The notes beneath the pieces are model-generated. The model saw nothing but the letters and a program-made list of their open reading frames with translations. It ran no database searches and was not told where the DNA came from. From contig NZ_QFFG01000001.1 of NCBI RefSeq assembly GCF_003129485.1, positions 779,391 to 843,390 on the forward strand: 64,000 bases of DNA, read 5' to 3'. Within the stretch, counting starts at the first letter, position 1; each line of letters starts with the position of its first letter. This document shows positions 1-64,000 of this stretch, in pieces. This DNA is from Polaribacter aquimarinus (GTDB lineage: Bacteria; Bacteroidota; Bacteroidia; Flavobacteriales; Flavobacteriaceae). The translations under genes and the position numbers were made by a program.

Positions 1-2
1 TA

Positions 3-1202
3 GGTATTATTGGCGCACTTTTATTTATTCTTCCAAATCTAATTTTATTAGGAAAACCCGGTATTAAAAACGATGGTATTTATTTAGAATCGGCAACCAA
101 TAGAGGTTGGATTGCATGGTTGGTTTTAATTTACCTAGTTACTTTTTATTTAGTTCTGTATTTTATGCCAGATTATGCTGTAAATTGGACCTATATCTTA
201 GATCCTATTAGCAACTTTTTAAATGGTGGTGATGCCTCTCAGTGGTTTGTATATGGTTTTCTATACTGTACAATTATGTTAGTAATGGGTACAAGAATGT
301 TTATCAAATACAGACATAATAAATATCAAATAGTAAGAACAATTTCTGTTCTATTTTTCCAAATTGTATTTGCTTTCTTAATTCCAGAAATTATGACTAG
401 TTTAAATATGCCTGGTTACGATTTTAAAAATGCATTTCCTTTAGATTATGATTTTTTCTTCGAATGGAACTTAGACAGTTTACGTAATAGTGGCGGAATA
501 GGAATTTTTATCTTAGTTTGGGGTGTTATTTTAACACTTGTGATTGTTCCTGTAATGGTGTATTTCTTTGGAAAAAGATGGTACTGTTCTTGGGTGTGTG
601 GTTGTGGTGGATTAGCTGAAACTTTAGGAGACCCTTACAGACAACATTCAAATAAAAGCCTGAATGCATGGAAATTAGAACGTTGGTTAATCCATGCTGT
701 TTTAGTTTTTTCTTTAGTAATGACTTTGGTTACACTCTATTGTTATTTTTCAGGGGCAGAATCATTTATCGGAATTAAATCTCAATGGATAAAAGACACC
801 TACAGTTTCTTAATTGGTGCGTGGTTTGCAGGTGTAATTGGTACTGGCTTTTATCCAATTTTCGGAAATAGAGTTTGGTGTCGTTTCGGTTGTCCATTAG
901 CCGCTTATTTAGGTTTAGTTCAACGTTTTAAATCGCGTTTTAGAATTACTACTAATGGTGGACAATGTATTTCATGTGGAAATTGCTCTACTTATTGTGA
1001 ACAAGGAATTGATGTTAGAGCTTATGCGCAAAAAGGAGAAAATATTGTGCGCTCTAGTTGTGTTGGTTGTGGAGTTTGTTCTGCGGTTTGTCCAAGAGGA
1101 GTTTTAAAATTAGAAAATGGTCCAGAAGAAGGTAGAATAAATCCTACAGAGGTATTATTAGGAAATGATGTTGATTTAATGCAACTTGTAAATAAAAAAT
1201 AG
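3..1202 (+). CDS. 4Fe-4S binding membrane protein (polyferredoxin-like), 5' end cut by window edge
   Basis: The reading frame is open from the first bases of the window, so the gene starts upstream; 399 codons are visible. Several hydrophobic segments fill the first two thirds. Cysteine motifs follow: a C-x3-C-x-C in WYCSWVCGCGG, WCRFGCP, then two ferredoxin-type clusters, CISCGNCSTYC and CVGCGVCSAVCP, near the C-terminus. This layout fits the NapH/CcoG-like polyferredoxin family, membrane proteins that pass electrons through 4Fe-4S clusters. The partner is not visible. A TTG at position 120 could be taken as a start, but the upstream codons are fully open and hydrophobic, so I treat the gene as partial. 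Confidence 0.85.
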   Translation, partial: GIIGALLFILPNLILLGKPGIKNDGIYLESATNRGWIAWLVLIYLVTFYLVLYFMPDYAVNWTYILDPISNFLNGGDASQWFVYGFLYCTIMLVMGTRMFIKYRHNKYQIVRTISVLFFQIVFAFLIPEIMTSLNMPGYDFKNAFPLDYDFFFEWNLDSLRNSGGIGIFILVWGVILTLVIVPVMVYFFGKRWYCSWVCGCGGLAETLGDPYRQHSNKSLNAWKLERWLIHAVLVFSLVMTLVTLYCYFSGAESFIGIKSQWIKDTYSFLIGAWFAGVIGTGFYPIFGNRVWCRFGCPLAAYLGLVQRFKSRFRITTNGGQCISCGNCSTYCEQGIDVRAYAQKGENIVRSSCVGCGVCSAVCPRGVLKLENGPEEGRINPTEVLLGNDVDLMQLVNKK

Positions 1203-1209
1203 TAAACAA

Positions 1210-1734
1210 TTGGCAATATTGGTCTTTAGTTCAAAAGCTTACCACTTTTTAATTTTCCGTTTTATTTTTGGTCTATTCTTTATAATATTCTTTAACTTTA
1301 ATATTTATTCTCAAAAAAAATATTATAAAGAATTTTATAAAAACGGACAAATAAAAGAAGAAGGTTGGCTTTTAAATGAAAATAAAACTGAGTATTGGAA
1401 ATTCTATTATCAAAACGGTAATATCAAAAAAGAAGGGCATTTTAAAAACAATTTAGAAATCAAATATTGGTATTTTTACCGCAGAAATTCAGGTATAGAA
1501 AAAGAAGGTCATTTTAAAGAAGGAAGAAAAAGTAATTGGTGGTTGTTTTATGATAACAAGGGAGTTGTTAATCATAAATGTCAATTAAAAAACAATAAAA
1601 AAAACGGGTATTGTTTAATCTACAATAATAGCAAATTGATAAAAGCTTCTAAATTTAAGCATGGAAAAAAGATTAAAGAATGGACAGATTTTTCATCCTT
1701 TAAAGATGAAAACAATCTAAATGATTTAAGATAA
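1210..1734 (+). CDS. exported YwqK/MORN-type repeat protein
   Basis: This 174-aa protein has a hydrophobic N-terminal segment ending near NIYSQ, probably a signal peptide. It then has four or five repeats of the type Y-x-NG-x-I-x-x-EG-x-x, as in FYKNGQIKEEGW and YYQNGNIKKEGHF. Such repeats occur in the MORN/YwqK family ('toxin-antitoxin YwqK antitoxin' in databases), whose function is poorly known. No ATG lies upstream of the signal peptide, so the TTG at 1210 is the listed start with some doubt. The stop overlaps the start of the next gene (TAATG), which suggests co-transcription with the glycosyltransferases. Confidence 0.7.
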   Translation: MAILVFSSKAYHFLIFRFIFGLFFIIFFNFNIYSQKKYYKEFYKNGQIKEEGWLLNENKTEYWKFYYQNGNIKKEGHFKNNLEIKYWYFYRRNSGIEKEGHFKEGRKSNWWLFYDNKGVVNHKCQLKNNKKNGYCLIYNNSKLIKASKFKHGKKIKEWTDFSSFKDENNLNDLR

Positions 1735-2426
1735 TGAATCCAATTATAAAAGTAATTATACCTGCTTATAACGAGCAAGATTCTATAGGATACGTTATTA
1801 ATGATATTCCTCAAAATGTTGATGAAGTTATTGTAATAAGTAATAATTCTACTGACAATACGGAAGCAAATGCAAAAAATGCTGGAGCTACTGTACTAAC
1901 TGAAAACAGAAAAGGATATGGTTATGCTTGTTTAAAAGGGATGGATTATGTTTCTAGACAAAAAAAACAACCAGATATTATCGTTTTTCTAGATGGAGAT
2001 TATTCTGATTATCCAGAACAACTTACAGAATTAATTCAACCTATTCTGCAAAATAACATTGATTTAGTAATTGGTGCTCGTGTAAAAAAATTAAGAGAAG
2101 CTGGTGCTATGACACCTCAACAAGTTTTCGGAAATTGGTTAGCTACTTTTTTAATGAAATTATTTTTTGGAGCAAAATTTACAGACTTAGGCCCTTTTAG
2201 AGCCATTAAGTATAATAAACTTTTGGCTTTAGAGATGGAAGACAAAACTTATGGCTGGACTGTAGAAATGCAATTAAAGGCTTTAAAACAAAAACTAACC
2301 TATACAGAAATACCCATGAAGTATAGAAATAGAATTGGTGTATCAAAAGTTTCTGGTACCGTAAAAGGAACTATATTTGCAGGAGTAAAAATATTAGGTT
2401 GGATTTTTAAATATAGTTTTAAATAG
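1734..2426 (+). CDS. family 2 glycosyltransferase (dolichyl-phosphate mannosyltransferase-like)
   Basis: The 230-aa protein starts with IIKVIIPAYNEQDSIG, the nucleotide-sugar-binding start of GT-A family 2 enzymes. It carries the D-x-D-type motif in VFLDGDYSDYP near residue 85. It resembles the polyprenyl-phosphate mannosyl/glucosyltransferase subgroup, which puts a sugar on a lipid carrier at the inner face of the membrane. There is no C-terminal membrane anchor. Its start overlaps the previous stop by one base and its stop overlaps the next start by one base. With the two following genes it probably builds a glycolipid or cell-surface glycan; the product cannot be read from sequence. Confidence 0.85.
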   Translation: MNPIIKVIIPAYNEQDSIGYVINDIPQNVDEVIVISNNSTDNTEANAKNAGATVLTENRKGYGYACLKGMDYVSRQKKQPDIIVFLDGDYSDYPEQLTELIQPILQNNIDLVIGARVKKLREAGAMTPQQVFGNWLATFLMKLFFGAKFTDLGPFRAIKYNKLLALEMEDKTYGWTVEMQLKALKQKLTYTEIPMKYRNRIGVSKVSGTVKGTIFAGVKILGWIFKYSFK

Positions 2427-3916
2427 TGGTTTTAGAATACATCATCATTGTTATTTATTCGATTTCGTTATTGCTTATTTTTATGTATGCTTTGGCGCAA
2501 TTGAATTTATTATTTAATTATCTAAAGGCAAGAAAAAAAGAAGATACTTCAGAAAAATTCGATTTTTCTAATCCAGATGAAATTCCGTTTGTTACCATAC
2601 AACTTCCTGTTTATAATGAATTGTATGTGATGAAACGTTTGTTAAAAAACATTGCTAAATTAGAATATCCAACAGAAAAATTAGAAATTCAAGTTTTAGA
2701 TGATTCTACTGACGAATCTGTAGAAACCACTGCAAAACACATCAAAAAAATTCAAGAAAAAGGCATCGATATTCAGCACATTAGAAGAACCAACAGGCAA
2801 GGCTTTAAAGCGGGTGCTTTAAAAGAAGGTTTAAAAATTGCTAAAGGTGAATTTATTGCCATTTTTGATGCCGATTTTTTACCACAAAAAGATTGGTTGT
2901 ACAAAACTGTTCCTTATTTTAAAGATGATAACATTGGAGTAGTTCAAACACGCTGGGGGCACATCAACAGAAATTATTCTACACTTACAAAAATTCAGGC
3001 TTTTGCTTTGGACGCTCATTTTACTTTGGAGCAAGTTGGTAGAAATAGCAAGGGACATTTCATCAATTTTAATGGAACTGCTGGTATTTGGCGTAAAGAA
3101 TGTATTTACGACGCGGGTAATTGGGAAGGTGATACACTTACAGAAGATTTAGATTTAAGTTACAGAGCACAACTTAAAAACTGGAAATTTAAATACTTGG
3201 TAGATGTTGAAACTCCAGCAGAACTGCCTGTAGTAATTAGTGCAGCAAGGTCGCAACAATTTCGATGGAATAAAGGTGGTGCAGAGAATTTCCAAAAAAT
3301 GATGAAACGTGTTATACGTAGTAAAAATGTTTCATTTAAAACCAAAATTCACAGTTTATTACACTTGCTAAACAGCTCTATGTTTACTTGTATTTTTTTA
3401 GTTGCTGTGTTAAGTATACCTATGTTATACATCAAAAATGAATACGCACATTTGAAAAATTATTTTTATGTGATGAGTTTCTTTGTGATAAGTTCTCTTA
3501 TCTTTTTTATCTGTTATTGGCATATGTTTAAAAATATTTATGGTGGTGGGTTTGTAAAATTTATTAAATATATTGGTTCATTTTTCACCTTTTTCTCAAT
3601 TGCTATGGGTTTTTCTTTACACAACACCATTGCAGTTTTAGAAGGGCATTTTGGTAAAAAAAGTGAATTTGTAAGAACACCTAAATTTAATATCAAATCA
3701 CTTTCTGACGGATGGAAAAACAACAAGTACATTAAAAAGAAACCTTCTATTCATGTAGTACTAGAAGGTCTTTTAGCGATTTATTTTGCTTTTGGAATGT
3801 ACAGCGCCTCTATAGTTGGTAATCAAGGTGGTGATTATGGATTGTTCCCATTTCATTTAATGCTTTTCATTGGGTTTAGTTACGTGTTTTTTAAATCCAT
3901 TTTTTCTAAAGCTTAA
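2426..3916 (+). CDS. membrane glycosyltransferase, cellulose synthase-like (GT2)
   Basis: The 496-aa protein has a GTG start overlapping the upstream TAG by one base. An N-terminal membrane helix (about residues 3-25) precedes a processive GT2 core with LDDSTD (about 90), IFDADF (about 150), TEDLDLSYRAQ (about 240) and QQFRW (about 275). These correspond to the D, DxD, TED and QxxRW motifs. Four or more C-terminal membrane helices follow. The family includes cellulose synthase and glucomannan/ceramide glycosyltransferases. The operon setting with a lipid-linked sugar transferase and a GT87-like enzyme suggests surface-glycan or glycolipid synthesis. Confidence 0.85.
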   Translation: MVLEYIIIVIYSISLLLIFMYALAQLNLLFNYLKARKKEDTSEKFDFSNPDEIPFVTIQLPVYNELYVMKRLLKNIAKLEYPTEKLEIQVLDDSTDESVETTAKHIKKIQEKGIDIQHIRRTNRQGFKAGALKEGLKIAKGEFIAIFDADFLPQKDWLYKTVPYFKDDNIGVVQTRWGHINRNYSTLTKIQAFALDAHFTLEQVGRNSKGHFINFNGTAGIWRKECIYDAGNWEGDTLTEDLDLSYRAQLKNWKFKYLVDVETPAELPVVISAARSQQFRWNKGGAENFQKMMKRVIRSKNVSFKTKIHSLLHLLNSSMFTCIFLVAVLSIPMLYIKNEYAHLKNYFYVMSFFVISSLIFFICYWHMFKNIYGGGFVKFIKYIGSFFTFFSIAMGFSLHNTIAVLEGHFGKKSEFVRTPKFNIKSLSDGWKNNKYIKKKPSIHVVLEGLLAIYFAFGMYSASIVGNQGGDYGLFPFHLMLFIGFSYVFFKSIFSKA

Positions 3917-5268
3917 TGTCTTTTTTTTCAAAATATAAAGATGTTTTACTAATTTTTACAAGCACCTTATTCTATTTTATTTTTGCTTATTTTTTAGAGA
4001 GAACCGAATTTAACAAATTACTTTTTTTATGGTTTTCTTTGTTTGGCTGTTTTTATCTATTGATGAAAAGTAAAACTATAAACACGTCTACTTTAATTGG
4101 ATTAACCATACTTTTTAGATTCGTTTTTCTATTTGCAATCCCCAATTTATCACAAGATTTTTATCGTTTTATTTGGGATGGACGTATGATTTTTGAAGGA
4201 TTAAATCCTTATTTATCTTTACCAGAAAACTATATTCAAAAAGGAATTCAACCTGTTTTTGAAGCGTATCAATTGTATGACGGTATGGGAGAAATGAACG
4301 GGAGTCATTACACCAATTACCCACCACTAAATCAACTCTGTTTTTTTATTGCTGCTTTATTTGCTAGTAAAAGTCTTTTTGGTTCTGTAATTGCTTTAAG
4401 AATCATTATTATTTTAGCAGATATTGGAATACTTTATTTTGGATCAAAATTACTAAAACGTTTAAATTTACCTGTAAAAAATATTTTTTGGTATACCCTA
4501 AATCCTTTTATCATTATAGAAATGACAGGGAATTTACATTTTGAACCTGTGATGTTGTTTTTCTTAGTTTGGAGTTTCTATAAACTTCATCAACAAAAAT
4601 GGATTTGGGCTGCAATTCTAATTGCTTGTTCTGTTTCTGTAAAATTGATTCCATTATTGTTTTTACCAATATTTTATCAATGGTTTGTTAAAAAAGAACA
4701 AAATTGGTTTTTTGGTTTTAAAAAATTGACAGGTTTTTATGCCATTATTATAACATGTACAATCTTGTTGTTTCTACCTTTTTACTCCTCAGAACTCATT
4801 GCAAACTATTCGAATTCAGTAGGTTTATGGTTTCGAAATTTTGAATTTAATGCCAGTTTTTACTACATTTTCAGAGAAATTGGTTACTTATTTAGAGGTT
4901 GGAATGAAATTGCTATTATTGGAAAAATCACTCCTTTTTTAACCATTTTGTTTTTAGGGTCTATCACTTTCTTTAGAAAAAACAAAAGCATGGTTCAGTT
5001 AATTACTGCACTTTTATTTGGATTGTGTTTCTACTATTTTACAGCAACAACTGTACATCCTTGGTATTTAGCAACACCTTTAATTTTATCAATTTTTACA
5101 AAATATAGATTTCCAATAATTTGGACTATTGTTATCATTTTTAGCTATCAAGCTTATGCAAATTTACCTTGGAAAGAAAATTTATGGTATGTTGGTTTAG
5201 AATATGTTATACTTTATGCAATACTAATTTTTGAAATTATAAAAAACAAAAGGGTTATTAAATTGTAA
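3916..5268 (+). CDS. polytopic mannosyltransferase-like protein (GT-C fold)
   Basis: The 450-aa, highly hydrophobic protein has about ten membrane segments. The early loop carries SQDFYRFIWDGRMIFEGLNPY, including the acidic DFYRF..DGR pattern seen in GT-C enzymes that use lipid-linked sugars (GPI-mannosyltransferase/DUF2029-like). A later loop HYTNYPPLNQ is also typical. The ATG shares one base with the previous stop, so it belongs to the same operon. The lipid-linked mannose made by the GT2 enzyme upstream is a plausible donor; this is inference. Confidence 0.75.
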   Translation: MSFFSKYKDVLLIFTSTLFYFIFAYFLERTEFNKLLFLWFSLFGCFYLLMKSKTINTSTLIGLTILFRFVFLFAIPNLSQDFYRFIWDGRMIFEGLNPYLSLPENYIQKGIQPVFEAYQLYDGMGEMNGSHYTNYPPLNQLCFFIAALFASKSLFGSVIALRIIIILADIGILYFGSKLLKRLNLPVKNIFWYTLNPFIIIEMTGNLHFEPVMLFFLVWSFYKLHQQKWIWAAILIACSVSVKLIPLLFLPIFYQWFVKKEQNWFFGFKKLTGFYAIIITCTILLFLPFYSSELIANYSNSVGLWFRNFEFNASFYYIFREIGYLFRGWNEIAIIGKITPFLTILFLGSITFFRKNKSMVQLITALLFGLCFYYFTATTVHPWYLATPLILSIFTKYRFPIIWTIVIIFSYQAYANLPWKENLWYVGLEYVILYAILIFEIIKNKRVIKL

Positions 5269-5333
5269 AATCTTCAATTTTAAACATTATTTTGAATGAT
5301 TTTTGTATTTTAGAGGTTAATTTAAAAAAAAGG

Positions 5334-6362
5334 ATGAAAAGACTTACAATTAAAGACATTGCTCAAGAATTTAAAGTTTCTATTTCTACGGTTTCTAAAG
5401 CCTTAAATGATAGTTATGAAATTAGTGTAAGTACCAAAGAAAAAATTCAAAAATATGCCAAAGAGCACAATTATAAACCCAATTTTAATGCTTTAAGTCT
5501 AAAAAATAGACAAACAAAAACCATCGGGATTATTATTCCGAATATGTTAAATTACTTTTTTGCACAAGTTTTTAATGGTATAGAAAAAGTAGCTAACGAT
5601 AGAGGTTATAAAATCATTTCTTGTATTTCTAACGAATCTTTCGATAAAGAAGTAGAAACTATAGAAATGCTTTCTAACGGAAGTATTGATGGTTTTATCC
5701 TTTCAATAGCAGAAGAAACTGTTTCTAAAAATAATTATAACCACTTTAGAGATGTAATTGATAATGGAACACCCATTGTAATGTTTGATAGAGTTGCCGA
5801 TAGTTTAGAGTGTGATAAAGTTGTTACCGATAATTTTGATAGTGCCAGAAGTACAGTTGCCCACTTGGTAAAACTAGGACATAAAAACATTGCCTTTGTT
5901 TCTACAATAGGTAATTTAGAAATTGGAAGAAGAAGACAATTAGGATATTTAAAAGGTTTAGAGGATCATAATTTAGAAGTAGATAAAAACTTAATTATCA
6001 ACATAGATGATGATTATAAAAATTACGAGAAAATCTTAGAACCTATTTTAAAAAACAATGCTATAGATAGTGTTTTAGCTACTGATGAATCTTCTGCCAT
6101 TGCAGCCATGAAAGTCGCTCAAAAACTAGGTCATAAAGTCCCTGAAAATTTTTCTGTAATCTCTTTTTCTAACGGAATTTTAGCTAGACATTCAAGTCCA
6201 AGAATGACCACAGTAAGCCAACATGGAGAAATTATGGGAGCAACTGCAGCCACAAGACTTATAGATCGGTTAGAAGATAAATCAGATACAAAGAAAGAAA
6301 CTGAAACCATAGTTGTAAAAACAGATTTAGTCGAAAGAAATTCTACTAAAAAAATCTTATAA
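5334..6362 (+). CDS. LacI-family transcriptional regulator
   Basis: The protein begins MKRLTIKDIAQEFKVSISTVSKALND, the standard LacI helix-turn-helix and hinge start, so I chose the ATG at 5334 over a TTG 42 bases upstream (342 aa). Residues 60-330 form a periplasmic-binding-protein-like sensor domain (TIGIIIPNMLNYFFAQVFNGIE, GFILSIAEE, IVMFDRVAD). Family members usually bind a sugar or nucleoside. The effector is not evident; neighbours are glycosyltransferases upstream and a HAD phosphatase 14 bases downstream. The latter may be co-transcribed with it. Confidence 0.9.
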   Translation: MKRLTIKDIAQEFKVSISTVSKALNDSYEISVSTKEKIQKYAKEHNYKPNFNALSLKNRQTKTIGIIIPNMLNYFFAQVFNGIEKVANDRGYKIISCISNESFDKEVETIEMLSNGSIDGFILSIAEETVSKNNYNHFRDVIDNGTPIVMFDRVADSLECDKVVTDNFDSARSTVAHLVKLGHKNIAFVSTIGNLEIGRRRQLGYLKGLEDHNLEVDKNLIINIDDDYKNYEKILEPILKNNAIDSVLATDESSAIAAMKVAQKLGHKVPENFSVISFSNGILARHSSPRMTTVSQHGEIMGATAATRLIDRLEDKSDTKKETETIVVKTDLVERNSTKKIL

Positions 6363-6376
6363 ATCAAGCACCTCTT

Positions 6377-7186
6377 TTGAATTTATCTAATGTAAAGCTA
6401 GTAGTTTCTGACATGGACGGAACACTACTCAACTCTAAAGGAGAAGTTAGCCACATATTCTTCGAATTATTTAGCAAACTGCATCAGCAAAATATACACT
6501 TTTGTGCCGCAAGCGGAAGACAATACAATAGCATTATTGAGAAACTGACACCCATTAAGGATAATATTTTTGTAATTGCCGAAAACGGTGGGTTGGCAAA
6601 AAAAGGGAATGACCTATTTGTTCTAAACACACTTTCTAACGACAAGATTAAAATGATGATTCCTGTATTAAGAAAAATTAAAAATGCTCATATTGTTCTA
6701 TGTGGTAAAAACGCAGCTTTTATAGAGTCCAAAAACGCTCATTTCATTAATCTTTTTCAAGAATATTATCAAGCCTATACAATTGTAGACGACCTAACCG
6801 CAATTTCAAATAAAGAAGATTTTTTAAAAATTGCAATTTACCACTCAGATTCTTCAGAAACAAATATTTATCCTTCTGTAAAAAGATTTGAAGACGAGTT
6901 ACTCATTAAAATTTCTGGAAAAAACTGGTTAGATATTTCTGATGAAAAAGCCAATAAAGGAAATGCACTAAGAGCTGTTCAAAAGGTTTTAAACATCACA
7001 AAAGAAGAGACTATGGTTTTTGGTGATTATCATAACGACATCGAAATGATGCTAGAAGCTGATTTTAGTTTTGCCATGAAAAATGCGCACAAAGACATCA
7101 AAGAAATTGCTAATTACACTACAGAAAGTAATGACAATTTTGGAGTAGAAAAGGTTTTAAAAAAGTTGATTGAAAGCCGAAATTAA
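6377..7186 (+). CDS. HAD-superfamily hydrolase, Cof type
   Basis: The 269-aa protein has HAD motif I in VVSDMDGTLLNSKG (residues 9-22), motif II in FCAASGRQY and a conserved lysine in ISGKNWLDIS. The IIB (Cof) cap signature ANKGNALRAVQ and motif IV in VFGDYHNDIEMM are also present. Cof-type enzymes remove phosphate from small sugar phosphates or cofactors in the cytoplasm. No upstream ATG exists, so the TTG at 6377 is the most sensible start. Its last four bases overlap the convergent YjbQ-like gene. Confidence 0.9.
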   Translation: MNLSNVKLVVSDMDGTLLNSKGEVSHIFFELFSKLHQQNIHFCAASGRQYNSIIEKLTPIKDNIFVIAENGGLAKKGNDLFVLNTLSNDKIKMMIPVLRKIKNAHIVLCGKNAAFIESKNAHFINLFQEYYQAYTIVDDLTAISNKEDFLKIAIYHSDSSETNIYPSVKRFEDELLIKISGKNWLDISDEKANKGNALRAVQKVLNITKEETMVFGDYHNDIEMMLEADFSFAMKNAHKDIKEIANYTTESNDNFGVEKVLKKLIESRN

Positions 7187-7605
7187 ACTCCAAAAGCAGA
7201 AAGCACTAATTTTCGAGAACCTCCATAATCTCTATGTTCACACAAGTATATCCCTTGCCAAGTCCCAAGGTTTAATCTTCCATTGGTTATTGGAATTTCA
7301 ACAGAACTTCCCAACAATGATGATTTAATGTGTGCAGGCATATCATCTGAACCTTCATAAGTATGAATATAATAGGGTTCGTTTTCGGCTACCATTTTAT
7401 TAAAATGACTTTCAAAATCAACTCTTACAGTTGGATCTGCATTTTCGTTAATGGTTAAACTTGCTGATGTGTGTTTGATAAACACTTTTAAAAACCCTTT
7501 TTCAATCGATTTTACTGCAGGAAATTCTCGAAGAATTGTTTCAGTAATCAAATGAAATCCTCTCTTATAAGGTGGTAATTGTATTTCTTTTTGTTCGAAA
7601 ATCAT
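7183..7605 (-). CDS. YjbQ/UPF0047 family protein (secondary thiamine-phosphate synthase-type)
   Basis: The 140-aa protein has the full UPF0047 signature: HTSASLTINENADPTV, then HTYEGSDDMPAHIKSS, TNGRLNLGTWQGIYLCEHRD and a short C-terminus. Some members have weak thiamine-phosphate synthase activity; the real role is unknown. The gene follows the nitrilase-like gene by three bases on the minus strand, so the two are probably co-transcribed. It overlaps the end of the convergent HAD gene by four bases. Confidence 0.9.
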   Translation of the reverse strand: MIFEQKEIQLPPYKRGFHLITETILREFPAVKSIEKGFLKVFIKHTSASLTINENADPTVRVDFESHFNKMVAENEPYYIHTYEGSDDMPAHIKSSLLGSSVEIPITNGRLNLGTWQGIYLCEHRDYGGSRKLVLSAFGV

Positions 7606-7608
7606 AAT

Positions 7609-8562
7609 TTAATCATCAAAAGAAACAGTACTTTGTCTTTCTCTATTTACATGCAATTTGGTAACATCTGGTCTAGAATAATGCCCAACAGCATCAAAAT
7701 TTTGACGCTCTTCTAAAACTCTATTAAAGTTTAAAGTTTCAATGATTAAACCTTCTTTGTGTAAAACAGGTTCTACAATCCATTCTCCATCAGGACCTGC
7801 AATACAAGAACCTCCGTTTGCTAGAGTTTCTGGAGCATCTTTGACTATTTTATTGTAATGAGGCACGTCTTTTGGGAAATCTGATTTTGCCATTAAACTA
7901 GAAACTGAAATCACATAAGAACGAGATTCTCTGGCTATAAAACGTGTAATATCTTTGGTGTTATGATCGCTCCCAGGCCAAACAGCAATATGTAAATTCT
8001 CTCCTAAACCATACAAAGCAGTTCTTGGTAAAGGCATCCAGTTTTCCCAACAGTTTAATCCGCCAACTGTAAACTCTTTTAGCGGATGTACTTGCAAACC
8101 ATTTCCATCTCCTGGAGCCCAAGTTAGACGCTCATCGTAAGTAGGTTGTAATTTTCTATGGACAGATTTAATTTCTCCTACTTCATTTATATAAACCAAA
8201 GAAGCATAAATACTATGTCCTCCCCTATTTTGTGCACGTTCCATAATACCCAAATAAATGGCTATTTTGTGTTCTTTTGCCAATTTACAGATGGAATCTA
8301 ATTCGCCCTTCTCTATGGTAATTGAATTACGGACATAATGTGCATGAATTTCTTTATTGGTTTTTGTATTCCATTCTGCCCCACCTGTTAACGCTAACCA
8401 AAAAGGATAACCAGGAAGTAAAGCTTCACCAAAAACAATCAATTCACAATTTTCTTTTGCAGCTTCAATAATCGATTTTTCAATCTTTTCAATTGTTTTT
8501 TCTTTGTTTAACCAAACTGGAGAAATTTGTGCCAGTGCTACTTTTAATAGGTTGTTTTTCAT
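7609..8562 (-). CDS. nitrilase-family carbon-nitrogen hydrolase
   Basis: The 317-aa protein shows the three catalytic blocks of the nitrilase superfamily: the glutamate in FGEALLPGYPFW (about residue 45), the lysine in HRKLQPTYDER (about 135) and the cysteine in GGLNCWENWMPLPR (about 170). CWENWMPL is close to the CWE(N/H)-x-x-P pattern of true nitrilases (branch 1), which turn nitriles into carboxylic acids. Length fits that branch. The substrate is not predictable from sequence. It precedes the YjbQ-like gene in the same direction. Confidence 0.88.
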   Translation of the reverse strand: MKNNLLKVALAQISPVWLNKEKTIEKIEKSIIEAAKENCELIVFGEALLPGYPFWLALTGGAEWNTKTNKEIHAHYVRNSITIEKGELDSICKLAKEHKIAIYLGIMERAQNRGGHSIYASLVYINEVGEIKSVHRKLQPTYDERLTWAPGDGNGLQVHPLKEFTVGGLNCWENWMPLPRTALYGLGENLHIAVWPGSDHNTKDITRFIARESRSYVISVSSLMAKSDFPKDVPHYNKIVKDAPETLANGGSCIAGPDGEWIVEPVLHKEGLIIETLNFNRVLEERQNFDAVGHYSRPDVTKLHVNRERQSTVSFDD

Positions 8563-8573
8563 AATTAGTTTAT

Positions 8574-8882
8574 CTAAAGTAAAAGAAATATTATTCCTGT
8601 AAATATTATCATCAAAAATAAATAGCCCAATATTTTAGATAGTTTATTGACTTTTCTCTTATTTCTGATATTTTTATTTTCTATCTTCCAATTATAAGTC
8701 AATAAAGAACTAATCATTAATTCATATGAATTAAATGAAAAAGGACTTAAAAATGGAAACCATTTAAATTTTTTCTTATTTTGAGAATAATAAATCCAAA
8801 TGTTTTGAAAAAAAATAAATGAATTTATGACAATCATCAAAAACCATCCAATAAAAAAAACAGTTTTTAAAACTTCTTTCAT
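8574..8882 (-). CDS. small hypothetical membrane protein
   Basis: I do not recognise this 102-aa protein. It has a hydrophobic stretch at residues 7-27 and another at the C-terminus (about 85-101), with a lysine-rich middle (NIRNKRKVNKLSK). It lies 11 bases upstream of the nitrilase gene and 9 bases downstream of the DUF2797 gene, all on the minus strand, so co-transcription is likely. Confidence 0.6.
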   Translation of the reverse strand: MKEVLKTVFFIGWFLMIVINSFIFFQNIWIYYSQNKKKFKWFPFLSPFSFNSYELMISSLLTYNWKIENKNIRNKRKVNKLSKILGYLFLMIIFTGIIFLLL

Positions 8883-8891
8883 TCGATTAAT

Positions 8892-9683
8892 TTAAACCTC
8901 AATACTCACAACCAAACCTTCATTAGCTCTTACGTTAAAAACAGTTTCATCATCAAAAATTAAATACTGCCCTTTTACACCTACTAACTTCCCTTGATAC
9001 GTTGGTGTTTTTATCAAATTTAAACTTTTTGGTTTTTCTGGATATTTTGCAACAGGAAAGTTTAAATTGGTTTCAGCATTATTTTCTATGTAATATTCTA
9101 ACGCTTCAGCAGGTATGTATTGTTTTAATTTATCTCTCCATTCCACTAAATTTTCATCTTCAACGTCATTCTTCAACATTTTTCTCCAATTGGTTTTATC
9201 AGCAACGTGTTCTTTTAAAGCAACTTCCGTAATTCCTGCCAAATAACGATTGGGTACTTCAACAATTTCAATGGCTTCATGTGCTCCTTGATCTATCCAA
9301 CGTGTTGGAACTTGCTGTTTTCTAGTTACTCCAACTTTTACATTGCTTGAGTTTGCCAAATACACAATATGGGGTTGCAATTGCACTTGTTTTTCGTAAG
9401 CTAAATCTCTGTCTTCAATATCTAAATGCGCTTTACTTAGTTCTGGTCGCATTATCCAATCTCCTGCATTGGGAGTTTCATAAAAACAAGATTTACAAAA
9501 GCCTTGTCTATAAATTTGTTTGTCTAAATGACAATTTAAACATTCATACTTTACAAAAGAAATGGTAAATTCTTTATTCAGTAACTGATTCATATTCAAA
9601 AAATCAACTCCCATATCTAAATAATACTGAATTGTATCTCCATTTTCAGTCATCATTTTTTTTAAAACTCCTTGATAAATCAT
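8892..9683 (-). CDS. DUF2797 domain protein
   Basis: The 263-aa protein carries two CxxC-type pairs in CLNCHLDKQIYRQGFCKSC (about residues 48-66), probably a zinc-binding knuckle. The DUF2797 block with YLANSSNVKVGVTRKQQVP and RWIDQGAHEAIEI follows. The function of this family is unknown. It is the first gene of a minus-strand group running toward the nitrilase and YjbQ-like genes and is divergent from the GH3 gene 70 bases away. Confidence 0.8.
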   Translation of the reverse strand: MIYQGVLKKMMTENGDTIQYYLDMGVDFLNMNQLLNKEFTISFVKYECLNCHLDKQIYRQGFCKSCFYETPNAGDWIMRPELSKAHLDIEDRDLAYEKQVQLQPHIVYLANSSNVKVGVTRKQQVPTRWIDQGAHEAIEIVEVPNRYLAGITEVALKEHVADKTNWRKMLKNDVEDENLVEWRDKLKQYIPAEALEYYIENNAETNLNFPVAKYPEKPKSLNLIKTPTYQGKLVGVKGQYLIFDDETVFNVRANEGLVVSIEV

Positions 9684-9753
9684 ATAAAATTTTACTATTT
9701 TTAAAATTCGATTTTGAGTGTAATATCGAACTAAACAAACTTACGAATTTTCT

Positions 9754-11262
9754 ATGGCGTTTCAGATTATCAATTCTATAATTTCTTGGTTTTTAAAGAA
9801 ACGTAAGCATCAAATGGAGCTGTTTTTAAAATACCCTAATGATGTTCAAGAAGAATTACTTTTTAGATTACTGCGTACAGCAAGGAACACAGAATATGGA
9901 AAGGAAAATGATTTTTCTTCCATAAAAACCTACAAAGATTTTACAGATAAAGTATCGATTCAAAAATATGAATCTTTCGAACCTTTAATTGAACGATGCA
10001 GAAAAGGAGAACAAAATATCTTTTGGCCAACACCTATAAAATGGTTTGCAAAAAGTAGCGGAACAACTAATGCTAAGAGTAAATTTATTCCTGTTTCTGA
10101 TGAAGCTTTAGAATATTGCCATATGAAAGCAGGTAAAGATATGTTGTGTTTATACATCAACAACAACCCAGAAACTCAGCTTTTCACAGGTAAAGGTTTA
10201 AAGTTAGGTGGAAGTTCTGAAGTATATAAAGACAACAATTCTTATTTCGGTGATTTATCTGCAATTATTACAGAAAACTTACCTTTTTGGGCAGATTTTA
10301 GTTCTGCTCCTAGTCAAGAAGTAGCCTTAATGAGCGAATGGGAAACCAAAATGGAAGCTATTATTGATGAAACTATTAACGAAGACATTACGAGTTTAGT
10401 GGGTGTTCCTAGTTGGATGTTGGTTTTATTACATCGTGTTTTAGAACGTACTGGAAAAAATAACATTTTAGAAGTTTGGCCTAATTTAGAAGTTTATTTT
10501 CACGGTGGTGTAAACTTTAATCCTTATAGAGAACAATACAAAAAAATAATTCCGAAAGCCGATTTTCAATACTATGAAACCTATAATGCCTCCGAAGGTT
10601 TTTTCGCAATACAAGACATGAATGGCTCTAAAGAATTATTGCTAATGTTAGACTACGGAATTTTCTATGAATTCATTCCAATGTCTGAATATAGAGGTGA
10701 AAATTCGAACGCTATTCCTTTATCAAAAGTTAAAAAAGGAATAGATTACGCTTTGATTATTACTACTAACGGTGGTTTATGGCGCTATATGATTGGTGAT
10801 ACTATTCGTTTTACATCTTTAGATCCTTATCGTATTAAAATTACAGGAAGAACAAGACATTATATTAATGTTTTTGGTGAAGAATTAAATATCGAAAATG
10901 TAGAAGATGCATTAAATCTTACTTGCGAAAAAACGGATTCTATCATTAAAGAATATACAGTTGGTCCAATTTTTATGGAAGGCAAAAATAATGGCGGACA
11001 CGAATGGATTATTGAGTTTGCCAAAGTACCTGAAAGTATTAATTATTTTACAGAAATTTTAGATAATTCTTTAAAAGCCATCAACTCAGATTATGAAGCG
11101 AAACGTTATAATAATATGACATTAGCACTCCCTAAAATTCACATTGCTAAAGAAGGTCTTTTTTATGAATGGTTAAAGAAAAAAGGCAAATTAGGCGGAC
11201 AACATAAAGTACCAAGATTGTCTAATAAAAGGGATTTTGTTGAGGAACTTTTAAAGCTATAG
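9754..11262 (+). CDS. GH3 auxin-responsive promoter family protein (acyl-adenylate-forming)
   Basis: The 502-aa protein matches the bacterial branch of the GH3 family, which belongs to the adenylate-forming superfamily. Visible blocks are WFAKSSGTTNAKSKFIP (ATP-binding P-loop-like, about residue 95), YNASEGFFAIQD (about 275) and YMIGDTIRF (about 345). Plant GH3 enzymes join amino acids to acyl hormones; bacterial substrates are unknown. Flavobacteria often carry this gene singly. The Crp/Fnr regulator gene starts one base after its stop. Confidence 0.85.
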   Translation: MAFQIINSIISWFLKKRKHQMELFLKYPNDVQEELLFRLLRTARNTEYGKENDFSSIKTYKDFTDKVSIQKYESFEPLIERCRKGEQNIFWPTPIKWFAKSSGTTNAKSKFIPVSDEALEYCHMKAGKDMLCLYINNNPETQLFTGKGLKLGGSSEVYKDNNSYFGDLSAIITENLPFWADFSSAPSQEVALMSEWETKMEAIIDETINEDITSLVGVPSWMLVLLHRVLERTGKNNILEVWPNLEVYFHGGVNFNPYREQYKKIIPKADFQYYETYNASEGFFAIQDMNGSKELLLMLDYGIFYEFIPMSEYRGENSNAIPLSKVKKGIDYALIITTNGGLWRYMIGDTIRFTSLDPYRIKITGRTRHYINVFGEELNIENVEDALNLTCEKTDSIIKEYTVGPIFMEGKNNGGHEWIIEFAKVPESINYFTEILDNSLKAINSDYEAKRYNNMTLALPKIHIAKEGLFYEWLKKKGKLGGQHKVPRLSNKRDFVEELLKL

Positions 11263-11263
11263 A

Positions 11264-11824
11264 ATGAATACTTTTTTTGAACAAAATGCAACATTACTAT
11301 TAGAAAATCCTGAGCTAGCAGAAGCTTTTCAAAAAATAATGATTTTGCAAAAATTTTCAAAAAATTCTATTTTGCACGAATCAGGAAAGGTATGTGATTA
11401 TATGTACATTATTACTTCTGGTGTTGCGCGTGTTTTTTACTACAAAGAAGATAAAGATATTACCTGTTATTTTGCTGCCGAACAAGAAACCGTTACGTGT
11501 ATTGATAGTTTTATTCAACGCAAAAAAAGCAAATACAATCTTGAAGCTTTAGAAGATTTGGAAGTTCTTAGAATAGCACATTCCGATTTAGATAATTTAT
11601 TTGAATCTCATCCAAAATACGAACACTTTGGTCGATTATTTCTACAACAACTGTACATAGATTTGGTTGAAAGAATCGATGATTTACTTTTAAAAACAGC
11701 ACAAGAGCGTTACGAAACTTTATTAGAAAAAAAACCTCATCTTTTTCAGAGAGTTGCTTCTAAACATATTGCTTCTTTTTTAGGAATGACAGCTGAAACT
11801 TTTAGCAGAGTTCGAGGAAAATAA
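11264..11824 (+). CDS. Crp/Fnr-family transcriptional regulator
   Basis: The 186-aa protein has a cyclic-nucleotide-binding-type beta-roll (about residues 25-115) and a C-terminal helix-turn-helix, HIASFLGMTAETFSRVRGK. The recognition helix carries the E-x-x-S-R pattern (ETFSR) that in FNR and CRP contacts TTGA half-sites. No cysteines suggestive of an iron-sulfur cluster are seen. A perfect palindrome containing TTGAC-N4-GTCAA lies two bases after its stop and sits upstream of the next operon, its likely target. A second regulator of the same kind lies in the cassette array at 61877. Confidence 0.85.
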   Translation: MNTFFEQNATLLLENPELAEAFQKIMILQKFSKNSILHESGKVCDYMYIITSGVARVFYYKEDKDITCYFAAEQETVTCIDSFIQRKKSKYNLEALEDLEVLRIAHSDLDNLFESHPKYEHFGRLFLQQLYIDLVERIDDLLLKTAQERYETLLEKKPHLFQRVASKHIASFLGMTAETFSRVRGK

Positions 11825-11825
11825 T

Positions 11826-11872
11826 TTCTTGACAATTGTCAAGAAGAATTCTTTTTTGGTAAAATATCTTTG
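11826..11872 (+). promoter_or_regulatory. Crp/Fnr-type operator plus -7 box of the COQ4-like operon
   Basis: Positions 11826-11845 are a perfect 20-bp palindrome, TTCTTGACAATTGTCAAGAA (TTGAC-N4-GTCAA core). Its centre (11835.5) is 29.5 bases upstream of TATCTTTG (11865-11872), which fits the Bacteroidetes -7 box TAnnTTTG. If transcription starts about five bases after the box, the operator is centred near -42, the class II activator position. The adjacent upstream regulator is the likely binder. Confidence 0.75.
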
Positions 11873-11887
11873 TAGAAATTACAAAAG

Positions 11888-12424
11888 ATGACAGTTTCAG
11901 AATCGTTACAATTTTTTTATAAAGAGAATAATTTTCCTAATGATGGTGGAGAAAGCAAAGATTTTTTTGAATTAAAATTTAAACTCTTTACTTTAAAGTT
12001 ACCAAATTCTCAATTTCGTAAAGACGTCATTCATATTCACGATATACAACATATTTTATACAATTGCGATACCACTTGGAAAGGTGAAGCTTTTATTGCT
12101 GGTTGGGAAATTGCTACTGGGTTGTGGAAACGTTTCCCTATTGGATTTTTTAGTCTATGGGCAATGGGTTTTTCTTTAGTATTTTATCCAAAAGAAGTAT
12201 TTAGAGGATATAAAGCTGGAATAAACACTAAGGGTATTATCGATTTAAAAATCGATAAAAAAACATTACTAAAGTTGTCTCTTTCCGAATTAAAAAAAAT
12301 GATTAAAAAAGATAAACAACAAAAGCTTAATTGGATAACATTTTTGTTTTGGTGTTTCATTAGTGAAATTTTCGTCTTATTTCCTTTTCTATTATTCATT
12401 GTAAGTGTTTTTTATTTTCTATGA
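11888..12424 (+). CDS. COQ4-like protein with C-terminal membrane anchor
   Basis: The 178-aa protein contains HDIQHILYNCDTTWKGE (residues 50-66), an exact match to the H-D-x2-H-x11-E metal-ligand motif of the COQ4 ubiquinone-biosynthesis family. It ends in a hydrophobic tail (about residues 155-178), and a second hydrophobic stretch lies near residues 88-103. Flavobacteria use menaquinone, so a role in ubiquinone synthesis is unlikely; action on another quinone or lipid is possible. Its stop overlaps the start of the NAD(P)H reductase gene (ATGA). It is expressed from the operator-bearing promoter just upstream. Confidence 0.65.
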   Translation: MTVSESLQFFYKENNFPNDGGESKDFFELKFKLFTLKLPNSQFRKDVIHIHDIQHILYNCDTTWKGEAFIAGWEIATGLWKRFPIGFFSLWAMGFSLVFYPKEVFRGYKAGINTKGIIDLKIDKKTLLKLSLSELKKMIKKDKQQKLNWITFLFWCFISEIFVLFPFLLFIVSVFYFL

Positions 12425-12999
12425 AAAAAATCTTAATTATAAACGGACACCCAGATCCAGAAAGCTATTGTTATGCAATTCATAATGTATACAAAAAAGG
12501 GGTATTACAATCTAATGCAGAACTCAAAGAAATAAACGTTGGAGAACTTCAATTCAATCCAAATTTAGAATTTGGCTATAAAAAAAGAACAGTGTTAGAA
12601 GCCGATTTATTAGAAGCTCAAGAAAAAATCAAATGGGCAAATCATATTGTGTGGATTTATCCTGTTTGGTGGGGTTCTTATCCTGCAATCTTAAAAGGGT
12701 TTATAGACCGTGTTTTCTTACCTGGTTTTGCATTTCAAAAAAGAGAGAACTCTGTTTGGTGGGATAAATATTTAACTGGTAAATCAGCAAGAATAATTTC
12801 TACTTTAGACCAACCAAATTGGTATTACAAATGGATAAATAAGCAGCCTAGTCATTCTGCCATAAAAAGATTAACCTTAAATTTTATAGGGATAAAGAAG
12901 GTAAAGTTTACAACTATTGGTTCTTTACGTTTATCTAAAGATTCTTACAGAAAAAATTGGCTATTAAAAGTTGAAAAGTTAGGAAAACTAAATTTATAA
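12421..12999 (+). CDS. flavodoxin-fold NAD(P)H-dependent oxidoreductase
   Basis: The 192-aa protein has the start KKILIINGHPDPESYCYA and the block IVWIYPVWWGSYPAILKGFIDRVFLPGFAF of the NQO/MdaB/KefF flavoprotein family. These enzymes reduce quinones or related electrophiles with FMN/FAD in the cytoplasm. The gene sits between a COQ4-like and a DUF3995 gene with overlapping start and stop codons. The three form a translationally coupled operon under the Crp/Fnr-type operator at 11826. Confidence 0.85.
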   Translation: MKKILIINGHPDPESYCYAIHNVYKKGVLQSNAELKEINVGELQFNPNLEFGYKKRTVLEADLLEAQEKIKWANHIVWIYPVWWGSYPAILKGFIDRVFLPGFAFQKRENSVWWDKYLTGKSARIISTLDQPNWYYKWINKQPSHSAIKRLTLNFIGIKKVKFTTIGSLRLSKDSYRKNWLLKVEKLGKLNL

Positions 13000-13430
13000 T
13001 GATGCTATTAAATATTTTATCAACCGTTTTATTTTTAACTTTTTTAACATTAGGAGTTATTCATTTTTATTGGGCTTTTGGTGGAGAATGGGCAATAAAA
13101 AATGCAATTCCGACTAAAAAAGAGAATGAAAATATCGATTTTAGACCCGGTGCTTTTATAACCTTTTTAGTAGGTGTTTTTTTAATAGCTTTTGCTTTTT
13201 TTTACCTATTTAAAAGTGATTATTTTGTAGTTGAACTTCCGAGTTGGACAAGCTATTTTTTGTGGATTTTACCATCAATATTTTTATTAAGAGCTATTGG
13301 AGACTTTAAATATGTAGGCTTTTTTAGAAGTATAAAAACTACATTATTTGCAAAGTGGGATAAAAAACTATTTTCGCCACTATGTCTATTTTTAAGTGTT
13401 TTAGGTTTTGCGATTTTGTATTTAAACTAA
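12999..13430 (+). CDS. DUF3995 membrane protein
   Basis: The 143-aa protein has four predicted membrane helices and begins with the typical DUF3995 pattern IHFYWAFGGEWAIKNAIPTK (residues 22-41), followed by RPGAFITFLVGVFL. The family's function is unknown. The start codon overlaps the stop of the reductase gene (TAATG), making it the third gene of the operon. Its end overlaps the convergent polyprenyl synthase gene by four bases. Confidence 0.8.
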   Translation: MMLLNILSTVLFLTFLTLGVIHFYWAFGGEWAIKNAIPTKKENENIDFRPGAFITFLVGVFLIAFAFFYLFKSDYFVVELPSWTSYFLWILPSIFLLRAIGDFKYVGFFRSIKTTLFAKWDKKLFSPLCLFLSVLGFAILYLN

Positions 13431-14404
13431 ACCTTCCGTTCTACAACGTAATCTATCATAGTTAACAAAGAGTCTTTGTATTCTGATTTTGGGTAGTTTT
13501 CTAAAATAGCCAATGCTTTATTTTTGTAGTCGTTCATTTTAGAAATGGTGTATTCTATTCCGCCATTTTCTTTTACAAAAGCAATAACTTCTTTAACGCG
13601 TTTCTTGTCTTTATTGTATTTTTTGATAGAATTGATTAACCAAGTTTTATCTTTTTTAGAACACGTATTCAGCGTATGAATTAATGGTAAAGTCATTTTT
13701 TGTTCCTTAATGTCGATTCCGGTAGGTTTCCCGATTTTTTCATCAGTATAATCAAACAAATCATCTTTAATTTGAAAAGCAATACCAATATATTCTCCAA
13801 ATTTTCGCATTTGCTGAACAGTATCTTGGTTTGCACCTACAGAAGCAGCTCCAATACCACAGCAAGCTGCTATTAAAGTTGCTGTCTTTTGACGAATTAT
13901 ATCAAAATAGACATCTTCAGTTATATCTAACTTACGTGCCTTTTCAATCTGCAATAATTCGCCTTCACTCATTTCACGAACAGCTATAGAAATCAATTTT
14001 AATAAGTCAAAATCTTCATTATCTATAGATAACAATAAACCTTTAGACAACAAAAAATCACCTACTAAAACAGCAATTTTATTTTTCCAAAGTGCATTTA
14101 CAGAGAAAAAACCTCTACGCCTGTTAGAGTCATCAACTACATCATCGTGCACTAAAGTTGCTGTATGAATCAATTCTACTACAGAAGCCCCTCTATACGT
14201 TCTCTCATCAAAACCGCCGTTCGAAACCATTTTTGCGACTAAAAAAACAAACATTGGTCGCATTTGTTTCCCTTTTCTTCGAACAATATAATAGGTAATT
14301 CTATTCAATAATGGAACTTTAGACAACATAGCATCTTTGAATTTCTTTTCAAAGAGTTCCATCTCTGTTTTAATAGGAAGTTTTATGAGTTCTACAGGCT
14401 TCAT
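13427..14404 (-). CDS. polyprenyl diphosphate synthase
   Basis: The protein carries both aspartate-rich motifs of trans-prenyltransferases: HDDVVDDSNRRRG (first DDxxD with its arginines) and QIKDDLFDYTDE (second). Family members extend isoprenoid chains, here probably the menaquinone side chain. I chose the ATG at 14404 (MKPVELIKLPIKTEMELF, 325 aa), the usual start in the family, over one 51 bases upstream. It converges on DUF3995 and diverges from the lipoprotein gene at 14466. Confidence 0.9.
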   Translation of the reverse strand: MKPVELIKLPIKTEMELFEKKFKDAMLSKVPLLNRITYYIVRRKGKQMRPMFVFLVAKMVSNGGFDERTYRGASVVELIHTATLVHDDVVDDSNRRRGFFSVNALWKNKIAVLVGDFLLSKGLLLSIDNEDFDLLKLISIAVREMSEGELLQIEKARKLDITEDVYFDIIRQKTATLIAACCGIGAASVGANQDTVQQMRKFGEYIGIAFQIKDDLFDYTDEKIGKPTGIDIKEQKMTLPLIHTLNTCSKKDKTWLINSIKKYNKDKKRVKEVIAFVKENGGIEYTISKMNDYKNKALAILENYPKSEYKDSLLTMIDYVVERKV

Positions 14405-14440
14405 TTGCACATCAAAAATAACTAATAATTTTGGATTGAT

Positions 14441-14448
14441 TATATTTG
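14441..14448 (+). promoter_or_regulatory. -7 promoter box for the lipoprotein gene
   Basis: TATATTTG is an exact match to the Bacteroidetes -7 consensus TAnnTTTG and ends 17 bases before the ATG at 14466. It lies in the 61-bp space between two divergent genes. Confidence 0.5.
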
Positions 14449-14465
14449 AAATCAACTTTTGAATT

Positions 14466-14984
14466 ATGTTAAAATCAATACTTTCTATACTCTTATTGTT
14501 TTCAGTTTCTGTTATTTCTTGTCAAGAAAAAAAAGACCAATTTCCAGATAATGCTCTGGGGATTTACAAAGGAGATTTAATAATTATGTCAACTAAAGGA
14601 AAACAAACCATACCTATGGAATTTCATTTACAGAAAACCGATTCAGTCCATAAATTTAAGTATGTTTTAGTTTATAATGGTTCTCCTAGAAATTATACTT
14701 TAATTGAAAAAAACAAAGAAAAAGGAATTTTTGAAGTTGATGAAAATAACGGAATTGTACTTCCTACAAAGTATGTAGATAATATTTTATACAGTTTCTT
14801 TGAAGTGCAAGGTAATTTTTTAAGCTCTCGTTTACACTTTAAAAAAGATACTTTAAATTTTGAAATTTTATTCACTAAAACCAAAAACAAAGTCACTTCA
14901 GGTGGGCTCTCTAAAGAAATACCAACGGTTTACGGTTACCCCATTAGTACAGTACAAAAAGCAATCTTAAAAAAACAGAAATAA
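14466..14984 (+). CDS. putative lipoprotein, unknown function
   Basis: The 172-aa protein has a lipoprotein signal peptide with lipobox SVISC (cysteine near residue 19). The mature part is a soluble, probably beta-rich domain (DNALGIYKGDLIIMSTKG, MEFHLQKTD, LHFKKDTLNFEILFTK). I do not recognise a family. It is a single gene with its own promoter, convergent with rlmN. Confidence 0.7.
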   Translation: MLKSILSILLLFSVSVISCQEKKDQFPDNALGIYKGDLIIMSTKGKQTIPMEFHLQKTDSVHKFKYVLVYNGSPRNYTLIEKNKEKGIFEVDENNGIVLPTKYVDNILYSFFEVQGNFLSSRLHFKKDTLNFEILFTKTKNKVTSGGLSKEIPTVYGYPISTVQKAILKKQK

Positions 14985-16025
14985 TTAAGACTTATTTGCC
15001 AATTGCCCGCAAGCAGCATCAATATCTTTACCTCTACTTCTTCTTACATTTACTGTAATATCGTGCATTTCTAAATTAGAAATGTAATTATTTATTGCAG
15101 CATTACTTGCTTGTTGAAATTCGCCATCATCTATAGGATTGTATTCTATTAAATTAACTTTACAAGGCACATATTTACAAAAATCAACTAAAGCTTTTAT
15201 GTCTTCTTTTCTGTCGTTAATTCCATCCCAAACCACATATTCGTAAGTAATTGCACGTTTTGTTTTTGCGTACCAATACTCTAAAGATTCTTTTAAATCT
15301 TTTAATGGAAAGTTTGTGTTAAAAGGCATTATTGATGTTCTAACTTCGTCTATTGCTGAATGTAAAGAAACAGCCAAATTGAATTTTACTTCTTCATCAG
15401 CCATTTTTTTAATCATTTTAGGCACACCAGATGTAGAAACAGTTATTCTTTTTGATGACATCCCTAAACCCTCTGGAGATGTTATCATCTCTATAGATTT
15501 TAATACATTTTTATAATTCATTAAAGGTTCTCCCATTCCCATAAAAACAATATTGGTCAACTTTTTATTGTGATATAATCTACTTTGTTTGTCGATAACC
15601 ACAACTTGATCATAAATTTCATCTGGGTTTAAGTTACGCATTCTTTTTAAACGAGCTGTTGCACAGAACTTACAATCTAAGCTACAACCTACTTGACTAG
15701 AAACGCAAGCGGTGGTTCTCTTTTCTGTTGGAATTAAAACAGATTCTACCACCAAACCATCGTGCAATTTAATTCCGTTTTTTATGGTGCCATCATTACT
15801 TTTTTGCATCGAATCTACTTTTATATGATTGATGACAAAATTTTCTTCCAACATTTCTCTGGTTTCTTTAGAGATGTTGGTCATCGCTTCAAAAGTATGC
15901 AAAGACTTGTTCCAAAGCCACTCATAAACTTGGTTTCCACGAAAAGCCTTGTCACCATTTTTTACAAAAAAATCGCGTAATTGGGCTTTACTTAATGCTC
16001 TTATGTCTTTCTTTTTTGATTTCAT
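14985..16025 (-). CDS. rlmN: 23S rRNA (adenine2503-C2)-methyltransferase RlmN
   Basis: The 346-aa radical-SAM enzyme has the cluster motif GCSLDCKFC (C-x3-C-x2-C, about residue 115). It has the RlmN blocks VFMGMGEPLMNY, GMSSKRITVSTSGV and, near the C-terminus, NVRRSRGKDIDAACGQLA with the second catalytic cysteine. It methylates A2503 of 23S rRNA and A37 of some tRNAs. Length is typical. A TATTTTTG promoter box sits 30 bases upstream. Confidence 0.97.
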   Translation of the reverse strand: MKSKKKDIRALSKAQLRDFFVKNGDKAFRGNQVYEWLWNKSLHTFEAMTNISKETREMLEENFVINHIKVDSMQKSNDGTIKNGIKLHDGLVVESVLIPTEKRTTACVSSQVGCSLDCKFCATARLKRMRNLNPDEIYDQVVVIDKQSRLYHNKKLTNIVFMGMGEPLMNYKNVLKSIEMITSPEGLGMSSKRITVSTSGVPKMIKKMADEEVKFNLAVSLHSAIDEVRTSIMPFNTNFPLKDLKESLEYWYAKTKRAITYEYVVWDGINDRKEDIKALVDFCKYVPCKVNLIEYNPIDDGEFQQASNAAINNYISNLEMHDITVNVRRSRGKDIDAACGQLANKS

Positions 16026-16054
16026 TTATGCTGAACTTGATTCAGTATCTTTTG

Positions 16055-16062
16055 CAAAAATA
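16055..16062 (-). promoter_or_regulatory. -7 promoter box for rlmN
   Basis: On the minus strand this reads TATTTTTG, fitting TAnnTTTG, 30 bases upstream of the rlmN start. It directly follows the queA terminator hairpin and forms part of that terminator's T-rich tail. Confidence 0.4.
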
Positions 16063-16063
16063 C

Positions 16064-16092
16064 AAAACCTCGCAATAAACTTGCGAGGTTTT
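16064..16092 (-). terminator. intrinsic terminator downstream of queA
   Basis: AAAACCTCGCAA (16064-16075) and TTGCGAGGTTTT (16081-16092) form a perfect 12-bp stem with a 5-base loop. On the minus strand it is followed by a T-rich run. It lies between queA and rlmN, both minus-strand genes, so it would end queA transcription. Confidence 0.85.
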
Positions 16093-16115
16093 AGAGTTTC
16101 AATATTGGTATCAAA

Positions 16116-17165
16116 TTATATGATTAACATAGCATCTCCATAAGAAGAGAATCTATATTTTTCTTTTACTGCTACTTTATAAGCTTCCATTAAAAAATCA
16201 TATCCAGCAAATGCTGCGGCTTGCATCATTAAAGTAGATTTTGGCAAATGAAAATTAGTAATCATTGCATTGGCAATACTAAAATCGTAAGGAGGAAAAA
16301 TAAACTTGTTGGTCCAACCTTCGTAAGCATTTAATTGCTGATTAGAAGAAACTGAAGATTCTATAGTTCTCATTACCGTTGTACCTACTGCACAAACTTT
16401 TCTTTTCTCTGCTTTGGCTTTATTTATCTTTTCTGCAGATGCTGCAGGAATAATAATTTGTTCAGAATCCATTTTATGCTTAGACAAATCTTCTACTTCT
16501 ACAGGACTAAATGTACCTAAACCTACATGCAAAGTAGTTTCTGCAAAATCTACCCCTTTAATTTCTAAACGTTTTAATAAGTGTTTAGAAAAATGTAATC
16601 CTGCTGTAGGAGCTGCAACTGCACCTTCATGCTTTGCATAAATGGTTTGGTATCGTTCTTCATCTTCTGGCTCTACAGCTCTATTAATAGCTTTAGGCAA
16701 TGGCGTTTCACCAAGTTCTACTAATTTTGTTCTAAATTCCTCATAAGAACCATCAAACAAAAAACGTAAAGTTCTTCCTCTAGAAGTTGTATTGTCTATT
16801 ACCTCGGCTACCAGGCTATCGTCTTCGCCAAAAAACAACTTATTTCCTATTCTTATTTTTCTTGCAGGATCTACCAAAACATCCCATAATCTATTTTCTG
16901 CATTAAGTTCTCTTAATAAAAAAACTTCGATTCTTGCACCCGTTTTTTCTTTATTACCATACATTCTAGCAGGAAAAACCTTGGTATTATTCAACATCAT
17001 GATATCACCTTCATCAAAGTAATTAATAACGTCTTTAAAAAGTTTGTGTTCTATGGTGCCTTCTTTTCTATTTAATACCATTAAACGAGACTCATCTCTG
17101 TGTTCTACTGGGTACTGTGCTAATAATTCTTCTGGTAAGTCAAATTCAAAATTCGATAATTTCAT
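16116..17165 (-). CDS. queA: S-adenosylmethionine:tRNA ribosyltransferase-isomerase QueA
   Basis: The 349-aa protein starts [19 protein letters not shown], a family hallmark. It contains [51 protein letters not shown] and [16 protein letters not shown]. QueA makes epoxyqueuosine in tRNA from preQ1-tRNA and SAM. Length and motifs are complete. It has a promoter at 17189-17220 and a terminator at 16064. Confidence 0.97.
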
Positions 17166-17188
17166 ACGTATATTTCTTATAAAGGCAG

Positions 17189-17220
17189 CAAATATACGAT
17201 ATCGAAATAGGCGTTGTCAA
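17189..17220 (-). promoter_or_regulatory. promoter of queA
   Basis: On the minus strand, TTGAC (complement of 17216-17220) is followed 19 bases later by TATATTTG (complement of 17189-17196). This fits the Bacteroidetes -33/-7 pattern TTG...TAnnTTTG. The box lies 24 bases before the queA start codon. Confidence 0.6.
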
Positions 17221-17231
17221 GTGTTTGACAA
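17214..17231. repeat. inverted repeat overlapping the queA -33 element
   Basis: TTGTCAA (17214-17220), a 4-base spacer and TTGACAA (17225-17231) form a perfect inverted repeat just after the aroA stop. It covers the queA -33 element, so it could be an operator. There is no T-run, so a terminator role for aroA is less likely. Confidence 0.45.
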
Positions 17232-17237
17232 GATAAT

Positions 17238-18467
17238 TTAGAGTTTATCTATTTTAATACCAATTTGTTGCATGTCTTCCCAAAATTTTTGGTATGATTT
17301 TGTAACAACTTCAGCGTCTAAAATTTTTATTGGAACTCGTAAAGCTAAAGGTGCAAATGCCATTGCCATTCTATGGTCGTTATAGGTCTCTATAGCAATA
17401 TTTTTATTGATTTCTGATGATTTCTCTAAATGCAAACTTTTATCAGTTACAGAAATTGATGCTCCTAATTTGGTTAACTCATTTTGTAATGCTACTAACC
17501 TGTCTGTTTCCTTTATTTTTAGGGTATGCAAGCCAATTAAATCACACGAAATCCCTTCAGAAAAACAAGTAACTGCAATTGTCTGTGCAATATCTGGAGC
17601 ATTTTTTAAGTCTAACCTTAACACTTCTTTTTTAGTTTCACTTTCCTTTTTTAAAGTGATAAAATGCTTGCCAAAAGTGGTAGAAACCCCAAAGTGTTTA
17701 TAGATTTCAGACAAACAAGAATCTCCCTGTAAACTTTCTTTTTTGTAAGCCGACAATTGTATAGTAGACCCAATTTCTGATAACGCAACAATTGAGTAAA
17801 AATAACTAGCAGAAGACCAATCGGATTCTACTACTACAATTTGATTTTTTATGGTTTTCTTTGGTTGTACTTTTATAATATTATCTTCAAAACTAGTTTC
17901 AATTCCTAATTGATTTAGTAAACTCAATGTCATATTTATATATGGAATTGACGTTATTTTACCAACCAACTCCACTTCTAAACCATTTTCTAATTTTGAC
18001 GCAATTAATAATAATGAGGAAATATATTGGCTGCTTACATTTCCGTTTATGGAAACTTGATTTTTGGTAATTTTTTTTCCTTTAATTCTTATTGGAGGAT
18101 AACCTACTTTCTCTTTGTAAGAAATTTCTGCTCCTAAATCTTTTAACGCATTTACTAAAATCTCGATAGGCCTGTTTTGCATTCTTTCAGAACCAGTTAA
18201 AACCACTTCTCTATTTTCTTTTACAGCAAAATAAGAAGTTAAAAATCGCATTGCTGTTCCTGCATGACCAATATTTACAACTTCTTCTTTTGTAGAAAGC
18301 GCGTGTTGCATGTGAACAGAATCATCCGAATCTGATAAATTTTCAATTTTAATTTCTGGAAATAAGGTTTGAAGAATTAACAATCTATTCGATTCACTCT
18401 TAGAACCAGAAATGGTAATTTCTTCACTTATTTTTTTATCCGCTAAAACATTTAACAATATGTCCAT
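17238..18467 (-). CDS. aroA: 3-phosphoshikimate 1-carboxyvinyltransferase (EPSP synthase)
   Basis: The 409-aa protein joins phosphoenolpyruvate to shikimate-3-phosphate in aromatic amino-acid synthesis. Visible family blocks are ISGSKSESNRLLILQ, IGHAGTAMRFLTSYF, QNRPIEILV, KETDRLVALQNELTKLGA and TYNDHRMAMAFAPLALR. The glycine-rich loop reads HAGTAMR, a common Bacteroidetes variant. It diverges from the BNR-repeat gene downstream on the map. Confidence 0.95.
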   Translation of the reverse strand: MDILLNVLADKKISEEITISGSKSESNRLLILQTLFPEIKIENLSDSDDSVHMQHALSTKEEVVNIGHAGTAMRFLTSYFAVKENREVVLTGSERMQNRPIEILVNALKDLGAEISYKEKVGYPPIRIKGKKITKNQVSINGNVSSQYISSLLLIASKLENGLEVELVGKITSIPYINMTLSLLNQLGIETSFEDNIIKVQPKKTIKNQIVVVESDWSSASYFYSIVALSEIGSTIQLSAYKKESLQGDSCLSEIYKHFGVSTTFGKHFITLKKESETKKEVLRLDLKNAPDIAQTIAVTCFSEGISCDLIGLHTLKIKETDRLVALQNELTKLGASISVTDKSLHLEKSSEINKNIAIETYNDHRMAMAFAPLALRVPIKILDAEVVTKSYQKFWEDMQQIGIKIDKL

Positions 18468-18523
18468 TCTAAAAATTGATTTTAATTCTTACTTTTAGTG
18501 TTCTAATCAACAACTTACCAACA

Positions 18524-21500
18524 ATGAAAAAATTATTTTTTCTGGCGATTTGTGTCTTTTTAGCAACAAACGCCAAAGTTAATGCACAAAAAAAATCTAC
18601 CAAAGTTTCTGACGAATATTTTAGCGCACTAAAATGGAGAAATATTGGCCCTTTTAGAGGCGGAAGAAGTGCTGCTGTTACAGGTGTTTCTGGAAAAGCA
18701 AATCTTTTTTATATGGGATCGACTGGTGGTGGAGTTTGGAAAACTACTGATGCGGGTGGTACTTGGCAGAATATTTCTGATGGTTTTTTTGGAGGGTCTG
18801 TAGGTGCTGTTGCAGTTTCTGAATCTGATAATAACGTAATTTATGTTGGAATGGGGGAAAAAACAGTTCGTGGAAATGTTTCTTCTGGTGATGGAATTTG
18901 GAAATCTGAAAACGCAGGAAAGACTTGGCGTCACATTGGTTTAAAAAATGCTAGACACATCCCTAGAATGAGAATTCATCCTAAAAATCCAGATGTTGTT
19001 TATGCTGGTGTTTTAGGTGATTTATACAAACCATCTCAAGAAAGAGGTGTTTACAAATCTACTGATGGAGGTAAAACTTGGCGTAAAGTTCTATTTTCTA
19101 ATGAAAATGCTGGAGTAATCGATTTAATTATCGACCCTAATAATCCAAGAATTTTATTTGCTACAACTTGGAACGTAAGAAGAACCCCTTATAGTTTATC
19201 TTCTGGTGGTGATGGTTCTGCGCTGTGGAAAAGTACAGATTCTGGAGAAACTTGGACTAATATTTCTAAAAATAAAGGTTTACCAAATGGAATTTGGGGA
19301 ATTAGCGGAGTAACAGTTTCGCCTGTAAATTCTGATATTGTTTATGCTTTAATAGAAAATAAAAAAGGGGGAGTTTATAAATCTTACGATGCTGGTAAAA
19401 CATGGAAACTGATTAACTCTGAACGTAAATTACGTCAAAGAGCTTGGTATTACACTCGTTTGTATGCTGATACTCAAGATGAAGACATTTTGTACGTTTT
19501 AAATGTACGTTATCATAAATCTACAGATGGGGGTAGAACATACAAAACTTATAATGCTCCTCACGGTGATCATCATGATTTATGGATTGCTCCAGAAGAT
19601 AATCAAAGAATGATTATAGGTGATGATGGTGGGGCTCAAATTTCATTTGATGCTGGTGAAAATTGGAGTACTTACATGAATCAACCTACTTCTCAATTTT
19701 ATAGAGTTACTACCGACAATCATTTTCCATATCGAATATTAGCAGCACAACAAGATAACTCTACCGTTCGAATAGCACATCGAACTTCGGGGAGATTTAT
19801 TACTGAATCAGATTGGTCATCAACCGCAGGTGGAGAAAGTGCTCATATTGCTGTAGACCCAAATAACAATGATATTGTTTACGGTGGAAGCTATGGAGGA
19901 TTATTAACGAGAGTAAATCATAAAACCAACGAAGTGAGAGCTATTAACGTTTGGCCAGATGACCCTATGGGACATGGTGCAGAAGATTTTAAATATCGCT
20001 TTCAGTGGAACTTCCCAATTTTCTTTTCACCAAATAATAAAAAGAGATTGTATGCGGCTTCTAATCATTTGCACATTTCTGAAAATGAAGGGCAATCTTG
20101 GAAAGTAATCAGTCCAGATTTAACAAGAAACGATCCCAAAACCCTTGGTCCATCTGGTGGTCCAATTACAAAAGACAACACTGGAGTGGAATATTATGGA
20201 ACTATTTTCGCAGCAACAGAGTCTGCTTTAGAACCCGGTTTAATTTGGACAGGTTCTGATGATGGTTTAGTTCACATCAGTAAAAATAATGGACAAACTT
20301 GGACTAATGTAACTCCAAAAAAAATGCCTGAATGGATGATGATTAATTGCATAGAAGTTCATCCTTTTGACAAAGGGAGTGCTTACATAGTTGGCACCAA
20401 ATATAAAACAGGAGATTATAAACCATACATCTACAAAACTGAAAATTATGGAAAATCTTGGAAACAAATTACCAACGGAATTGGTGAAGAGGATTTTACA
20501 AGGGCTTTAAGAGCAGATCCAAAAAGAAAAGGATTATTATATGCTGGTACAGAAAGAGGTATGTATATTTCTTTTGATGATGGTAAAAACTGGCAAACTT
20601 TTAAACAAAATTTACCTATTGTACCCATTACAGATTTAGCCATTAAAAACGATAATTTAATTGCTGCAACTCAAGGTCGTTCGCTGTGGATTATTGATGA
20701 TTTAACGCCTTTGCATCAATTAAATGCATCAACACTTAAACAAGATGTTGTTCTATACAAACCAAAAGATGCTTATAACATGAGTGGTGGTAGAGGAAGA
20801 ACTTCTAGAACTTTGGGAACCAACCATCCTGGAGGTGTTGCTATCAATTATTTTATCAAAGAAAAAACAGAAAAAGATGTGGTAGCATTAGCTATTTATG
20901 ATGCCAATGATAATCTCATCAAAAAATACTCTACAAAACCAGACAAAGAAAAAAAGGAAGAAAAACTAAAAGTTGAAGATGGTAATAATATTTTTTATTG
21001 GAATATGATGTACCCTGGAGCAGAGTCTGTAAAAGGAATGATTTTATGGTGGGCCTCTTTGGGTGGACCAATGGCTTTACCCGGAACTTACAAAGTAGAA
21101 TTATCTGTGAATAACAAAAAAATGAGTCAGCAATTTTCTATATTAAGAAATCCTATTTCTGAAGCAAATGTTGCTGATATGAAAGCGCAGTTTAATTTTA
21201 TCAATGACATCAATAAAAAGATGACAGAAATTCATAAAGCGTTAAAAAATGTAAAGAAAATTCGTTCTCAAGTTGGTTTGTTAAAGAAATCTATAAAAGA
21301 TAAAAAGAAACACAAAGCTTTATTAGATTATGCTGAAACTTTGGTAAAAGATATGACAAAAATTGAAGAGACTTTGTATCAAACAAAATCTAAAAGTGGG
21401 CAAGATCCATTAAATTTCCCGATTCGTTTAAACAACAAATTGGGGCATTTAAACTCATTAACTCGAATTGGAAACTATGCTCCTACACAACAAGCTATTG

Positions 21501-21631
21501 ATTTTAAAAATGAAATCACAAAAGATATTGATGCAGAATTGAGCAAACTTTACCTGATTTTTAATATTCGAGTAAAAGAATTGAATAAAAAAGTGAAAGA
21601 AAGTAATATTGATTTAATTCAGTTAGATTAA
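18524..21631 (+). CDS. large exported sortilin/BNR-repeat (YVTN beta-propeller-like) protein
   Basis: The ATG at 18524 gives a clear signal peptide (MKKLFFLAICVFLATNAKVNAQ), so I prefer it to a non-ATG codon 48 bases upstream; the product is 1035 aa. It has many Asp-box/BNR repeats (STDGGKTW, STDSGETW, SYDAGKTW, SKNNGQTW, FDDGKNW) spread over residues 50-700, forming one or two beta-propellers. A beta-sandwich-like part and a lysine-rich helical C-terminal region (about 890-1035) follow. The family is often labelled 'glycosyl hydrolase' or VPS10-like, but catalytic activity is unproven. No obvious type IX C-terminal sorting domain is seen. A strong terminator follows at 21653. Confidence 0.85.
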   Translation: MKKLFFLAICVFLATNAKVNAQKKSTKVSDEYFSALKWRNIGPFRGGRSAAVTGVSGKANLFYMGSTGGGVWKTTDAGGTWQNISDGFFGGSVGAVAVSESDNNVIYVGMGEKTVRGNVSSGDGIWKSENAGKTWRHIGLKNARHIPRMRIHPKNPDVVYAGVLGDLYKPSQERGVYKSTDGGKTWRKVLFSNENAGVIDLIIDPNNPRILFATTWNVRRTPYSLSSGGDGSALWKSTDSGETWTNISKNKGLPNGIWGISGVTVSPVNSDIVYALIENKKGGVYKSYDAGKTWKLINSERKLRQRAWYYTRLYADTQDEDILYVLNVRYHKSTDGGRTYKTYNAPHGDHHDLWIAPEDNQRMIIGDDGGAQISFDAGENWSTYMNQPTSQFYRVTTDNHFPYRILAAQQDNSTVRIAHRTSGRFITESDWSSTAGGESAHIAVDPNNNDIVYGGSYGGLLTRVNHKTNEVRAINVWPDDPMGHGAEDFKYRFQWNFPIFFSPNNKKRLYAASNHLHISENEGQSWKVISPDLTRNDPKTLGPSGGPITKDNTGVEYYGTIFAATESALEPGLIWTGSDDGLVHISKNNGQTWTNVTPKKMPEWMMINCIEVHPFDKGSAYIVGTKYKTGDYKPYIYKTENYGKSWKQITNGIGEEDFTRALRADPKRKGLLYAGTERGMYISFDDGKNWQTFKQNLPIVPITDLAIKNDNLIAATQGRSLWIIDDLTPLHQLNASTLKQDVVLYKPKDAYNMSGGRGRTSRTLGTNHPGGVAINYFIKEKTEKDVVALAIYDANDNLIKKYSTKPDKEKKEEKLKVEDGNNIFYWNMMYPGAESVKGMILWWASLGGPMALPGTYKVELSVNNKKMSQQFSILRNPISEANVADMKAQFNFINDINKKMTEIHKALKNVKKIRSQVGLLKKSIKDKKKHKALLDYAETLVKDMTKIEETLYQTKSKSGQDPLNFPIRLNNKLGHLNSLTRIGNYAPTQQAIDFKNEITKDIDAELSKLYLIFNIRVKELNKKVKESNIDLIQLD

Positions 21632-21652
21632 TTACATGAATCCAAAAAAACC

Positions 21653-21682
21653 AAGAGCGGCAATATTGTCGCTCTTTTTTTA
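21653..21682 (+). terminator. intrinsic terminator after the BNR-repeat gene
   Basis: AAGAGCG (21653-21659) pairs with CGCTCTT (21670-21676), with partial pairing inside the loop, followed directly by a run of T. Confidence 0.85.
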
Positions 21683-21754
21683 CTTTAATATTTTCTATTC
21701 TAAAAATATTTGATAGATTTACACATTAACCTCTAAATCATAAAATCTTCTCTT

Positions 21755-22366
21755 ATGAAGAAAAAAATTATTTTCGCTAGCATCTTCTTCTTATTAATTA
21801 CCGTTTCAAGTCAATTTATTTTTCATCTCGATATTAAACGACAATCTTATGATACAAAAATCATAAATATTTCTGGTAAACAAAGAACTTACAGCCAGCA
21901 AATAACAAAGATTGCATTGTATGCTAATGAAGTTAAAAACCTTTACAGGTATTATATAGATTTAGATTCTTTATCTACGATTGTAGATGATTTTTCGCAA
22001 GACAATTATTACCTAAAAAATATTACGTCAAAGAATTACAAAAACGAAACTACTGATGCACTTTTTAAAGAAAATCAAGTGTATTTTAATAAGATTGTAA
22101 ATGCAGCCAATAGAACTATTGACAACCCAGATAGCCAAGAAATCTTCGAGGAATTTGTAACCAAAATCAAAGCCAACGAAGCAAAATTCTCTGCAACGAT
22201 GGATAATTTAGTTAACGAATACGAAGCGATTTCTAAAAGAAAATTGGCCGGTTTCAGAAAAATACTAACACTCTACGGAGTGGTAACTGTAGTCTTTTTA
22301 ATCTTTGTAATTTGGTTTATTATTATTCCGCTCTACAAGAAAAGTAAAACACTAGAATCCCATTAA
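21755..22366 (+). CDS. membrane protein with PilJ/NarX-type periplasmic sensor domain
   Basis: The 203-aa protein has membrane segments at about residues 5-24 and 173-195. Between them lies a helical domain starting IINISGKQRTYSQQITKIALYAN, the G-x-Q-R-x-x-S-Q pattern of the type IV pili methyl-accepting transducer N-terminal domain (PilJ/NarX-like). Such domains sense small ligands in receptors and histidine kinases, but no output domain follows here. It may act through a partner that cannot be identified from the neighbours. It overlaps the convergent minus-strand gene by four bases. Confidence 0.65.
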   Translation: MKKKIIFASIFFLLITVSSQFIFHLDIKRQSYDTKIINISGKQRTYSQQITKIALYANEVKNLYRYYIDLDSLSTIVDDFSQDNYYLKNITSKNYKNETTDALFKENQVYFNKIVNAANRTIDNPDSQEIFEEFVTKIKANEAKFSATMDNLVNEYEAISKRKLAGFRKILTLYGVVTVVFLIFVIWFIIIPLYKKSKTLESH

Positions 22367-22584
22367 TTATATTTATTGTTCCATTGTCTTTTCCAGAATT
22401 TAATTCCTTTCATTACAAAGACAAAAAGAATTGCAAAAACCACAGAAGATAAGGTTTGAGCTACTACATTAAATTCTAAATTGATAAAATATTTAATCAA
22501 AAATGATATAACAAAGTGGAGTAAGGCTAATATAAAAACACCTAAAATTACTTTTTTAGCATTTCCACCATTACTACTAACCAT
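22363..22584 (-). CDS. small hypothetical membrane protein
   Basis: The 73-aa protein has two predicted membrane helices (about residues 10-30 and 40-62) and basic ends. I do not recognise it. It is the third gene of a minus-strand run after the pyrophosphohydrolase; its start overlaps the previous stop by one base. Confidence 0.55.
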   Translation of the reverse strand: MVSSNGGNAKKVILGVFILALLHFVISFLIKYFINLEFNVVAQTLSSVVFAILFVFVMKGIKFWKRQWNNKYN

Positions 22585-22832
22585 TATTTCATATTCTTAT
22601 TGGTTATATAAAGACCATAAATAGTACTAAAGACTATCTTAAAACCAAAAAAGTTTTTCCATTTTCCTTCAGCAAAATTGTTTTTGTTCAAGGTTTCGAA
22701 ATCACCAGAAAAAATCTCTGAAGAGCTATTTATTAATAAAGAAATAAGTGTTACAATTATAAAAAAAGGAATCGCAACTTTTGCGAAATTTGTCCAAAAT
22801 ATTGGTTGTTTTATTTTTTCTAAAAAGCTCAT
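22584..22832 (-). CDS. small hypothetical membrane protein
   Basis: The 82-aa protein has a single strong membrane helix (about residues 18-35) after the start MSFLEKIKQPIFWTNFAKV; a second weak hydrophobic stretch lies near the C-terminus. No family is recognised. It starts directly after the stop of the pyrophosphohydrolase gene, so the two are surely co-transcribed. Confidence 0.55.
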   Translation of the reverse strand: MSFLEKIKQPIFWTNFAKVAIPFFIIVTLISLLINSSSEIFSGDFETLNKNNFAEGKWKNFFGFKIVFSTIYGLYITNKNMK

Positions 22833-23159
22833 TTATTTTAGTTTTTGATTGTTATGATGACGGTCGTGGTCGCGTTTTGTTTTAATATCTAATTTCTTTT
22901 CGAAAGCCTCTTTTAAATCTACACCTGTTTGATTTGCCAAACATAAAACTACAAAAAGCACATCTGCCAATTCTTCGCCTAAATCTTTATTTTTATCCGA
23001 TGCTTTTTCACTCTGCTCACCATAGCGTCTTGCTATAATTCTAGCAACCTCACCAACTTCTTCTGTTAGTTGCGCCATATTAGTAAGCTCATTAAAATAA
23101 CGAACTCCATGGTTTTTAATCCAATCGTCTACTTGTTTCTGCGCGTTTTGTATGTTCAT
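22833..23159 (-). CDS. MazG-like nucleotide pyrophosphohydrolase
   Basis: The 108-aa single-domain protein has the all-alpha NTP-PPase motifs: LTEEVGEVARIIARRYGEQ (E-x2-E region, about residues 31-49) and DLGEELADVLFVVLCLANQTG (E-x3-D region). These enzymes hydrolyse (d)NTPs to monophosphates and are thought to clean up aberrant nucleotides. It heads a three-gene minus-strand operon with a TATCTTTG promoter box 33 bases upstream. Confidence 0.9.
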   Translation of the reverse strand: MNIQNAQKQVDDWIKNHGVRYFNELTNMAQLTEEVGEVARIIARRYGEQSEKASDKNKDLGEELADVLFVVLCLANQTGVDLKEAFEKKLDIKTKRDHDRHHNNQKLK

Positions 23160-23192
23160 ATTTCTTTAGTAAAAGGTTCACGAATTAAAAAA

Positions 23193-23200
23193 CAAAGATA
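23193..23200 (-). promoter_or_regulatory. -7 promoter box for the MazG-like operon
   Basis: The minus strand reads TATCTTTG, an exact TAnnTTTG match, 33 bases upstream of the start at 23159. A -33 element was not clear. Confidence 0.5.
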
Positions 23201-23350
23201 ACCTTTATGAAATTATTTAGTTTGTCTCTAAACTAATTTTCTGATAACTTCGCCAACTGCGAATTTTAAACATTTAAATGGTGCATAGGCTTGTTACCAT
23301 TTTGTATTATTACAACGTAACATTTTAAAGATTAATAAATTAAAATAATT

Positions 23351-24535
23351 ATGAAAATAAAACTATTATTTCTTTTAACCATAATTTTAAGTTTTAATGG
23401 CTACTCTCAAATTTCTTTTGAAAATGGATATTACATTGATAATAATAATCAAAAAATTAATTGTTTAATTAAAAATCTTGATTGGGAAAATAATCCAACT
23501 CAATTCACATATAAACTAATAGAAAATAGCAAATCAAATAAAAAAACAATAAAATCGGTTAAAGAATTTGGGATTCATAACTCTTTAAAATATGTAAGAA
23601 GCGCTGTAAATATTGATAGGACTAGTAAATACGTAGGTGAATTGGATAATGAAAAAAAAGCTGTATTTCAAGAAGAAGAACTCTTTTTAAAAGTATTAGT
23701 CGAAGGAAAATCTACCTTGTATAGTTACGTTGACAGTAATTTAACAAGATATTTTTACAGTATCGGAAAATCTAATATTAAGCAATTAGTTTTTAAAAGT
23801 TATATAACACCTGAATATAAAGTTGGAGTAAATAATAGATTTAGAAATCAGCTATGGAATGATTTGAAATGCTCTGACATCAAAAAGAACAGAGTAAAAA
23901 ATTTAAAGTATAGAAAATCAGATTTGGTCAATTTTTTTGTAGCCTATAACAGCTGTACTAATCAAGAATATATCAACTTTGAAGAAAAGCAAAAAAAAGA
24001 TTTATTTAATTTGACTATCAGACCTCGACTAAATAGCTCATCATTAGCCTCTAATTATAGAAATACTAATATTGAAAACGAACTAGGTTTTGGTTTTGGA
24101 ATAGAAGCCGAATTTATTCTTCCTTTTAATAAAAATAAATGGTCACTTTTGATTGAGCCCACTTATCAAAGTTTTATGGTAGAAAAATCAAATGATGGAA
24201 GTTTAAACGATGTAGATGCTAATTATACTTCTATTGAATTCCAAGCAGGTGCAAGACATTACTTATTTTTAAACGATAAATCGAAAATTTTTATAAATGC
24301 TTCTTTATTAGTTTATGATTTAATTTCCAATGATTCACAATTTGATTCATTGAAAATCAGAACATCATACAATGTGGGTTTTGGTTTTGGTTTAAAGTAT
24401 AATGATAGATACAGCATAGAGTGTAGATATCAAGGACATAGGCCAATGTTGTTAAGTACGGATTCAGATTTAGATTTTGAATGGGCTTCGAAATATAAAA
24501 CATTATCAATAATATTTGGATATTCTCTATTCTAA
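23351..24535 (+). CDS. exported outer-membrane beta-barrel-like protein, unknown function
   Basis: The 394-aa protein has a signal peptide ending near NGYSQ (residue 20). The N-terminal half is soluble and mixed. The C-terminal half (about 210-394) has alternating strands typical of an outer-membrane beta-barrel (LGFGFGIEAEFILP, WSLLIEPTYQSF, FQAGARHYLFL, YSIECRYQGHRPM) and ends in an aromatic residue (GYSLF). I do not recognise a named family. The gene stands alone, with 190 bases of noncoding sequence upstream that hold no clear promoter box. Confidence 0.65.
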   Translation: MKIKLLFLLTIILSFNGYSQISFENGYYIDNNNQKINCLIKNLDWENNPTQFTYKLIENSKSNKKTIKSVKEFGIHNSLKYVRSAVNIDRTSKYVGELDNEKKAVFQEEELFLKVLVEGKSTLYSYVDSNLTRYFYSIGKSNIKQLVFKSYITPEYKVGVNNRFRNQLWNDLKCSDIKKNRVKNLKYRKSDLVNFFVAYNSCTNQEYINFEEKQKKDLFNLTIRPRLNSSSLASNYRNTNIENELGFGFGIEAEFILPFNKNKWSLLIEPTYQSFMVEKSNDGSLNDVDANYTSIEFQAGARHYLFLNDKSKIFINASLLVYDLISNDSQFDSLKIRTSYNVGFGFGLKYNDRYSIECRYQGHRPMLLSTDSDLDFEWASKYKTLSIIFGYSLF

Positions 24536-24547
24536 AAAACCACACTT

Positions 24548-24653
24548 CACACTTAAGTGTGTATAAAAAATACTGCTGTTACACAAAACAAAGGTTGTTC
24601 CAAGTTTGCAGGGGTTATATTCATAAATTCTTCGCACAAAAAAGGCAACCTTT
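24548..24653. repeat. palindrome and inverted repeat in the intergenic region
   Basis: CACACTTAAGTGTG (24548-24561) is a perfect 14-bp palindrome just after the beta-barrel gene. Further on, AAAGGTTG (24590-24597) is repeated inverted as CAACCTTT (24646-24653) around a 48-base spacer. There is no T-run, so a terminator is uncertain. No gene is seen here. Confidence 0.4.
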
Positions 24654-24674
24654 CAGATAAAAACCATTAGCACA

Positions 24675-25448
24675 TTACCCCAAAAATGCACAAACCTCTG
24701 CATAAAAATCTTTAGGATTTTCTGCGTGCAACCAATGGCCAGCATTTTTAATTGCTACAATTTTTGAATTCGGGAAATGTGCTTCTATAATAGGTTCTTC
24801 TTCTTGAGTAATATAATCTGATTTATCACCTTTTAAAAATAGCGTTTTGTTTTCGAAAGTAGTAAATGGCGGTAAAGCTTCACCAACTTCTGGGTTATTT
24901 TCTGTTAAAGAAGCTAAATTAAAACGATAGGCTAACTGTCCTTTCTCTTTCCAATACACATTTTTTAACAAAAACTGTCTTACACCAAATTCTGGAATGA
25001 GTTCAGCTATTTTTTTATCTACCAAACTTCGAGTATTTTGAATAGAAAAATCAATAGCATTTAACCCTGCTAAAATAGCATTATGATGCGGTTGATATTG
25101 TCTTGGAGAAATATCTACAACAATTAATTTATCAACCAATTCTGGATACGTAACCGCAAACAACATTGCCGTTTTCCCGCCCATAGAATGCCCAATTAGG
25201 TGAAATTTCTCCAATTGATAATGCTTTATATAGCTATACAAATCTTCTACTAAAACTTCGTAATTAAACTCATCTGCGTGAAAACTTCGTCCGTGATTTC
25301 TCTGATCTATTAAGTGAACCTCAAAATCATTAGAAAACTGATTTCCTAGTGTTTTCCAATTATCAGACATACCAAAATATCCATGTAAAATAAGTAATGA
25401 GGTTCCAGTTCCTTTTATTGTTGAGTGTAAAATTGGATTATTAGACAT
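24675..25448 (-). CDS. alpha/beta hydrolase (YbfF-like esterase)
   Basis: The 257-aa protein has the alpha/beta-hydrolase features LLILHGYFGMSDNWKTLG (oxyanion region), the nucleophile elbow LIGHSMGGKTAML (GHSMG serine, about residue 87), an acid in LKGDKSDYI and the histidine in IKNAGHWLHAENP. It resembles the YbfF/abhydrolase-11 esterases. The natural substrate is unknown. It follows pdxJ on the minus strand by about 60 bases. Confidence 0.88.
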   Translation of the reverse strand: MSNNPILHSTIKGTGTSLLILHGYFGMSDNWKTLGNQFSNDFEVHLIDQRNHGRSFHADEFNYEVLVEDLYSYIKHYQLEKFHLIGHSMGGKTAMLFAVTYPELVDKLIVVDISPRQYQPHHNAILAGLNAIDFSIQNTRSLVDKKIAELIPEFGVRQFLLKNVYWKEKGQLAYRFNLASLTENNPEVGEALPPFTTFENKTLFLKGDKSDYITQEEEPIIEAHFPNSKIVAIKNAGHWLHAENPKDFYAEVCAFLG

Positions 25449-25507
25449 TTAGATAGTTGAATTTTTTGATTCGATATAAACTTGTCATTTCTACTTTATG
25501 GAGAAAA

Positions 25508-26221
25508 CTATTTTAAACGATGTAAATACATATTCACAACATTCTCTATGCCCAAATACAAACTCTCAGCAATTAAAGCATGTCCAATAGAAACTTCTGC
25601 TAAATTTGGAATATTATCTTTAAAAAACTTAATATTATCTAAACTTAAATCATGACCAGCATTGATTCCTAAACCTAATTCGTGTGCTAAAACTGCAGCG
25701 TTTGTATAAGGTTTAATTGCTTCTGTATTTCCTTTTTCAAACTCACTTGCAAAATGCTCTGTGTACAATTCAATTCTATTTGTTCCTGATTTTGCCGCAG
25801 CTTCTATCAATTTTAAATTCGTATCAATAAAAATAGACGTTCTAATTTCATTTTGTTGAAACTCTTGAATTACTTCTTTCAAAAAAGATTGATGTGCAAT
25901 TGTATCCCATCCTGCATTAGATGTAATAGCATCTACAGCATCTGGCACCAAAGTAACTTGAGTTGGTTTTACTTCTAAAACCAAATCCATAAAAGATTTT
26001 ATAGGGTTTCCTTCTATATTATACTCTGTGGCTACAATATTTTTTAAATCTCTTGCATCTTGATAACGAATATGTCTTTCATCTGGCCTAGGATGAATGG
26101 TAATACCCTCTGCACCAAACTCTTGTATATCTGACGCCACTGTTAATAAATTGGGTACATTACCGCCTCGAGAGTTTCGTAAAGTTGCTATTTTGTTGAT
26201 ATTTACACTTAACTTTGTCAT
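25508..26221 (-). CDS. pdxJ: pyridoxine 5'-phosphate synthase PdxJ
   Basis: The 237-aa protein starts TKLSVNINKIATLRNSRGG and carries ITIHPRPDERHIRYQD and GINAGHDLSLDN, all typical of PdxJ, a TIM barrel. It condenses 1-deoxyxylulose-5-phosphate with aminoacetone phosphate in the DXP-dependent vitamin B6 route. Length is normal. A TACCTTTG -7 box lies just upstream. Confidence 0.96.
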   Translation of the reverse strand: MTKLSVNINKIATLRNSRGGNVPNLLTVASDIQEFGAEGITIHPRPDERHIRYQDARDLKNIVATEYNIEGNPIKSFMDLVLEVKPTQVTLVPDAVDAITSNAGWDTIAHQSFLKEVIQEFQQNEIRTSIFIDTNLKLIEAAAKSGTNRIELYTEHFASEFEKGNTEAIKPYTNAAVLAHELGLGINAGHDLSLDNIKFFKDNIPNLAEVSIGHALIAESLYLGIENVVNMYLHRLK

Positions 26222-26238
26222 TGTCTAAAATTAGACTA

Positions 26239-26246
26239 CAAAGGTA
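26239..26246 (-). promoter_or_regulatory. -7 promoter box for pdxJ
   Basis: The minus strand reads TACCTTTG (TAnnTTTG), 17 bases before the start codon. A small inverted repeat, GTCTAA-AA-TTAGAC (26223-26236), lies between box and start. Confidence 0.5.
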
Positions 26247-26281
26247 AATTATTAAATCATTTTATCCTATATTCGTAAAGC

Positions 26282-26941
26282 ATGAATATGAACGAATACA
26301 TATTAGAAGAAATAAAACCCCTTCGTTTAAAAGATAGTGTAAAAAATGCTCAAGAAATTTTTAACAACTACCCTATTACCCATTTTCCAGTAATTGAAAA
26401 TAATAAGTTATTAGGTTCTTTTGCCGAGGATGACATACAAACCATAGAAAACAAAGATGGTGAATTAGTCTCGTATGCACATCTTTTAAACTCTTTCTTT
26501 GCAGATGAAAAAGCAACAGTTTTAGAATTGTTAAAGATTTTTGCAGATAACGACACTAACATTATTCCTATTCTTAATGAAGATAAAGATTATTTAGGTT
26601 ATTTTGATTTAAGAGACATTTTAGATGTTTTTTCTACAAGTCCTTTTATGATAGAAGAAAGTGAAACTTTAATCATCGAAAAATTAAGGAATGATTATGC
26701 AATGAGTGAAATTACACAAATAGTAGAATCTAATGGTGGAAAATTATTAGGATTATATATTTCTGAAAAATCATCAGAATTCGTACAAATTACCTTAAAA
26801 ATTATTTCTGATGAAATAAATGAAATCATGCATACATTTAGAAGATATGATTATAAAATTATATCTATGCACGAAAATGACATTTATTTAGAAGATTTAA
26901 AAAATCGATCAGAATATTTACAGAAATATTTAGAAATGTAA
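26282..26941 (+). CDS. CBS-domain protein
   Basis: The 219-aa protein has a CBS pair at residues 1-120 (VKNAQEIFNNYPITHFPVIENNKLLGSF... NIIPILNEDKDYLGYFDLRDIL), a likely adenylate-ligand sensor. A C-terminal alpha/beta part with ACT-like appearance follows (about 130-219). The gene lies directly upstream of nadK (31-base gap), the usual flavobacterial order, so a role in sensing energy or nucleotide state beside NAD kinase is plausible. Start could be either of two close ATGs (26282 or 26288). Confidence 0.85.
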   Translation: MNMNEYILEEIKPLRLKDSVKNAQEIFNNYPITHFPVIENNKLLGSFAEDDIQTIENKDGELVSYAHLLNSFFADEKATVLELLKIFADNDTNIIPILNEDKDYLGYFDLRDILDVFSTSPFMIEESETLIIEKLRNDYAMSEITQIVESNGGKLLGLYISEKSSEFVQITLKIISDEINEIMHTFRRYDYKIISMHENDIYLEDLKNRSEYLQKYLEM

Positions 26942-26972
26942 GTCAGCTATAACCTTAAGTAAAAAGAGTATT

Positions 26973-27872
26973 GTGAAAAAAGCAGCAATTTACGGTCAAT
27001 CTTACGCAATTTCATCAGAAAAAGAAATTCATACATTGCTAAATGTTTTGGAGAAAAATGAAATTGACTTTTGTATTGAGTATGAATTTTATCAACTTTT
27101 AACCCAACATAACATTTTAAAAGACAATTACAAATGTTTTAAAAGTTTTGATGACTTAGACCGTTCTTTTGACATTATGTTTACTATTGGTGGAGATGGT
27201 ACTTTTTTGCGTTCTGTAACTCACATTAGAGATTTAGACATCCCTATTTTAGGTATCAATACAGGAAGGTTAGGTTTTTTGGCAATCGTACCTAAAGATG
27301 TCATAGAAGAAAGTATAGAGTTAGTTCTTAAAGGTGATTATTCTATACAAGAAAGATCTCTACTCTCGGTTAACACAGAACCAAAAACAGCAGATTTTGC
27401 AGAACTTAATTTTGCATTAAACGAAGTTACCATAGCTAAAAAAAATACAACTTCTATGATTGGTGTAAAAACATATTTAAACCAAGAATACCTTACAAAC
27501 TATTGGGCGGATGGTTTAATTATTTCTACTCCCACCGGTTCTACAGGTTATTCTTTAAGCTGTAATGGACCCGTTATTTTACCAGACTCTAAAAACTTTG
27601 TAATTACACCTATAGCACCTCATAACTTAAATGCCAGACCTATGGTTATCTCTGATGAAACCAAGGTAGAATTAGAAGTGGATTCTCGAGAAAAAAGCTA
27701 CTTAATCTCTTTAGATTCTAGAGTTACAAGTGTACCTAAAGACACCAAAATATTTATTAAAAAATCTTCTTATACCATAAAAAGTATCCTTCCTAAGAAC
27801 CAATCTTTCTTAAAGACTTTAAGAAGTAAATTATTATGGGGAGAAGACATCAGGAATAAAACAAATCATTAA
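26973..27872 (+). CDS. nadK: NAD kinase
   Basis: The 299-aa protein has FTIGGDGTFLRSV (GGDGT), INTGRLGFLA and the NAD-binding STPTGSTGYSLSCNGP, all diagnostic of NadK. It phosphorylates NAD to NADP. It starts with GTG at 26973; no ATG is available nearby. It is downstream of the CBS gene and upstream of the PorG-like gene, which has its own promoter box. Confidence 0.96.
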   Translation: MKKAAIYGQSYAISSEKEIHTLLNVLEKNEIDFCIEYEFYQLLTQHNILKDNYKCFKSFDDLDRSFDIMFTIGGDGTFLRSVTHIRDLDIPILGINTGRLGFLAIVPKDVIEESIELVLKGDYSIQERSLLSVNTEPKTADFAELNFALNEVTIAKKNTTSMIGVKTYLNQEYLTNYWADGLIISTPTGSTGYSLSCNGPVILPDSKNFVITPIAPHNLNARPMVISDETKVELEVDSREKSYLISLDSRVTSVPKDTKIFIKKSSYTIKSILPKNQSFLKTLRSKLLWGEDIRNKTNH

Positions 27873-27952
27873 ACTTTTTTACAATATTTCTTTAAAATAA
27901 TTGTTATTCAAAAAAGACTGAGTATTAACTTTATAAAGCAAATTGAAATCCC

Positions 27953-27960
27953 TATATTTG
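27953..27960 (+). promoter_or_regulatory. -7 promoter box for the porG-uppS-bamA operon
   Basis: TATATTTG matches TAnnTTTG exactly and ends 17 bases before the ATG at 27977. Confidence 0.55.
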
Positions 27961-27976
27961 CTCGCTATTTTTTAGA

Positions 27977-28654
27977 ATGAAAAACAGTTTATTATTTATA
28001 ATTATCACAAGCTTATCTCAAATAGTTATGGGACAAGTTCATGAAATTGGTGTCTCTTTTGGAGGCTCTAATTACGTAGGCGATATAGGCAATAATTATT
28101 TTATTTACCCTAACAAGCCTGCTGGTGCTTTATTTTATAAGTTTAATTGGAATCCTAGGGTTGCTTTAAGAGGAACTTATAGCTTTTTACCAATTGAAGG
28201 TGATGATGCTAAAGCTGATACCAATTTTAGAAATATTAGAAATATTAATTTTAGTAATACTATACACGAATTGGCTGTAGGAATAGAATATAATTTTTAT
28301 GAATATGATGTATCTTCATCAGATAAATCTTGGACTCCATATATTTTATTAGAATTAGCTGGTTATAATTATACTAATGTTACATCTCATTCTTCTACCG
28401 GAAGCCCTATTTTTGGTAATAAAAGCTCAATAGCTCTTCCATTAGGAATTGGATTTAAATCTAAATTATATCGAAAACTCGCATTTGCCATTGAAACCAA
28501 ATTTAGATATACTTTTGTAGATGATTTAGATTTCGTAAACAACAGTACTCCTAATGTAAATGTAGAAGGTACTGGAAATGATTGGTATATGTTTACTGGG
28601 TTCTCTTTAATTTATACTTTTGGAAGACCTGCATGTTATAAAGACGGATTTTAA
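27977..28654 (+). CDS. porG: DUF6089 outer-membrane protein (type IX secretion PorG-like)
   Basis: The 225-aa protein has a signal peptide (MKNSLLFIIITSLSQIVMGQ) followed by VHEIGVSFGGSNYVGDIG and an 8-strand-like barrel pattern up to FTGFSLIYTFGRP. It fits DUF6089, whose members include PorG, a type IX secretion protein. It sits between nadK and uppS, the conserved position in this bacterial group. The second type IX component in the window is the PorP/SprF protein at 34140. Confidence 0.8.
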   Translation: MKNSLLFIIITSLSQIVMGQVHEIGVSFGGSNYVGDIGNNYFIYPNKPAGALFYKFNWNPRVALRGTYSFLPIEGDDAKADTNFRNIRNINFSNTIHELAVGIEYNFYEYDVSSSDKSWTPYILLELAGYNYTNVTSHSSTGSPIFGNKSSIALPLGIGFKSKLYRKLAFAIETKFRYTFVDDLDFVNNSTPNVNVEGTGNDWYMFTGFSLIYTFGRPACYKDGF

Positions 28655-28657
28655 TTT

Positions 28658-29401
28658 ATGGATAAAAAACTACTCATCGATTTACAAAGAGTTCCAAAAC
28701 ATGTTGCCATTATTATGGATGGTAATGGGCGTTGGGCTAAAGGTAAAGGTATGAACAGAATTTTTGGTCATAGAAACGCCTTAACTGCTGTTAGAGAATC
28801 TGTAGAAACTGCAGCAGAAATCGGTGTTAGCGCTATAACTTTATATGCTTTTTCAACAGAAAACTGGAAAAGACCTAAAAGAGAAGTAGACGCACTTATG
28901 AGCTTACTTATTGATTCTCTCAAAAAAGAACTGCCTACTTTTCAAAAAAACGGAGTTATTGTTAATTCTATAGGAAATACAGATAGCTTACCTAAAAAAG
29001 CACAAAATACATTATTTGATGTCATTAAAAAGACAAAAAACAATACTACAATTACTTTAACACTAGCTTTAAGCTATGGTTCAAGAGAAGAAATTGTTAA
29101 CGCTATTAAAAACATATCTAAAAAAGTTGTTAATAAAGAGCTTAATTTAGAAGAAATTAATGAAAATACTATAAATAACCATTTATATACATTTAATTTG
29201 CCCGAAGTTGATTTAATGATTAGAACTAGCGGAGAACAACGTATTAGTAACTTTTTATTATGGCAAATGGCTTATGCCGAATTATATTTTACCGATGTAC
29301 TTTGGCCAGATTTTAGACAAGAGCATTTTTATGATGCAATTATTGATTACCAGAATAGAGAACGAAGATTTGGAAAAACAAGTGAACAAATTACAGAATA
29401 A
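28658..29401 (+). CDS. uppS: undecaprenyl/isoprenyl diphosphate synthase UppS
   Basis: The 247-aa cis-prenyltransferase has VAIIMDGNGRWAKGKGM (catalytic Asp), ITLYAFSTENWKRP and LMIRTSGEQRISNFLLWQMAY. It makes the C55 lipid carrier for peptidoglycan and surface polysaccharides. It starts four bases after porG and overlaps bamA by about 20 bases, so these genes are coupled. Confidence 0.97.
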   Translation: MDKKLLIDLQRVPKHVAIIMDGNGRWAKGKGMNRIFGHRNALTAVRESVETAAEIGVSAITLYAFSTENWKRPKREVDALMSLLIDSLKKELPTFQKNGVIVNSIGNTDSLPKKAQNTLFDVIKKTKNNTTITLTLALSYGSREEIVNAIKNISKKVVNKELNLEEINENTINNHLYTFNLPEVDLMIRTSGEQRISNFLLWQMAYAELYFTDVLWPDFRQEHFYDAIIDYQNRERRFGKTSEQITE

Positions 29402-31904
29402 TTTTTTAAAAAAATTACCTTCTGCGGCTATAGTGCTTTTACTATTATTTTTTACTTTAAATGTAAATGCTCAAGTACAAAAAGACACAATTAAGAATAT
29501 ATCTTATCAAAAAGGTAAAGAATATATTTTAGGTGGTATTTCGGTAACTGGTTTAAAGAAATTTAGCGAAGAAACTGTTAGGGTTTTTACAGGACTTAGA
29601 ATTGGTCAAGTAATAAAACTACCAGGAGATAAACTTACTAGTGCTATAAAAAAACTTTATGAAAGTAAACAATTTAGTAGTGTAGATGTTTATTTGGCAA
29701 AAATGGACGGTAACTCTGTTTATCTTCAATTTAATGTTTTAGAATTGCCTCAACTTAGTGATGTGAAACTTACAGGTTTAAAAAAGGGTAAAACAAAAGA
29801 CATCTTAAAAGAAACAGAACTTAAAAAAGGGGTCATGGTTACTGACAACTTAGTGGTAACTACCAAGAATTACATCATAAAAAAATATACCGATAAAGGG
29901 TTCCTAAAAACTAAAGTAAATCTAGATTTAAAAGCTGATACTACAGACATTAATACAGTTAAAATGTCTATACATGTAGACAAAGGGAGAAAAATAAAAA
30001 TTAAAGACATTTTCTTTAAAGGGAACAAAGCTCTAAGTGATAAAAAACTTAGAAAAGCAATGTCTAATACAAAAGAAAAATTTATAGGGCGTTTTTGGAA
30101 AGGCTCGAAATATATAGAAGAAAACTACCAAACAGACTTAGAAAGTATATTGGATAAATATAGTAGACTAGGTTATAGAGATGCTCGTATTTTAAGTGAT
30201 AATATTTCTTGGAATGATGACAACACGATTAACATTAATATAGAACTTGAAGAAGGTAGACAATATCGTTTTTCTGAAATTCTTTTTGTAGGAAATAAAG
30301 AATATACAGACGAAGAACTAAGTAGTCTTCTTAAAATACAAAAAGGAGATATATATAATGGTGCTGTTTTAAAAGAACGTGTTCAAGGTGATGGTTCTCC
30401 AAATTCGCAAGATATATCTACTCTGTATCAAAACAATGGTTTTCTTTTCTCAACAATTAATGCGGTAGAAACAAAAGTAAAAAACGATTCTATTACTGTA
30501 GAAATTAGAATACGAGAAGATGAAAAAGCACGCATAAGAAAAGTTACTGTTTCTGGAAACGATAAAACAAATGACCATGTAATTTTTAGAGAATTAAGAG
30601 TTAAACCTGGAGATTTATTCAGTAGAAGTGCTATTATTAGATCGATTAGAGAAATTGGTCAATTAGGTTTCTTTGACCAAAATGTAACACCAGATGTTTT
30701 ACCAGATTATCAAAACAAAACAACAGATATCGACTTTACAGTGACAGAAAAAGGAGGTAGTCAAATAGAACTACAAGGAGGTTATGGTGGAGGTTCTTTT
30801 ATTGGAACTTTAGGTTTATCTTTTAATAATTTTTCTATTAAAGATATTTTTAACAAAGAAGCATACAAACCATTACCTATGGGTGATGGACAAGCATTAT
30901 CGCTTCGATTACAAACCAGTAGAACATTTAGTACTTATAGTTTTTCTTTTACAGAGCCTTGGTTAGGAGGTAAAAAACCTAAGTCTTTATCGTTTTCTGT
31001 TTATTCATCAAACCAGTATCAACTTAACCCTCAAACCTTTGATGTAGATCGCAGTAGAAGTTTAGGTATTATTGGAGCTTCTGTTGGCTTAGGTCAACGT
31101 TTAAAATGGCCTGATGACTATTTTCAATTATCTCAAACAATAGCATATCAAAGTTTTAGATTAAAAAACTACGGATTTAGAGTTGGAGCAGATGTTTTAA
31201 GCCAAGGAACTTTGAATAACTTATCATACAGTGCCAATATTTCGAGAAACTCTGCTGGTCCAAGTTTAATATTCCCAACCTATGGTTCAGAATTTTCTTT
31301 TGGTGTAAAAGCAACTTTTCCTTACTCTTTGGTAAATAATAAAGATTACTCAAATTTAGATACTGAAGAAAAATACAAATGGTTAGAATACTACAAGTTT
31401 AACGCAAAAGGGAAATGGTACACTTCATTTACAGATAAATTAGTTTTAATGACTAATGCTGAAATGGGATACCTCGGTTTCTACAACTCAGAACTAGGTT
31501 ATTCTCCTTTTGAACGTTATTTTGTTGGTGGAGATGGTATTGCTGCGTTTCAATTAGATGGTAGAGAAGTAGTTGGTTTGAGAGGATATGAGAATAACAG
31601 GTTATCTTCTATAGATGGTGGAACGATTTATAATAAATTTCAGTTAGAACTAAGATATTCTATTTCAGATGCACCTTCTGCTTCTATATATACTTTAGGT
31701 TTTTTAGAAGCTGGTAACTCATATGACAATTTTAAGACATATAATCCGTTTGAATTAAAACGTTCTGCTGGATTAGGTGTAAGAATATTTATGCCTGCTT
31801 TTGGTTTATTAGGGATAGACTTTGCACATGGTTTTGATCCTTTACCTGGGCAAAATGTAAAATCTGGTTGGCAAACGCATTTTATTATTGGAAGACAATT
31901 CTAA
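29382..31904 (+). CDS. bamA: outer-membrane assembly factor BamA
   Basis: The protein has a signal peptide (LPSAAIVLLLLFFTLNVNAQ), five POTRA domains (about residues 45-430 of the mature chain) and a C-terminal Omp85 barrel. The L6-loop motif VGLRGYENNRL (VRGY/F-type) and a terminal phenylalanine (FIIGRQF) are visible. BamA inserts beta-barrel proteins into the outer membrane. The longest frame runs back to 29274 inside uppS; the GTG at 29382 (840 aa) gives the best signal-peptide start, and a TTG at 29370 is an alternative. Confidence 0.93.
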   Translation: MNKLQNNFLKKLPSAAIVLLLLFFTLNVNAQVQKDTIKNISYQKGKEYILGGISVTGLKKFSEETVRVFTGLRIGQVIKLPGDKLTSAIKKLYESKQFSSVDVYLAKMDGNSVYLQFNVLELPQLSDVKLTGLKKGKTKDILKETELKKGVMVTDNLVVTTKNYIIKKYTDKGFLKTKVNLDLKADTTDINTVKMSIHVDKGRKIKIKDIFFKGNKALSDKKLRKAMSNTKEKFIGRFWKGSKYIEENYQTDLESILDKYSRLGYRDARILSDNISWNDDNTININIELEEGRQYRFSEILFVGNKEYTDEELSSLLKIQKGDIYNGAVLKERVQGDGSPNSQDISTLYQNNGFLFSTINAVETKVKNDSITVEIRIREDEKARIRKVTVSGNDKTNDHVIFRELRVKPGDLFSRSAIIRSIREIGQLGFFDQNVTPDVLPDYQNKTTDIDFTVTEKGGSQIELQGGYGGGSFIGTLGLSFNNFSIKDIFNKEAYKPLPMGDGQALSLRLQTSRTFSTYSFSFTEPWLGGKKPKSLSFSVYSSNQYQLNPQTFDVDRSRSLGIIGASVGLGQRLKWPDDYFQLSQTIAYQSFRLKNYGFRVGADVLSQGTLNNLSYSANISRNSAGPSLIFPTYGSEFSFGVKATFPYSLVNNKDYSNLDTEEKYKWLEYYKFNAKGKWYTSFTDKLVLMTNAEMGYLGFYNSELGYSPFERYFVGGDGIAAFQLDGREVVGLRGYENNRLSSIDGGTIYNKFQLELRYSISDAPSASIYTLGFLEAGNSYDNFKTYNPFELKRSAGLGVRIFMPAFGLLGIDFAHGFDPLPGQNVKSGWQTHFIIGRQF

Positions 31905-31970
31905 GAAAACTGTACATTTGTAATGCTAAAGTTTTTTTGGCACGGTTTTTTCTAAACACATATTATACAA

Positions 31971-32768
31971 ATGAAAAAAACAATTTTAACCCTCGTTCTT
32001 TTATTTACTGTAACCGTATTTTGGTCTCAGAAAAAGCAATTAATCGCTTATATAGATATGGAATATATTTTAGAAAATGTTCCAGAATATCTAGAGGCTC
32101 AAAACACACTTGATGGTAAAATAGCAAAATGGAGAAAAAAGTTAGATGATCAACAAAGGCATATCGAAGTTCTAAAGACAGATTTAGCCAATGAAAAAGC
32201 AATTCTTACGAAAGATTTAATTGAAGAAAAAGAAGAAGAAATTTCTTTAAAACAAGTAGAACTTAGAAGGCTAGAGTCGTTATATTTTGGTCCAAAAGGA
32301 GATTTATTTCAAGTAAGAAAGCAATTGGTTCAACCAATTCAAGATCAAGTTTATAATGCGATTCAAAGTATTTCCAAAAGAAAAAAATATGATTTCGTAT
32401 TCGATAAAACAAGTGATTTAGTAATGCTTTATTCGAATAAAAAATACGATATTAGCGACCTTGTTTTATCGACCATTGATAGAACGCGATTAATAAACAA
32501 AAAAAACGAGCAAAAGAAATCGAAAAAGAATGTTAAAAAAGCTAGTCCAAAGAAAGAATTAACAGAAAAACAAAAAACTGCAGTTAAAAAAATAGAAGAT
32601 GCTAAAGCTAAAAAAATTGCAGATAAAGAAGCTAAGAAAAAATTAATAGAAGAAAGAAGAAAAAAGCTTTTAAAACAAAGAGAAGAAAAAAGAAGAATTT
32701 TAAGAGAGAAAAAAGAAGCTTTGAGAAAGAAGAAAGAACAAGAAAAAAAAGACAAGAATAATAATTAA
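31971..32768 (+). CDS. OmpH/Skp-family periplasmic chaperone with lysine-rich tail
   Basis: The 265-aa protein has a signal peptide (MKKTILTLVLLFTVTVFWSQ) and the OmpH start IAYIDMEYILENVPEYLEAQ. A long coiled coil follows (about residues 40-150). From about residue 175 an extremely Lys/Glu-rich helical tail runs to the end. Skp-like proteins keep outer-membrane proteins unfolded on their way to BamA, which is encoded just upstream. The tail is an extension compared with the next gene's product. Confidence 0.9.
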   Translation: MKKTILTLVLLFTVTVFWSQKKQLIAYIDMEYILENVPEYLEAQNTLDGKIAKWRKKLDDQQRHIEVLKTDLANEKAILTKDLIEEKEEEISLKQVELRRLESLYFGPKGDLFQVRKQLVQPIQDQVYNAIQSISKRKKYDFVFDKTSDLVMLYSNKKYDISDLVLSTIDRTRLINKKNEQKKSKKNVKKASPKKELTEKQKTAVKKIEDAKAKKIADKEAKKKLIEERRKKLLKQREEKRRILREKKEALRKKKEQEKKDKNNN

Positions 32769-32780
32769 ATTAAAACAAGA

Positions 32781-33287
32781 ATGAAAAATTTTAAAACGTT
32801 ACTATTAATCGCTGTATTTACTTTAGGTGTTGCTGGTGTTGCAAATGCACAAAAAATAGGTCATATAGACTTTGAAAAATTAGTAGCTGAAATGCCTCAA
32901 ACAAAAGCTTTAAAACTTGATGTTGAAAAATTGGGTAAAACTTATCAAGCAGAAATTGAAGGAATGGCAAAAAAGTTAGATGCCAAAATGAAAAAATATA
33001 CTGCAGAACAAAATACACAAACTAAAGAGACTAACGAAAAGAGAGCTTTAGAAGTTCAACAAGATAGATCTAAATACGAGCAAGCTAGACAATTAGCATA
33101 TCAAGAAATGCAAAAGAAACAAAATGATGGTTTAGGACCAATCATTAAAAAAGCTCAAACTGCTATCGAAGAAGTTGCTGCTGCTAAAGGTGTATCATAT
33201 GTTTTGGATGCATCACCAGGAAAGGGTTTATTAGTTAAAAAAGGAGAAGATTTATACAATGCTGTAAAAGCAAAATTAGGTTTCTAA
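32781..33287 (+). CDS. OmpH/Skp-family periplasmic chaperone
   Basis: The 168-aa protein has a signal peptide ending VANAQ, then KIGHIDFEKLVAEMPQTKAL and a coiled coil with Skp length. It is a tandem paralogue of the preceding gene (12-base gap), forming the end of the porG-uppS-bamA-ompH-ompH operon. A strong terminator follows. Confidence 0.93.
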   Translation: MKNFKTLLLIAVFTLGVAGVANAQKIGHIDFEKLVAEMPQTKALKLDVEKLGKTYQAEIEGMAKKLDAKMKKYTAEQNTQTKETNEKRALEVQQDRSKYEQARQLAYQEMQKKQNDGLGPIIKKAQTAIEEVAAAKGVSYVLDASPGKGLLVKKGEDLYNAVKAKLGF

Positions 33288-33312
33288 TTTAAAATTTTTA
33301 ATAAAACAAACT

Positions 33313-33342
33313 AAACCTACTGAAATCAGTAGGTTTTTTTAT
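33313..33342 (+). terminator. intrinsic terminator after the ompH pair
   Basis: AAACCTACTGA (33313-33323) pairs with TCAGTAGGTTT (33326-33336) around a very small loop, followed by a T-run. Confidence 0.9.
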
Positions 33343-33351
33343 TTTTACACT

Positions 33352-34143
33352 ATGATGAATAACCCTATTGGCATTTTTGATTCTGGAGTTGGCGGAACTT
33401 CTATCTGGAAAGAAATAAATGCACTACTTCCTTCTGAAAATACGATTTATCTTTCCGATAGCTTTAACGCACCTTATGGAGAAAAAAACAAGGATGAAAT
33501 TATTCAGTTATCGATAAAAAACACGGAGTATTTACTTGATAAAAATTGCAAGTTAATCGTTGTTGCTTGCAATACTGCTACAACAAATGCTATTAAAGTT
33601 TTAAGAGAAAAATACAAAGTCCCGTTTATAGGTATTGAACCAGCAATAAAACCTGCAGCACTAAAAACAAAAACAAACATTATTGGTATTTTAGCTACAA
33701 AAGGGACTCTTAATAGCGAATTATTCGAGAAAACATCCAATGCATTAGATCAAAAAATTATACGCAAAGAAATAGTTGGTAAGGGTTTAGTAGAGTTAAT
33801 TGAATCGGGAAAACTAAACTCAAAAGAAATGAATACCCTACTTCTTAAATATTTAAAACCTTTACTTCATCAAAATATAGATTGCCTCGTCTTAGGTTGC
33901 ACTCACTATCCATATTTAATTCCACAAATTAGAAAAATTGTAGGTAATAAAATTAAAATCATTGATTCTGGTGAAGCTGTTGCCAAACAAACAAAATTTA
34001 TTTTAGAGAAAAATAAATTAATTCACTTTTCTAAAAAAAATGGCACTCATCATTTCTTTATTAATAAACAAAAACAAGTTTTAGAAAAACTTATTAATAA
34101 AAAAGGTATAGAAAATATTATAATTGAAGAACTAAAGTTTTAA
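33352..34143 (+). CDS. murI: glutamate racemase
   Basis: The 263-aa protein has IGIFDSGVGGTSIW, LSDSFNAPYG, VVACNTATTNAI (first catalytic Cys) and CLVLGCTHYPYL (second catalytic Cys). It makes D-glutamate for peptidoglycan. It starts 10 bases after the terminator tail at either of two adjacent ATGs. It overlaps the convergent porP/sprF gene by four bases. Confidence 0.95.
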   Translation: MMNNPIGIFDSGVGGTSIWKEINALLPSENTIYLSDSFNAPYGEKNKDEIIQLSIKNTEYLLDKNCKLIVVACNTATTNAIKVLREKYKVPFIGIEPAIKPAALKTKTNIIGILATKGTLNSELFEKTSNALDQKIIRKEIVGKGLVELIESGKLNSKEMNTLLLKYLKPLLHQNIDCLVLGCTHYPYLIPQIRKIVGNKIKIIDSGEAVAKQTKFILEKNKLIHFSKKNGTHHFFINKQKQVLEKLINKKGIENIIIEELKF

Positions 34144-35129
34144 AAACCTCCAAAGTTCGAATTTATATTCGGACAAGCGGCAGCTCGTGGTGCTGTAGTT
34201 TTAAGATTTATTCCTAAAGAAACTTGATGAAAGCCAGAACTTGTTAAAACAACATCATTTAATTGTCTTGTGTAGGTATAAGAAAACATAAGATTTTTAT
34301 AATTCAACCCAATAATAGGTGTAATAAATTTTGAGTTTTCTATTGAATTACTTTCAAAGTATTTTCTGTAAGATAATGCGGCCCAAATACTAGAATTCCC
34401 AATTTTTTTATAAGCTTTAAGATTTATATCAGCAATTCTATCTCCTGTACCTTCTCTTAACTGAATCATAATAGAGGGTTCTAGTTGTATAAATCTGCCT
34501 TCACCAAAAAAATATCCAGCAGAAAGAACATAATTTTTTAAATCTAAAGTTTCTTGAACGTTTAGGCTATTTTTAGCTGTTAAAAATAAATTTTTTACTG
34601 TAAAATAAGATGAAAATCCATCTAAATGATAGGCAACGCTAAAATCTGCATTGTAATAGCTTGTACTTTGTATTATCTGATTTATTACATTAGGTCTATC
34701 ACCAAAAAAAGATCTTTGATCCGATTGATTCTGAACAAAAGTAAAAGATAAACCAAATGATAATTGATTAAACAATTTCCCATTTCCCATGGGAAGATGG
34801 TATGCATATGTTCCTTGAATTCCTTTTTGAGAATGAAATCCATTTTTATCATTAAACAAAACAAGCCCATATGCGGCATTAGAGTACTCGCCAACCTTTG
34901 AGTGGTAACTTAATGTTTGTAATGCAGGAGCATTGGGTATACCTGCCCATTGTTGTCTTGCTGTTAATCTTAATTTACTAGAATTTCCTATACCTGCTGC
35001 AGAAGGATGGATTAAATAAACGTTATCTGATAAATAATCTTGATAAATAGGTAAAGTTTCTTGAGAACTGGATTTACTGACAAAAAAAACAGCAAAAATT
35101 AAAACAAAACGGAAGTATATTACCCTCAT
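34140..35129 (-). CDS. PorP/SprF-family type IX secretion membrane protein
   Basis: The 329-aa protein has a signal peptide (FVLIFAVFFVSKSSSQ) and the family start QDYLSDNVYLIHPSAAGIGNSSKLRLTARQQWAGIPNAP. An outer-membrane barrel with repeated strands follows to the C-terminus. PorP/SprF proteins help export or anchor specific type IX cargo such as adhesins. No large adhesin gene is adjacent, so its partner is elsewhere. A TATATTTG promoter box lies 27 bases upstream. Confidence 0.9.
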   Translation of the reverse strand: MRVIYFRFVLIFAVFFVSKSSSQETLPIYQDYLSDNVYLIHPSAAGIGNSSKLRLTARQQWAGIPNAPALQTLSYHSKVGEYSNAAYGLVLFNDKNGFHSQKGIQGTYAYHLPMGNGKLFNQLSFGLSFTFVQNQSDQRSFFGDRPNVINQIIQSTSYYNADFSVAYHLDGFSSYFTVKNLFLTAKNSLNVQETLDLKNYVLSAGYFFGEGRFIQLEPSIMIQLREGTGDRIADINLKAYKKIGNSSIWAALSYRKYFESNSIENSKFITPIIGLNYKNLMFSYTYTRQLNDVVLTSSGFHQVSLGINLKTTAPRAAACPNINSNFGGF

Positions 35130-35155
35130 TAAAGACCAAAATATTTATCAAACAC

Positions 35156-35163
35156 CAAATATA
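35156..35163 (-). promoter_or_regulatory. -7 promoter box for the PorP/SprF gene
   Basis: The minus strand reads TATATTTG (TAnnTTTG), 27 bases before the start codon at 35129. Confidence 0.45.
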
Positions 35164-35180
35164 TTATTTTTCAAATAATA

Positions 35181-35324
35181 ATGGCGTTTATACTAAAAGT
35201 ATTAACACTATTTTATTTAACTATAACCCTAGGATTATATTGTACACCAATAAACAAATTCTTTAAAACATTAAATAGGACTCTTAACTTATTACTAGGT
35301 TTAATTATGGCAAGGTTTTACTGA
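35181..35324 (+). CDS. possible small membrane peptide
   Basis: A 47-codon frame (starts MAFILKVLTLFYLTITLGLY) lies in the 171-base gap between two minus-strand genes and overlaps the end of the sulfite-exporter-like gene by 24 bases. It is hydrophobic with a basic end. No family is recognised and no promoter box was found, so it may be chance. Confidence 0.2.
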   Translation: MAFILKVLTLFYLTITLGLYCTPINKFFKTLNRTLNLLLGLIMARFY

Positions 35325-36002
35325 AGAAACCAAATCGAGAACAGGTTCTGGAGAAATATAAGGAATACCCAACCCTAAACCTCTTAGTACAAACAATACT
35401 CCAATAAAAACAACAACAACTGGAATAACACTTTGTATTTTTTTTCTAAAAGTAGCTTTGGTAAAATTTCCTAAAAAGACAACTGCTGTCATTAACGGAA
35501 TAGTTCCTAATCCAAACAAGAACATATACATACTACCTTCAAAAGCATTTGTTGTTGCTAGGGCTCCAAAAACTGCCATATAGACTAACCCACAAGGTAA
35601 GAAACCGTTTAAAAAACCAATAATAAAAAAAGTATCGTTTCTTTTCTTTTTCAATTCTTTTCCTAAAGCATTCTTAACTTTAAAAATGATTTTATTTATT
35701 CCTTTCGAAAAATTTATTTTAGAAAAAAACTTTGGAAAAAGGATTACTAAAATCATACTAATTCCAACAATTATAGAGAGTTGTTGCTGAAATCCGAAGA
35801 AATAAAAACCTTTTCCTAACAAACCAAAAAGTAAACCTATTAAACTGTAGGTAAATAATCTTCCTAAATGATAACTTAATATTTGAAAAATTCCTTTGGA
35901 TTTATGATGTCTATCAATTGGTAGCATAAAGGCAATAGGACCACACATTCCGATACAATGGAAGCTACCCAATAATCCAAAAATAATTGCCGATAGAAAC
36001 AT
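35301..36002 (-). CDS. sulfite exporter TauE/SafE-type protein of the cbb3 locus
   Basis: The 233-aa protein has six predicted membrane helices and the motif GSFHCIGMCGPIAFMLP near the N-terminus, with its HC..MCGP cysteine pair. A second block reads GFLNGFLPCGLVYMAV. This subgroup (CcoS-linked 'urease accessory/SafE-like', related to the DsbD fold) occurs at the end of cbb3 oxidase operons and may serve copper delivery or maturation. Its start overlaps the fixH stop by one base. Confidence 0.85.
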   Translation of the reverse strand: MFLSAIIFGLLGSFHCIGMCGPIAFMLPIDRHHKSKGIFQILSYHLGRLFTYSLIGLLFGLLGKGFYFFGFQQQLSIIVGISMILVILFPKFFSKINFSKGINKIIFKVKNALGKELKKKRNDTFFIIGFLNGFLPCGLVYMAVFGALATTNAFEGSMYMFLFGLGTIPLMTAVVFLGNFTKATFRKKIQSVIPVVVVFIGVLFVLRGLGLGIPYISPEPVLDLVSSVKPCHN

Positions 36003-36448
36003 TAAAAGTTCAATTCTTTTTTAAATAAATAAGGTGTATTTTTATAGTTCCAAGAAACTGTTATGTTCCAACGACCATCTAACAAACGTTTCTCAGGCAC
36101 GAGCAAATATGTATTAGTTATCGAAATAGGCATTTCGAAATCTAATTGTTTATTAGATGGTCTATACAGGAACACTTTGCCTTTAATTTTTTCAGGTATA
36201 AAATTAGGGGGGAATATTATCTGCAAACCTTCTGGTATTCTGTTTAAAGTAATGTTTTTCTTTAAAGCTTTTGCATTTTTTGTAGCGTCAATTTCATTTT
36301 GATATTTTAATTCTTGCTGATAATATTTGTCTGTAACCAGATCATGACTATAGGTATTATCTGTACTCATGGTAATTACAAAATACATTATAAAGCTTAT
36401 AAAACCTACAATAGCCAATGCAATACCTGTTCCCCAATTAAATTTCAT
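36002..36448 (-). CDS. fixH: FixH family protein
   Basis: The 148-aa protein has an N-terminal membrane helix (WGTGIALAIVGFISFIMYFVI) with the typical WG-x-G-I start. The periplasmic beta domain ends DGRWNITVSWNYKNTPYLFKKEL. FixH/CcoH is needed for cbb3 oxidase assembly. It lies between ccoG and the SafE-like gene in the minus-strand operon. Confidence 0.88.
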   Translation of the reverse strand: MKFNWGTGIALAIVGFISFIMYFVITMSTDNTYSHDLVTDKYYQQELKYQNEIDATKNAKALKKNITLNRIPEGLQIIFPPNFIPEKIKGKVFLYRPSNKQLDFEMPISITNTYLLVPEKRLLDGRWNITVSWNYKNTPYLFKKELNF

Positions 36449-36558
36449 AATCTAAATTTTACTCTAAATGCCTTCAAGATTTCTCCTAACGTCGAAACGA
36501 CAAAAACATTCTATTTTATTAATAACTCGCTCCTTCCAGTTTCAAACTTCCAACGAAA

Positions 36559-37986
36559 CTACTTATAACTTCTAGGTCCTAAAAAGTTAGTTATCGTTGT
36601 TTCGATTAATTTGTCACCACTAAAAACACCTATTTCTAATTTTTCTTTATCGCCTTTTATAGCTGATGCATTTAGCTCAATAAATAAAGTACCTTCTGCC
36701 AATCCTTGTTTTGGAACTTTAAAATTGTGATTTGAAACTAACTTAATTGTTCCTTTATGAGATAATATTTTATAACTCACATCAGCAATATCTTTTGTGG
36801 TTTTATTAATCACTTTATAGGTGTACACATTGCTAATAATATTATTTTCTTTATGCTGATATAATTGTCCTGGTAATCTTAAAATAGTTGCTTCTACATC
36901 ATTTCGTAAAAACAACATCCCTATTAAAATACCAACTAAAATAAAAAGTACAGCAGAATAGCCTTTCATTCTTGGAGACAATTTGAAAGGTTTTTTCTTG
37001 TCAATATTGTCTTCACTAGCATATCTAATTAAGCCTTTTGGTAAGCCTACACTTTCCATCATATGGTCACATTCATCAATACAAGCTGTACAATTTACAC
37101 ACTCTAATTGAGTACCGTTTCTAATGTCAATTCCTGTAGGACAAACAACCACACATTGCTTACAATCGATACAATCACCTTTTCCTACAGAAGCTCTATC
37201 TTCATTTTTTCGAAATTTTGCTCTTCCTTTTTCTCCTTCTCCTCGTTTATAATCGTAAGCTACATTTATGGTTTTGTTGTCTAATAACACCCCTTGTAAT
37301 CTTCCATATGGACAAGCAATAATACAAACTTGTTCTCTAAACCAAGCAAATACAAAATAGAACACACAAGTAAAGATAATTAGTGAAATTAATGTACTAA
37401 TATTATCTAAAGGATTACCTGTAATATAACTTATCAACGTATCACCGCCAATTAAATAGGCTAAAAAAACATTGGCAATTAGAAAAGAAATTACAAAGAA
37501 AATAAACCACTTTAAAAGTCTTTTTCTAATTTTCTCTGCATTCCAAGGTTGTTTATTTAACCTTATTTGTTTTCCTCTATCTCCATCAATCCAATATTCT
37601 ATTTTACGAAAAACCATTTCTAAAAAAATGGTTTGTGGGCAAATCCATCCACAAAAAATTCGTCCAAAAACTACAGTAAAAAGAATGATAAAAACCACTC
37701 CAATTATCATCGAAATGACTAGCAAATGAAAATCTTGCGGCCAAAACGGAAATCCGAAAATATTAAACTTACGTTCTAAAACATTAAAAAGTAAAAACTG
37801 ATTTCCATTAATTTTAATGAAAGGAGAACTTAATAAAATAAAAAGCAGAAAGTAACTTACATAACTTCTATACTTGTAAAATTTACCACTTGGCTTTTTT
37901 GGAAAAACCCAAGAACGCTTACCTTCTTGATTTACAGTAGCAATACTGTCTCTAAATTGTTCGTCCTTGGGCGTTTCCATTGTCAA
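36559..37986 (-). CDS. ccoG: cytochrome c oxidase accessory protein CcoG
   Basis: The 475-aa polyferredoxin has membrane helices with FCGWICPQTIFLEM and CIIACPYGRLQG. Two ferredoxin clusters follow, CIDCKQCVVVCPTGID and CVNCTACIDECD (about residues 270-315), and a C-terminal IgG-like periplasmic domain. CcoG acts in maturation of cbb3 oxidase, probably as a copper reductase. Context confirms the call: fixH downstream, ccoP upstream. Confidence 0.95.
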   Translation of the reverse strand: MTMETPKDEQFRDSIATVNQEGKRSWVFPKKPSGKFYKYRSYVSYFLLFILLSSPFIKINGNQFLLFNVLERKFNIFGFPFWPQDFHLLVISMIIGVVFIILFTVVFGRIFCGWICPQTIFLEMVFRKIEYWIDGDRGKQIRLNKQPWNAEKIRKRLLKWFIFFVISFLIANVFLAYLIGGDTLISYITGNPLDNISTLISLIIFTCVFYFVFAWFREQVCIIACPYGRLQGVLLDNKTINVAYDYKRGEGEKGRAKFRKNEDRASVGKGDCIDCKQCVVVCPTGIDIRNGTQLECVNCTACIDECDHMMESVGLPKGLIRYASEDNIDKKKPFKLSPRMKGYSAVLFILVGILIGMLFLRNDVEATILRLPGQLYQHKENNIISNVYTYKVINKTTKDIADVSYKILSHKGTIKLVSNHNFKVPKQGLAEGTLFIELNASAIKGDKEKLEIGVFSGDKLIETTITNFLGPRSYK

Positions 37987-38030
37987 TAAAATTGAAAATA
38001 ATATTTTCTTTATTATTTATATTATTTAGT

Positions 38031-38891
38031 CTATTCTTCTACCCATTTTTCTCCTTGTGGAGCTTTAGGGTTAGCAGGTGTTGTTCCTTGTAAAGAAATA
38101 ACATAACTTGCTACCTTGGCAATATCTACTGCTTTCAAGGTTTTATTCCAAGCAATCATCCCTTTACCATCTCTACCTCCATCATGGATCGTTTTGAAAA
38201 CATTTTTGATCCCCCCGCCTAAAATCCAATACTCATCTGTTAGATTTGGCCCAATAGAACCGCCTCCATCTTCTAAATGACAAGACGCACAGTTTAATTT
38301 AAAAACGGCCTTACCTCTACCTAAATCTTTGTCATCTGTTAATAAGGTTACATTATCTGCAGTGATTAAATCTGCTGGAGCATTTTCTCTATATTTTTTT
38401 AATTCTGCCTTTGCCTCTGCAACTGCTTTATTATATTCTATAGTTTGATTGTCTCCATCTAAAACATGAAATCTTACCAAATACACAACAGCAAAAACAA
38501 TTGTTGCATAAAACATGTATACCCACCATGGTGGAAGCGAATTATCTAATTCTCTAATTCCATCGTAATTATGATCTAATACAATTTCTTCTTCTTCTTC
38601 GATATCTTTTGCTTTCGTCCAAGATTTTAATAATCTCTTTATCCAAGCATTCGATTCTTCAGGAACAATTCCGTCTTTTTCATTTTGAAGTTCTTTTGCT
38701 TTATTATAAGCAATTGTATTTACCATTTCTTTTAATACGATTACCAAAATAAATCCGATAAGCGCTAACCAAACTAATGGATTCTCATACACATCAAATG
38801 GGTTTTCGTACACCATAAACGACTTTGCAAGCGCAATAAACGTAACAATTACAAAGGTTATATATATTATAGATTGAAAGGATTTTTTCAT
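38031..38891 (-). CDS. ccoP: cbb3 oxidase cytochrome c subunit CcoP
   Basis: The 286-aa protein has two N-terminal membrane helices, the CcoP N-terminal block YDGIRELDNSLPPWWVYMFYATIVFAVVY, and one cytochrome c domain with CASCH (about residue 200) and a methionine in GMIAWNKTL. Proteobacterial CcoP has two haems; only one CxxCH is visible here, as usual in Bacteroidetes. It follows ccoQ in the operon. Confidence 0.94.
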   Translation of the reverse strand: MKKSFQSIIYITFVIVTFIALAKSFMVYENPFDVYENPLVWLALIGFILVIVLKEMVNTIAYNKAKELQNEKDGIVPEESNAWIKRLLKSWTKAKDIEEEEEIVLDHNYDGIRELDNSLPPWWVYMFYATIVFAVVYLVRFHVLDGDNQTIEYNKAVAEAKAELKKYRENAPADLITADNVTLLTDDKDLGRGKAVFKLNCASCHLEDGGGSIGPNLTDEYWILGGGIKNVFKTIHDGGRDGKGMIAWNKTLKAVDIAKVASYVISLQGTTPANPKAPQGEKWVEE

Positions 38892-38903
38892 TGTATTGTA
38901 TTT

Positions 38904-39071
38904 TTAATGATCTAATGGTAATTTACTTACCGTTTTTATATATTCTTTTTTTGCTGTAAAAACCCACCAAAATAAGGCTACAAAAAAAGTAAAGAAAATG
39001 ACTAATGATATCATCGGATATATTTCTATACCGGTGATACTTTCCATATGATTTTTTACAAATTTTAACAT
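38904..39071 (-). CDS. ccoQ: cbb3 oxidase small subunit CcoQ
   Basis: This 55-codon gene between ccoN and ccoP begins MLKFVKNHMESITGIEIYP. It contains one membrane helix followed by FWWVFTAKKEYIK, the usual W(V)F....K..Y pattern of CcoQ. It starts four bases after ccoNO. CcoQ stabilises the complex in other bacteria. Confidence 0.85.
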   Translation of the reverse strand: MLKFVKNHMESITGIEIYPMISLVIFFTFFVALFWWVFTAKKEYIKTVSKLPLDH

Positions 39072-39075
39072 GATC

Positions 39076-41271
39076 TTATTTTTTAGAAAGTTTTTGTTCG
39101 TCTTTTACTTTGATATCAGTTCCTAAACGTTGTATGTAAGCAATAATGGCAACAATCTCTCTGTTTTTCATTTCAACAAACTCTTCGCCATTATCTTTAG
39201 CATATTTCTTATCAGCTTGATAATTCTTAGCAAAATCTGGGTCATCATGTAAGTTCTTTTCAATTTTCGCTCCTTGTTCTAACATGCTTTGTTGTGCGTT
39301 GGCTATATCTTCTTCTGTATAAGGAACACCTAAAGTTACCATTGCTTTCATTTTGCTTTCTGTATCCGATTTATCTAGCTTGTTTCTAATCAACCATTTG
39401 TAAGATGGCATAATAGAACCAGGTGAGGTACTTTGTGGGTCATACATGTGATTCAAGTGCCAACTATCATTATACTTCTGACCAACTCTATGTAAATCTG
39501 GACCGGTACGTTTACTTCCCCATAAGAATGGATGATCATAAACAAATTCACCTGCTTTAGAATATTCTCCATAACGTTCTACCTCGCTCCTAAAAGGTCT
39601 TACCATTTGAGAGTGACATCCCACACATCCTTCTCGGATATATAAATCACGTCCTTCCAATTCTAATGGTGTATAAGGTTTTACACTGCTAATAGTTGGA
39701 ATATTAGATTCGACTAATAATGTTGGAATAATCTGAACTACACCCCCTATTAAAATTGCAATAGTAGCGTAAATGGTTAATTTAATTGGTTTTCTTTCGA
39801 TCCAAGTGTGCCAACCTTCTCCTTTAGTTCTGTATTTAGGTACTTTAGTTAAAGCAGCAGCTTCAGCCAATTCATCAGTAACACCAACACCAGATTTAAC
39901 AGTTTTTACAACATTGTACAACATTACAATTGCACCAATAATAAACATAGTACCACCAATAGCTCTCATCCAATACATTGGGATGATTTCATTTACGGTT
40001 TCTAAGAAGTTACCATAAGTTAGAGAGCCATCAGGATTGAATTGTTTCCACATAGAAGCTTGAACAAATCCTGCTACATACATTGGTAGTGCATACATAA
40101 TGATACCTAAAGTACCTATCCAGAAGTGGAAATTGGCCAAGGCAGTAGAATACAATTTTGTTTTAAACATTCTTGGAATTAACCAATATAACATACCAAA
40201 AGTTAAAAACCCGTTCCAAGCTAATGCACCAACGTGAACGTGAGCGATAATCCAATCGCTAAAGTGAGCAATTGCATTTACATTTTTAAGTGACAGCATT
40301 GGCCCTTCAAAAGTTGCCATACCATAACCTGTAATTGCAACTACCATAAATTTTAAGGTAGGGTCTGTTCTTACTTTATCCCAAGCGCCTCTTAAAGTTA
40401 ATAGACCATTAATCATACCACCCCAAGATGGAGCAATTAACATTACAGAAAATGCAACTCCTAAGTTTTGTGCCCAATCTGGTAGAGCTGTGTACAATAA
40501 GTGGTGAGGCCCTGCCCAAATGTAGATAAATATTAAAGACCAAAAGTGAACAATAGATAGTCTATAAGAATACACCGGTCTATTAGCTGCTTTAGGTACA
40601 AAATAATACATTAACCCTAAAAATGGTGTTGTTAAGAAAAACGCTACAGCATTATGCCCATACCACCATTGTACCAGAGCATCTTGAACACCTGCATATA
40701 CTGAATAACTTTTTAATGCACTTACTGGTAATTCTAAACTATTAAAAATATGTAAAACTGCAACAGTTACAAAAGTGGCTAAGTAAAACCAAACGGCCAC
40801 ATACAAATGACGTTGTCTTCTTTTTAGTATAGTCCAAATCATATTTACACCAAAAGCTACCCAAACTAAAGCAATGGCAATATCTATCGGCCATTCTAAT
40901 TCGGCATACTCTTTAGATGTTGTATAACCTAATGGTAAAGTAATTGCAGCAGCTACAATTATGATTTGCCAACCCCAAAAATTGAACTTACTTAAAAAAT
41001 CACTTGCCATTCTTGTTTTTAACAATCGTTGCAAAGAGTAATAAACACCTGCATACATTGCGTTACCAACAAAAGCAAAAATTACTGCATTGGTATGTAA
41101 AGGTCTTAAACGACCAAAACTTAACCATGAAATTCCGTCGGTTAAATTTGGGAATAAAAACATTAAGGCCAATAATAAACCTACAGTGAACCCTACAATA
41201 CCCCAAAGTAAGGTAGCGTAGATGAAATTTTTTACGATCTTATTGTCGTAATAAAATTGTTGCATTTCCAT
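39076..41271 (-). CDS. ccoN: cbb3 oxidase fused subunits CcoN-CcoO
   Basis: The 731-aa protein joins the 12-helix haem-copper core (residues 1-480; LRPLHTNAVIFAFVGNAMYAG, WWYGHNAVAFFLTTPFLG, AGPHHLLYTALPDWAQ, IIAHVHVGALAWNGF with the histidine ligands) to a CcoO-type cytochrome c domain (EGCVGCHSQMVRPF, about residue 555). Fusion of N and O is typical of Bacteroidetes. It reduces oxygen with high affinity at the inner membrane. Confidence 0.96.
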   Translation of the reverse strand: MEMQQFYYDNKIVKNFIYATLLWGIVGFTVGLLLALMFLFPNLTDGISWLSFGRLRPLHTNAVIFAFVGNAMYAGVYYSLQRLLKTRMASDFLSKFNFWGWQIIIVAAAITLPLGYTTSKEYAELEWPIDIAIALVWVAFGVNMIWTILKRRQRHLYVAVWFYLATFVTVAVLHIFNSLELPVSALKSYSVYAGVQDALVQWWYGHNAVAFFLTTPFLGLMYYFVPKAANRPVYSYRLSIVHFWSLIFIYIWAGPHHLLYTALPDWAQNLGVAFSVMLIAPSWGGMINGLLTLRGAWDKVRTDPTLKFMVVAITGYGMATFEGPMLSLKNVNAIAHFSDWIIAHVHVGALAWNGFLTFGMLYWLIPRMFKTKLYSTALANFHFWIGTLGIIMYALPMYVAGFVQASMWKQFNPDGSLTYGNFLETVNEIIPMYWMRAIGGTMFIIGAIVMLYNVVKTVKSGVGVTDELAEAAALTKVPKYRTKGEGWHTWIERKPIKLTIYATIAILIGGVVQIIPTLLVESNIPTISSVKPYTPLELEGRDLYIREGCVGCHSQMVRPFRSEVERYGEYSKAGEFVYDHPFLWGSKRTGPDLHRVGQKYNDSWHLNHMYDPQSTSPGSIMPSYKWLIRNKLDKSDTESKMKAMVTLGVPYTEEDIANAQQSMLEQGAKIEKNLHDDPDFAKNYQADKKYAKDNGEEFVEMKNREIVAIIAYIQRLGTDIKVKDEQKLSKK

Positions 41272-41294
41272 AATTTACTTAAATTTAATTCTGT

Positions 41295-41462
41295 TTAGTT
41301 AGTTTCTTTTTTCTCTTTTACCAATTCATCATCAAACAGCATACGTACAGATGGTGTGTACATATCATCATATTGACCTCTCTTTGTAGAAAGGATGAAT
41401 ATTATAAAAAAAGCTATTGCTACAATAATACTTATAGAAAGTAGTAGGTATATTACGCTCAT
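41295..41462 (-). CDS. ccoS: cbb3 oxidase assembly protein CcoS
   Basis: The 55-aa protein begins MSVIYLLLSISIIVAIAFF, a single membrane helix, followed by STKRGQYDDMYTPSVRMLFDDE, the recognised CcoS tail. CcoS is required for cofactor insertion into CcoN. It is the first gene of the structural operon and is preceded by an Fnr-type operator and -7 box. Confidence 0.9.
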   Translation of the reverse strand: MSVIYLLLSISIIVAIAFFIIFILSTKRGQYDDMYTPSVRMLFDDELVKEKKETN

Positions 41463-41485
41463 ATCTTGCCTGATAATTAATTGTC

Positions 41486-41529
41486 CAAAAATAATATTGG
41501 TTTATTTCTAAAAATATGACAAATGTCAT
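41486..41529 (-). promoter_or_regulatory. Fnr-type operator and -7 box of the cbb3 structural operon
   Basis: ATGACA-AA-TGTCAT (41516-41529, centre 41522.5) contains TGAC-N4-GTCA. On the minus strand TATTTTTG (complement of 41486-41493) follows with its first base 29.5 bases from the centre, the same spacing as at 11835/11865. The likely activator is the Fnr-like protein encoded at 46535. Confidence 0.7.
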
Positions 41530-41554
41530 AATTCTTAAATATCTTAATAATTTG

Positions 41555-42919
41555 TTAAATAGTCATTGAAAATAATTGTGTTTTTGGTTTGTTTTTTAAC
41601 AGATGTAAATCAAAAGCCATACAAATATTTCTTACATAAGGTCTTGCCTTTTCTGGAACAGTCAATGAATTTTGTCTAACTTCTACCAATCCATCTTGTA
41701 CCATTTCTTTTAATAAACCAATATGTTTTTCAATATTATTTATTTTCATTATATCTTCTTTCCATGAAGTAGAAAAATGACACATAATATTTAAAATATG
41801 TTTTCTAATAACCTGGTCTTCTTTAGATAATAGATGCCCTCTAAAAATGGGTAATTTACCTTCGTTCACCATTTTTTGATATTCTTTTACCGTTTTTACA
41901 TTTTGTGCAAATGCATACCAAGAATCTGAAATGGCAGACATTCCCAAACCAATCATTAATTTTGTTTTATTGGCTGTGTAACCCATAAAATTTCGATGCA
42001 AAGTTTTATTAATTGTTGCTTGGTATAAGCTATCCGTTTTTAAAGCAAAATGGTCCATCCCTATTTCCACATAACCTAATTCTGCAAAGAGTTGTTTTCC
42101 TATTTCGTAAAGTTCTCTTTTTTCATCATTTTTTGGCAAATCGTTTTCATTAAAACCTCTTTGACCAACACCTTTTACCCAAGGTACGTGTGCATAACTG
42201 TAAAATGAAATTCGATCTGGTTGCAGTTCTTTAGTTTTGTTAATTGTGTGAATAACATTTTCTTTGGTTTGAAATGGCAACCCAAAAATTAAATCGTGAC
42301 TTACAGAAGTGTATCCAATTTCTCTGGACCATTTCGTTACTTTCTCAACTGCTTCGAAAGGTTGAATTCTATGAATAGCTTTCTGTACTTTTTCATTATA
42401 ATCTTGTACTCCAAAACTGACTCTGGTAAAACCACAATTAAACAAAGTTTGTAATTGTGCTTTTGTGGTATTGTTTGGATGCCCCTCAAAACTAAATTCT
42501 GCTTCAGAATGCTTATTAGACAATTTAAAAATGCCATCCATCAAGAATTGTAAGTTTTCTTTTGAGAAAAAAGTTGGTGTTCCTCCGCCTAAATGCAATT
42601 CTTTAATTATTGGAGTTTCTTCTAACATCTCAACATATAGCTGCCATTCTTTTAATACGGTTTCTATGTACATTTCTTCAACTTCATGACGTTTAGTAAT
42701 ATGCTTATGGCACGCACAAAATGTACACAAACTCTCACAAAAAGGCAAATGAATGTAAACACTAATGCCTTCTGATTGATTACTTTCTGTAAAAGAAGCT
42801 TGAAAAGATTTAATCCAATCTTGGTCCTCAATTCCGTCTTTATTCCAATAAGGCACTGTTGGATAACTGGTATATCTTGGTCCTGGAATGTTATATTTTT
42901 GTACTAACGATGTTTTCAT
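41555..42919 (-). CDS. hemN: oxygen-independent coproporphyrinogen III oxidase
   Basis: The radical-SAM enzyme has YIHLPFCESLCTFCACHK (C-x3-C-x2-C-x-C, the HemN pattern), ELHLGGGTPTFF and RVSFGVQDYNEKVQKAIHR. It makes protoporphyrinogen without oxygen, supplying haem when oxygen is low, which suits its place in the cbb3 locus. I chose the ATG at 42919 (MKTSLVQKYNIPGPRYTSYP, 454 aa), four codons inside the longest frame. Confidence 0.95.
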   Translation of the reverse strand: MKTSLVQKYNIPGPRYTSYPTVPYWNKDGIEDQDWIKSFQASFTESNQSEGISVYIHLPFCESLCTFCACHKHITKRHEVEEMYIETVLKEWQLYVEMLEETPIIKELHLGGGTPTFFSKENLQFLMDGIFKLSNKHSEAEFSFEGHPNNTTKAQLQTLFNCGFTRVSFGVQDYNEKVQKAIHRIQPFEAVEKVTKWSREIGYTSVSHDLIFGLPFQTKENVIHTINKTKELQPDRISFYSYAHVPWVKGVGQRGFNENDLPKNDEKRELYEIGKQLFAELGYVEIGMDHFALKTDSLYQATINKTLHRNFMGYTANKTKLMIGLGMSAISDSWYAFAQNVKTVKEYQKMVNEGKLPIFRGHLLSKEDQVIRKHILNIMCHFSTSWKEDIMKINNIEKHIGLLKEMVQDGLVEVRQNSLTVPEKARPYVRNICMAFDLHLLKNKPKTQLFSMTI

Positions 42920-42999
42920 TTTGTTTATCATTTTGTCAGGTGGAACGCAGTAAAGCCTAAATTTACCGCTCGACAGCGTTAAAGGAGGTATACATTATA

Positions 43000-43698
43000 C
43001 TAAGTCAATTCTAAAGCAATTTCTATCATTTCTTTAAACGTCTGTTCTCTTTCTTCTGCAGTAGTTCTTTCTTTTGTTACCAAACTATCAGAAATGGTTA
43101 AAATTGATAAGGCATTAACATTGTGTTTTGCAGCTACTGTATATAATCCAGAGGTTTCCATTTCTACACACAATACCCCATAATCTGCCCATTTTTTATA
43201 GCTCTCAAAATCATCTGCATAAAATTCATCAGAACTTAAAATTCCTCCCGCTTTTACAGGAATATTTTTCTCTTTTGCAACTTCAATAGCTTTTTGGAAC
43301 AATTTAAAACTAGCAGTTGGTGCAAAGTCTGCTCCGTTAAAACGGATGGTATTTAATCCAGAATTTGTAGAAGCTGCCATTGCTAAAACAATATCTCTAA
43401 TTTTTACATTTTTTTGATAGGAACCCGCAGAACCAACACGGATTAAGTTTTTTACTTTATATTCTGTAATTAACTCTGTACAGTAAATTAATGTTGACGG
43501 AATTCCCATTCCTGTTCCTTGCACCGAGATTCTTTTACCTTTGTAAGTTCCGGTATAACCTAACATTCCTCGAACATCGTTATACTGAATAATATCTTTT
43601 AGAAAAAAATCTGCTATCCATTTTGCTCTCATTGGATCTCCTGGCAACAAAACTGTTTCTGCAATTTCTCCCTTTTTAGCTTTAATATGAATACTCAT
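43000..43698 (-). CDS. deoD: purine-nucleoside phosphorylase, DeoD type
   Basis: The 232-aa protein has [21 protein letters not shown], the [18 protein letters not shown] phosphate/ribose site, RVGSAGSYQ and [17 protein letters not shown]. It cleaves purine nucleosides with phosphate in salvage. Its position between ccoI and hemN is unusual; only 12 bases separate it from the cupin gene, so it is probably in the same transcript. Confidence 0.94.
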
Positions 43699-43710
43699 TT
43701 TCTATGATTT

Positions 43711-44052
43711 TTATTTGTTAATCACTTTTTCTACTCTCTTAATCTTATCTGTTTTAGATAATGTTAATCTAACAATACTATCTTCTAAAGCATTTAAATT
43801 ATGAACTATCTGAGGTTTTAAAGAGATGATATCTCCTGATTTTAAAACAATAGTTTCATTATTTACCCCAAAATCAATTGCACCTTGTATTACCTGAACA
43901 ATAATTGCAAATGGTGCTTGATGATCTTCCATAACTTGTCCTTTTTTAAACACAATTCTAATTTCTTTAGAAAAATCTGTATCTAACATAAGTGATAAAG
44001 CAGGTTTTAAATCATTAAATTTTATATTTTCTAAAAATGATGTTACTTTCAT
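43711..44052 (-). CDS. small cupin-domain protein
   Basis: The 113-aa protein is a single cupin barrel (VKTSFLEN-type start, HQAPFAIIVQVIQGAIDFGVN, LKSGDIISLKPQIVHNLNALEDSIVRLTL). The metal-binding histidines are partly kept (H in DHQAP, H in IVHNL). Function is unknown; proteins like this accompany ccoI in some flavobacteria. It starts five bases after the ccoI stop. Confidence 0.8.
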   Translation of the reverse strand: MKVTSFLENIKFNDLKPALSLMLDTDFSKEIRIVFKKGQVMEDHQAPFAIIVQVIQGAIDFGVNNETIVLKSGDIISLKPQIVHNLNALEDSIVRLTLSKTDKIKRVEKVINK

Positions 44053-44057
44053 AATTC

Positions 44058-46430
44058 TTATTTTATTTTGTTACCCAATACATTGGTAGAAATTGTTGTA
44101 AAAACAACAATACTTATAGAACTTAATGGCATTAAAATTGCTGCAATAACTGGCATTAATTGACCGGTTACCGCAAAATACAAGCCCACAACATTATAAC
44201 ACAAAGACAAGATAAAACAGTATTTTATAATAGTAATTGCTTTTTTCGAGGCTTTAATAAAAGTTTCTATTTTGTTAAATTTTGATGCATCTAAAATTCC
44301 ATCACAAGCAGGTGAAAATACATTAATGTTTTCTGATAGCGCAATACCAACATCACTCTGTGCTAATGCACCAGCATCATTTAAGCCATCACCAATCATC
44401 ATTACTTTTTTATTATTTTGCTGTAAACTGGCTACAACATTCAATTTATCTTCAGGTTTTTGATTAAATAACAAATCGGTTCCTTTAGGTAAATTTTCTT
44501 GTAAAAATTTTATTTCCCCTTCATTATCTCCAGAAACTACAGACAAATCGTAATTATTTTGCAAAACATCGAATAGAGATTTTACGCCTTTTCGATACGA
44601 ATTTTTAAATATAAATTTTCCTTTATATTGATTATTAAAACTGATATGAACTGCCGTATCTAGGACTGATTGTTCTTGTTGATTATTTACAAAAGATGAT
44701 GAACCTAATTTTAGGTTAACTCCATTGTAAGAAACTTGAATGCCTTTGCCTACAATTTCTTGGTAATCAGAAATAGTAAGTATTTCTGCATCTTGAAAAG
44801 TATGATATAATGTTCTACTTAATGGATGATTAGATGCTCTTAAAGAACTTTTTAAAATGCTTTTCTCTTGCTGATTTAAGGCAATTCCATGATAAGAAAT
44901 TTTACTTTCTTTGCTTGTGGTTAACGTTCCTGTTTTATCGAAAATAATACTATTTATTGCTGCTAATTGTTCTACAACAGTTGCATTTTTTAAATAAAAT
45001 TTTTGCTTTCCAAAAATACGCAACATGTTTCCAAGAGTAAATGGTGCTGCTAGTGCAATTGCACAAGGACAAGCGATAATTAAAACTGCTGTAAATACAT
45101 TTAATGCTTTAGAAGCATCGAAATACAACCAGAAAGCAGTAGAAATAAAAGCAATTGCTAAAACAATAATGGTAAAGTTTTTACTAATATTATCTGTTAT
45201 AGTTTTAAAATGAGATTCTTTATTTTTCTGAAAAACATCATTACTCCATAGCTGCGTTAAATAACTTTGTGAAACTGATACTAAAACTTCCATTTCTATA
45301 ACTCCAGAGAGTTGTTTACCCCCAGCAAATAATTTATCGCCAGATTTTTTTTGAACCGGTTCTGCCTCTCCTGTAACAAAACTGTAATCTATGGCTGCAT
45401 TCTCACTGATTAAAATTCCATCTACCGGAATCAATTCTTGATTTCTGATTAGTAATCTATCTCCTTTTTCAATATTATAGACCTGAATATTCTCTTCTTT
45501 ATTTTCTTTAATTCTTGTAACTGCTATTGGAAAATAGGATTTATAGTCGCGCTCAAAAGAAAGAAAATTATAGGTCTTTTGCTGAAAGAATTTTCCTAAT
45601 AGTAAGAAAAAAACTAATCCTGTTAGGCTATCAAAAAAACCTGTTCCTAAATCAAAAATAATTTCGAATGTACTTCTAATAAACAAAACAAAAATCCCTA
45701 AAGCTATAGGAACATCAATATTTAAAATTTTAGAGCTTAATCCTTTAAAAGCAGATATAAAATAGTCTTTCCCAGCATAAAAAACTACAGGTAAAGAAAA
45801 TGCAAACATCAGCCATCTAAAGACGTTTTTATATTTTTCTAACCAAAAACCATCAACTTCAAAATATTCAGGAAAAGAGAGAAACATTACGTTACCAAAG
45901 GCAAAACCTGCAATACCTAACTTATAAATTAAGCTTCTATCTACTGCTTTTTTTCCGCCTTCATAATCCTCTAAACTAATATAAGGTTCATAACCAATAG
46001 CGCTTAACAGCAACACAATTTCTTTCAAAGAGGTTTTATCTGAGCCAAAGGTTATTCTAACTTTTTTCTTTGGAAAATCAACTTGAGAAGCAGTAATTTT
46101 TGGATTTAATTTATGCAAATTCTCTAATACCCAAATACAAGAACTACAATGAATATGGGGTATATACAAGGTAACTATTTGCGTATTACCATCATTAAAA
46201 TCCAATAATTTATCTGCAATTTCTGATGATTCTAAGAAATCGTATTTTCCTTGAATTTCAGTAGGAATTGCTCCTGGACTGTCTTGAAAATCGTAATAAC
46301 AAGTTAAATCATTATCAGAAAAAATCTCGTAGACCGTTTTACAACCGTTACAACAAAAAGATTTTTCATCAAATTGTATTAAGTTATCATCACAAGAATC
46401 ACCACAGTGATAACATTGTGTAGAATTCAT
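44058..46430 (-). CDS. ccoI: copper-translocating P-type ATPase CcoI/FixI of the cbb3 locus
   Basis: The 790-aa protein begins with a cysteine-rich zinc-ribbon-like part (CYHCGDSC, FCCNGCKTVYEIF), then a heavy-metal-associated domain with HIHCSSCIW (about residue 95). Membrane helices with the transport motif CPCAIALAAP, DKTGTLTTSKESK (phosphorylated Asp) and MIGDGLNDAGALAQSD follow. It supplies copper for the oxidase. It is divergent from the Fnr-like gene, with an operator between them. Confidence 0.95.
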   Translation of the reverse strand: MNSTQCYHCGDSCDDNLIQFDEKSFCCNGCKTVYEIFSDNDLTCYYDFQDSPGAIPTEIQGKYDFLESSEIADKLLDFNDGNTQIVTLYIPHIHCSSCIWVLENLHKLNPKITASQVDFPKKKVRITFGSDKTSLKEIVLLLSAIGYEPYISLEDYEGGKKAVDRSLIYKLGIAGFAFGNVMFLSFPEYFEVDGFWLEKYKNVFRWLMFAFSLPVVFYAGKDYFISAFKGLSSKILNIDVPIALGIFVLFIRSTFEIIFDLGTGFFDSLTGLVFFLLLGKFFQQKTYNFLSFERDYKSYFPIAVTRIKENKEENIQVYNIEKGDRLLIRNQELIPVDGILISENAAIDYSFVTGEAEPVQKKSGDKLFAGGKQLSGVIEMEVLVSVSQSYLTQLWSNDVFQKNKESHFKTITDNISKNFTIIVLAIAFISTAFWLYFDASKALNVFTAVLIIACPCAIALAAPFTLGNMLRIFGKQKFYLKNATVVEQLAAINSIIFDKTGTLTTSKESKISYHGIALNQQEKSILKSSLRASNHPLSRTLYHTFQDAEILTISDYQEIVGKGIQVSYNGVNLKLGSSSFVNNQQEQSVLDTAVHISFNNQYKGKFIFKNSYRKGVKSLFDVLQNNYDLSVVSGDNEGEIKFLQENLPKGTDLLFNQKPEDKLNVVASLQQNNKKVMMIGDGLNDAGALAQSDVGIALSENINVFSPACDGILDASKFNKIETFIKASKKAITIIKYCFILSLCYNVVGLYFAVTGQLMPVIAAILMPLSSISIVVFTTISTNVLGNKIK

Positions 46431-46450
46431 ATTTACTCTTTTGCCTTTTG

Positions 46451-46510
46451 CAAATTTCTGATAAGAATATATTTAAAAATATGATATTTATCACATTTTT
46501 GGTATCTTTG
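46451..46510. promoter_or_regulatory. divergent ccoI/fnr promoter region with Fnr-type operator
   Basis: TGATATTTATCA (46482-46493, centre 46487.5) is an Fnr-like palindrome, TGAT-N4-ATCA. Toward ccoI (minus strand) the sequence GAAATTTG (complement of 46451-46458) starts exactly 29.5 bases from the centre, the activator spacing seen at other sites. Toward the regulator gene (plus strand) TATCTTTG (46503-46510) starts only 15.5 bases away, so bound protein would overlap that promoter and could repress it. Confidence 0.65.
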
Positions 46511-46534
46511 TTATAACTAAAACAGTAACTCGAT

Positions 46535-47224
46535 ATGGAAGGAAAATGCGAACAATGCATTATTCGACAATTTAATTCTTTAAAACATTTAAGTAGAGAA
46601 GAGTTGGTTAGGATGTCTAATTGCAAAACTTCTAAAGTTGTAAAAAAAGGAGAAGCTCTTTTCGAAGAAGGAGAGCACATTAATGGGGTTTTCTGTATTA
46701 AAAATGGGATTTGCAAAATCTCTAAAATGAGTGAAAATGGAAGAAATCAAATTATAAGTTTAGTTACCAAAGGCGATTTGTTAGGGGAACGTAGTTTAAT
46801 TTCTGATGAAGTAGCCAATTTAAAGGCTATAGCACTAAATGACATGGAGGTTTGTTTTATTCCAAAAGAAGAAATTATACGAGACTTAGAAAAAAACCCT
46901 AATTTTTCTATGGGAGTTTTAAAAGACATGGCTACTTCTTTAAAAAAGGCTGACAATGTTATTGTTGATATGGCTCAAAAAACAGTTAAACAACGTTTAG
47001 CTGAAACTATTTTAAATTTAGAAGCCAAATTTGGCACTAACGAAGAAAATGCAATTGATGTTCATTTATCTAGAGAAGATATTGCAAATATTATTGGTAC
47101 AGCTACCGAGTCTGCAATTCGTTTACTTTCTGATTTAAAAAAGAAAAAAATTATTGCATTTAAAGGAAAAGATATTTCTATAATAGACAAAAGTGAGTTA
47201 GAAACAATAGCTCAGGGATTTTAA
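46535..47224 (+). CDS. Fnr-like Crp-family regulator of the cbb3 locus
   Basis: The 229-aa protein has an N-terminal cysteine pair CEQC (residues 5-8) and a further cysteine at about 29, with additional cysteines near residues 53 and 59, so an iron-sulfur cluster is possible. A cyclic-nucleotide-like beta-roll and a C-terminal helix-turn-helix (SREDIANIIGTATESAIRLLSDL) follow. Such regulators control microaerobic genes in Bacteroidetes. It is divergent from ccoI and probably controls the cbb3 operons and itself. A terminator follows. Confidence 0.87.
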   Translation: MEGKCEQCIIRQFNSLKHLSREELVRMSNCKTSKVVKKGEALFEEGEHINGVFCIKNGICKISKMSENGRNQIISLVTKGDLLGERSLISDEVANLKAIALNDMEVCFIPKEEIIRDLEKNPNFSMGVLKDMATSLKKADNVIVDMAQKTVKQRLAETILNLEAKFGTNEENAIDVHLSREDIANIIGTATESAIRLLSDLKKKKIIAFKGKDISIIDKSELETIAQGF

Positions 47225-47252
47225 AAGACTTTCTAAAACAATTAAAATAAAA

Positions 47253-47286
47253 AAAAGACTTTCATTTTATGAGAGTCTTTTTTTTA
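47253..47286 (+). terminator. intrinsic terminator after the Fnr-like gene
   Basis: AAAAGACTTTC (47253-47263) pairs with GAGAGTCTTTT (47271-47281), with one G-T pair, followed by a T-run. It separates the housekeeping region from the integrase. The 208 bases from 47287 to 47494 hold no gene or clear promoter box. Confidence 0.85.
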
Positions 47287-47494
47287 TAAGCAAGAACTAA
47301 ATAAGAACCAATGACCTTCGGGTTTATAAAATTTCTACAAAACCGCTAGTATCTTAGGTTTTCATGTTATATTTTAATTAAAGTCTGTAAAAATCATATA
47401 TAACTTTTTTTATTTGCACTATAATATCTTGATTGTGTTTTCATAAAAATAGAACAGTACGCTTTTATTTTATTATATTAGCTAAGTATTTGCT

Positions 47495-48610
47495 ATGAAA
47501 TCTATTACCTTACTCCGTAATACCCACAAGGGTATAAATGTTATTACGATTCATTTTCCTTTCAGTGAGGAAGTGAAAAATCATTTAAACATACTACCCG
47601 AAGTATTTTGGAGTAAAACTTTGAAATGCTTTTACATTGAAGATTCCTTATATAATAGAAGTTTATTATATAAACATATTCGACTTAAAAATTGGTTTGT
47701 TAACTATAACAAATTAAAAAAACGATTAACGCCTCACTTAGAAGAAAACTACAAATTAGAGTTACCTATTCTATCTAACAAATTAACCATAGAATTATCT
47801 GAATTTAAAAAATGGTTACAACAAAAAAGGTTAAGTGCTAATACTGTTAACACCTATGTAGAAGTAACAAGTTTCTTTTTGCGTTATGGATTGCTAAAAA
47901 AGATTGAAAATTATTCGATAAAATTAATTGAACAATTTAACTACGATTTTATATTTAGAGCAAATAAGTCTGTGTCTTATCAAAATCAATGTATTAACGG
48001 AATCAAAAAATTTCTTTTATTTAAGGGAGTAGAAGTTGATTTACTTAATATTGAAAGACCAAAAAAAGAAAAACAATTACCTGCAGTTCTAAGTACAGAA
48101 GAAATAAAGACAATTTTTAATAATCTTACAAATCTCAAACACAAAACGTTATTAAGTTTACTTTATTCGGGTGGGCTTAGAATTGGGGAAGCATTGAATT
48201 TAAAAATTAATGATATTGATAGTAAAAGAATGTTAATTCATATTAGACAAGCTAAGGGTAAAAAAGATAGGTATACTTTACTTTCATATTCTTTTTTAAA
48301 ACTTGTTAGAGAATATTATTTAGCCTATAAACCAAAAGTGTTCCTTTTTGAGGGGCAAAATGGAAAAAAATATAGTAATTCTAGTGCTCAAGCTGTTTTA
48401 AAAAAATCATTGAAGAATACAAGAATTTCAAAAAAAGTCACATTACATACACTAAGGCACACTTTCGCAACACATTTATTAGAAAACGGGACAGATATTA
48501 GATATATACAAGAGTTATTGGGACATAACAGTCCAAAAACAACCATGATTTATACACACGTTAGCAAAACTAGTCTGAAAAACATTAAAAATCCTTTTGA
48601 TGAACTATAG
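47495..48610 (+). CDS. tyrosine recombinase heading an integron-like cassette array
   Basis: The 371-aa protein has an extra N-terminal domain (residues 1-90, with FWSKTLKCFYIED), a SAM-like core-binding domain (about 95-180) and a complete catalytic domain: R229 in SGGLRIGEA, K254 in RQAKGKKDR, H318 and R321 in HTLRHTFATHLL, H344 in LLGHNSPKT and the nucleophile Y353 in MIYTHVS. The tail SKTSLKNIKNPFDEL resembles the integron-integrase ending (..RSPLDAL). The roughly 20-residue insertion that marks IntI proteins before the H-x-x-R box is not visible (VFLFEGQNGKKYSNSS is short). The gene points in the same direction as the 14 cassettes that follow. No phage genes are near. I infer that it recombines the repeated sites. 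Confidence 0.88.
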   Translation: MKSITLLRNTHKGINVITIHFPFSEEVKNHLNILPEVFWSKTLKCFYIEDSLYNRSLLYKHIRLKNWFVNYNKLKKRLTPHLEENYKLELPILSNKLTIELSEFKKWLQQKRLSANTVNTYVEVTSFFLRYGLLKKIENYSIKLIEQFNYDFIFRANKSVSYQNQCINGIKKFLLFKGVEVDLLNIERPKKEKQLPAVLSTEEIKTIFNNLTNLKHKTLLSLLYSGGLRIGEALNLKINDIDSKRMLIHIRQAKGKKDRYTLLSYSFLKLVREYYLAYKPKVFLFEGQNGKKYSNSSAQAVLKKSLKNTRISKKVTLHTLRHTFATHLLENGTDIRYIQELLGHNSPKTTMIYTHVSKTSLKNIKNPFDEL

Positions 48611-48632
48611 AATAAATTTATATTTATGGAGA

Positions 48633-48728
48633 CAATACTATGTTATAAATAATATTACAAAACATCAGTTTAGTCTATTAAATTAGACGGCTATACTGAT
48701 ATTTTATAAGCATATAAACAAGTTGCCA
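48633..48728 (+). other. attI-like site between recombinase gene and first cassette
   Basis: The boundary GTTGCCA of cassette 1 is at 48722-48728. Upstream, CAATACTATGTTATAA (from 48633) mirrors TTATAAGCATA (48705-48715), with inner arms ATCAGT/ACTGAT (48664-48669 and 48695-48700) and GTCTA/TAGAC. The site thus folds like the cassette sites. The bases left of CAAT do not pair with cassette 1's first bases, as expected for a resident site next to the integrase. Confidence 0.65.
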
Positions 48729-48749
48729 CACATAAAAAACTGAACGAAA

Positions 48750-49493
48750 ATGTTCTGGAATAAAAGAAAAAAATTACCAATTACAGAAGAAGACAAAGTT
48801 TGGATTGATGAAGATTTAAATTGGTTAAAAGCTGAATTAGGAAAAGAACATTTTATGGAAATTAAAACTGTGAAACCAACTAAAGAGTTTTACAACAGGA
48901 ATTTCGATAAAACAGAAAAAGATGCTGAATTCATTTTAGAACGAACAATGGAATTAATGAGCATCAAAGATTTGGAAATAAAACTTGATTTTTTTTCAGA
49001 TGGAATTGTAGAATCTGAAAATGGAACAATTTTAACAACTCCTGCTGACATAAATGGAAAATGGGAAAGTGCTGCTGGAACTTACGAAAAGAATGAAAAA
49101 GGTATTATAATCTCAATTGAAACTCAACAATTAAAAGATCCTATTTCATTAATTGCAACAATTTCTCACGAATTGTCTCACCAGATATTATTAGGAGAAA
49201 ATCGAATTGAGGAAAATGATGAATTTTTAACTGACTTAACCGCTATAAGTTATGGTTTTGGAATTTTTATAGGAAATTCAAGATTTAATTTTTCACAATT
49301 TTCAACAAATGGAGGATTTGGATGGCAATCAAGTGGAATTGGATATTTGCCTGAACAAATAATAGCTTATTCAATGGCTTGGTTATCGAATGAGCGAAAT
49401 GAAAATACGGAATATTCAAACTTTTTGAAACCATCAATAAAAAAGTATTTTAAAAATAGTTATGAATATTTGAAAAATGAAAAATCTGAATAA
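48750..49493 (+). CDS. cassette 1: HExxH-containing protein, possible zinc peptidase
   Basis: The 247-aa protein has no signal peptide. ISHELSHQILLGENRIEENDEFLTDL (about residues 137-162) contains HELSH, an HExxH zinc motif, followed by acidic residues (E/D) that could give the third ligand. The rest (GTILTTPADINGKWESAAGTYE, NFLKPSIKKYFKNSYEYL) is not recognised. It starts 27 bases into the cassette and ends four bases before the closing repeat. Peptidase activity is inferred only from the motif. Confidence 0.6.
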   Translation: MFWNKRKKLPITEEDKVWIDEDLNWLKAELGKEHFMEIKTVKPTKEFYNRNFDKTEKDAEFILERTMELMSIKDLEIKLDFFSDGIVESENGTILTTPADINGKWESAAGTYEKNEKGIIISIETQQLKDPISLIATISHELSHQILLGENRIEENDEFLTDLTAISYGFGIFIGNSRFNFSQFSTNGGFGWQSSGIGYLPEQIIAYSMAWLSNERNENTEYSNFLKPSIKKYFKNSYEYLKNEKSE

Positions 49494-49497
49494 TTAC

Positions 49498-49633
49498 GTG
49501 TGGCAACACCGTGTAAAATTAATTGCTAGTTTTAGCTCACTTGGGAAATTCCTTCGGAATTTCGCCGTTCGTGTTTAATCTAGTAAATTAGTTGCTTGAA
49601 ACACGCAACTAATCTTACACAACCACGTTGTAC
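49498..49633 (+). repeat. attC-like site 1 (closes cassette 1)
   Basis: The left box GTGTGGCAAC (49498-49507) is the reverse complement of the first ten bases of cassette 1 (GTTGCCACAC). The inner stem pairs GTGTAAAATTAATTGC with GCAACTAATCTTACAC; left spacer ACC, right spacer AACCAC. The central hairpin is GAAATTCC-TTC-GGAATTTC. The right core GTTGTAC is at 49627-49633. Confidence 0.9.
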
Positions 49634-49640
49634 ACTATAA

Positions 49641-50462
49641 ATGAGAAACTTACTACCACTTCTATTTTTAGCTTTTATGATTTTATCTTGTAATAATAAA
49701 CGAGCTGATAAATTGACTAATGTGATTCTAAAGTTTTACGAAAAACAACCTGATAAAATTTATAGAAAAGTTTTAAAGAAATCTGAATTCGATAGTATTT
49801 TTTATTATTACAAAAATGGAAATATATTTAAAGAAGGAAAAAGCAGAAAAAATGGTAAACCTTTTGGAATATGGAATTTATATTCTAAAAATGGAAAATT
49901 GAGGGAAATTAGAGAGTGGTTTGTAATCAACGGACATTCAAGAATCAATAGAGTTTGGTTTTTGAACAAAAGCGGAGATACAATACCATGGAGAAATCAA
50001 GACTCTATTTTTATGCAAAAGGAGTTTATAAATGACACTTTGGGAACAAGAGCTACAAATTACAATGTGATATATTTTAGAAAAGACACTGTTGAGTTCA
50101 ATGAGTCTATGAAAGCTATTGCTTATTTACGCTCACCTTTGATTGAAGAAGAAAATTCTCAATTAATGGTTTTAATTGGTAAATCTAAAAATAATTTTAA
50201 CTCTGATTTTTCAAATGAAAATGAGGTTAAACTAGACACTTTTTACAATTTAACAATAGATACAGTAAATCAAAAATGGTTTCCTAATGTAGAACAAAAA
50301 TACTTTGTGACATTTGGGTATTATTTTGAAAGTCCAGGATTAAAGAACATAAAAGGGTACATGCTCGAATATGCAAATGGGAATTTTGAGAATGGAATAG
50401 ACAGTTTGACTTCTAAAACTTATTTCGAAAAAGAGATATTTGTAAAGGATTCTGTTAAATAA
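49641..50462 (+). CDS. cassette 2: lipoprotein with YwqK/MORN-like repeats
   Basis: The 273-aa protein has a lipoprotein signal (LLFLAFMILSCNN, lipobox cysteine near residue 17). Two to three repeats follow, such as YYYKNGNIFKEGKSRKNG and LYSKNGKLREIREW, like those of the chromosomal protein at 1210. The C-terminal half is not recognised. It starts 13 bases into the cassette and ends five bases before the closing repeat. Confidence 0.65.
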   Translation: MRNLLPLLFLAFMILSCNNKRADKLTNVILKFYEKQPDKIYRKVLKKSEFDSIFYYYKNGNIFKEGKSRKNGKPFGIWNLYSKNGKLREIREWFVINGHSRINRVWFLNKSGDTIPWRNQDSIFMQKEFINDTLGTRATNYNVIYFRKDTVEFNESMKAIAYLRSPLIEEENSQLMVLIGKSKNNFNSDFSNENEVKLDTFYNLTIDTVNQKWFPNVEQKYFVTFGYYFESPGLKNIKGYMLEYANGNFENGIDSLTSKTYFEKEIFVKDSVK

Positions 50463-50467
50463 ATTAC

Positions 50468-50603
50468 AGTGTACAACAAAGTATAAATTTTATTGCTAGC
50501 TTTTAGCCTACTTGCGAAAATTCTAGCGAATTTTCTAATCCGTGATTATTTGCTAACTTTACGCTAAACCAGACGCAACAAACTTTATACAGAGCCGTTG
50601 GCA
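50468..50603 (+). repeat. attC-like site 2 (closes cassette 2)
   Basis: The left box AGTGTACAAC (50468-50477) is the reverse complement of the cassette 2 start GTTGTACACT. The inner stem pairs GTATAAATTTTATTGC with GCAACAAACTTTATAC; spacers AAA and AGAGCC. Right core GTTGGCA at 50597-50603. Confidence 0.9.
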
Positions 50604-50622
50604 ACAAGCCGAAATCACTCAT

Positions 50623-51015
50623 ATGGAAACAAAATCAATCGAACAATTAGAGAAAGATATTTGGAAAAACCCTTCCGAATTTCCGACTGATTTGGTTGAA
50701 AAATGTCATCGCTATCGAAAGATAGGTATTGCGGAATTGACAAACGAACAAATAAGACTTCTGATTTCTCAAAATATCGGAATTGAATATCTAATCGGAA
50801 TCGCACTCGAAAAACTCGAACGGAATATTTTGACCGAATGTGATTTTTACGAAGGCGATTTACTTATCGCTGTTTCAAGTTTACCGACTGAATTTTGGAA
50901 TGAAAATCAAACTGAATTTCTGAAATTCAAAAATATTGTGGAACAGAATTCGGTAATAATAAAAACTGAACTCGGAGAAAAGAAATTTGACCGAATAAAT
51001 GAAAAACTAACTTAA
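50623..51015 (+). CDS. cassette 3a: CdiI-like contact-dependent-inhibition immunity protein
   Basis: The 130-aa protein follows the pattern of a CDI immunity family (CdiI_3-like): SIEQLEKDIWKNPSEFPTDLVEKCH, IAELTNEQIRLLISQNIGIEYLIGIALEKLERN and ECDFYEGDLLIAVSSLPTEFW. Such proteins neutralise toxins delivered by neighbouring cells. No toxin gene is in the cassette, so it would be an orphan immunity gene. The call rests on remembered family patterns, not a search. The next gene starts directly after its stop. Confidence 0.7.
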   Translation: METKSIEQLEKDIWKNPSEFPTDLVEKCHRYRKIGIAELTNEQIRLLISQNIGIEYLIGIALEKLERNILTECDFYEGDLLIAVSSLPTEFWNENQTEFLKFKNIVEQNSVIIKTELGEKKFDRINEKLT

Positions 51016-51315
51016 ATGAATAATATAAATTTTAAAAAATGGGCATTCCATTTTATGATTTGGATTTTAATAATTAATATTATTTCCTTCTATTTAACAA
51101 TCAGCTATACAAGTATATTTAATGAAGGAGACAATACAGCACAAGTCTTATTTTATTTTGGAATTTTAGGAACAGTTTTACTTTTATTGAGTCTTATTTT
51201 TATAATTTTTAGTACCATAAAAAAAGAGAAGAAAAATTATCAATATTGGACTTCAATAGTTGGACTTGTCATTTTTGGAATTTTGCCAATTTTAGCAAGT
51301 CTATTTTTAAATTAA
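51016..51315 (+). CDS. cassette 3b: small membrane protein
   Basis: The 99-aa protein has three predicted membrane helices (about residues 9-30, 42-66 and 78-98). No family is recognised. Its ATG follows the immunity-gene stop with no gap, so the two are translated together. It ends 36 bases before the closing repeat. Confidence 0.6.
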   Translation: MNNINFKKWAFHFMIWILIINIISFYLTISYTSIFNEGDNTAQVLFYFGILGTVLLLLSLIFIIFSTIKKEKKNYQYWTSIVGLVIFGILPILASLFLN

Positions 51316-51350
51316 TTTAGAGAATAATTGAACTGAATAAATAAAAGCCA

Positions 51351-51483
51351 GTTGCCAACAATGGCTATAAGTAATTGCTTATTCTCGCCTACTTCTGAAA
51401 ATCCTCGCGGATTTTCAGTTTGGTGTGTACTTGCAAAATTAACCGCTAACCCACGCAACTACTCATAGCCGAGACCGTTGTGG
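51351..51483 (+). repeat. attC-like site 3 (closes cassette 3)
   Basis: The left box GTTGCCAAC (51351-51359) is the reverse complement of the cassette 3 start GTTGGCAAC. The inner stem pairs GGCTATAAGTAATTGC with GCAACTACTCATAGCC; spacers AAT and GAGACC. The central hairpin is CTGAAAATCC-TCGC-GGATTTTCAG. Right core GTTGTGG at 51477-51483. Nearly identical in body to sites 5 and 12. Confidence 0.9.
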
Positions 51484-51505
51484 TGCATTTAACGAAACCC
51501 TAAAA

Positions 51506-51979
51506 ATGAACAGAAGTCATAGAAATATATTAGCCGAAAATCTTCGCCATTATCTATCTGGAAGAATAACAAACTTTGAGTTTATGGACAGAATTGAACC
51601 AATATACCCAACAAATGACAAAGGAGTTAAAGCGGTTGAAAATAGTTTTTGGTACTGTTATGATGATTTGAGAAAACACAAAAACACAGGAAAAGACAAA
51701 TTGACTGATGAGGCTGAAAATCATATTAAACGATTTATTCTGTTTCTGAAATCTGACAATGAATACGAATGGAAAGACCCAAAATTCTCGAATCCGATTA
51801 AATGGATTTTGAGTTTAATAACGTTCGGAATTTATCCAAAAAAAGCGGAAGAAAGTGAATCTGAAAATATTGAACTTGGAGACGAACGAGTTTGGCCATT
51901 TTTTCGACAAACTGAATTTGAAAAGGAAATTAATGAACCAAAATATCTGAATAAAAAACGACACCACAACACCGTATAA
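51506..51979 (+). CDS. cassette 4: hypothetical protein
   Basis: The 157-aa protein is soluble apart from a weak hydrophobic stretch (NPIKWILSLITFGIYP, about residues 95-110). No family is recognised. It starts 28 bases into the cassette. The frame runs through the left box of the closing repeat, so the last residues (HHNTV) are encoded by the repeat and the stop is the TAA in its GTATAA box. Confidence 0.6.
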   Translation: MNRSHRNILAENLRHYLSGRITNFEFMDRIEPIYPTNDKGVKAVENSFWYCYDDLRKHKNTGKDKLTDEAENHIKRFILFLKSDNEYEWKDPKFSNPIKWILSLITFGIYPKKAEESESENIELGDERVWPFFRQTEFEKEINEPKYLNKKRHHNTV

Positions 51980-52095
51980 AAATAATTGCGGTTTAGTGCT
52001 TAATCAAAGATCGTTGCGTGTTTGTAACGTCTGATTTTCCTTCGGAAAATCCTCGCATACAAACCCGCAACTATTCTTATACATAAACGTTGTGG
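51962..52095 (+). repeat. attC-like site 4 (closes cassette 4)
   Basis: The left box CACCACAAC (51962-51970) is the reverse complement of the cassette 4 start GTTGTGGTG. The inner stem pairs GTATAAAAATAATTGCGG with CCGCAACTATTCTTATAC; spacers ACC and ATAAAC. The central hairpin is GATTTTCC-TTC-GGAAAATC. Right core GTTGTGG at 52089-52095. Confidence 0.9.
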
Positions 52096-52114
52096 GTAAT
52101 TTGAGAAAACCGAA

Positions 52115-52495
52115 ATGAACGAATCAAAAAGACTGAATTTTTTAAAATCTTATCTCAAGCTATATGGAGTTGAGAAAATTAAATTGACAAACGAAACGGT
52201 TGACTCAATAAGCGGAATTGCAATCTATGACGAAAATGACCCAGAAGAACGACAGGAATTTATTTGGCATAAATCTGAAATGGAAATTCCCTCACCTGAA
52301 TTGAATATTCTGATTGAAAAAATTGTGGCGGAAAAATGGCATAACGGAGACAAAATTTCGGAACGTATTGAGGAGTTGGAATTTGAAGAGTTTGACAACT
52401 CGACCAAAGAAAAAATATTGACTGAATTATTTGACGTCCGAATTAGAATGGTTGATAACGGAGAGGAAACGGACTCATATTTTGTGCATTATTGA
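52115..52495 (+). CDS. cassette 5a: hypothetical acidic protein
   Basis: The 126-aa protein is soluble and acidic (many E and D), with no signal peptide; parts read SISGIAIYDENDPEERQEFIWHK and DNSTKEKILTELFDVRIRMVD. No family is recognised. It begins 25 bases into the cassette after the leader AATTTGAGAAAAC shared with other cassettes. Its stop is eight bases before the next gene's ATG. Confidence 0.6.
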   Translation: MNESKRLNFLKSYLKLYGVEKIKLTNETVDSISGIAIYDENDPEERQEFIWHKSEMEIPSPELNILIEKIVAEKWHNGDKISERIEELEFEEFDNSTKEKILTELFDVRIRMVDNGEETDSYFVHY

Positions 52496-52503
52496 CTTTA
52501 AAA

Positions 52504-52926
52504 ATGAAACTAATTAAAAAAATATTGCTTATTGGAATTGTTACCCTATTAGTTGGCTGTTTCTCAACCGAAACTAAAGATGCCAAAAAAGCATATAGAT
52601 ATTGGTCTGGAAACGAACCGCCAAAAGAAATTGAACTAATTAAAGGAGAATATTATCAATCACCTCACTTTACTCTTGAATACGAACTATTCCTAAAATT
52701 CAAATCTGACAAAAAATGGTTTGAAGAATTTGTTGAGTATAATGGACTTGAAATTGATACAATCGGAAATGATTGGAAATCTTGGACTGAATTGCCAAAG
52801 TGGTTTAATCCTGACCAAAATTATTTGATTTATGCAAAAGACCAATCGAATGAATTTGAGCGTTCGAGATATTTGAAGAATCCCGAAACTGGAATTAGTT
52901 ATATTTACGAAACAGTTGGAATGTGA
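52504..52926 (+). CDS. cassette 5b: small lipoprotein
   Basis: The ATG at 52504 gives MKLIKKILLIGIVTLLVGC, a lipoprotein signal with lipobox LVGC; the mature part is about 121 residues. Parts read KSDKKWFEEFVEYNG and WTELPKWFNPDQNYLIYAKD. The protein in cassette 10 (59365) has a comparable ending around a PRWF motif, so the two may be distant relatives. Function is unknown. Confidence 0.65.
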   Translation: MKLIKKILLIGIVTLLVGCFSTETKDAKKAYRYWSGNEPPKEIELIKGEYYQSPHFTLEYELFLKFKSDKKWFEEFVEYNGLEIDTIGNDWKSWTELPKWFNPDQNYLIYAKDQSNEFERSRYLKNPETGISYIYETVGM

Positions 52927-52938
52927 AAAATAAAAAAC

Positions 52939-53072
52939 TACCCACAACAATGGCTATAAGTAATTGCTTGTTCTCGCCTACTTCTGAAAATCCTCGCGGA
53001 TTTTCAGTTTGGTGTATACTTGCTAAGTTAACCGCTGAACCACGCAACTACTCATAGCCGAGACCGTTGGCA
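52939..53072 (+). repeat. attC-like site 5 (closes cassette 5)
   Basis: The left box TACCCACAAC (52939-52948) is the reverse complement of the cassette 5 start GTTGTGGGTA. The inner stem is GGCTATAAGTAATTGC with GCAACTACTCATAGCC; spacers AAT and GAGACC. Right core GTTGGCA at 53066-53072. Its body differs from site 3 by only a few bases. Confidence 0.9.
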
Positions 53073-53085
53073 ATAATTAGTCGCT

Positions 53086-53841
53086 ATGAAAAAAACAACT
53101 TTTATTTTTCTGACTTTTTTGATTTTTTATTCTTGTCAAAAAGAGGAATCAAAATCTGACTTCATTGGAAACTGGAGTGCAACTTCTGACACTAATTTTG
53201 ATATAAATATTACTTTTTCAAATGACTCGATATTAATTGAAAATCCTGTAGTTTATTATGACAGAAATTATTCAACTAGATGGAAAGTTATTGGAAAAAA
53301 AATTGAACTTGAAGAAGCTGTCTGGAATTATAAATTTAATCTTAAAAAAGATTCTTTACTAATAAAACATCAAACTGATTCAGTTTACGATTTAAGTCTT
53401 AAAAGAATAAAAAATAATTATGAATTTCTTGAAAATAAACTGGGTTTTGAATTAAGACTACCTAAAACAAATGAAGAGCTTATAAAAGTTGAGAATAAGG
53501 AACTTTTTTATAATATTTATATAGGAAAAGAAAATAAATCTATAATTATTAGAACTGATAATAATTTGAAAAGTATTAATCAAATAATAAATAAAAGATC
53601 TTTTTTGAAAATTTCAAAAACGGAAAGTAATAATAAAAAGCTGGAAAAAGGATTTAAAATTGATACTTTGACAATTGCTCTTTTGTCTGATAAATCAATT
53701 AACAATAATGAATTAGATTCTATAAAATCAATTTTGAAAGATTATCAAATTAAAAGGTTTTTCAGAATTTACAACAACGAGGAATACACTAAAAAAGATT
53801 GGAAGGCTGAAATAAATTGGTTGGGAAAATATGAAAATTAA
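53086..53841 (+). CDS. cassette 6: lipoprotein, unknown function
   Basis: The 251-aa protein has a lipoprotein signal (FLTFLIFYSCQKE, cysteine near residue 17) and then SDFIGNWSATSDTNFDINITFSNDSI, a lipocalin-like beta-barrel start often seen in flavobacterial lipoproteins. The C-terminal part (about 100-251) is not recognised. It starts 19 bases into the cassette and ends one base before the closing repeat. Confidence 0.65.
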   Translation: MKKTTFIFLTFLIFYSCQKEESKSDFIGNWSATSDTNFDINITFSNDSILIENPVVYYDRNYSTRWKVIGKKIELEEAVWNYKFNLKKDSLLIKHQTDSVYDLSLKRIKNNYEFLENKLGFELRLPKTNEELIKVENKELFYNIYIGKENKSIIIRTDNNLKSINQIINKRSFLKISKTESNNKKLEKGFKIDTLTIALLSDKSINNNELDSIKSILKDYQIKRFFRIYNNEEYTKKDWKAEINWLGKYEN

Positions 53842-53842
53842 C

Positions 53843-53978
53843 TATTGCCAACACTGTATAAACTTTATTGCTGCTAAAATTTTCCTTCGGAAAAATACGC
53901 AGGCACAAAGTTGTTTAATAAATTGCTTACTTTTAGCATAACTAAAACGCAACAAAGCTTATACGAGAAACGTTAGGC
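53843..53978 (+). repeat. attC-like site 6 (closes cassette 6)
   Basis: The left box TATTGCCAAC (53843-53852) is the reverse complement of the cassette 6 start GTTGGCAATA. The inner stem pairs GTATAAACTTTATTGC with GCAACAAAGCTTATAC; spacers ACT and GAGAAAC (7 nt, one longer than usual). Right core GTTAGGC at 53972-53978, which is a canonical GTTRRRY. Confidence 0.9.
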
Positions 53979-53994
53979 AACATTTGAGGAAACA

Positions 53995-54492
53995 ATGAAA
54001 TTAGGAAATAACATTTTAGCATTTATCGTATTTTTAATTATCGGAATTCCGATTTTTATATTGTTTTTGCCAATAATGATAGTTCTTTACCCAATTCATT
54101 TCTTTCAAAGAAAGCGATTTGAAAAAAAATACTCTGAATTTCTGACTAGCAACAACGGAAAGAATTTCTTCTGCTACAACAATAGAAAAAACTCGAAAGA
54201 ATATATTGAGGAACAAATAATCCCAAATCTGACTGACGGAATTGAAATCGTGTATCTGAATGGAAAAAAAGTAGAATCGGAATATAACGTGGAATTTATT
54301 TCAGAGGCTCTTTACAAGTTTAAGAATTACAGCGGATTTCCTCACTTAATGAAAATACAGAATGGAAAACTGATTGACAAATCAATAAACAATCCGTTTT
54401 ATAACGTGCTGAATTTAAAAAAGAGTAAAACTGAATTATTAACCAAAATCAATCGGTTCTTTGAACTGAATGAAATAAAAAACGTTGCCTAA
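53995..54492 (+). CDS. cassette 7: membrane-anchored hypothetical protein
   Basis: The 165-aa protein has an N-terminal membrane region (about residues 8-34) and a basic stretch (HFFQRKRFEKKY), then a soluble alpha/beta domain (EIVYLNGKKVESEYNVEFISEALYKF). No family is recognised. It starts 22 bases into the cassette after a CATTTGAGGAAAC leader. Its stop codon TAA lies inside the closing repeat's left box (GTTGCCTAAC). Confidence 0.6.
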   Translation: MKLGNNILAFIVFLIIGIPIFILFLPIMIVLYPIHFFQRKRFEKKYSEFLTSNNGKNFFCYNNRKNSKEYIEEQIIPNLTDGIEIVYLNGKKVESEYNVEFISEALYKFKNYSGFPHLMKIQNGKLIDKSINNPFYNVLNLKKSKTELLTKINRFFELNEIKNVA

Positions 54493-54621
54493 CACCGTAT
54501 AAAAATAATTGCTTATTTTAGGCTAAACCAAAAGTCGTTGCGCTTTTGGTACGTTTGATTTTCCTAATCGGAAAATCCTCGCACTCAAAACCGCAACTAT
54601 CCTTATACAAACACGTTACCT
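54484..54621 (+). repeat. attC-like site 7 (closes cassette 7)
   Basis: The left box GTTGCCTAAC (54484-54493) is the reverse complement of the cassette 7 start GTTAGGCAAC. The inner stem pairs GTATAAAAATAATTGC with GCAACTATCCTTATAC; spacers ACC and AAACAC. Right core GTTACCT at 54615-54621 opens the restriction-modification cassette. Confidence 0.9.
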
Positions 54622-54652
54622 GCAAGCGAATCCAACCGCACAGTCAAGCACA

Positions 54653-54683
54653 TTTTATTTTGCTCGTGCCTCACAAAATAAAA
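54653..54683. repeat. hairpin in the leader of cassette 8
   Basis: TTTTATTTTG (54653-54662) and CAAAATAAAA (54674-54683) form a perfect 10-bp stem with an 11-base loop. It lies about 110 bases before the methyltransferase gene. It is AT-rich with no T-run, so its role is unclear. Confidence 0.5.
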
Positions 54684-54749
54684 AGAGCTTGCCTTTTCCC
54701 AACGCTTAATCTGAATAAAAAACAGAATTAAATAGGAATTTTAAAAAAT

Positions 54750-54785
54750 GTCCGTAAATTTGTCCGTGTACGTAAAAACGTCCGT
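54750..54785 (+). promoter_or_regulatory. GTCCGT repeats in front of the methyltransferase gene
   Basis: GTCCGT occurs at 54750, 54762 and 54780, with the variant GTACGT at 54768, giving spacings of 12, 6 and 12 bases. The last copy ends eight bases before the ATG at 54794. The arrangement looks like an operator for self-control of the restriction-modification genes, perhaps bound by the methyltransferase's N-terminal DNA-binding domain. Confidence 0.5.
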
Positions 54786-54793
54786 GAATAATT

Positions 54794-57001
54794 ATGGCAA
54801 CAATTAATTTTTATTTAGACAAGGCTGACAAAAAAGGGTTCGCACCAATTCATCTACGAATCAACTGCAACGGAAGTCAAGTTAAAATTTCAACTGGACA
54901 AAAAATAGAACCGAAAAACTTCGATAAATCAAAACAAAAAGCAATTGGATTATCTGTAGAGTCACACGAAATCAATCATTATTTGGATTTTTTAAGAGAA
55001 CGAGCAGATGAACTTCTGCACCATTCCAACAAAAAGACTTTTATTCAAGACGAAGTTAAAAGCGTTTTAAATGAACACATAGAAAATTATAAAGAAAATA
55101 GTAATGTAAATATCGTAAAAGAACAGGTTTCGCTTTACGGAAAACCATTCACTTTTGTTGATTTATTTGCAGGAGCAGGTGGTTTTAGTGAGGGATTTTT
55201 ACAAGCTGAACATAACAACAAATTCTTTGATTTTGTAGTAGCTAACGATATAAACGAAAACTGCGAACTCACTCACGTTGTTCGTTACAATCATCAATTG
55301 GGTTTAGATGCTAAATTTCTCAAACAAGATATTACTGAACCAGACTTTTTAGACAATTTGTTAGAAAAAATAGATGGTCGAAAAATAGACGTTGTTTGCG
55401 GTGGTCCACCTTGTCAAAGTTTTAGCCTTGCAGGAAAAAGAAAGAAATTTGACAAAAAAGACGACTTATTTTCTCATTATTTAGAAGTCATTAAGGTTTT
55501 ACAACCGAAATACTTCATAATGGAAAATGTAAAAGGCATTTTAACAAAAGAAAGCGGTAAGATAAAAGAACTAATAATAAAAGAGATAAACTCTATTGTT
55601 GACATTAAAGAGATTCCTTCACTTACATCATTTATAAAAAAGGTACGAGACGAGTCAAATTCTTTTCTATTTGACAGCATTATAAAACGTGTTGAACTTG
55701 AAAAGTTACTCGAAAAAGATAAAGAAAGCGGAAAAGCTGATTTTATCAATTTTGTAGAAAATAGATTTAGAAAACTAACACCAAAAATTGCAGATTACAA
55801 AACCAGTAAAACGGACGAGAATATAAATACTATTCGTCACGGATTTAACCTTTTAGCGCGAGCGAAAGAATGGGAAAAACTGAAACGTGATATTATAAAA
55901 GAAAAAGACTTTTGCAATATTGATAGTGATAATTTTGTAAATGCTTTTACTGATTTCCTAACAGAAATCAGTTCAGAAAATGTTATATCGAAAATTGAAA
56001 ATGCTTTCAAGCTTTTAAAAGTTCCTAATACTTATAAAAAAGATTGTGATGATATCATTACTGCATTAAAAATCTATACAACTTCTTTTGATGAGTCAAT
56101 AGAGATATTAAAATCGCATTGCAATAAATCACAGAACAAGGAATTAGAAACTATTCTTGAAAGTATTAGGCTTTACAAAATAGAAAAACCTTTTGTTGCT
56201 AACGCTTCAAATTATGGTGTTCCACAAAATAGGGAAAGAGTGCTTTTCATTGGTTGTCGTAAAGACCAAAAATATATTTCTGAAATTCCTGCAACCGTTT
56301 CTGAAGAAGAAAAGGTTACCATTTTTGAAGCTTTGTATGATTTAGATTTTATCGGTAACAATCAAGAAGCTCACCGATACGAATTAGTTGATATTTCAAC
56401 TCAATACAATGGAACTGCAAAGAAAATGGCTAAACTTTTAAAGAAAAGAAAAATTGATGGAAAGCCAATTTCTAAAGGTGGAAAATCTTTTGCAGAATGG
56501 TCAAGAAAAGGTAGATTAATTGAGCGTTTCAAACCTCAAACAAAGCCTTTTTACGTAAGGAATACAGAAGCACTTGAAAATGGGGAAAAGTATTTCGACA
56601 TACTCAATAATCACAAAACAAGTAATCAAAACGAAACTGTTGTTGAAAGACTTGGAGTTATTTTAAAAATTGGAGATTATAAAAAAGCGCAACCAGAATT
56701 AGAAAAATTAGGTCTTTCGACAAACAAGCGAAATTATAATGTTTTAAAACCAGATGAACAAAGCTCTACTATAATGACCATCGCAGATGATTATATTCAT
56801 TACAATTCGCCAAGGTCTTTAACAGTTAGAGAAATGGCACGTTTACAGTCTTTTGACGACTCTTTTGTATTTCAAGGGAAACGCTCAACAGGAGGAAATA
56901 ATAGAAAAACGGAAGTGCCACAATACACTCTAGTTGGTAACGCTGTTCCGCCATTATTAGCACGAGCAGTGGCAAGTGAAATTTTAAAACACATCAAGTG
57001 A
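54794..57001 (+). CDS. cassette 8a: C5-cytosine DNA methyltransferase with N-terminal integrase-type Arm domain
   Basis: The 735-aa protein starts with an Arm-DNA-binding domain like those of Bacteroidetes phage integrases (INFYLDKADKKGFAPIHLRI, VKISTGQKIEPKNFD; residues 3-50) and a short helical link (to about 105). A complete C5 methyltransferase follows: motif I FVDLFAGAGGFSEGF (121-135), motif IV GGPPCQSFS (catalytic C207), motif VI ENV (244-246), motif VIII PQNRERVLFIG (about 478) and motif X LVGNAVPPLLARAV (about 713). About 230 residues separate motifs VI and VIII, against about 40 in small enzymes, so there is a large insertion. It methylates DNA to protect it from the endonuclease encoded next. 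The stop overlaps the endonuclease start (GTGA). Confidence 0.9.
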   Translation: MATINFYLDKADKKGFAPIHLRINCNGSQVKISTGQKIEPKNFDKSKQKAIGLSVESHEINHYLDFLRERADELLHHSNKKTFIQDEVKSVLNEHIENYKENSNVNIVKEQVSLYGKPFTFVDLFAGAGGFSEGFLQAEHNNKFFDFVVANDINENCELTHVVRYNHQLGLDAKFLKQDITEPDFLDNLLEKIDGRKIDVVCGGPPCQSFSLAGKRKKFDKKDDLFSHYLEVIKVLQPKYFIMENVKGILTKESGKIKELIIKEINSIVDIKEIPSLTSFIKKVRDESNSFLFDSIIKRVELEKLLEKDKESGKADFINFVENRFRKLTPKIADYKTSKTDENINTIRHGFNLLARAKEWEKLKRDIIKEKDFCNIDSDNFVNAFTDFLTEISSENVISKIENAFKLLKVPNTYKKDCDDIITALKIYTTSFDESIEILKSHCNKSQNKELETILESIRLYKIEKPFVANASNYGVPQNRERVLFIGCRKDQKYISEIPATVSEEEKVTIFEALYDLDFIGNNQEAHRYELVDISTQYNGTAKKMAKLLKKRKIDGKPISKGGKSFAEWSRKGRLIERFKPQTKPFYVRNTEALENGEKYFDILNNHKTSNQNETVVERLGVILKIGDYKKAQPELEKLGLSTNKRNYNVLKPDEQSSTIMTIADDYIHYNSPRSLTVREMARLQSFDDSFVFQGKRSTGGNNRKTEVPQYTLVGNAVPPLLARAVASEILKHIK

Positions 57002-58179
57002 GAAAACTTACAAACGAAGAACAAGAAAAAATAAAATTACTGACCAAAAACCAAGTTTCTCTTACTTTAATTGAGCCAACCGAAACCGGATTAAAAAAAT
57101 CCATTATGGATGCGACTGGTTCTGTTCGTAGTTATTTGAAAAGTGAGAACATTCACGATTATGAATTGCAGAATCAAGGTACAGAGAGCAAAGTAATGAT
57201 TCCAGCAATTATTCATACTGGTTTTAAGATTATAAAGTCAAAAGCATCTCTATATCGTCCATCAACTAAAAAAGGAGACCCGAGAATTTGGTTTTATGGT
57301 TTAACAAAAGTTGCTGACCCTAACGATATTATTGGAATCACTTTTTACAACGATAATTTTCAAGTTTTTAACTTGACAAAATTAGATATCAAGGAATTAA
57401 TTTATTCTTCAATTCTAAATCCATTTCAAGAACTAATTAATGCAATTAATACGACAGAAAATGAAGTTGCTTTTGAGCTATTAGCTCTTTTAAGAAAAAT
57501 TGCGAATGCAGGCCCAATACCTTCGATGGTTGATGCTGACACTTCTGTAGGTAGGACACTTGAGACAGCTCTCGGAATTGACATTAACTCTTCAAAACAA
57601 CCAGATTATAAAGGAATTGAACTTAAATCGTTTAGAAATAGCAGAACGAATCGAAAAAATCTATTCGCACAAGTTCCAGATTGGAAATTGAGTAAGTTTA
57701 AAAGTTCAGCGGAAATTCTTGACAATTTTGGCTATGAACGTGATGATGATTTTAAACTTTATTGCACAGTTTCAGCAATTACGAGAAACTCGCAAGGTTT
57801 AAATTTAAGAATTGATAGCGATATAAAACAACTAATTGAAAACTCTGATAAGCCAGAGGTTGGAGATTTTGTAGTCTGGACATTAGACAAACTTCATAAC
57901 CGATTAAAATTAAAACATAAAGAAACATTTTGGGTAGAAGCCGAAAGTATAAGGATTGATGAACGTGAACATTTTCAATATAAGCTGGTGGAACACACAA
58001 AAAAGCCAATTACCTCACAATTTGACTTACTAATTGAACAAGGGATTATAACTCTTGACCATTTAATTAAGCGAAACTCAAAAGGGAAAGTGGTTGAAAA
58101 AGGTCCATTATTTAAAATCAAACCTAAAGGAATTGAATTACTGTTCCCACCAAGCGAAAGTTATAATTTAATGACATAG
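56998..58179 (+). CDS. cassette 8b: restriction endonuclease, MvaI/BcnI family-like
   Basis: The 393-aa protein contains VGRTLETALGIDINSSKQPD and then YKGIELKSFR (about residues 182-212), the E...D-x(n)-E-x-K nuclease pattern of the MvaI/BcnI family. Members cut CCWGG/CCSGG-type sites, often as monomers; the site here is unknown. Translation starts at a GTG overlapping the methyltransferase stop by four bases, so the pair is coupled. After its stop, 116 bases with no gene precede the closing repeat. Confidence 0.8.
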   Translation: MRKLTNEEQEKIKLLTKNQVSLTLIEPTETGLKKSIMDATGSVRSYLKSENIHDYELQNQGTESKVMIPAIIHTGFKIIKSKASLYRPSTKKGDPRIWFYGLTKVADPNDIIGITFYNDNFQVFNLTKLDIKELIYSSILNPFQELINAINTTENEVAFELLALLRKIANAGPIPSMVDADTSVGRTLETALGIDINSSKQPDYKGIELKSFRNSRTNRKNLFAQVPDWKLSKFKSSAEILDNFGYERDDDFKLYCTVSAITRNSQGLNLRIDSDIKQLIENSDKPEVGDFVVWTLDKLHNRLKLKHKETFWVEAESIRIDEREHFQYKLVEHTKKPITSQFDLLIEQGIITLDHLIKRNSKGKVVEKGPLFKIKPKGIELLFPPSESYNLMT

Positions 58180-58184
58180 CGGAA

Positions 58185-58271
58185 TTGCCAACGCTAAAAG
58201 CCATACACATTTCCAGTCGCACCATCCACGCTACACCAAAACTGTAAAAGAGTATGTCTTTGCCAACGCTA
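58185..58271 (+). repeat. direct repeat TTGCCAACGCTA in the tail of cassette 8
   Basis: TTGCCAACGCTA occurs at 58185-58196 and again at 58260-58271, 75 bases apart. TTGCCAAC also resembles the left box of the cassette sites, so this stretch may be the remains of an older cassette junction. No gene lies between the endonuclease stop and the closing site. Confidence 0.5.
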
Positions 58272-58295
58272 GCAAGTTTGCGGAAAAACGCCAGC

Positions 58296-58429
58296 CAGGT
58301 AACAACGTATATAAAAAATAGCGGTTCAAGTGCTTAATCCAAAGTGATTTTCATAAATTTAAAGCCAGCACTAAACCGAAAAGTTAGTGTTTAAAAATCC
58401 GCTACTTTTCATATACAACACCGTTGTAA
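58296..58429 (+). repeat. attC-like site 8 (closes cassette 8)
   Basis: The left box CAGGTAAC (58296-58303) is the reverse complement of the cassette 8 start GTTACCTG, located 3.7 kb away. The inner stem pairs GTATATAAAAAATAGCGG with CCGCTACTTTTCATATAC; spacers AAC and AACACC. Right core GTTGTAA at 58423-58429. Confidence 0.88.
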
Positions 58430-58464
58430 CACATTACCAAGCGATCTCAAAAAAGGAATTAATA

Positions 58465-58803
58465 ATGGGAGAAATAATAGGAGAAATTCTTTTTAAATAT
58501 GTAATTGCTGGAATTTGGATTGGACTAAATTCAATTTATGATTGGATTAAAGGAGTTATTTTTGGAATACCAAAAATTGAAGTTGAAAAGAAAAGACTTG
58601 AAAAAAAATGGCTCTATAAAAAAGTGATTTTAAGAGAAAAACTTGAAAACGGAATTGAAATTGGAACAAATGGAACTGTTATGGAAATAATAGACAAAAG
58701 AACTGCTTTTACAGAATTCTACAACCAAAATGGAGAATTTATTGAAATTGAAAATGAATTGATGTACAAAGTGAAATTAAGTAAATTAAAGCTAAAAAAA
58801 TAG
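58465..58803 (+). CDS. cassette 9a: hypothetical protein with N-terminal hydrophobic helix
   Basis: The ATG at 58465 gives a 112-aa protein (MGEIIGEILFKYVIAGIWIG...). A longer frame would begin inside the preceding repeat, so I reject it. The N-terminus is hydrophobic/amphipathic (residues 1-35). The rest is a small beta-rich domain (KVILREKLENGIEIGTNGTV, NELMYKVKLSKLKL). No family is recognised. Confidence 0.55.
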   Translation: MGEIIGEILFKYVIAGIWIGLNSIYDWIKGVIFGIPKIEVEKKRLEKKWLYKKVILREKLENGIEIGTNGTVMEIIDKRTAFTEFYNQNGEFIEIENELMYKVKLSKLKLKK

Positions 58804-58813
58804 TTTATTGAAA

Positions 58814-59185
58814 ATGGAATATTTCTTTATTTTTATTGTAGTTCTATTAATTATTTATGCTACTTACAATCAAATAAAAGTTATTTATTATCGGAATTTT
58901 AAATCTTTTGAAATAGAAATAGAGAACTTTTTGGAATCTCATAATTATCAATTAATAGAAAAAAGGAACCCAAATAAAGAAGACTGGAAAAAGAGTCCAT
59001 TTGAAAAACCACCGAATTTTAAAGTTACTCTTTCTGTTATTAAAATTAATGGTTTACCAGTAACTTGGACAGATTTAAAATATAAAGTCATTATTGGAAA
59101 AAAGGAAAATCGCACAAAACAAATTTGGTTGGAAATTAAAACGACATATTTTCAAAAGCCAAAACTGAATTTTATAATTAAATAG
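58814..59185 (+). CDS. cassette 9b: membrane-anchored hypothetical protein
   Basis: The ATG at 58814 gives a 123-aa protein with one N-terminal membrane helix (YFFIFIVVLLIIYATY) and a basic soluble domain (IEKRNPNKEDWKKSPFEKPP, TWTDLKYKVIIGKKENRTKQIWLEIKT). No family is recognised. It starts 10 bases after the previous stop and ends 19 bases before the closing repeat. Confidence 0.6.
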   Translation: MEYFFIFIVVLLIIYATYNQIKVIYYRNFKSFEIEIENFLESHNYQLIEKRNPNKEDWKKSPFEKPPNFKVTLSVIKINGLPVTWTDLKYKVIIGKKENRTKQIWLEIKTTYFQKPKLNFIIK

Positions 59186-59204
59186 AAATGAAAAATTTAA
59201 AAAC

Positions 59205-59340
59205 GTGTTACAACACCGTATAAACTTTATTGCTAGTTATAGCTCACTTGGGAAATTCCTTCGGAATTTCGCCGTTCGTGTTTTATTTAGTAAATTCATT
59301 GCTTAAATCACGCAACAAAGCTTATACAAACACGTTGGCA
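59205..59340 (+). repeat. attC-like site 9 (closes cassette 9)
   Basis: The left box GTGTTACAAC (59205-59214) is the reverse complement of the cassette 9 start GTTGTAACAC. The inner stem pairs GTATAAACTTTATTGC with GCAACAAAGCTTATAC; spacers ACC and AAACAC. The central hairpin is GAAATTCC-TTC-GGAATTTC as in site 1. Right core GTTGGCA at 59334-59340. Confidence 0.9.
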
Positions 59341-59364
59341 ATAATATAACCGAACCCAAAAACA

Positions 59365-59823
59365 TTGAGAAAATATCTGAAATTTTTGACTTTGATTGTA
59401 CTCTTAATGAGTTATAGTTGTGCATACGAATCGCAAAACAGAGAAAAACTTGAATCGTCTTTTGAGGACAACTTTGGATTTAAACCTCCTGAATCTATAA
59501 AGGAAATTAAACTTAAAAACCGAGGGTATTTTGATTTTCAAGTTCATTATATGTCGTTCACATACGACTCAAATATTTTAGAAAAAATTATTGCTCACGA
59601 CCAACCTCTGAATACTGTCGAAAGTAATAATGTGAAATTTGGAAATATTATTGACGAATTAAAAGAAGACGCTGGACTTCCGAGATGGTTTGATTTACCG
59701 AATAAAAATGTTGACCGAATTTATTACAAGAATGATTTTTTGGACCATACATTTAGCGAATATTATTTATGGATTGACAAACAAACTGAAATGACTTATT
59801 TGTATGTTCACTTTTTTGACTAA
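59365..59823 (+). CDS. cassette 10a: small lipoprotein
   Basis: The 152-aa protein starts with TTG at 59365 (no ATG fits) and has the lipoprotein signal FLTLIVLLMSYSCAY (lipobox SYSC). The mature part includes SSFEDNFGFKPPESIKEIKL and LPRWFDLPNKNVDRIYYKND. A similar ending occurs in the cassette 5 lipoprotein (LPKWFNP). Function is unknown. The start is 30 bases into the cassette. Confidence 0.62.
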   Translation: MRKYLKFLTLIVLLMSYSCAYESQNREKLESSFEDNFGFKPPESIKEIKLKNRGYFDFQVHYMSFTYDSNILEKIIAHDQPLNTVESNNVKFGNIIDELKEDAGLPRWFDLPNKNVDRIYYKNDFLDHTFSEYYLWIDKQTEMTYLYVHFFD

Positions 59824-59878
59824 TAAGATAATATTATTACCAAAATAATGACAAAACTATAATTGGAAAAAAGATATA

Positions 59879-60163
59879 ATGAAAGAGTTAGATAAGTCTG
59901 TAGATAAAACCTTGAGATTATATAAATACTCAAGTATTATTTTCATTATAATATATTGGGTTTATATAATTATTGATGATTATAATTTCATAGTTAATTA
60001 CTGGAATACTAACTGGATAGATTATATAAAAATTTGGTCTATTTACTTTCTTATATATTTTGTTTTGTTTACGATTATATTTTGTTCTATTTCTCTAATA
60101 ATTCTCTTTTGTTATTATAAAATTCACAAACGATTTAAACAGAAAAATAAATTAACGGAATAA
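59879..60163 (+). CDS. cassette 10b: small membrane protein
   Basis: The 94-aa protein has two long hydrophobic helices (about residues 17-36 and 52-80) and basic ends. No family is recognised. It lies 55 bases after the lipoprotein and ends six bases before the closing repeat. Confidence 0.55.
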   Translation: MKELDKSVDKTLRLYKYSSIIFIIIYWVYIIIDDYNFIVNYWNTNWIDYIKIWSIYFLIYFVLFTIIFCSISLIILFCYYKIHKRFKQKNKLTE

Positions 60164-60169
60164 AAATAC

Positions 60170-60304
60170 TATTGCCAACACCGTATAAAATTAATTGCTG
60201 GTTTTAGTCTATTTACGAAAGTCCTCGCGGACTTTCTATCTGTGATTTATTTGCTAACTTTAGTGCTTAAAACACACAACTAATCTTATACATCAACGTT
60301 GTAA
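60170..60304 (+). repeat. attC-like site 10 (closes cassette 10)
   Basis: The left box TATTGCCAAC (60170-60179) is the reverse complement of the cassette 10 start GTTGGCAATA. The inner stem pairs GTATAAAATTAATTG with CAACTAATCTTATAC; spacers ACC and ATCAAC. The central hairpin is GAAAGTCC-TCGC-GGACTTTC. Right core GTTGTAA at 60298-60304. Confidence 0.9.
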
Positions 60305-60328
60305 CACATTTGAGCAAACTAAGAAAAA

Positions 60329-60661
60329 TTGAAATTAACTAAAAAACATTTGGGAATTTACAATACATACGAAGGAAAAAAATCTTCGTTAGAAAATGTT
60401 GGAACTCAAAAAGAGAAGGAATTATTTCAAAATGGAGAATTTGAGAAAATAACGAAATTAATAGAAACTGAATACAAAATAAAACGGAAAGAGCTTTCGG
60501 AATCAGAAATACAAAATCACAAATCTGAACTGAATTTAATATTTGATAGTAATTGGAATAAAAAATCGTTGAAATACTTATCGAAAAAATATTATGAACC
60601 TGAAAAAGAACAAAGCACTTTTGACTCAATAATGTCTATGCTTTGGGCGATGTTTGGATAA
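60329..60661 (+). CDS. cassette 11a: hypothetical protein
   Basis: The 110-aa, lysine/glutamate-rich soluble protein starts with TTG at 60329 (MKLTKKHLGIYNTYEGKKSS) and ends in STFDSIMSMLWAMFG. No family is recognised. The start is 30 bases into the cassette after an ACATTTGAGCAAAC leader. The next gene starts nine bases after its stop. Confidence 0.5.
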   Translation: MKLTKKHLGIYNTYEGKKSSLENVGTQKEKELFQNGEFEKITKLIETEYKIKRKELSESEIQNHKSELNLIFDSNWNKKSLKYLSKKYYEPEKEQSTFDSIMSMLWAMFG

Positions 60662-60670
60662 AAATAAAAT

Positions 60671-60892
60671 ATGACTGAATTCGTAATTATATCTGTTTTG
60701 ATAATCCTTTTTGGAGGATTTTTATATTGGGCTTATCTTCCAGATTATAGGAGAAATCCGAAAGAATTTTGGCGGACATTAATCGGAATGCCAATTGGAA
60801 TGTTACTCGGCGGAATTGGATTCAGAGATTTAAACGAACAAATTAGAAAATGGGCTGTCGGAGATAAAAATGAAAAGAAAACTGAAAAATAA
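60671..60892 (+). CDS. cassette 11b: small membrane protein
   Basis: The 73-aa protein has one clear membrane helix (residues 3-24), then YRRNPKEFWRTLIGMPIGMLLGGIGF with a second, weaker hydrophobic stretch and a lysine-rich tail. No family is recognised. It ends four bases before the closing repeat. Confidence 0.55.
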   Translation: MTEFVIISVLIILFGGFLYWAYLPDYRRNPKEFWRTLIGMPIGMLLGGIGFRDLNEQIRKWAVGDKNEKKTEK

Positions 60893-60896
60893 AAAC

Positions 60897-61032
60897 GTGT
60901 TACAACAATGTATAACCGCAATTACGGCGAATTCGACTACGTCCGAATCCACTCGGAATTGCTAAAGTCTGTGCCAAACCGAAAATTAACGCATATTAAC
61001 CCGTAACTGACGGTTATACGAGACCGTTGTGC
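60897..61032 (+). repeat. attC-like site 11 (closes cassette 11)
   Basis: The left box GTGTTACAAC (60897-60906) is the reverse complement of the cassette 11 start GTTGTAACAC. The inner arms are GTATAACCGCAATTACGG and CCGTAACTGACGGTTATAC; spacers AAT and GAGACC. Right core GTTGTGC at 61026-61032. The centre differs from the other sites. Confidence 0.88.
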
Positions 61033-61054
61033 AACATATAAAAAAACTGAAGTC

Positions 61055-61714
61055 GTGAGATTTAAAATTGGAATAATATTCATATTTCTGTGCCAAATTG
61101 CTCAAGCACAGCAATCGGAAATGACCGTAAATCAAAATCGCTACAACTCTGAATTTAATGCAAATTCTGAACTTAAAAGCGAGTTTGAAAATAGCGAAAA
61201 ATCTAATGACGAATTTAGACTTATAGCTAAATCAAACGATAATGGAAAAATTTGGGTGTATATACAAAATACCACTTCCGATACAATTTCACTTTCTCAT
61301 CAGGATTATAGCATTTACATTCTACAAGAGGCAATGGATAAAAATGGATTATGGAAACCAATTGAGTATTGGGAAAGCTCTGATTGCGGAAACAGTTTCG
61401 GAGAAATTAAAATTGAGCCGAATGAAATAATTCAGACAGAATCGGCAAAATATAGTGGGGATTTTAAAACCAAAATTAGATTTAAGTTGAGTGAAAATAA
61501 TAAAGTGTATTATTCCAATGCAATAGAGGGAAATATCAATCCGAATAAAATGATTTTACCAAATGATTTCAGTTTTACTTGGCCATTAGCTATTATGGAA
61601 AACAGCGGAAAAAAAACGCCAATGGAATTACAAAAAAAAGTGGTTTTTTTAGAACCAAATGGAATGGAAGAATTTAATGAGTTTTTTGAAAATTCAATGA
61701 AAAAAAAGAATTAA
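61055..61714 (+). CDS. cassette 12: exported hypothetical protein
   Basis: The 219-aa protein starts with GTG at 61055 and has a signal peptide (FKIGIIFIFLCQIAQAQ, cleavage near residue 19). The rest is predicted beta-rich and soluble (ISLSHQDYSIYILQEAMDKNG, IRFKLSENNKVYYSNAIEGN). No family is recognised. It ends six bases before the closing repeat. Confidence 0.6.
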   Translation: MRFKIGIIFIFLCQIAQAQQSEMTVNQNRYNSEFNANSELKSEFENSEKSNDEFRLIAKSNDNGKIWVYIQNTTSDTISLSHQDYSIYILQEAMDKNGLWKPIEYWESSDCGNSFGEIKIEPNEIIQTESAKYSGDFKTKIRFKLSENNKVYYSNAIEGNINPNKMILPNDFSFTWPLAIMENSGKKTPMELQKKVVFLEPNGMEEFNEFFENSMKKKN

Positions 61715-61720
61715 AAATAC

Positions 61721-61853
61721 GTTGCACAACAATGGCTATAAGTAATTGCTTGTTCTCGCCTACTTCTGAAAATCCTCGCGGATTTTCAGTTTGGTGTGTA
61801 CTTGCAAAGTTAAGTGCTAAACCACGCAACTACTCATAGCCCAACCGTTGTGC
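61721..61853 (+). repeat. attC-like site 12 (closes cassette 12)
   Basis: The left box GTTGCACAAC (61721-61730) is the reverse complement of the cassette 12 start GTTGTGCAAC. The inner stem is GGCTATAAGTAATTGC with GCAACTACTCATAGCC; spacers AAT and CAACC (5 nt). Right core GTTGTGC at 61847-61853. Body nearly identical to sites 3 and 5. Confidence 0.9.
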
Positions 61854-61876
61854 TTAATGTAAAAACATTCAGGAAA

Positions 61877-62446
61877 TTGACAGAATTACAAAAATATATT
61901 ACTTCCTACTTTGGAATCTCAAACCAGAATATGGACAAAATAACGTCTTTATTCACTGAATCTGAACTCAAAAAAGGAGATTATTTTACAAAATCTGGAC
62001 AATATTGCGAAAAACTGAGTTTTGTAAGAAGTGGATTTATTAGAATTTTTGCAAACGCTAATGACAAGGAAGTTACGCAATGGATTTCTACAAAAGGCTA
62101 CTTCATAACAGATTTATACAGTTTTACTTTCAAACAAAGAGCGAAGTGGAATATTCAAGCATTAACGGACTGCGAACTCTACACAATCGATAAAGAAAAT
62201 TATGTGCTTTTGAATAATTTAGTTCCAAATTGGGCTGAAATTGAAAAACAATTTATTGCAGGTTGTTTCATTCAATTAGAAGATAGAGTTTTCAACCATT
62301 TATCCCTTAGTGCTGAAGAACGTTACGACAAACTTTTTGAGAATAGCAAAGAGCTTTTTAATCAAGTTCCCTTGCAATATCTCGCTTCAATGCTAGGAAT
62401 GTCGCCTGAAACATTTAGTCGTATAAGAAACAAAAAGATTTCTTGA
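61877..62446 (+). CDS. cassette 13a: Crp/Fnr-family transcriptional regulator
   Basis: The protein has a cyclic-nucleotide-type beta-roll (YFTKSGQYCEKLSFVRSGFIRIF) and a C-terminal helix-turn-helix (YLASMLGMSPETFSRIRNKKIS) with the E-x-x-S-R contact pattern, as in the chromosomal regulator at 11264. A longer frame begins at 61814 inside the previous cassette's repeat, which cannot belong to a mobile cassette. The TTG at 61877 (189 aa, 29 bases into the cassette) is preferred; a GTG at 61850 is possible. Its stop lies in an operator palindrome facing the SRPBCC gene. Confidence 0.82.
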   Translation: MTELQKYITSYFGISNQNMDKITSLFTESELKKGDYFTKSGQYCEKLSFVRSGFIRIFANANDKEVTQWISTKGYFITDLYSFTFKQRAKWNIQALTDCELYTIDKENYVLLNNLVPNWAEIEKQFIAGCFIQLEDRVFNHLSLSAEERYDKLFENSKELFNQVPLQYLASMLGMSPETFSRIRNKKIS

Positions 62447-62486
62447 TTTTTGTCAAGAGCAGAAACCACATTTGAATCGAACTTTG
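62441..62486 (+). promoter_or_regulatory. Crp/Fnr-type operator and promoter inside cassette 13
   Basis: TCTTGA-N6-TCAAGA (62441-62458, centre 62449.5) has the same arms and spacing as the centre of the palindrome at 11826. It includes the regulator's stop codon. GAACTTTG (62479-62486), close to TAnnTTTG, begins 29.5 bases from the centre, the same distance as at the chromosomal site. Confidence 0.65.
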
Positions 62487-62504
62487 TCTAATAAATTAGA
62501 TATT

Positions 62505-62927
62505 ATGGCAAAGCAGATTAAAACATCAATTACGATAAACGCAAGTAAAGAGAAAATTTGGAAAATACTTACCGACTTTAAAAATTACCCCGAATGGAAT
62601 TCATTTATTAAGTCGGTTACTGGAGAAGTAAAGGTTGGAAAACAGATTAAAATAAAATTACAAGGAATGACTTTTAAACCTATTATATTAATCTTTAATG
62701 AAAACTCAGAATTAAAATGGCTTGGTCGTCTTTGGTTCAAAGGAATTTTTGACGGAGAACATAAATTCAAACTAACCGATAATGGAAACGGAACAACCAA
62801 TTTTGAGCAGAGCGAGATTTTTAGTGGAATTTTGGTTAAGCTATTTGCAAAGAGTTTGGATAAGGACACAAAAAATGGATTTGAACAGATGAACAAGGAA
62901 TTGAAATTACACGCAGAAAAACACTAA
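62505..62927 (+). CDS. cassette 13b: SRPBCC (START-like) domain protein
   Basis: The ATG at 62505 gives a 140-aa protein, MAKQIKTSITINASKEKIWK, with ILTDFKNYPEWNSFIKSVTG and a C-terminal helix (GFEQMNKELKLHAEKH). This is the SRPBCC/polyketide-cyclase-like fold that holds hydrophobic ligands. A specific ligand cannot be inferred. It is probably controlled by the regulator upstream through the operator at 62441. Its stop TAA forms the first bases of the closing repeat's left box. Confidence 0.85.
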   Translation: MAKQIKTSITINASKEKIWKILTDFKNYPEWNSFIKSVTGEVKVGKQIKIKLQGMTFKPIILIFNENSELKWLGRLWFKGIFDGEHKFKLTDNGNGTTNFEQSEIFSGILVKLFAKSLDKDTKNGFEQMNKELKLHAEKH

Positions 62928-63119
62928 GCACAACAAAGTCTATAATTAATACGGGTTTTGGTGCTTAATCAAAAGAAAAGTGTATTTTTATAGAGTCCGC
63001 CAAATCTTTTGATTTGGCTTTAAAAATTAAAAAGTAAAATAAAAAGTTTTGGCTAAGTGCAAATTCGGAAGTTAATCGCTTATTTATTCCCGTACTAATC
63101 ATAGCCGAAGCCGTTGTAC
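62925..63119 (+). repeat. attC-like site 13 (closes cassette 13), long form
   Basis: The left box TAAGCACAAC (62925-62934) is the reverse complement of the cassette 13 start GTTGTGCTTA. The inner stem pairs GTCTATAATTAATACGGG with CCCGTACTAATCATAGCC; spacers AAA and GAAGCC. The centre is longer than in other sites (195 bp in all) and holds GCCAAATC-TTTT-GATTTGGC (62999-63018). Right core GTTGTAC at 63113-63119. Confidence 0.88.
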
Positions 63120-63131
63120 TGCATTTGAGAA

Positions 63132-63488
63132 ATGAGAAAACCAATTAACATTTTGGACAAAAATCAACAAATGGAATTACCAGTTGGAATCTACAGTCTG
63201 AAAGTTTTGGGTGGTTGGAAAGTAATTACGAATAACTTTTCTGTAATTCTTCGAGAAGTAAATGGAGAAACTGTAATAAAGCCAAAAGAAACGTTTTGGA
63301 AAATCCAGTCTTTTGCTTTTGGTAAACGAGCAAAAAAGATAGCTTCAGTTGACATTCCGAAAAGAGCAACATATGAAATTGAATTTTTAAATCCATCCGA
63401 CTTGAAAGTCAAAAAATCGAACCTTATAACGTTGGGTTTTTTCCAAAGTTTTCTACCAACCAATGAAATTCAAGTTTGTATCGAATGA
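63132..63488 (+). CDS. cassette 14a: hypothetical protein
   Basis: The 118-aa soluble protein begins MRKPINILDKNQQMELPVGIYSLKVLGGWK and is probably beta-rich (NFSVILREVNGETVIKPKETFWK). No signal peptide or family is recognised. It starts 18 bases into the cassette after a GCATTTGAGAA leader. The stop overlaps the next ATG (ATGA). Confidence 0.55.
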   Translation: MRKPINILDKNQQMELPVGIYSLKVLGGWKVITNNFSVILREVNGETVIKPKETFWKIQSFAFGKRAKKIASVDIPKRATYEIEFLNPSDLKVKKSNLITLGFFQSFLPTNEIQVCIE

Positions 63489-63865
63489 AAAAGACTTACG
63501 ATATAAAATTAAGCGGAGTAAAAATCGGAACAACTGATTTTGAGTTTGCGGACACACCAATGGGTGTTGTCTTTGGTATAGTCAATTTTGAGAATATTAA
63601 CTCACCTTACGAATTGATAAAAGAACATTGCATTAAAAACGGAGTTGGAATAAATGATGATTACCCAGAAGACAAGTTCATTAATACAATGTTAATTCCC
63701 GAATTAAAAGTATTCGATAACGAGCAAAATGAATTGAAAGGTTGGGGAGCATATTTTATTGGAATGGACAATGACGGATTTGAAATCCAATTTGGCGGAA
63801 TAACATCTGACTTAATGAAATCTGAATTTAAACATCATTATGACGAATATTATAAAACTGAATAA
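63485..63865 (+). CDS. cassette 14b: hypothetical protein
   Basis: The ATG at 63485 overlaps the previous stop and gives a 126-aa protein (MKKTYDIKLSGVKIGTTDFE...). It is soluble, with FADTPMGVVFGIVNFENINSPYELIKEHC and GWGAYFIGMDNDGFEIQFGGI. No family is named with confidence. Coupled translation with 14a suggests joint function. It ends four bases before the final repeat box. Confidence 0.6.
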   Translation: MKKTYDIKLSGVKIGTTDFEFADTPMGVVFGIVNFENINSPYELIKEHCIKNGVGINDDYPEDKFINTMLIPELKVFDNEQNELKGWGAYFIGMDNDGFEIQFGGITSDLMKSEFKHHYDEYYKTE

Positions 63866-63869
63866 AAAC

Positions 63870-63919
63870 GCAGTACAACAAAGAACTGAGTTAAAAAACA
63901 AATAAATTCTTCGTTAAAT
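63870..63919 (+). repeat. truncated terminal attC-like site 14
   Basis: The left box GCAGTACAAC (63870-63879) is the reverse complement of the cassette 14 start GTTGTACTGC. Only a short inner pairing remains (AACAAAGAA with TTCTTCGTT), and GTTAAAT (63913-63919) may be the right core. The site is about 50 bases long, against about 135 elsewhere, and marks the array's end. Confidence 0.7.
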
Positions 63920-63938
63920 TTTTACAATATTTTTCTAG

Positions 63939-63980
63939 GCTCAAAAATCTATTCATTCGTTTTTTGAGCTTTTATTTTTT
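63939..63980 (+). terminator. intrinsic terminator at the end of the array
   Basis: GCTCAAAAA (63939-63947) pairs with TTTTTGAGC (63961-63969) around a 13-base loop, followed by a T-rich run. Nothing further is seen to the window end. Confidence 0.85.
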
Positions 63981-64000
63981 TATTTAATATGCTATTTAGG

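Follow-up and report, generated by a model that had tools for sequence, protein, structure and literature searches.

IntI-type chromosomal integrons (superintegrons) consist of a recombinase gene, an adjacent insertion point and mostly co-directional cassettes, each closed by a palindromic site. The arms of classical attC sites comprise seven bases, RYYYAAC and GTTRRRY. The IntI-specific insert of the integrase is described in excerpts of a published study as essential for integron function (PMC8138268), and the consulted portion of a 2022 survey with IntegronFinder names, for Bacteroidetes, a single complete integron, that of Salinibacter ruber, apart from those in Chlorobi and Ignavibacteriae (PMC9024848). 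An extract of a further report describes members of the IS1111 family that target attC sites, the IS1111-attC group (PMC11187229). For Riemerella anatipestifer, excerpts of a report describe the homology-independent integration of aph(3')-IVb as a unit together with a 140-base attC-like downstream region, and these excerpts name neither a recombinase nor an array (PMC13148043). In the open-access literature searched, with preprints and most subscription journals outside the scope, no account was found of a flavobacterial (Flavobacteriia) integron-type array whose recombinase is not an IntI.

The locus described here lies in a window of 64 kb, i.e. the whole stretch of Polaribacter aquimarinus DNA that was analysed. 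Downstream of a tyrosine recombinase gene lie 14 cassettes, all in one direction, and 13 sites related to one another (47495..63919). Like IntI-type integrons, the locus has an adjacent insertion point, closing palindromic sites, R'' and R' arms that are complementary within one cassette, a predicted crossover at G|TT, and counterparts with and without a recombinase gene (CALIN-like). The Riemerella case is similar, judged by its description, in that a gene and an attC-like region form an integrating unit in Flavobacteriales; unlike that description, the present locus includes both a recombinase and an array. The features are listed below, "own arms" being the matching positions between the start and the end of the same cassette, and R1 the covariance model built from sites 1-13.

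47495..48610, +, tyrosine recombinase, 371 aa, XerA-like, without IntI-specific insert (Phage_integrase 134.3 bits)
48611..48722, +, attI-like region, its core ATAAGCATATAAACAAG reaching up to the insertion point G48722|TT
48723..49627, +, cassette 1: 247-aa protein, no Pfam match; own arms 7/7
49628..50597, +, cassette 2: 273-aa protein; own arms 7/7
50598..51477, +, cassette 3: CdiI_3-family immunity protein (PF18616, 92.3 bits) and 99-aa ORF; own arms 6/7
51478..52089, +, cassette 4: 157-aa protein; own arms 6/7; 91% copy on contig C19
52090..53066, +, cassette 5: 126-aa and 144-aa ORFs; own arms 7/7
53067..53972, +, cassette 6: 251-aa protein; own arms 7/7; 97% copy on contig C19
53973..54615, +, cassette 7: 165-aa protein; own arms 7/7
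54616..58423, +, cassette 8: restriction-modification pair; own arms 5/7
58424..59334, +, cassette 9: two ORFs, no Pfam match; own arms 7/7
59335..60298, +, cassette 10: two ORFs, no Pfam match; own arms 7/7
60299..61026, +, cassette 11: two ORFs, no Pfam match; own arms 7/7
61027..61847, +, cassette 12: 219-aa protein, no Pfam match; own arms 7/7
61848..63113, +, cassette 13: cyclic-nucleotide-binding (Crp/Fnr-type) domain protein (PF00027) and Polyketide_cyc2 (SRPBCC-type) protein (PF10604); own arms 7/7
63114..63880, +, cassette 14: two ORFs; own arms 7/7; closing site interrupted after R''-A by IS
49498..49636, +, attC-like site 1, R1 119.4 bits
50468..50606, +, attC-like site 2, R1 116.4 bits
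51350..51486, +, attC-like site 3, R1 128.4 bits
51961..52098, +, attC-like site 4, R1 116.2 bits
52939..53075, +, attC-like site 5, R1 130.2 bits
53843..53981, +, attC-like site 6, R1 92.8 bits
54484..54624, +, attC-like site 7, R1 97.8 bits
58294..58432, +, attC-like site 8, R1 104.8 bits
59205..59343, +, attC-like site 9, R1 122.5 bits
60170..60307, +, attC-like site 10, R1 125.9 bits
60897..61035, +, attC-like site 11, R1 96.3 bits
61721..61856, +, attC-like site 12, R1 126.9 bits
62925..63122, +, attC-like site 13, longer terminal part, R1 84.9 bits
63881..64000, no strand assigned, one IS110-family element end, interrupting site 14, at the contig end

The 14 boundaries, each at the G of a (C)GTT, are located at 48722, 49627, 50597, 51477, 52089, 53066, 53972, 54615, 58423, 59334, 60298, 61026, 61847 and 63113. 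The first ten bases of each cassette are complementary to its own last ten and not to those of the neighbour, so that a cassette is a unit TT...CG with complementary ends. Own start and own end match at 94 of 98 variable positions in the window (permutation mean 39.3, maximum 73; none of 100,000 permutations was as high), and cassette ends match the start of the next cassette at only 32 of 91. A sequence-only reading of the window had proposed a recombinase followed by 14 same-direction cassettes with related palindromic sites, and these counts bear it out. Its gene-start spacing of 13-41 bases past the boundary holds for 12 of the 14 cassettes, and that of 178 bases for cassette 8 (ORF list and sequence); the start in cassette 13 is ambiguous, its ORF being open across the boundary. 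Own-arm pairing was also found in 182 of 189 cassettes of 15 other genomes of the genus Polaribacter (three further cassettes were not parsed), and it is weaker in 13 hand-chosen distant loci (98 of 128 cassettes), among them Persicobacter with 25/37 and genome G276 with 2/7. Because the own start pairs with the own end and not with that of the neighbour, the cassettes are marked as putative units able to form circles and insert again at G|TT.

The closing sites are imperfect palindromes with inner arms GTATAA...TTATAC and TTGC...GCAA, and their consensus contains asymmetric spacers and bulges. Pairing of the inner arms is preserved by compensating changes, with double changes at 12 of the 14 inner pairs. 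Among 150 sites, 94.8% of the cells are paired (at most 43.9% when the alignment is slid) and 316 double-change cells contrast with 90.8 after shuffling, values that are biased towards the modelled structure, to which the alignment was fitted. Bottom strands of six of the 13 sites were folded, and a hairpin was predicted that was not significant for one of the six (z -1.68). R1 matches within the 64 kb are exactly the 13 sites from which the model was built. No Rfam family matched the window, and site 3 had no match in 50,697 phage records. Chance palindromes or REP-like repeats were rejected in view of own-arm matching, strand polarity and cassette-wise homology.

Upstream of cassette 1, the attI-like region can be aligned to that of relatives up to 48725-48739, and from there on the sequences differ. 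A similar core precedes different first cassettes in three other genomes, G034 (two copies), G096 and G001, and it follows the recombinase gene in every close relative inspected. A predicted attI-type insertion point thus adjoins the recombinase gene. Near 80 related recombinases 149 sites were found, 134 of them downstream on the same strand, none upstream on the same strand and 15 upstream on the other strand; no site at E<=0.0031 was present on either side in 14 of 80 recombinase loci with at least 900 bases downstream. In the main clade the recombinase and the cassettes have the same direction, unlike in IntI-type integrons, and in some shorter relatives the array lies upstream, on the opposite strand.

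The cassettes are mostly co-directional and have a median length of 905 bases. Cassette 8 encodes a C5-cytosine methyltransferase with an N-terminal Arm-DNA-bind_5 domain and an MvaI/BcnI endonuclease (PF00145, PF17293, PF15515), the sole PADLOC match among nine cassette proteins, and a 79% homologue over 54592-58425 resides inside an array of genome G017. Copies of cassette 1 with 93-95% identity are present in four other species (G038, G058, G064, G029), where the homology ends near the cassette boundaries and the window neighbours of cassette 1 are missing. The closest relatives by recombinase (82%, 77% and 77% identity) have different first cassettes, and no cassette of at least 300 bases is common to the window and the compared stretches of these three. 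The same cassettes in the same order, which the earlier reading had named as an outcome that would speak against it, were thus not found, the relatives compared being different species and not strains.

These cassette copies bear on the view that the array is a relic, once mobile, which spreads now only by homologous recombination or IS activity. Arrays are indeed split by IS110 elements, and broken copies of the recombinase are known from G001 and, as its second copy, from G034. Against this stand the intact recombinase of the window, in which R229, K254, H318, R321, H344 and Y353, which we take to be catalytic-type residues, are invariant across 43 sequences, the arms that are still complementary, and the cassette 1 copies of 93-95% identity that four species carry apart from its neighbours in the window. 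We therefore consider a relic unlikely.

The IS end at the window edge is such a case. Its junction lies in the closing site of cassette 14, after 63880 (AACA|AAGAACTGAG), and because site 14 is cut by the element's end, the array continues past the window edge; the assumption that it is bounded within the window as 14 cassettes had to be given up. The sequence 63882-64000 recurs at the ends of contigs C2 (100%), C19 (100%) and C17 (both ends, 100% and 99%). In G040, G077 and G038, intact relatives are inserted in such sites with AACA on one side and the inner arm on the other. As the window contains one end only, the transposase family was read from the G040 copy, a DEDD transposase with a Transposase_20 domain (PF02371 77.6 bits, PF01548 68.3 bits). 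An element with an IS110-type transposase at one end of a cassette site resembles the IS1111-attC group as portrayed in the extract mentioned above, with the difference that the sites here are from Bacteroidota.

The recombinase has its best sequence and structure matches in archaeal Xer/XerA (5hxy, 4a8e) and NF040815 (210.8 bits, cut-off 220), the structure comparison barely covering residues 1-93, and it aligns to archaeal Xer/XerA without the large gap seen versus IntI. The structure was modelled with AlphaFold from 43 sequences (pLDDT 85.6); a single-sequence fold (pLDDT 34) was unusable. In contrast to XerA, XerC and XerD, it is linked to cassette arrays and carries an N-terminal extension of about 70-95 aa, and separate Xer-like genes are present elsewhere in the same genome. 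We regard it as quite improbable that the locus is an ordinary IntI-type chromosomal integron with a merely divergent integrase. The protein scores 189.1 bits with the IntI model TIGR02249, under the cut-off of 265, model positions 176-238 are unmatched, and it is short of the IntI-specific insert by about 42 residues. Its box spacing is 91, and 91-92 in scorable array recombinases, versus 133 in IntI1 and 132-133 in nine of 11 Bacteroidota IntI loci (two were not scorable). IntI sequences form one clade with the array recombinases outside (SH-aLRT 100), in a quick tree with flagged long branches that is not informative on deeper order, including a sister relation of this clade to IntI. R1 sites are absent from all 11 true-IntI loci of Bacteroidota. 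The arms differ as well, ten bases plus a near-invariant A (210/211 cassettes) compared to seven bases in IntI-type integrons, and cassette starts have GTTRRRY in only 12 of 211 and GTTR in 208 of 211. Membership in the IntI integrons was rejected on the TIGR02249 score, box spacing, tree and GTTRRRY count.

The covariance model of the sites, run on related genomes as the sequence-only reading had suggested, found R1-type sites in 93 of the 97 Polaribacter genomes, and they also occur beside related recombinases across Bacteroidota. All 97 genomes have some match to the recombinase query, and an array-type recombinase, defined as a match at E<=1e-40, is present in 67 and absent in 30. It is missing from 17 of the 70 genus members that are at least 90% complete and is thus not a core gene, unlike the Xer recombinase for chromosome-dimer resolution. 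The P. aquimarinus genome contains 50 R1 sites at E<=0.1, 37 of them outside the window array: contigs C2 and C19, together with the ends of C12, C14 and C15, hold 26, and the other 11 are solitary. The earlier reading had counted sites occurring genome-wide without any recombinase as evidence against itself. Sites do occur away from it (the 11 solitary ones, and at least five sites in 16 of the 30 genomes without the array-type recombinase), but they are strongly enriched with it (at least five in 63 of 67). A resident Xer-type recombinase without connection to the array, with the cassettes moved in trans by another enzyme such as an IntI elsewhere or XerC/D, would fit the frequent arrays and single sites without a recombinase nearby, but is hardly credible in view of the 134 downstream versus 0 upstream sites on the recombinase's strand, the attI-like core after the gene in each close relative inspected, the lack of an IntI match above cut-off in this genome, the separate Xer-like genes and the lower number of sites in the 30 genomes without the array-type enzyme.

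The solitary sites were considered as simple one-cassette insertions at secondary targets. Nine of the 11 were scorable; an own-start arm lay upstream of two, about chance level (19% each), and at two of the nine an IS end occupied the position of the arm. At array 3' ends, the last site is followed by GTTAGC in 8 of 15 cases, versus 19 of 211 internal sites, and this is perhaps a preferred chromosomal target. Beside a shortened recombinase relative, tet(X3) is preceded by a cassette-start-like GTT...AT, but as a captured first cassette it lacks an R1 site at the gene's end and a convincing closing arm; the one weak R1 match of that locus (E 0.0094) falls within the recombinase gene, on the opposite strand.

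Taken together, the locus is very probably an integron-like cassette array, the XerA-like recombinase of which, lacking the IntI-specific domain, would excise cassettes and insert them at G|TT. The proposal of an integron-like system with its own recombinase had been made in the sequence-only reading, and own-arm complementarity, the attI-like insertion point, whole-cassette homology across species and one-sided site placement all argue for it. The site of an excised circle may fold as a single-stranded hairpin, like attC, and the recombinase may cut at G|TT and join this site to attI. With the circle joined to attI in this way, new cassettes would enter beside the recombinase, and the arrays would grow; transcription of the cassette genes presumably starts at promoters further upstream. 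The array appears to belong to a separate lineage that would be integron-like in its working, and an earlier description is possible.

It is likely that a second integron lineage, not dependent on IntI, operates in Bacteroidota, with a XerA-derived recombinase without the IntI insert, large arrays, and sites that are near-universal in Polaribacter and present in other orders and on plasmids, one of them with erm(F) and a dihydrofolate-reductase-family cassette. Such a lineage would have been overlooked because integron surveys look for IntI and classical attC sites. If the cassette system works without the insert, the attC-style reaction is either independent of the IntI-specific insert or has evolved twice. 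A second lineage would give access to a large, so far unread reservoir of mobile genes in Bacteroidota, and it would be a possible route for resistance genes in this phylum.

The genome assembly comprises 3.37 Mb in 20 contigs, and the window corresponds to C1:779391-843390. The layout proposed in the sequence-only reading, a tyrosine recombinase gene followed by 14 cassettes, was recovered, and the crossover point of each cassette is the G of (C)GTT:

46535-47224, Crp/Fnr-type gene, precedes the recombinase gene
47495-48610, tyrosine recombinase gene, followed by the 14 cassettes

Recognizable cassette products (Pfam) are a CdiI_3 immunity protein, an MvaI/BcnI restriction-modification pair, a cyclic-nucleotide-binding regulator-like protein, and a Polyketide_cyc2 protein, while the remaining cassette genes had no Pfam match at E<=0.001. 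The cassette genes may be expressed from upstream promoters. The C5-cytosine methyltransferase of cassette 8 (54794-57001) carries an N-terminal Arm-DNA-bind_5 domain, which is usually found in tyrosine recombinases.

The first bases of an integron cassette originate in its own circular site, and therefore they pair with the closing box of the same cassette, not with that of the neighbor. When the first 10 bases of each cassette were compared with its own complementary last 10 bases, 94 of 98 variable arm positions paired, whereas permuting the cassette starts 100,000 times gave 39.3 on average and never more than 73. Pairing between cassette ends and the starts of the next cassettes was found at 32 of 91 positions. 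The arm has the form GTTRNNNNNN, and in 210 of 211 cassette starts the next base is A. In 15 genomes of other genus members, 182 of the 189 scored cassettes matched their own arms at 6/7 positions or more (three further cassettes were unparsed and are outside the 189), compared to 4% after one shuffle. At 13 more distant loci of our choice, one of them a Cytophagales plasmid, the match was present in 98 of 128 cassettes.

The 13 closing sites of the window span 130-192 bases from core to core and share the inner arms GTATAA/TTATAC and TTGC/GCAA. RNAalifold predicted 18 pairs, 11 of which have changes on both sides. When 150 sites taken from other genomes were aligned, 94.8% of the cells were paired, double changes numbered 316 versus 90.8 in shuffles, and sliding by 1-3 columns lowered pairing to 22-44%; this alignment was fitted to the model, which favors the structure in the pairing figures. 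Predicted DNA folds of the bottom strands of 6 of the 13 window sites had z values of -1.68 to -4.36. For attC sites, bottom-strand recognition by IntI via extrahelical bases and helix alpha-I2 has been described (PMC3053210), and the predicted hairpin of the sites described here may likewise be the recombination substrate.

Between the recombinase stop codon and the first cassette, relatives with 82-59% identical recombinases have kept ATAAGC.TATAAAC.AG|TT or a similar sequence, and relatives with about 40% identity ATATAAC..G|TT. Beyond this attI-like G|TT point the sequences diverge. Genome G034 contains two copies of recombinase plus attI with unlike first cassettes, one recombinase being broken. 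BLASTN homology to the window ends 3-17 bases past the crossover in both G034 copies, in G096, and in the broken copy of G001. This G001 copy (L196, G001:C1:1905240-1906352) is of the closest recombinase type (77% identity); it has four stop codons and yet still precedes an attI-like core. The recombinase would cut at G|TT, and the array would grow at attI.

Cassettes also have homologs one by one. Copies of cassette 1 occur in four genomes (G038, G058, G064, and G029) with 93-95% identity, and the homology begins no more than 15 bases ahead of the cassette and stops 3 bases past its end; none of the other window cassettes matched these stretches over 300 bases or more. Within the source genome, contig C19 carries copies of cassette 4 (91%) and cassette 6 (97%), and the restriction-modification cassette 8 has a 79% identical relative in the array of G017.

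A covariance model of sites 1-13 retrieved exactly these 13 sites in the window and 50 matches genome-wide at E<=0.1. The wider search suggested by the sequence-only reading, run under stricter filters and with counts per genome in which the top value stands for at least 33, was positive: 93 of the 97 genus members had one site or more at E<=1e-5. The median was 29 sites where an array-type recombinase (E<=1e-40) is present versus 5.5 in the other genomes, and five or more sites were present in 63/67 versus 16/30 genomes. Among the best 80 of 541 related-recombinase loci in named genomes, 38 had downstream sites; 23 of the 80 contigs end less than 900 bases from the recombinase gene, and one of these has a site. 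At these best 80 loci, 134 sites are downstream on the same strand and none is upstream on that strand, while 15 are upstream on the other strand, in eight loci, six of which have a shorter recombinase of about 275 amino acids. Relatives of this length with related sites upstream on the opposite strand were seen at L065, L068, L072, L073, L074, L082, and L235. An array in this position is the classical integron layout. GTTAGC follows 8 of 15 last or solitary sites (in the source genome, e.g., L122, L126, and L128-L131) versus 19 of 211 internal sites, and is perhaps a preferred chromosomal target.

Sites were also found on plasmids. Plasmid pPP2 of Persicobacter psychrovividus (Cytophagales; L234, L287) carries, on one strand and within about 60 kb, dozens of sites; the annotation of the stretches viewed lists no recombinase of the array type. 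A mobilizable Flagellimonas plasmid (L235, NZ_CP092416.1) encodes at 3219-6134, adjoining a Tn3-family transposase, a XerA-type recombinase and erm(F), with two sites; its dihydrofolate-reductase-family cassette matches its own arms at 6/7 positions. On each of two plasmids, the gene immediately preceding tet(X3) encodes a shortened relative (about 52% identity) of the window recombinase, and no complete cassette site was found there:

FJ012881.1 (L289) and NZ_CP041297.1 (L290), ~5028-7049, tet(X3)-adjacent tyrosine recombinase gene; one plasmid is from Acinetobacter

An IS110-type element is repeatedly present at one point in cassette sites, where the assembly is broken at arrays. The window end (63881-64000) is an IS end that recurs at the ends of contigs C2, C19, and C17, and the other IS end plus the second half of a site starts contigs C2, C14, and C15 and closes C12. 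In two copies in G040, and also in G077 and G038 (loci including L280, L281, L283, and L284), an IS110-type element is flanked by AACA on one side and by the inner arm of such a site on the other, the type having been checked on the transposase of one of the G040 copies; in G047 the left junction alone was seen. IS1111 elements with one end of attC sites as their target have already been described (PMC11187229).

In earlier work, intI was reported in the Bacteroidetes/Chlorobi group (PMC2426708), Bacteroidota are named among integron-bearing phyla (PMC8618304, PMC9668308), and attC sites, one of them recombined by IntI1, were described for a Polaribacter phage (PMC9892861). Parts of a Salinibacter genome study (PMC6060240) do not mention integrons. 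In our phylum sample, IntI above the family cut-off was present in 85 of 296 genomes, the GTDB phylum possibly exceeding the group of older surveys; sites matching the covariance model were found in 85 and not found in 211 of the 296. The IntI-specific domain has been called a defining characteristic (PMC9668308), and this insert is described as essential for integron function, yet incompletely conserved in an integron-like subgroup (PMC8138268), which may include relatives of the array recombinase clade. In Riemerella, integration independent of homology has been described for a gene that carries an attC-like region of 140 bases (PMC13148043), and, going by its description alone, this process is possibly related. 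No description of the present cassette system with its non-IntI recombinase was found in the open-access journal papers searched. Anatomy, linkage to the recombinase, covariation of the sites, and cassette-wise homology between species, all seen at the sequence level, bear out the initial integron-like interpretation. The array represents an integron-like system that is widespread and has a recombinase other than IntI.
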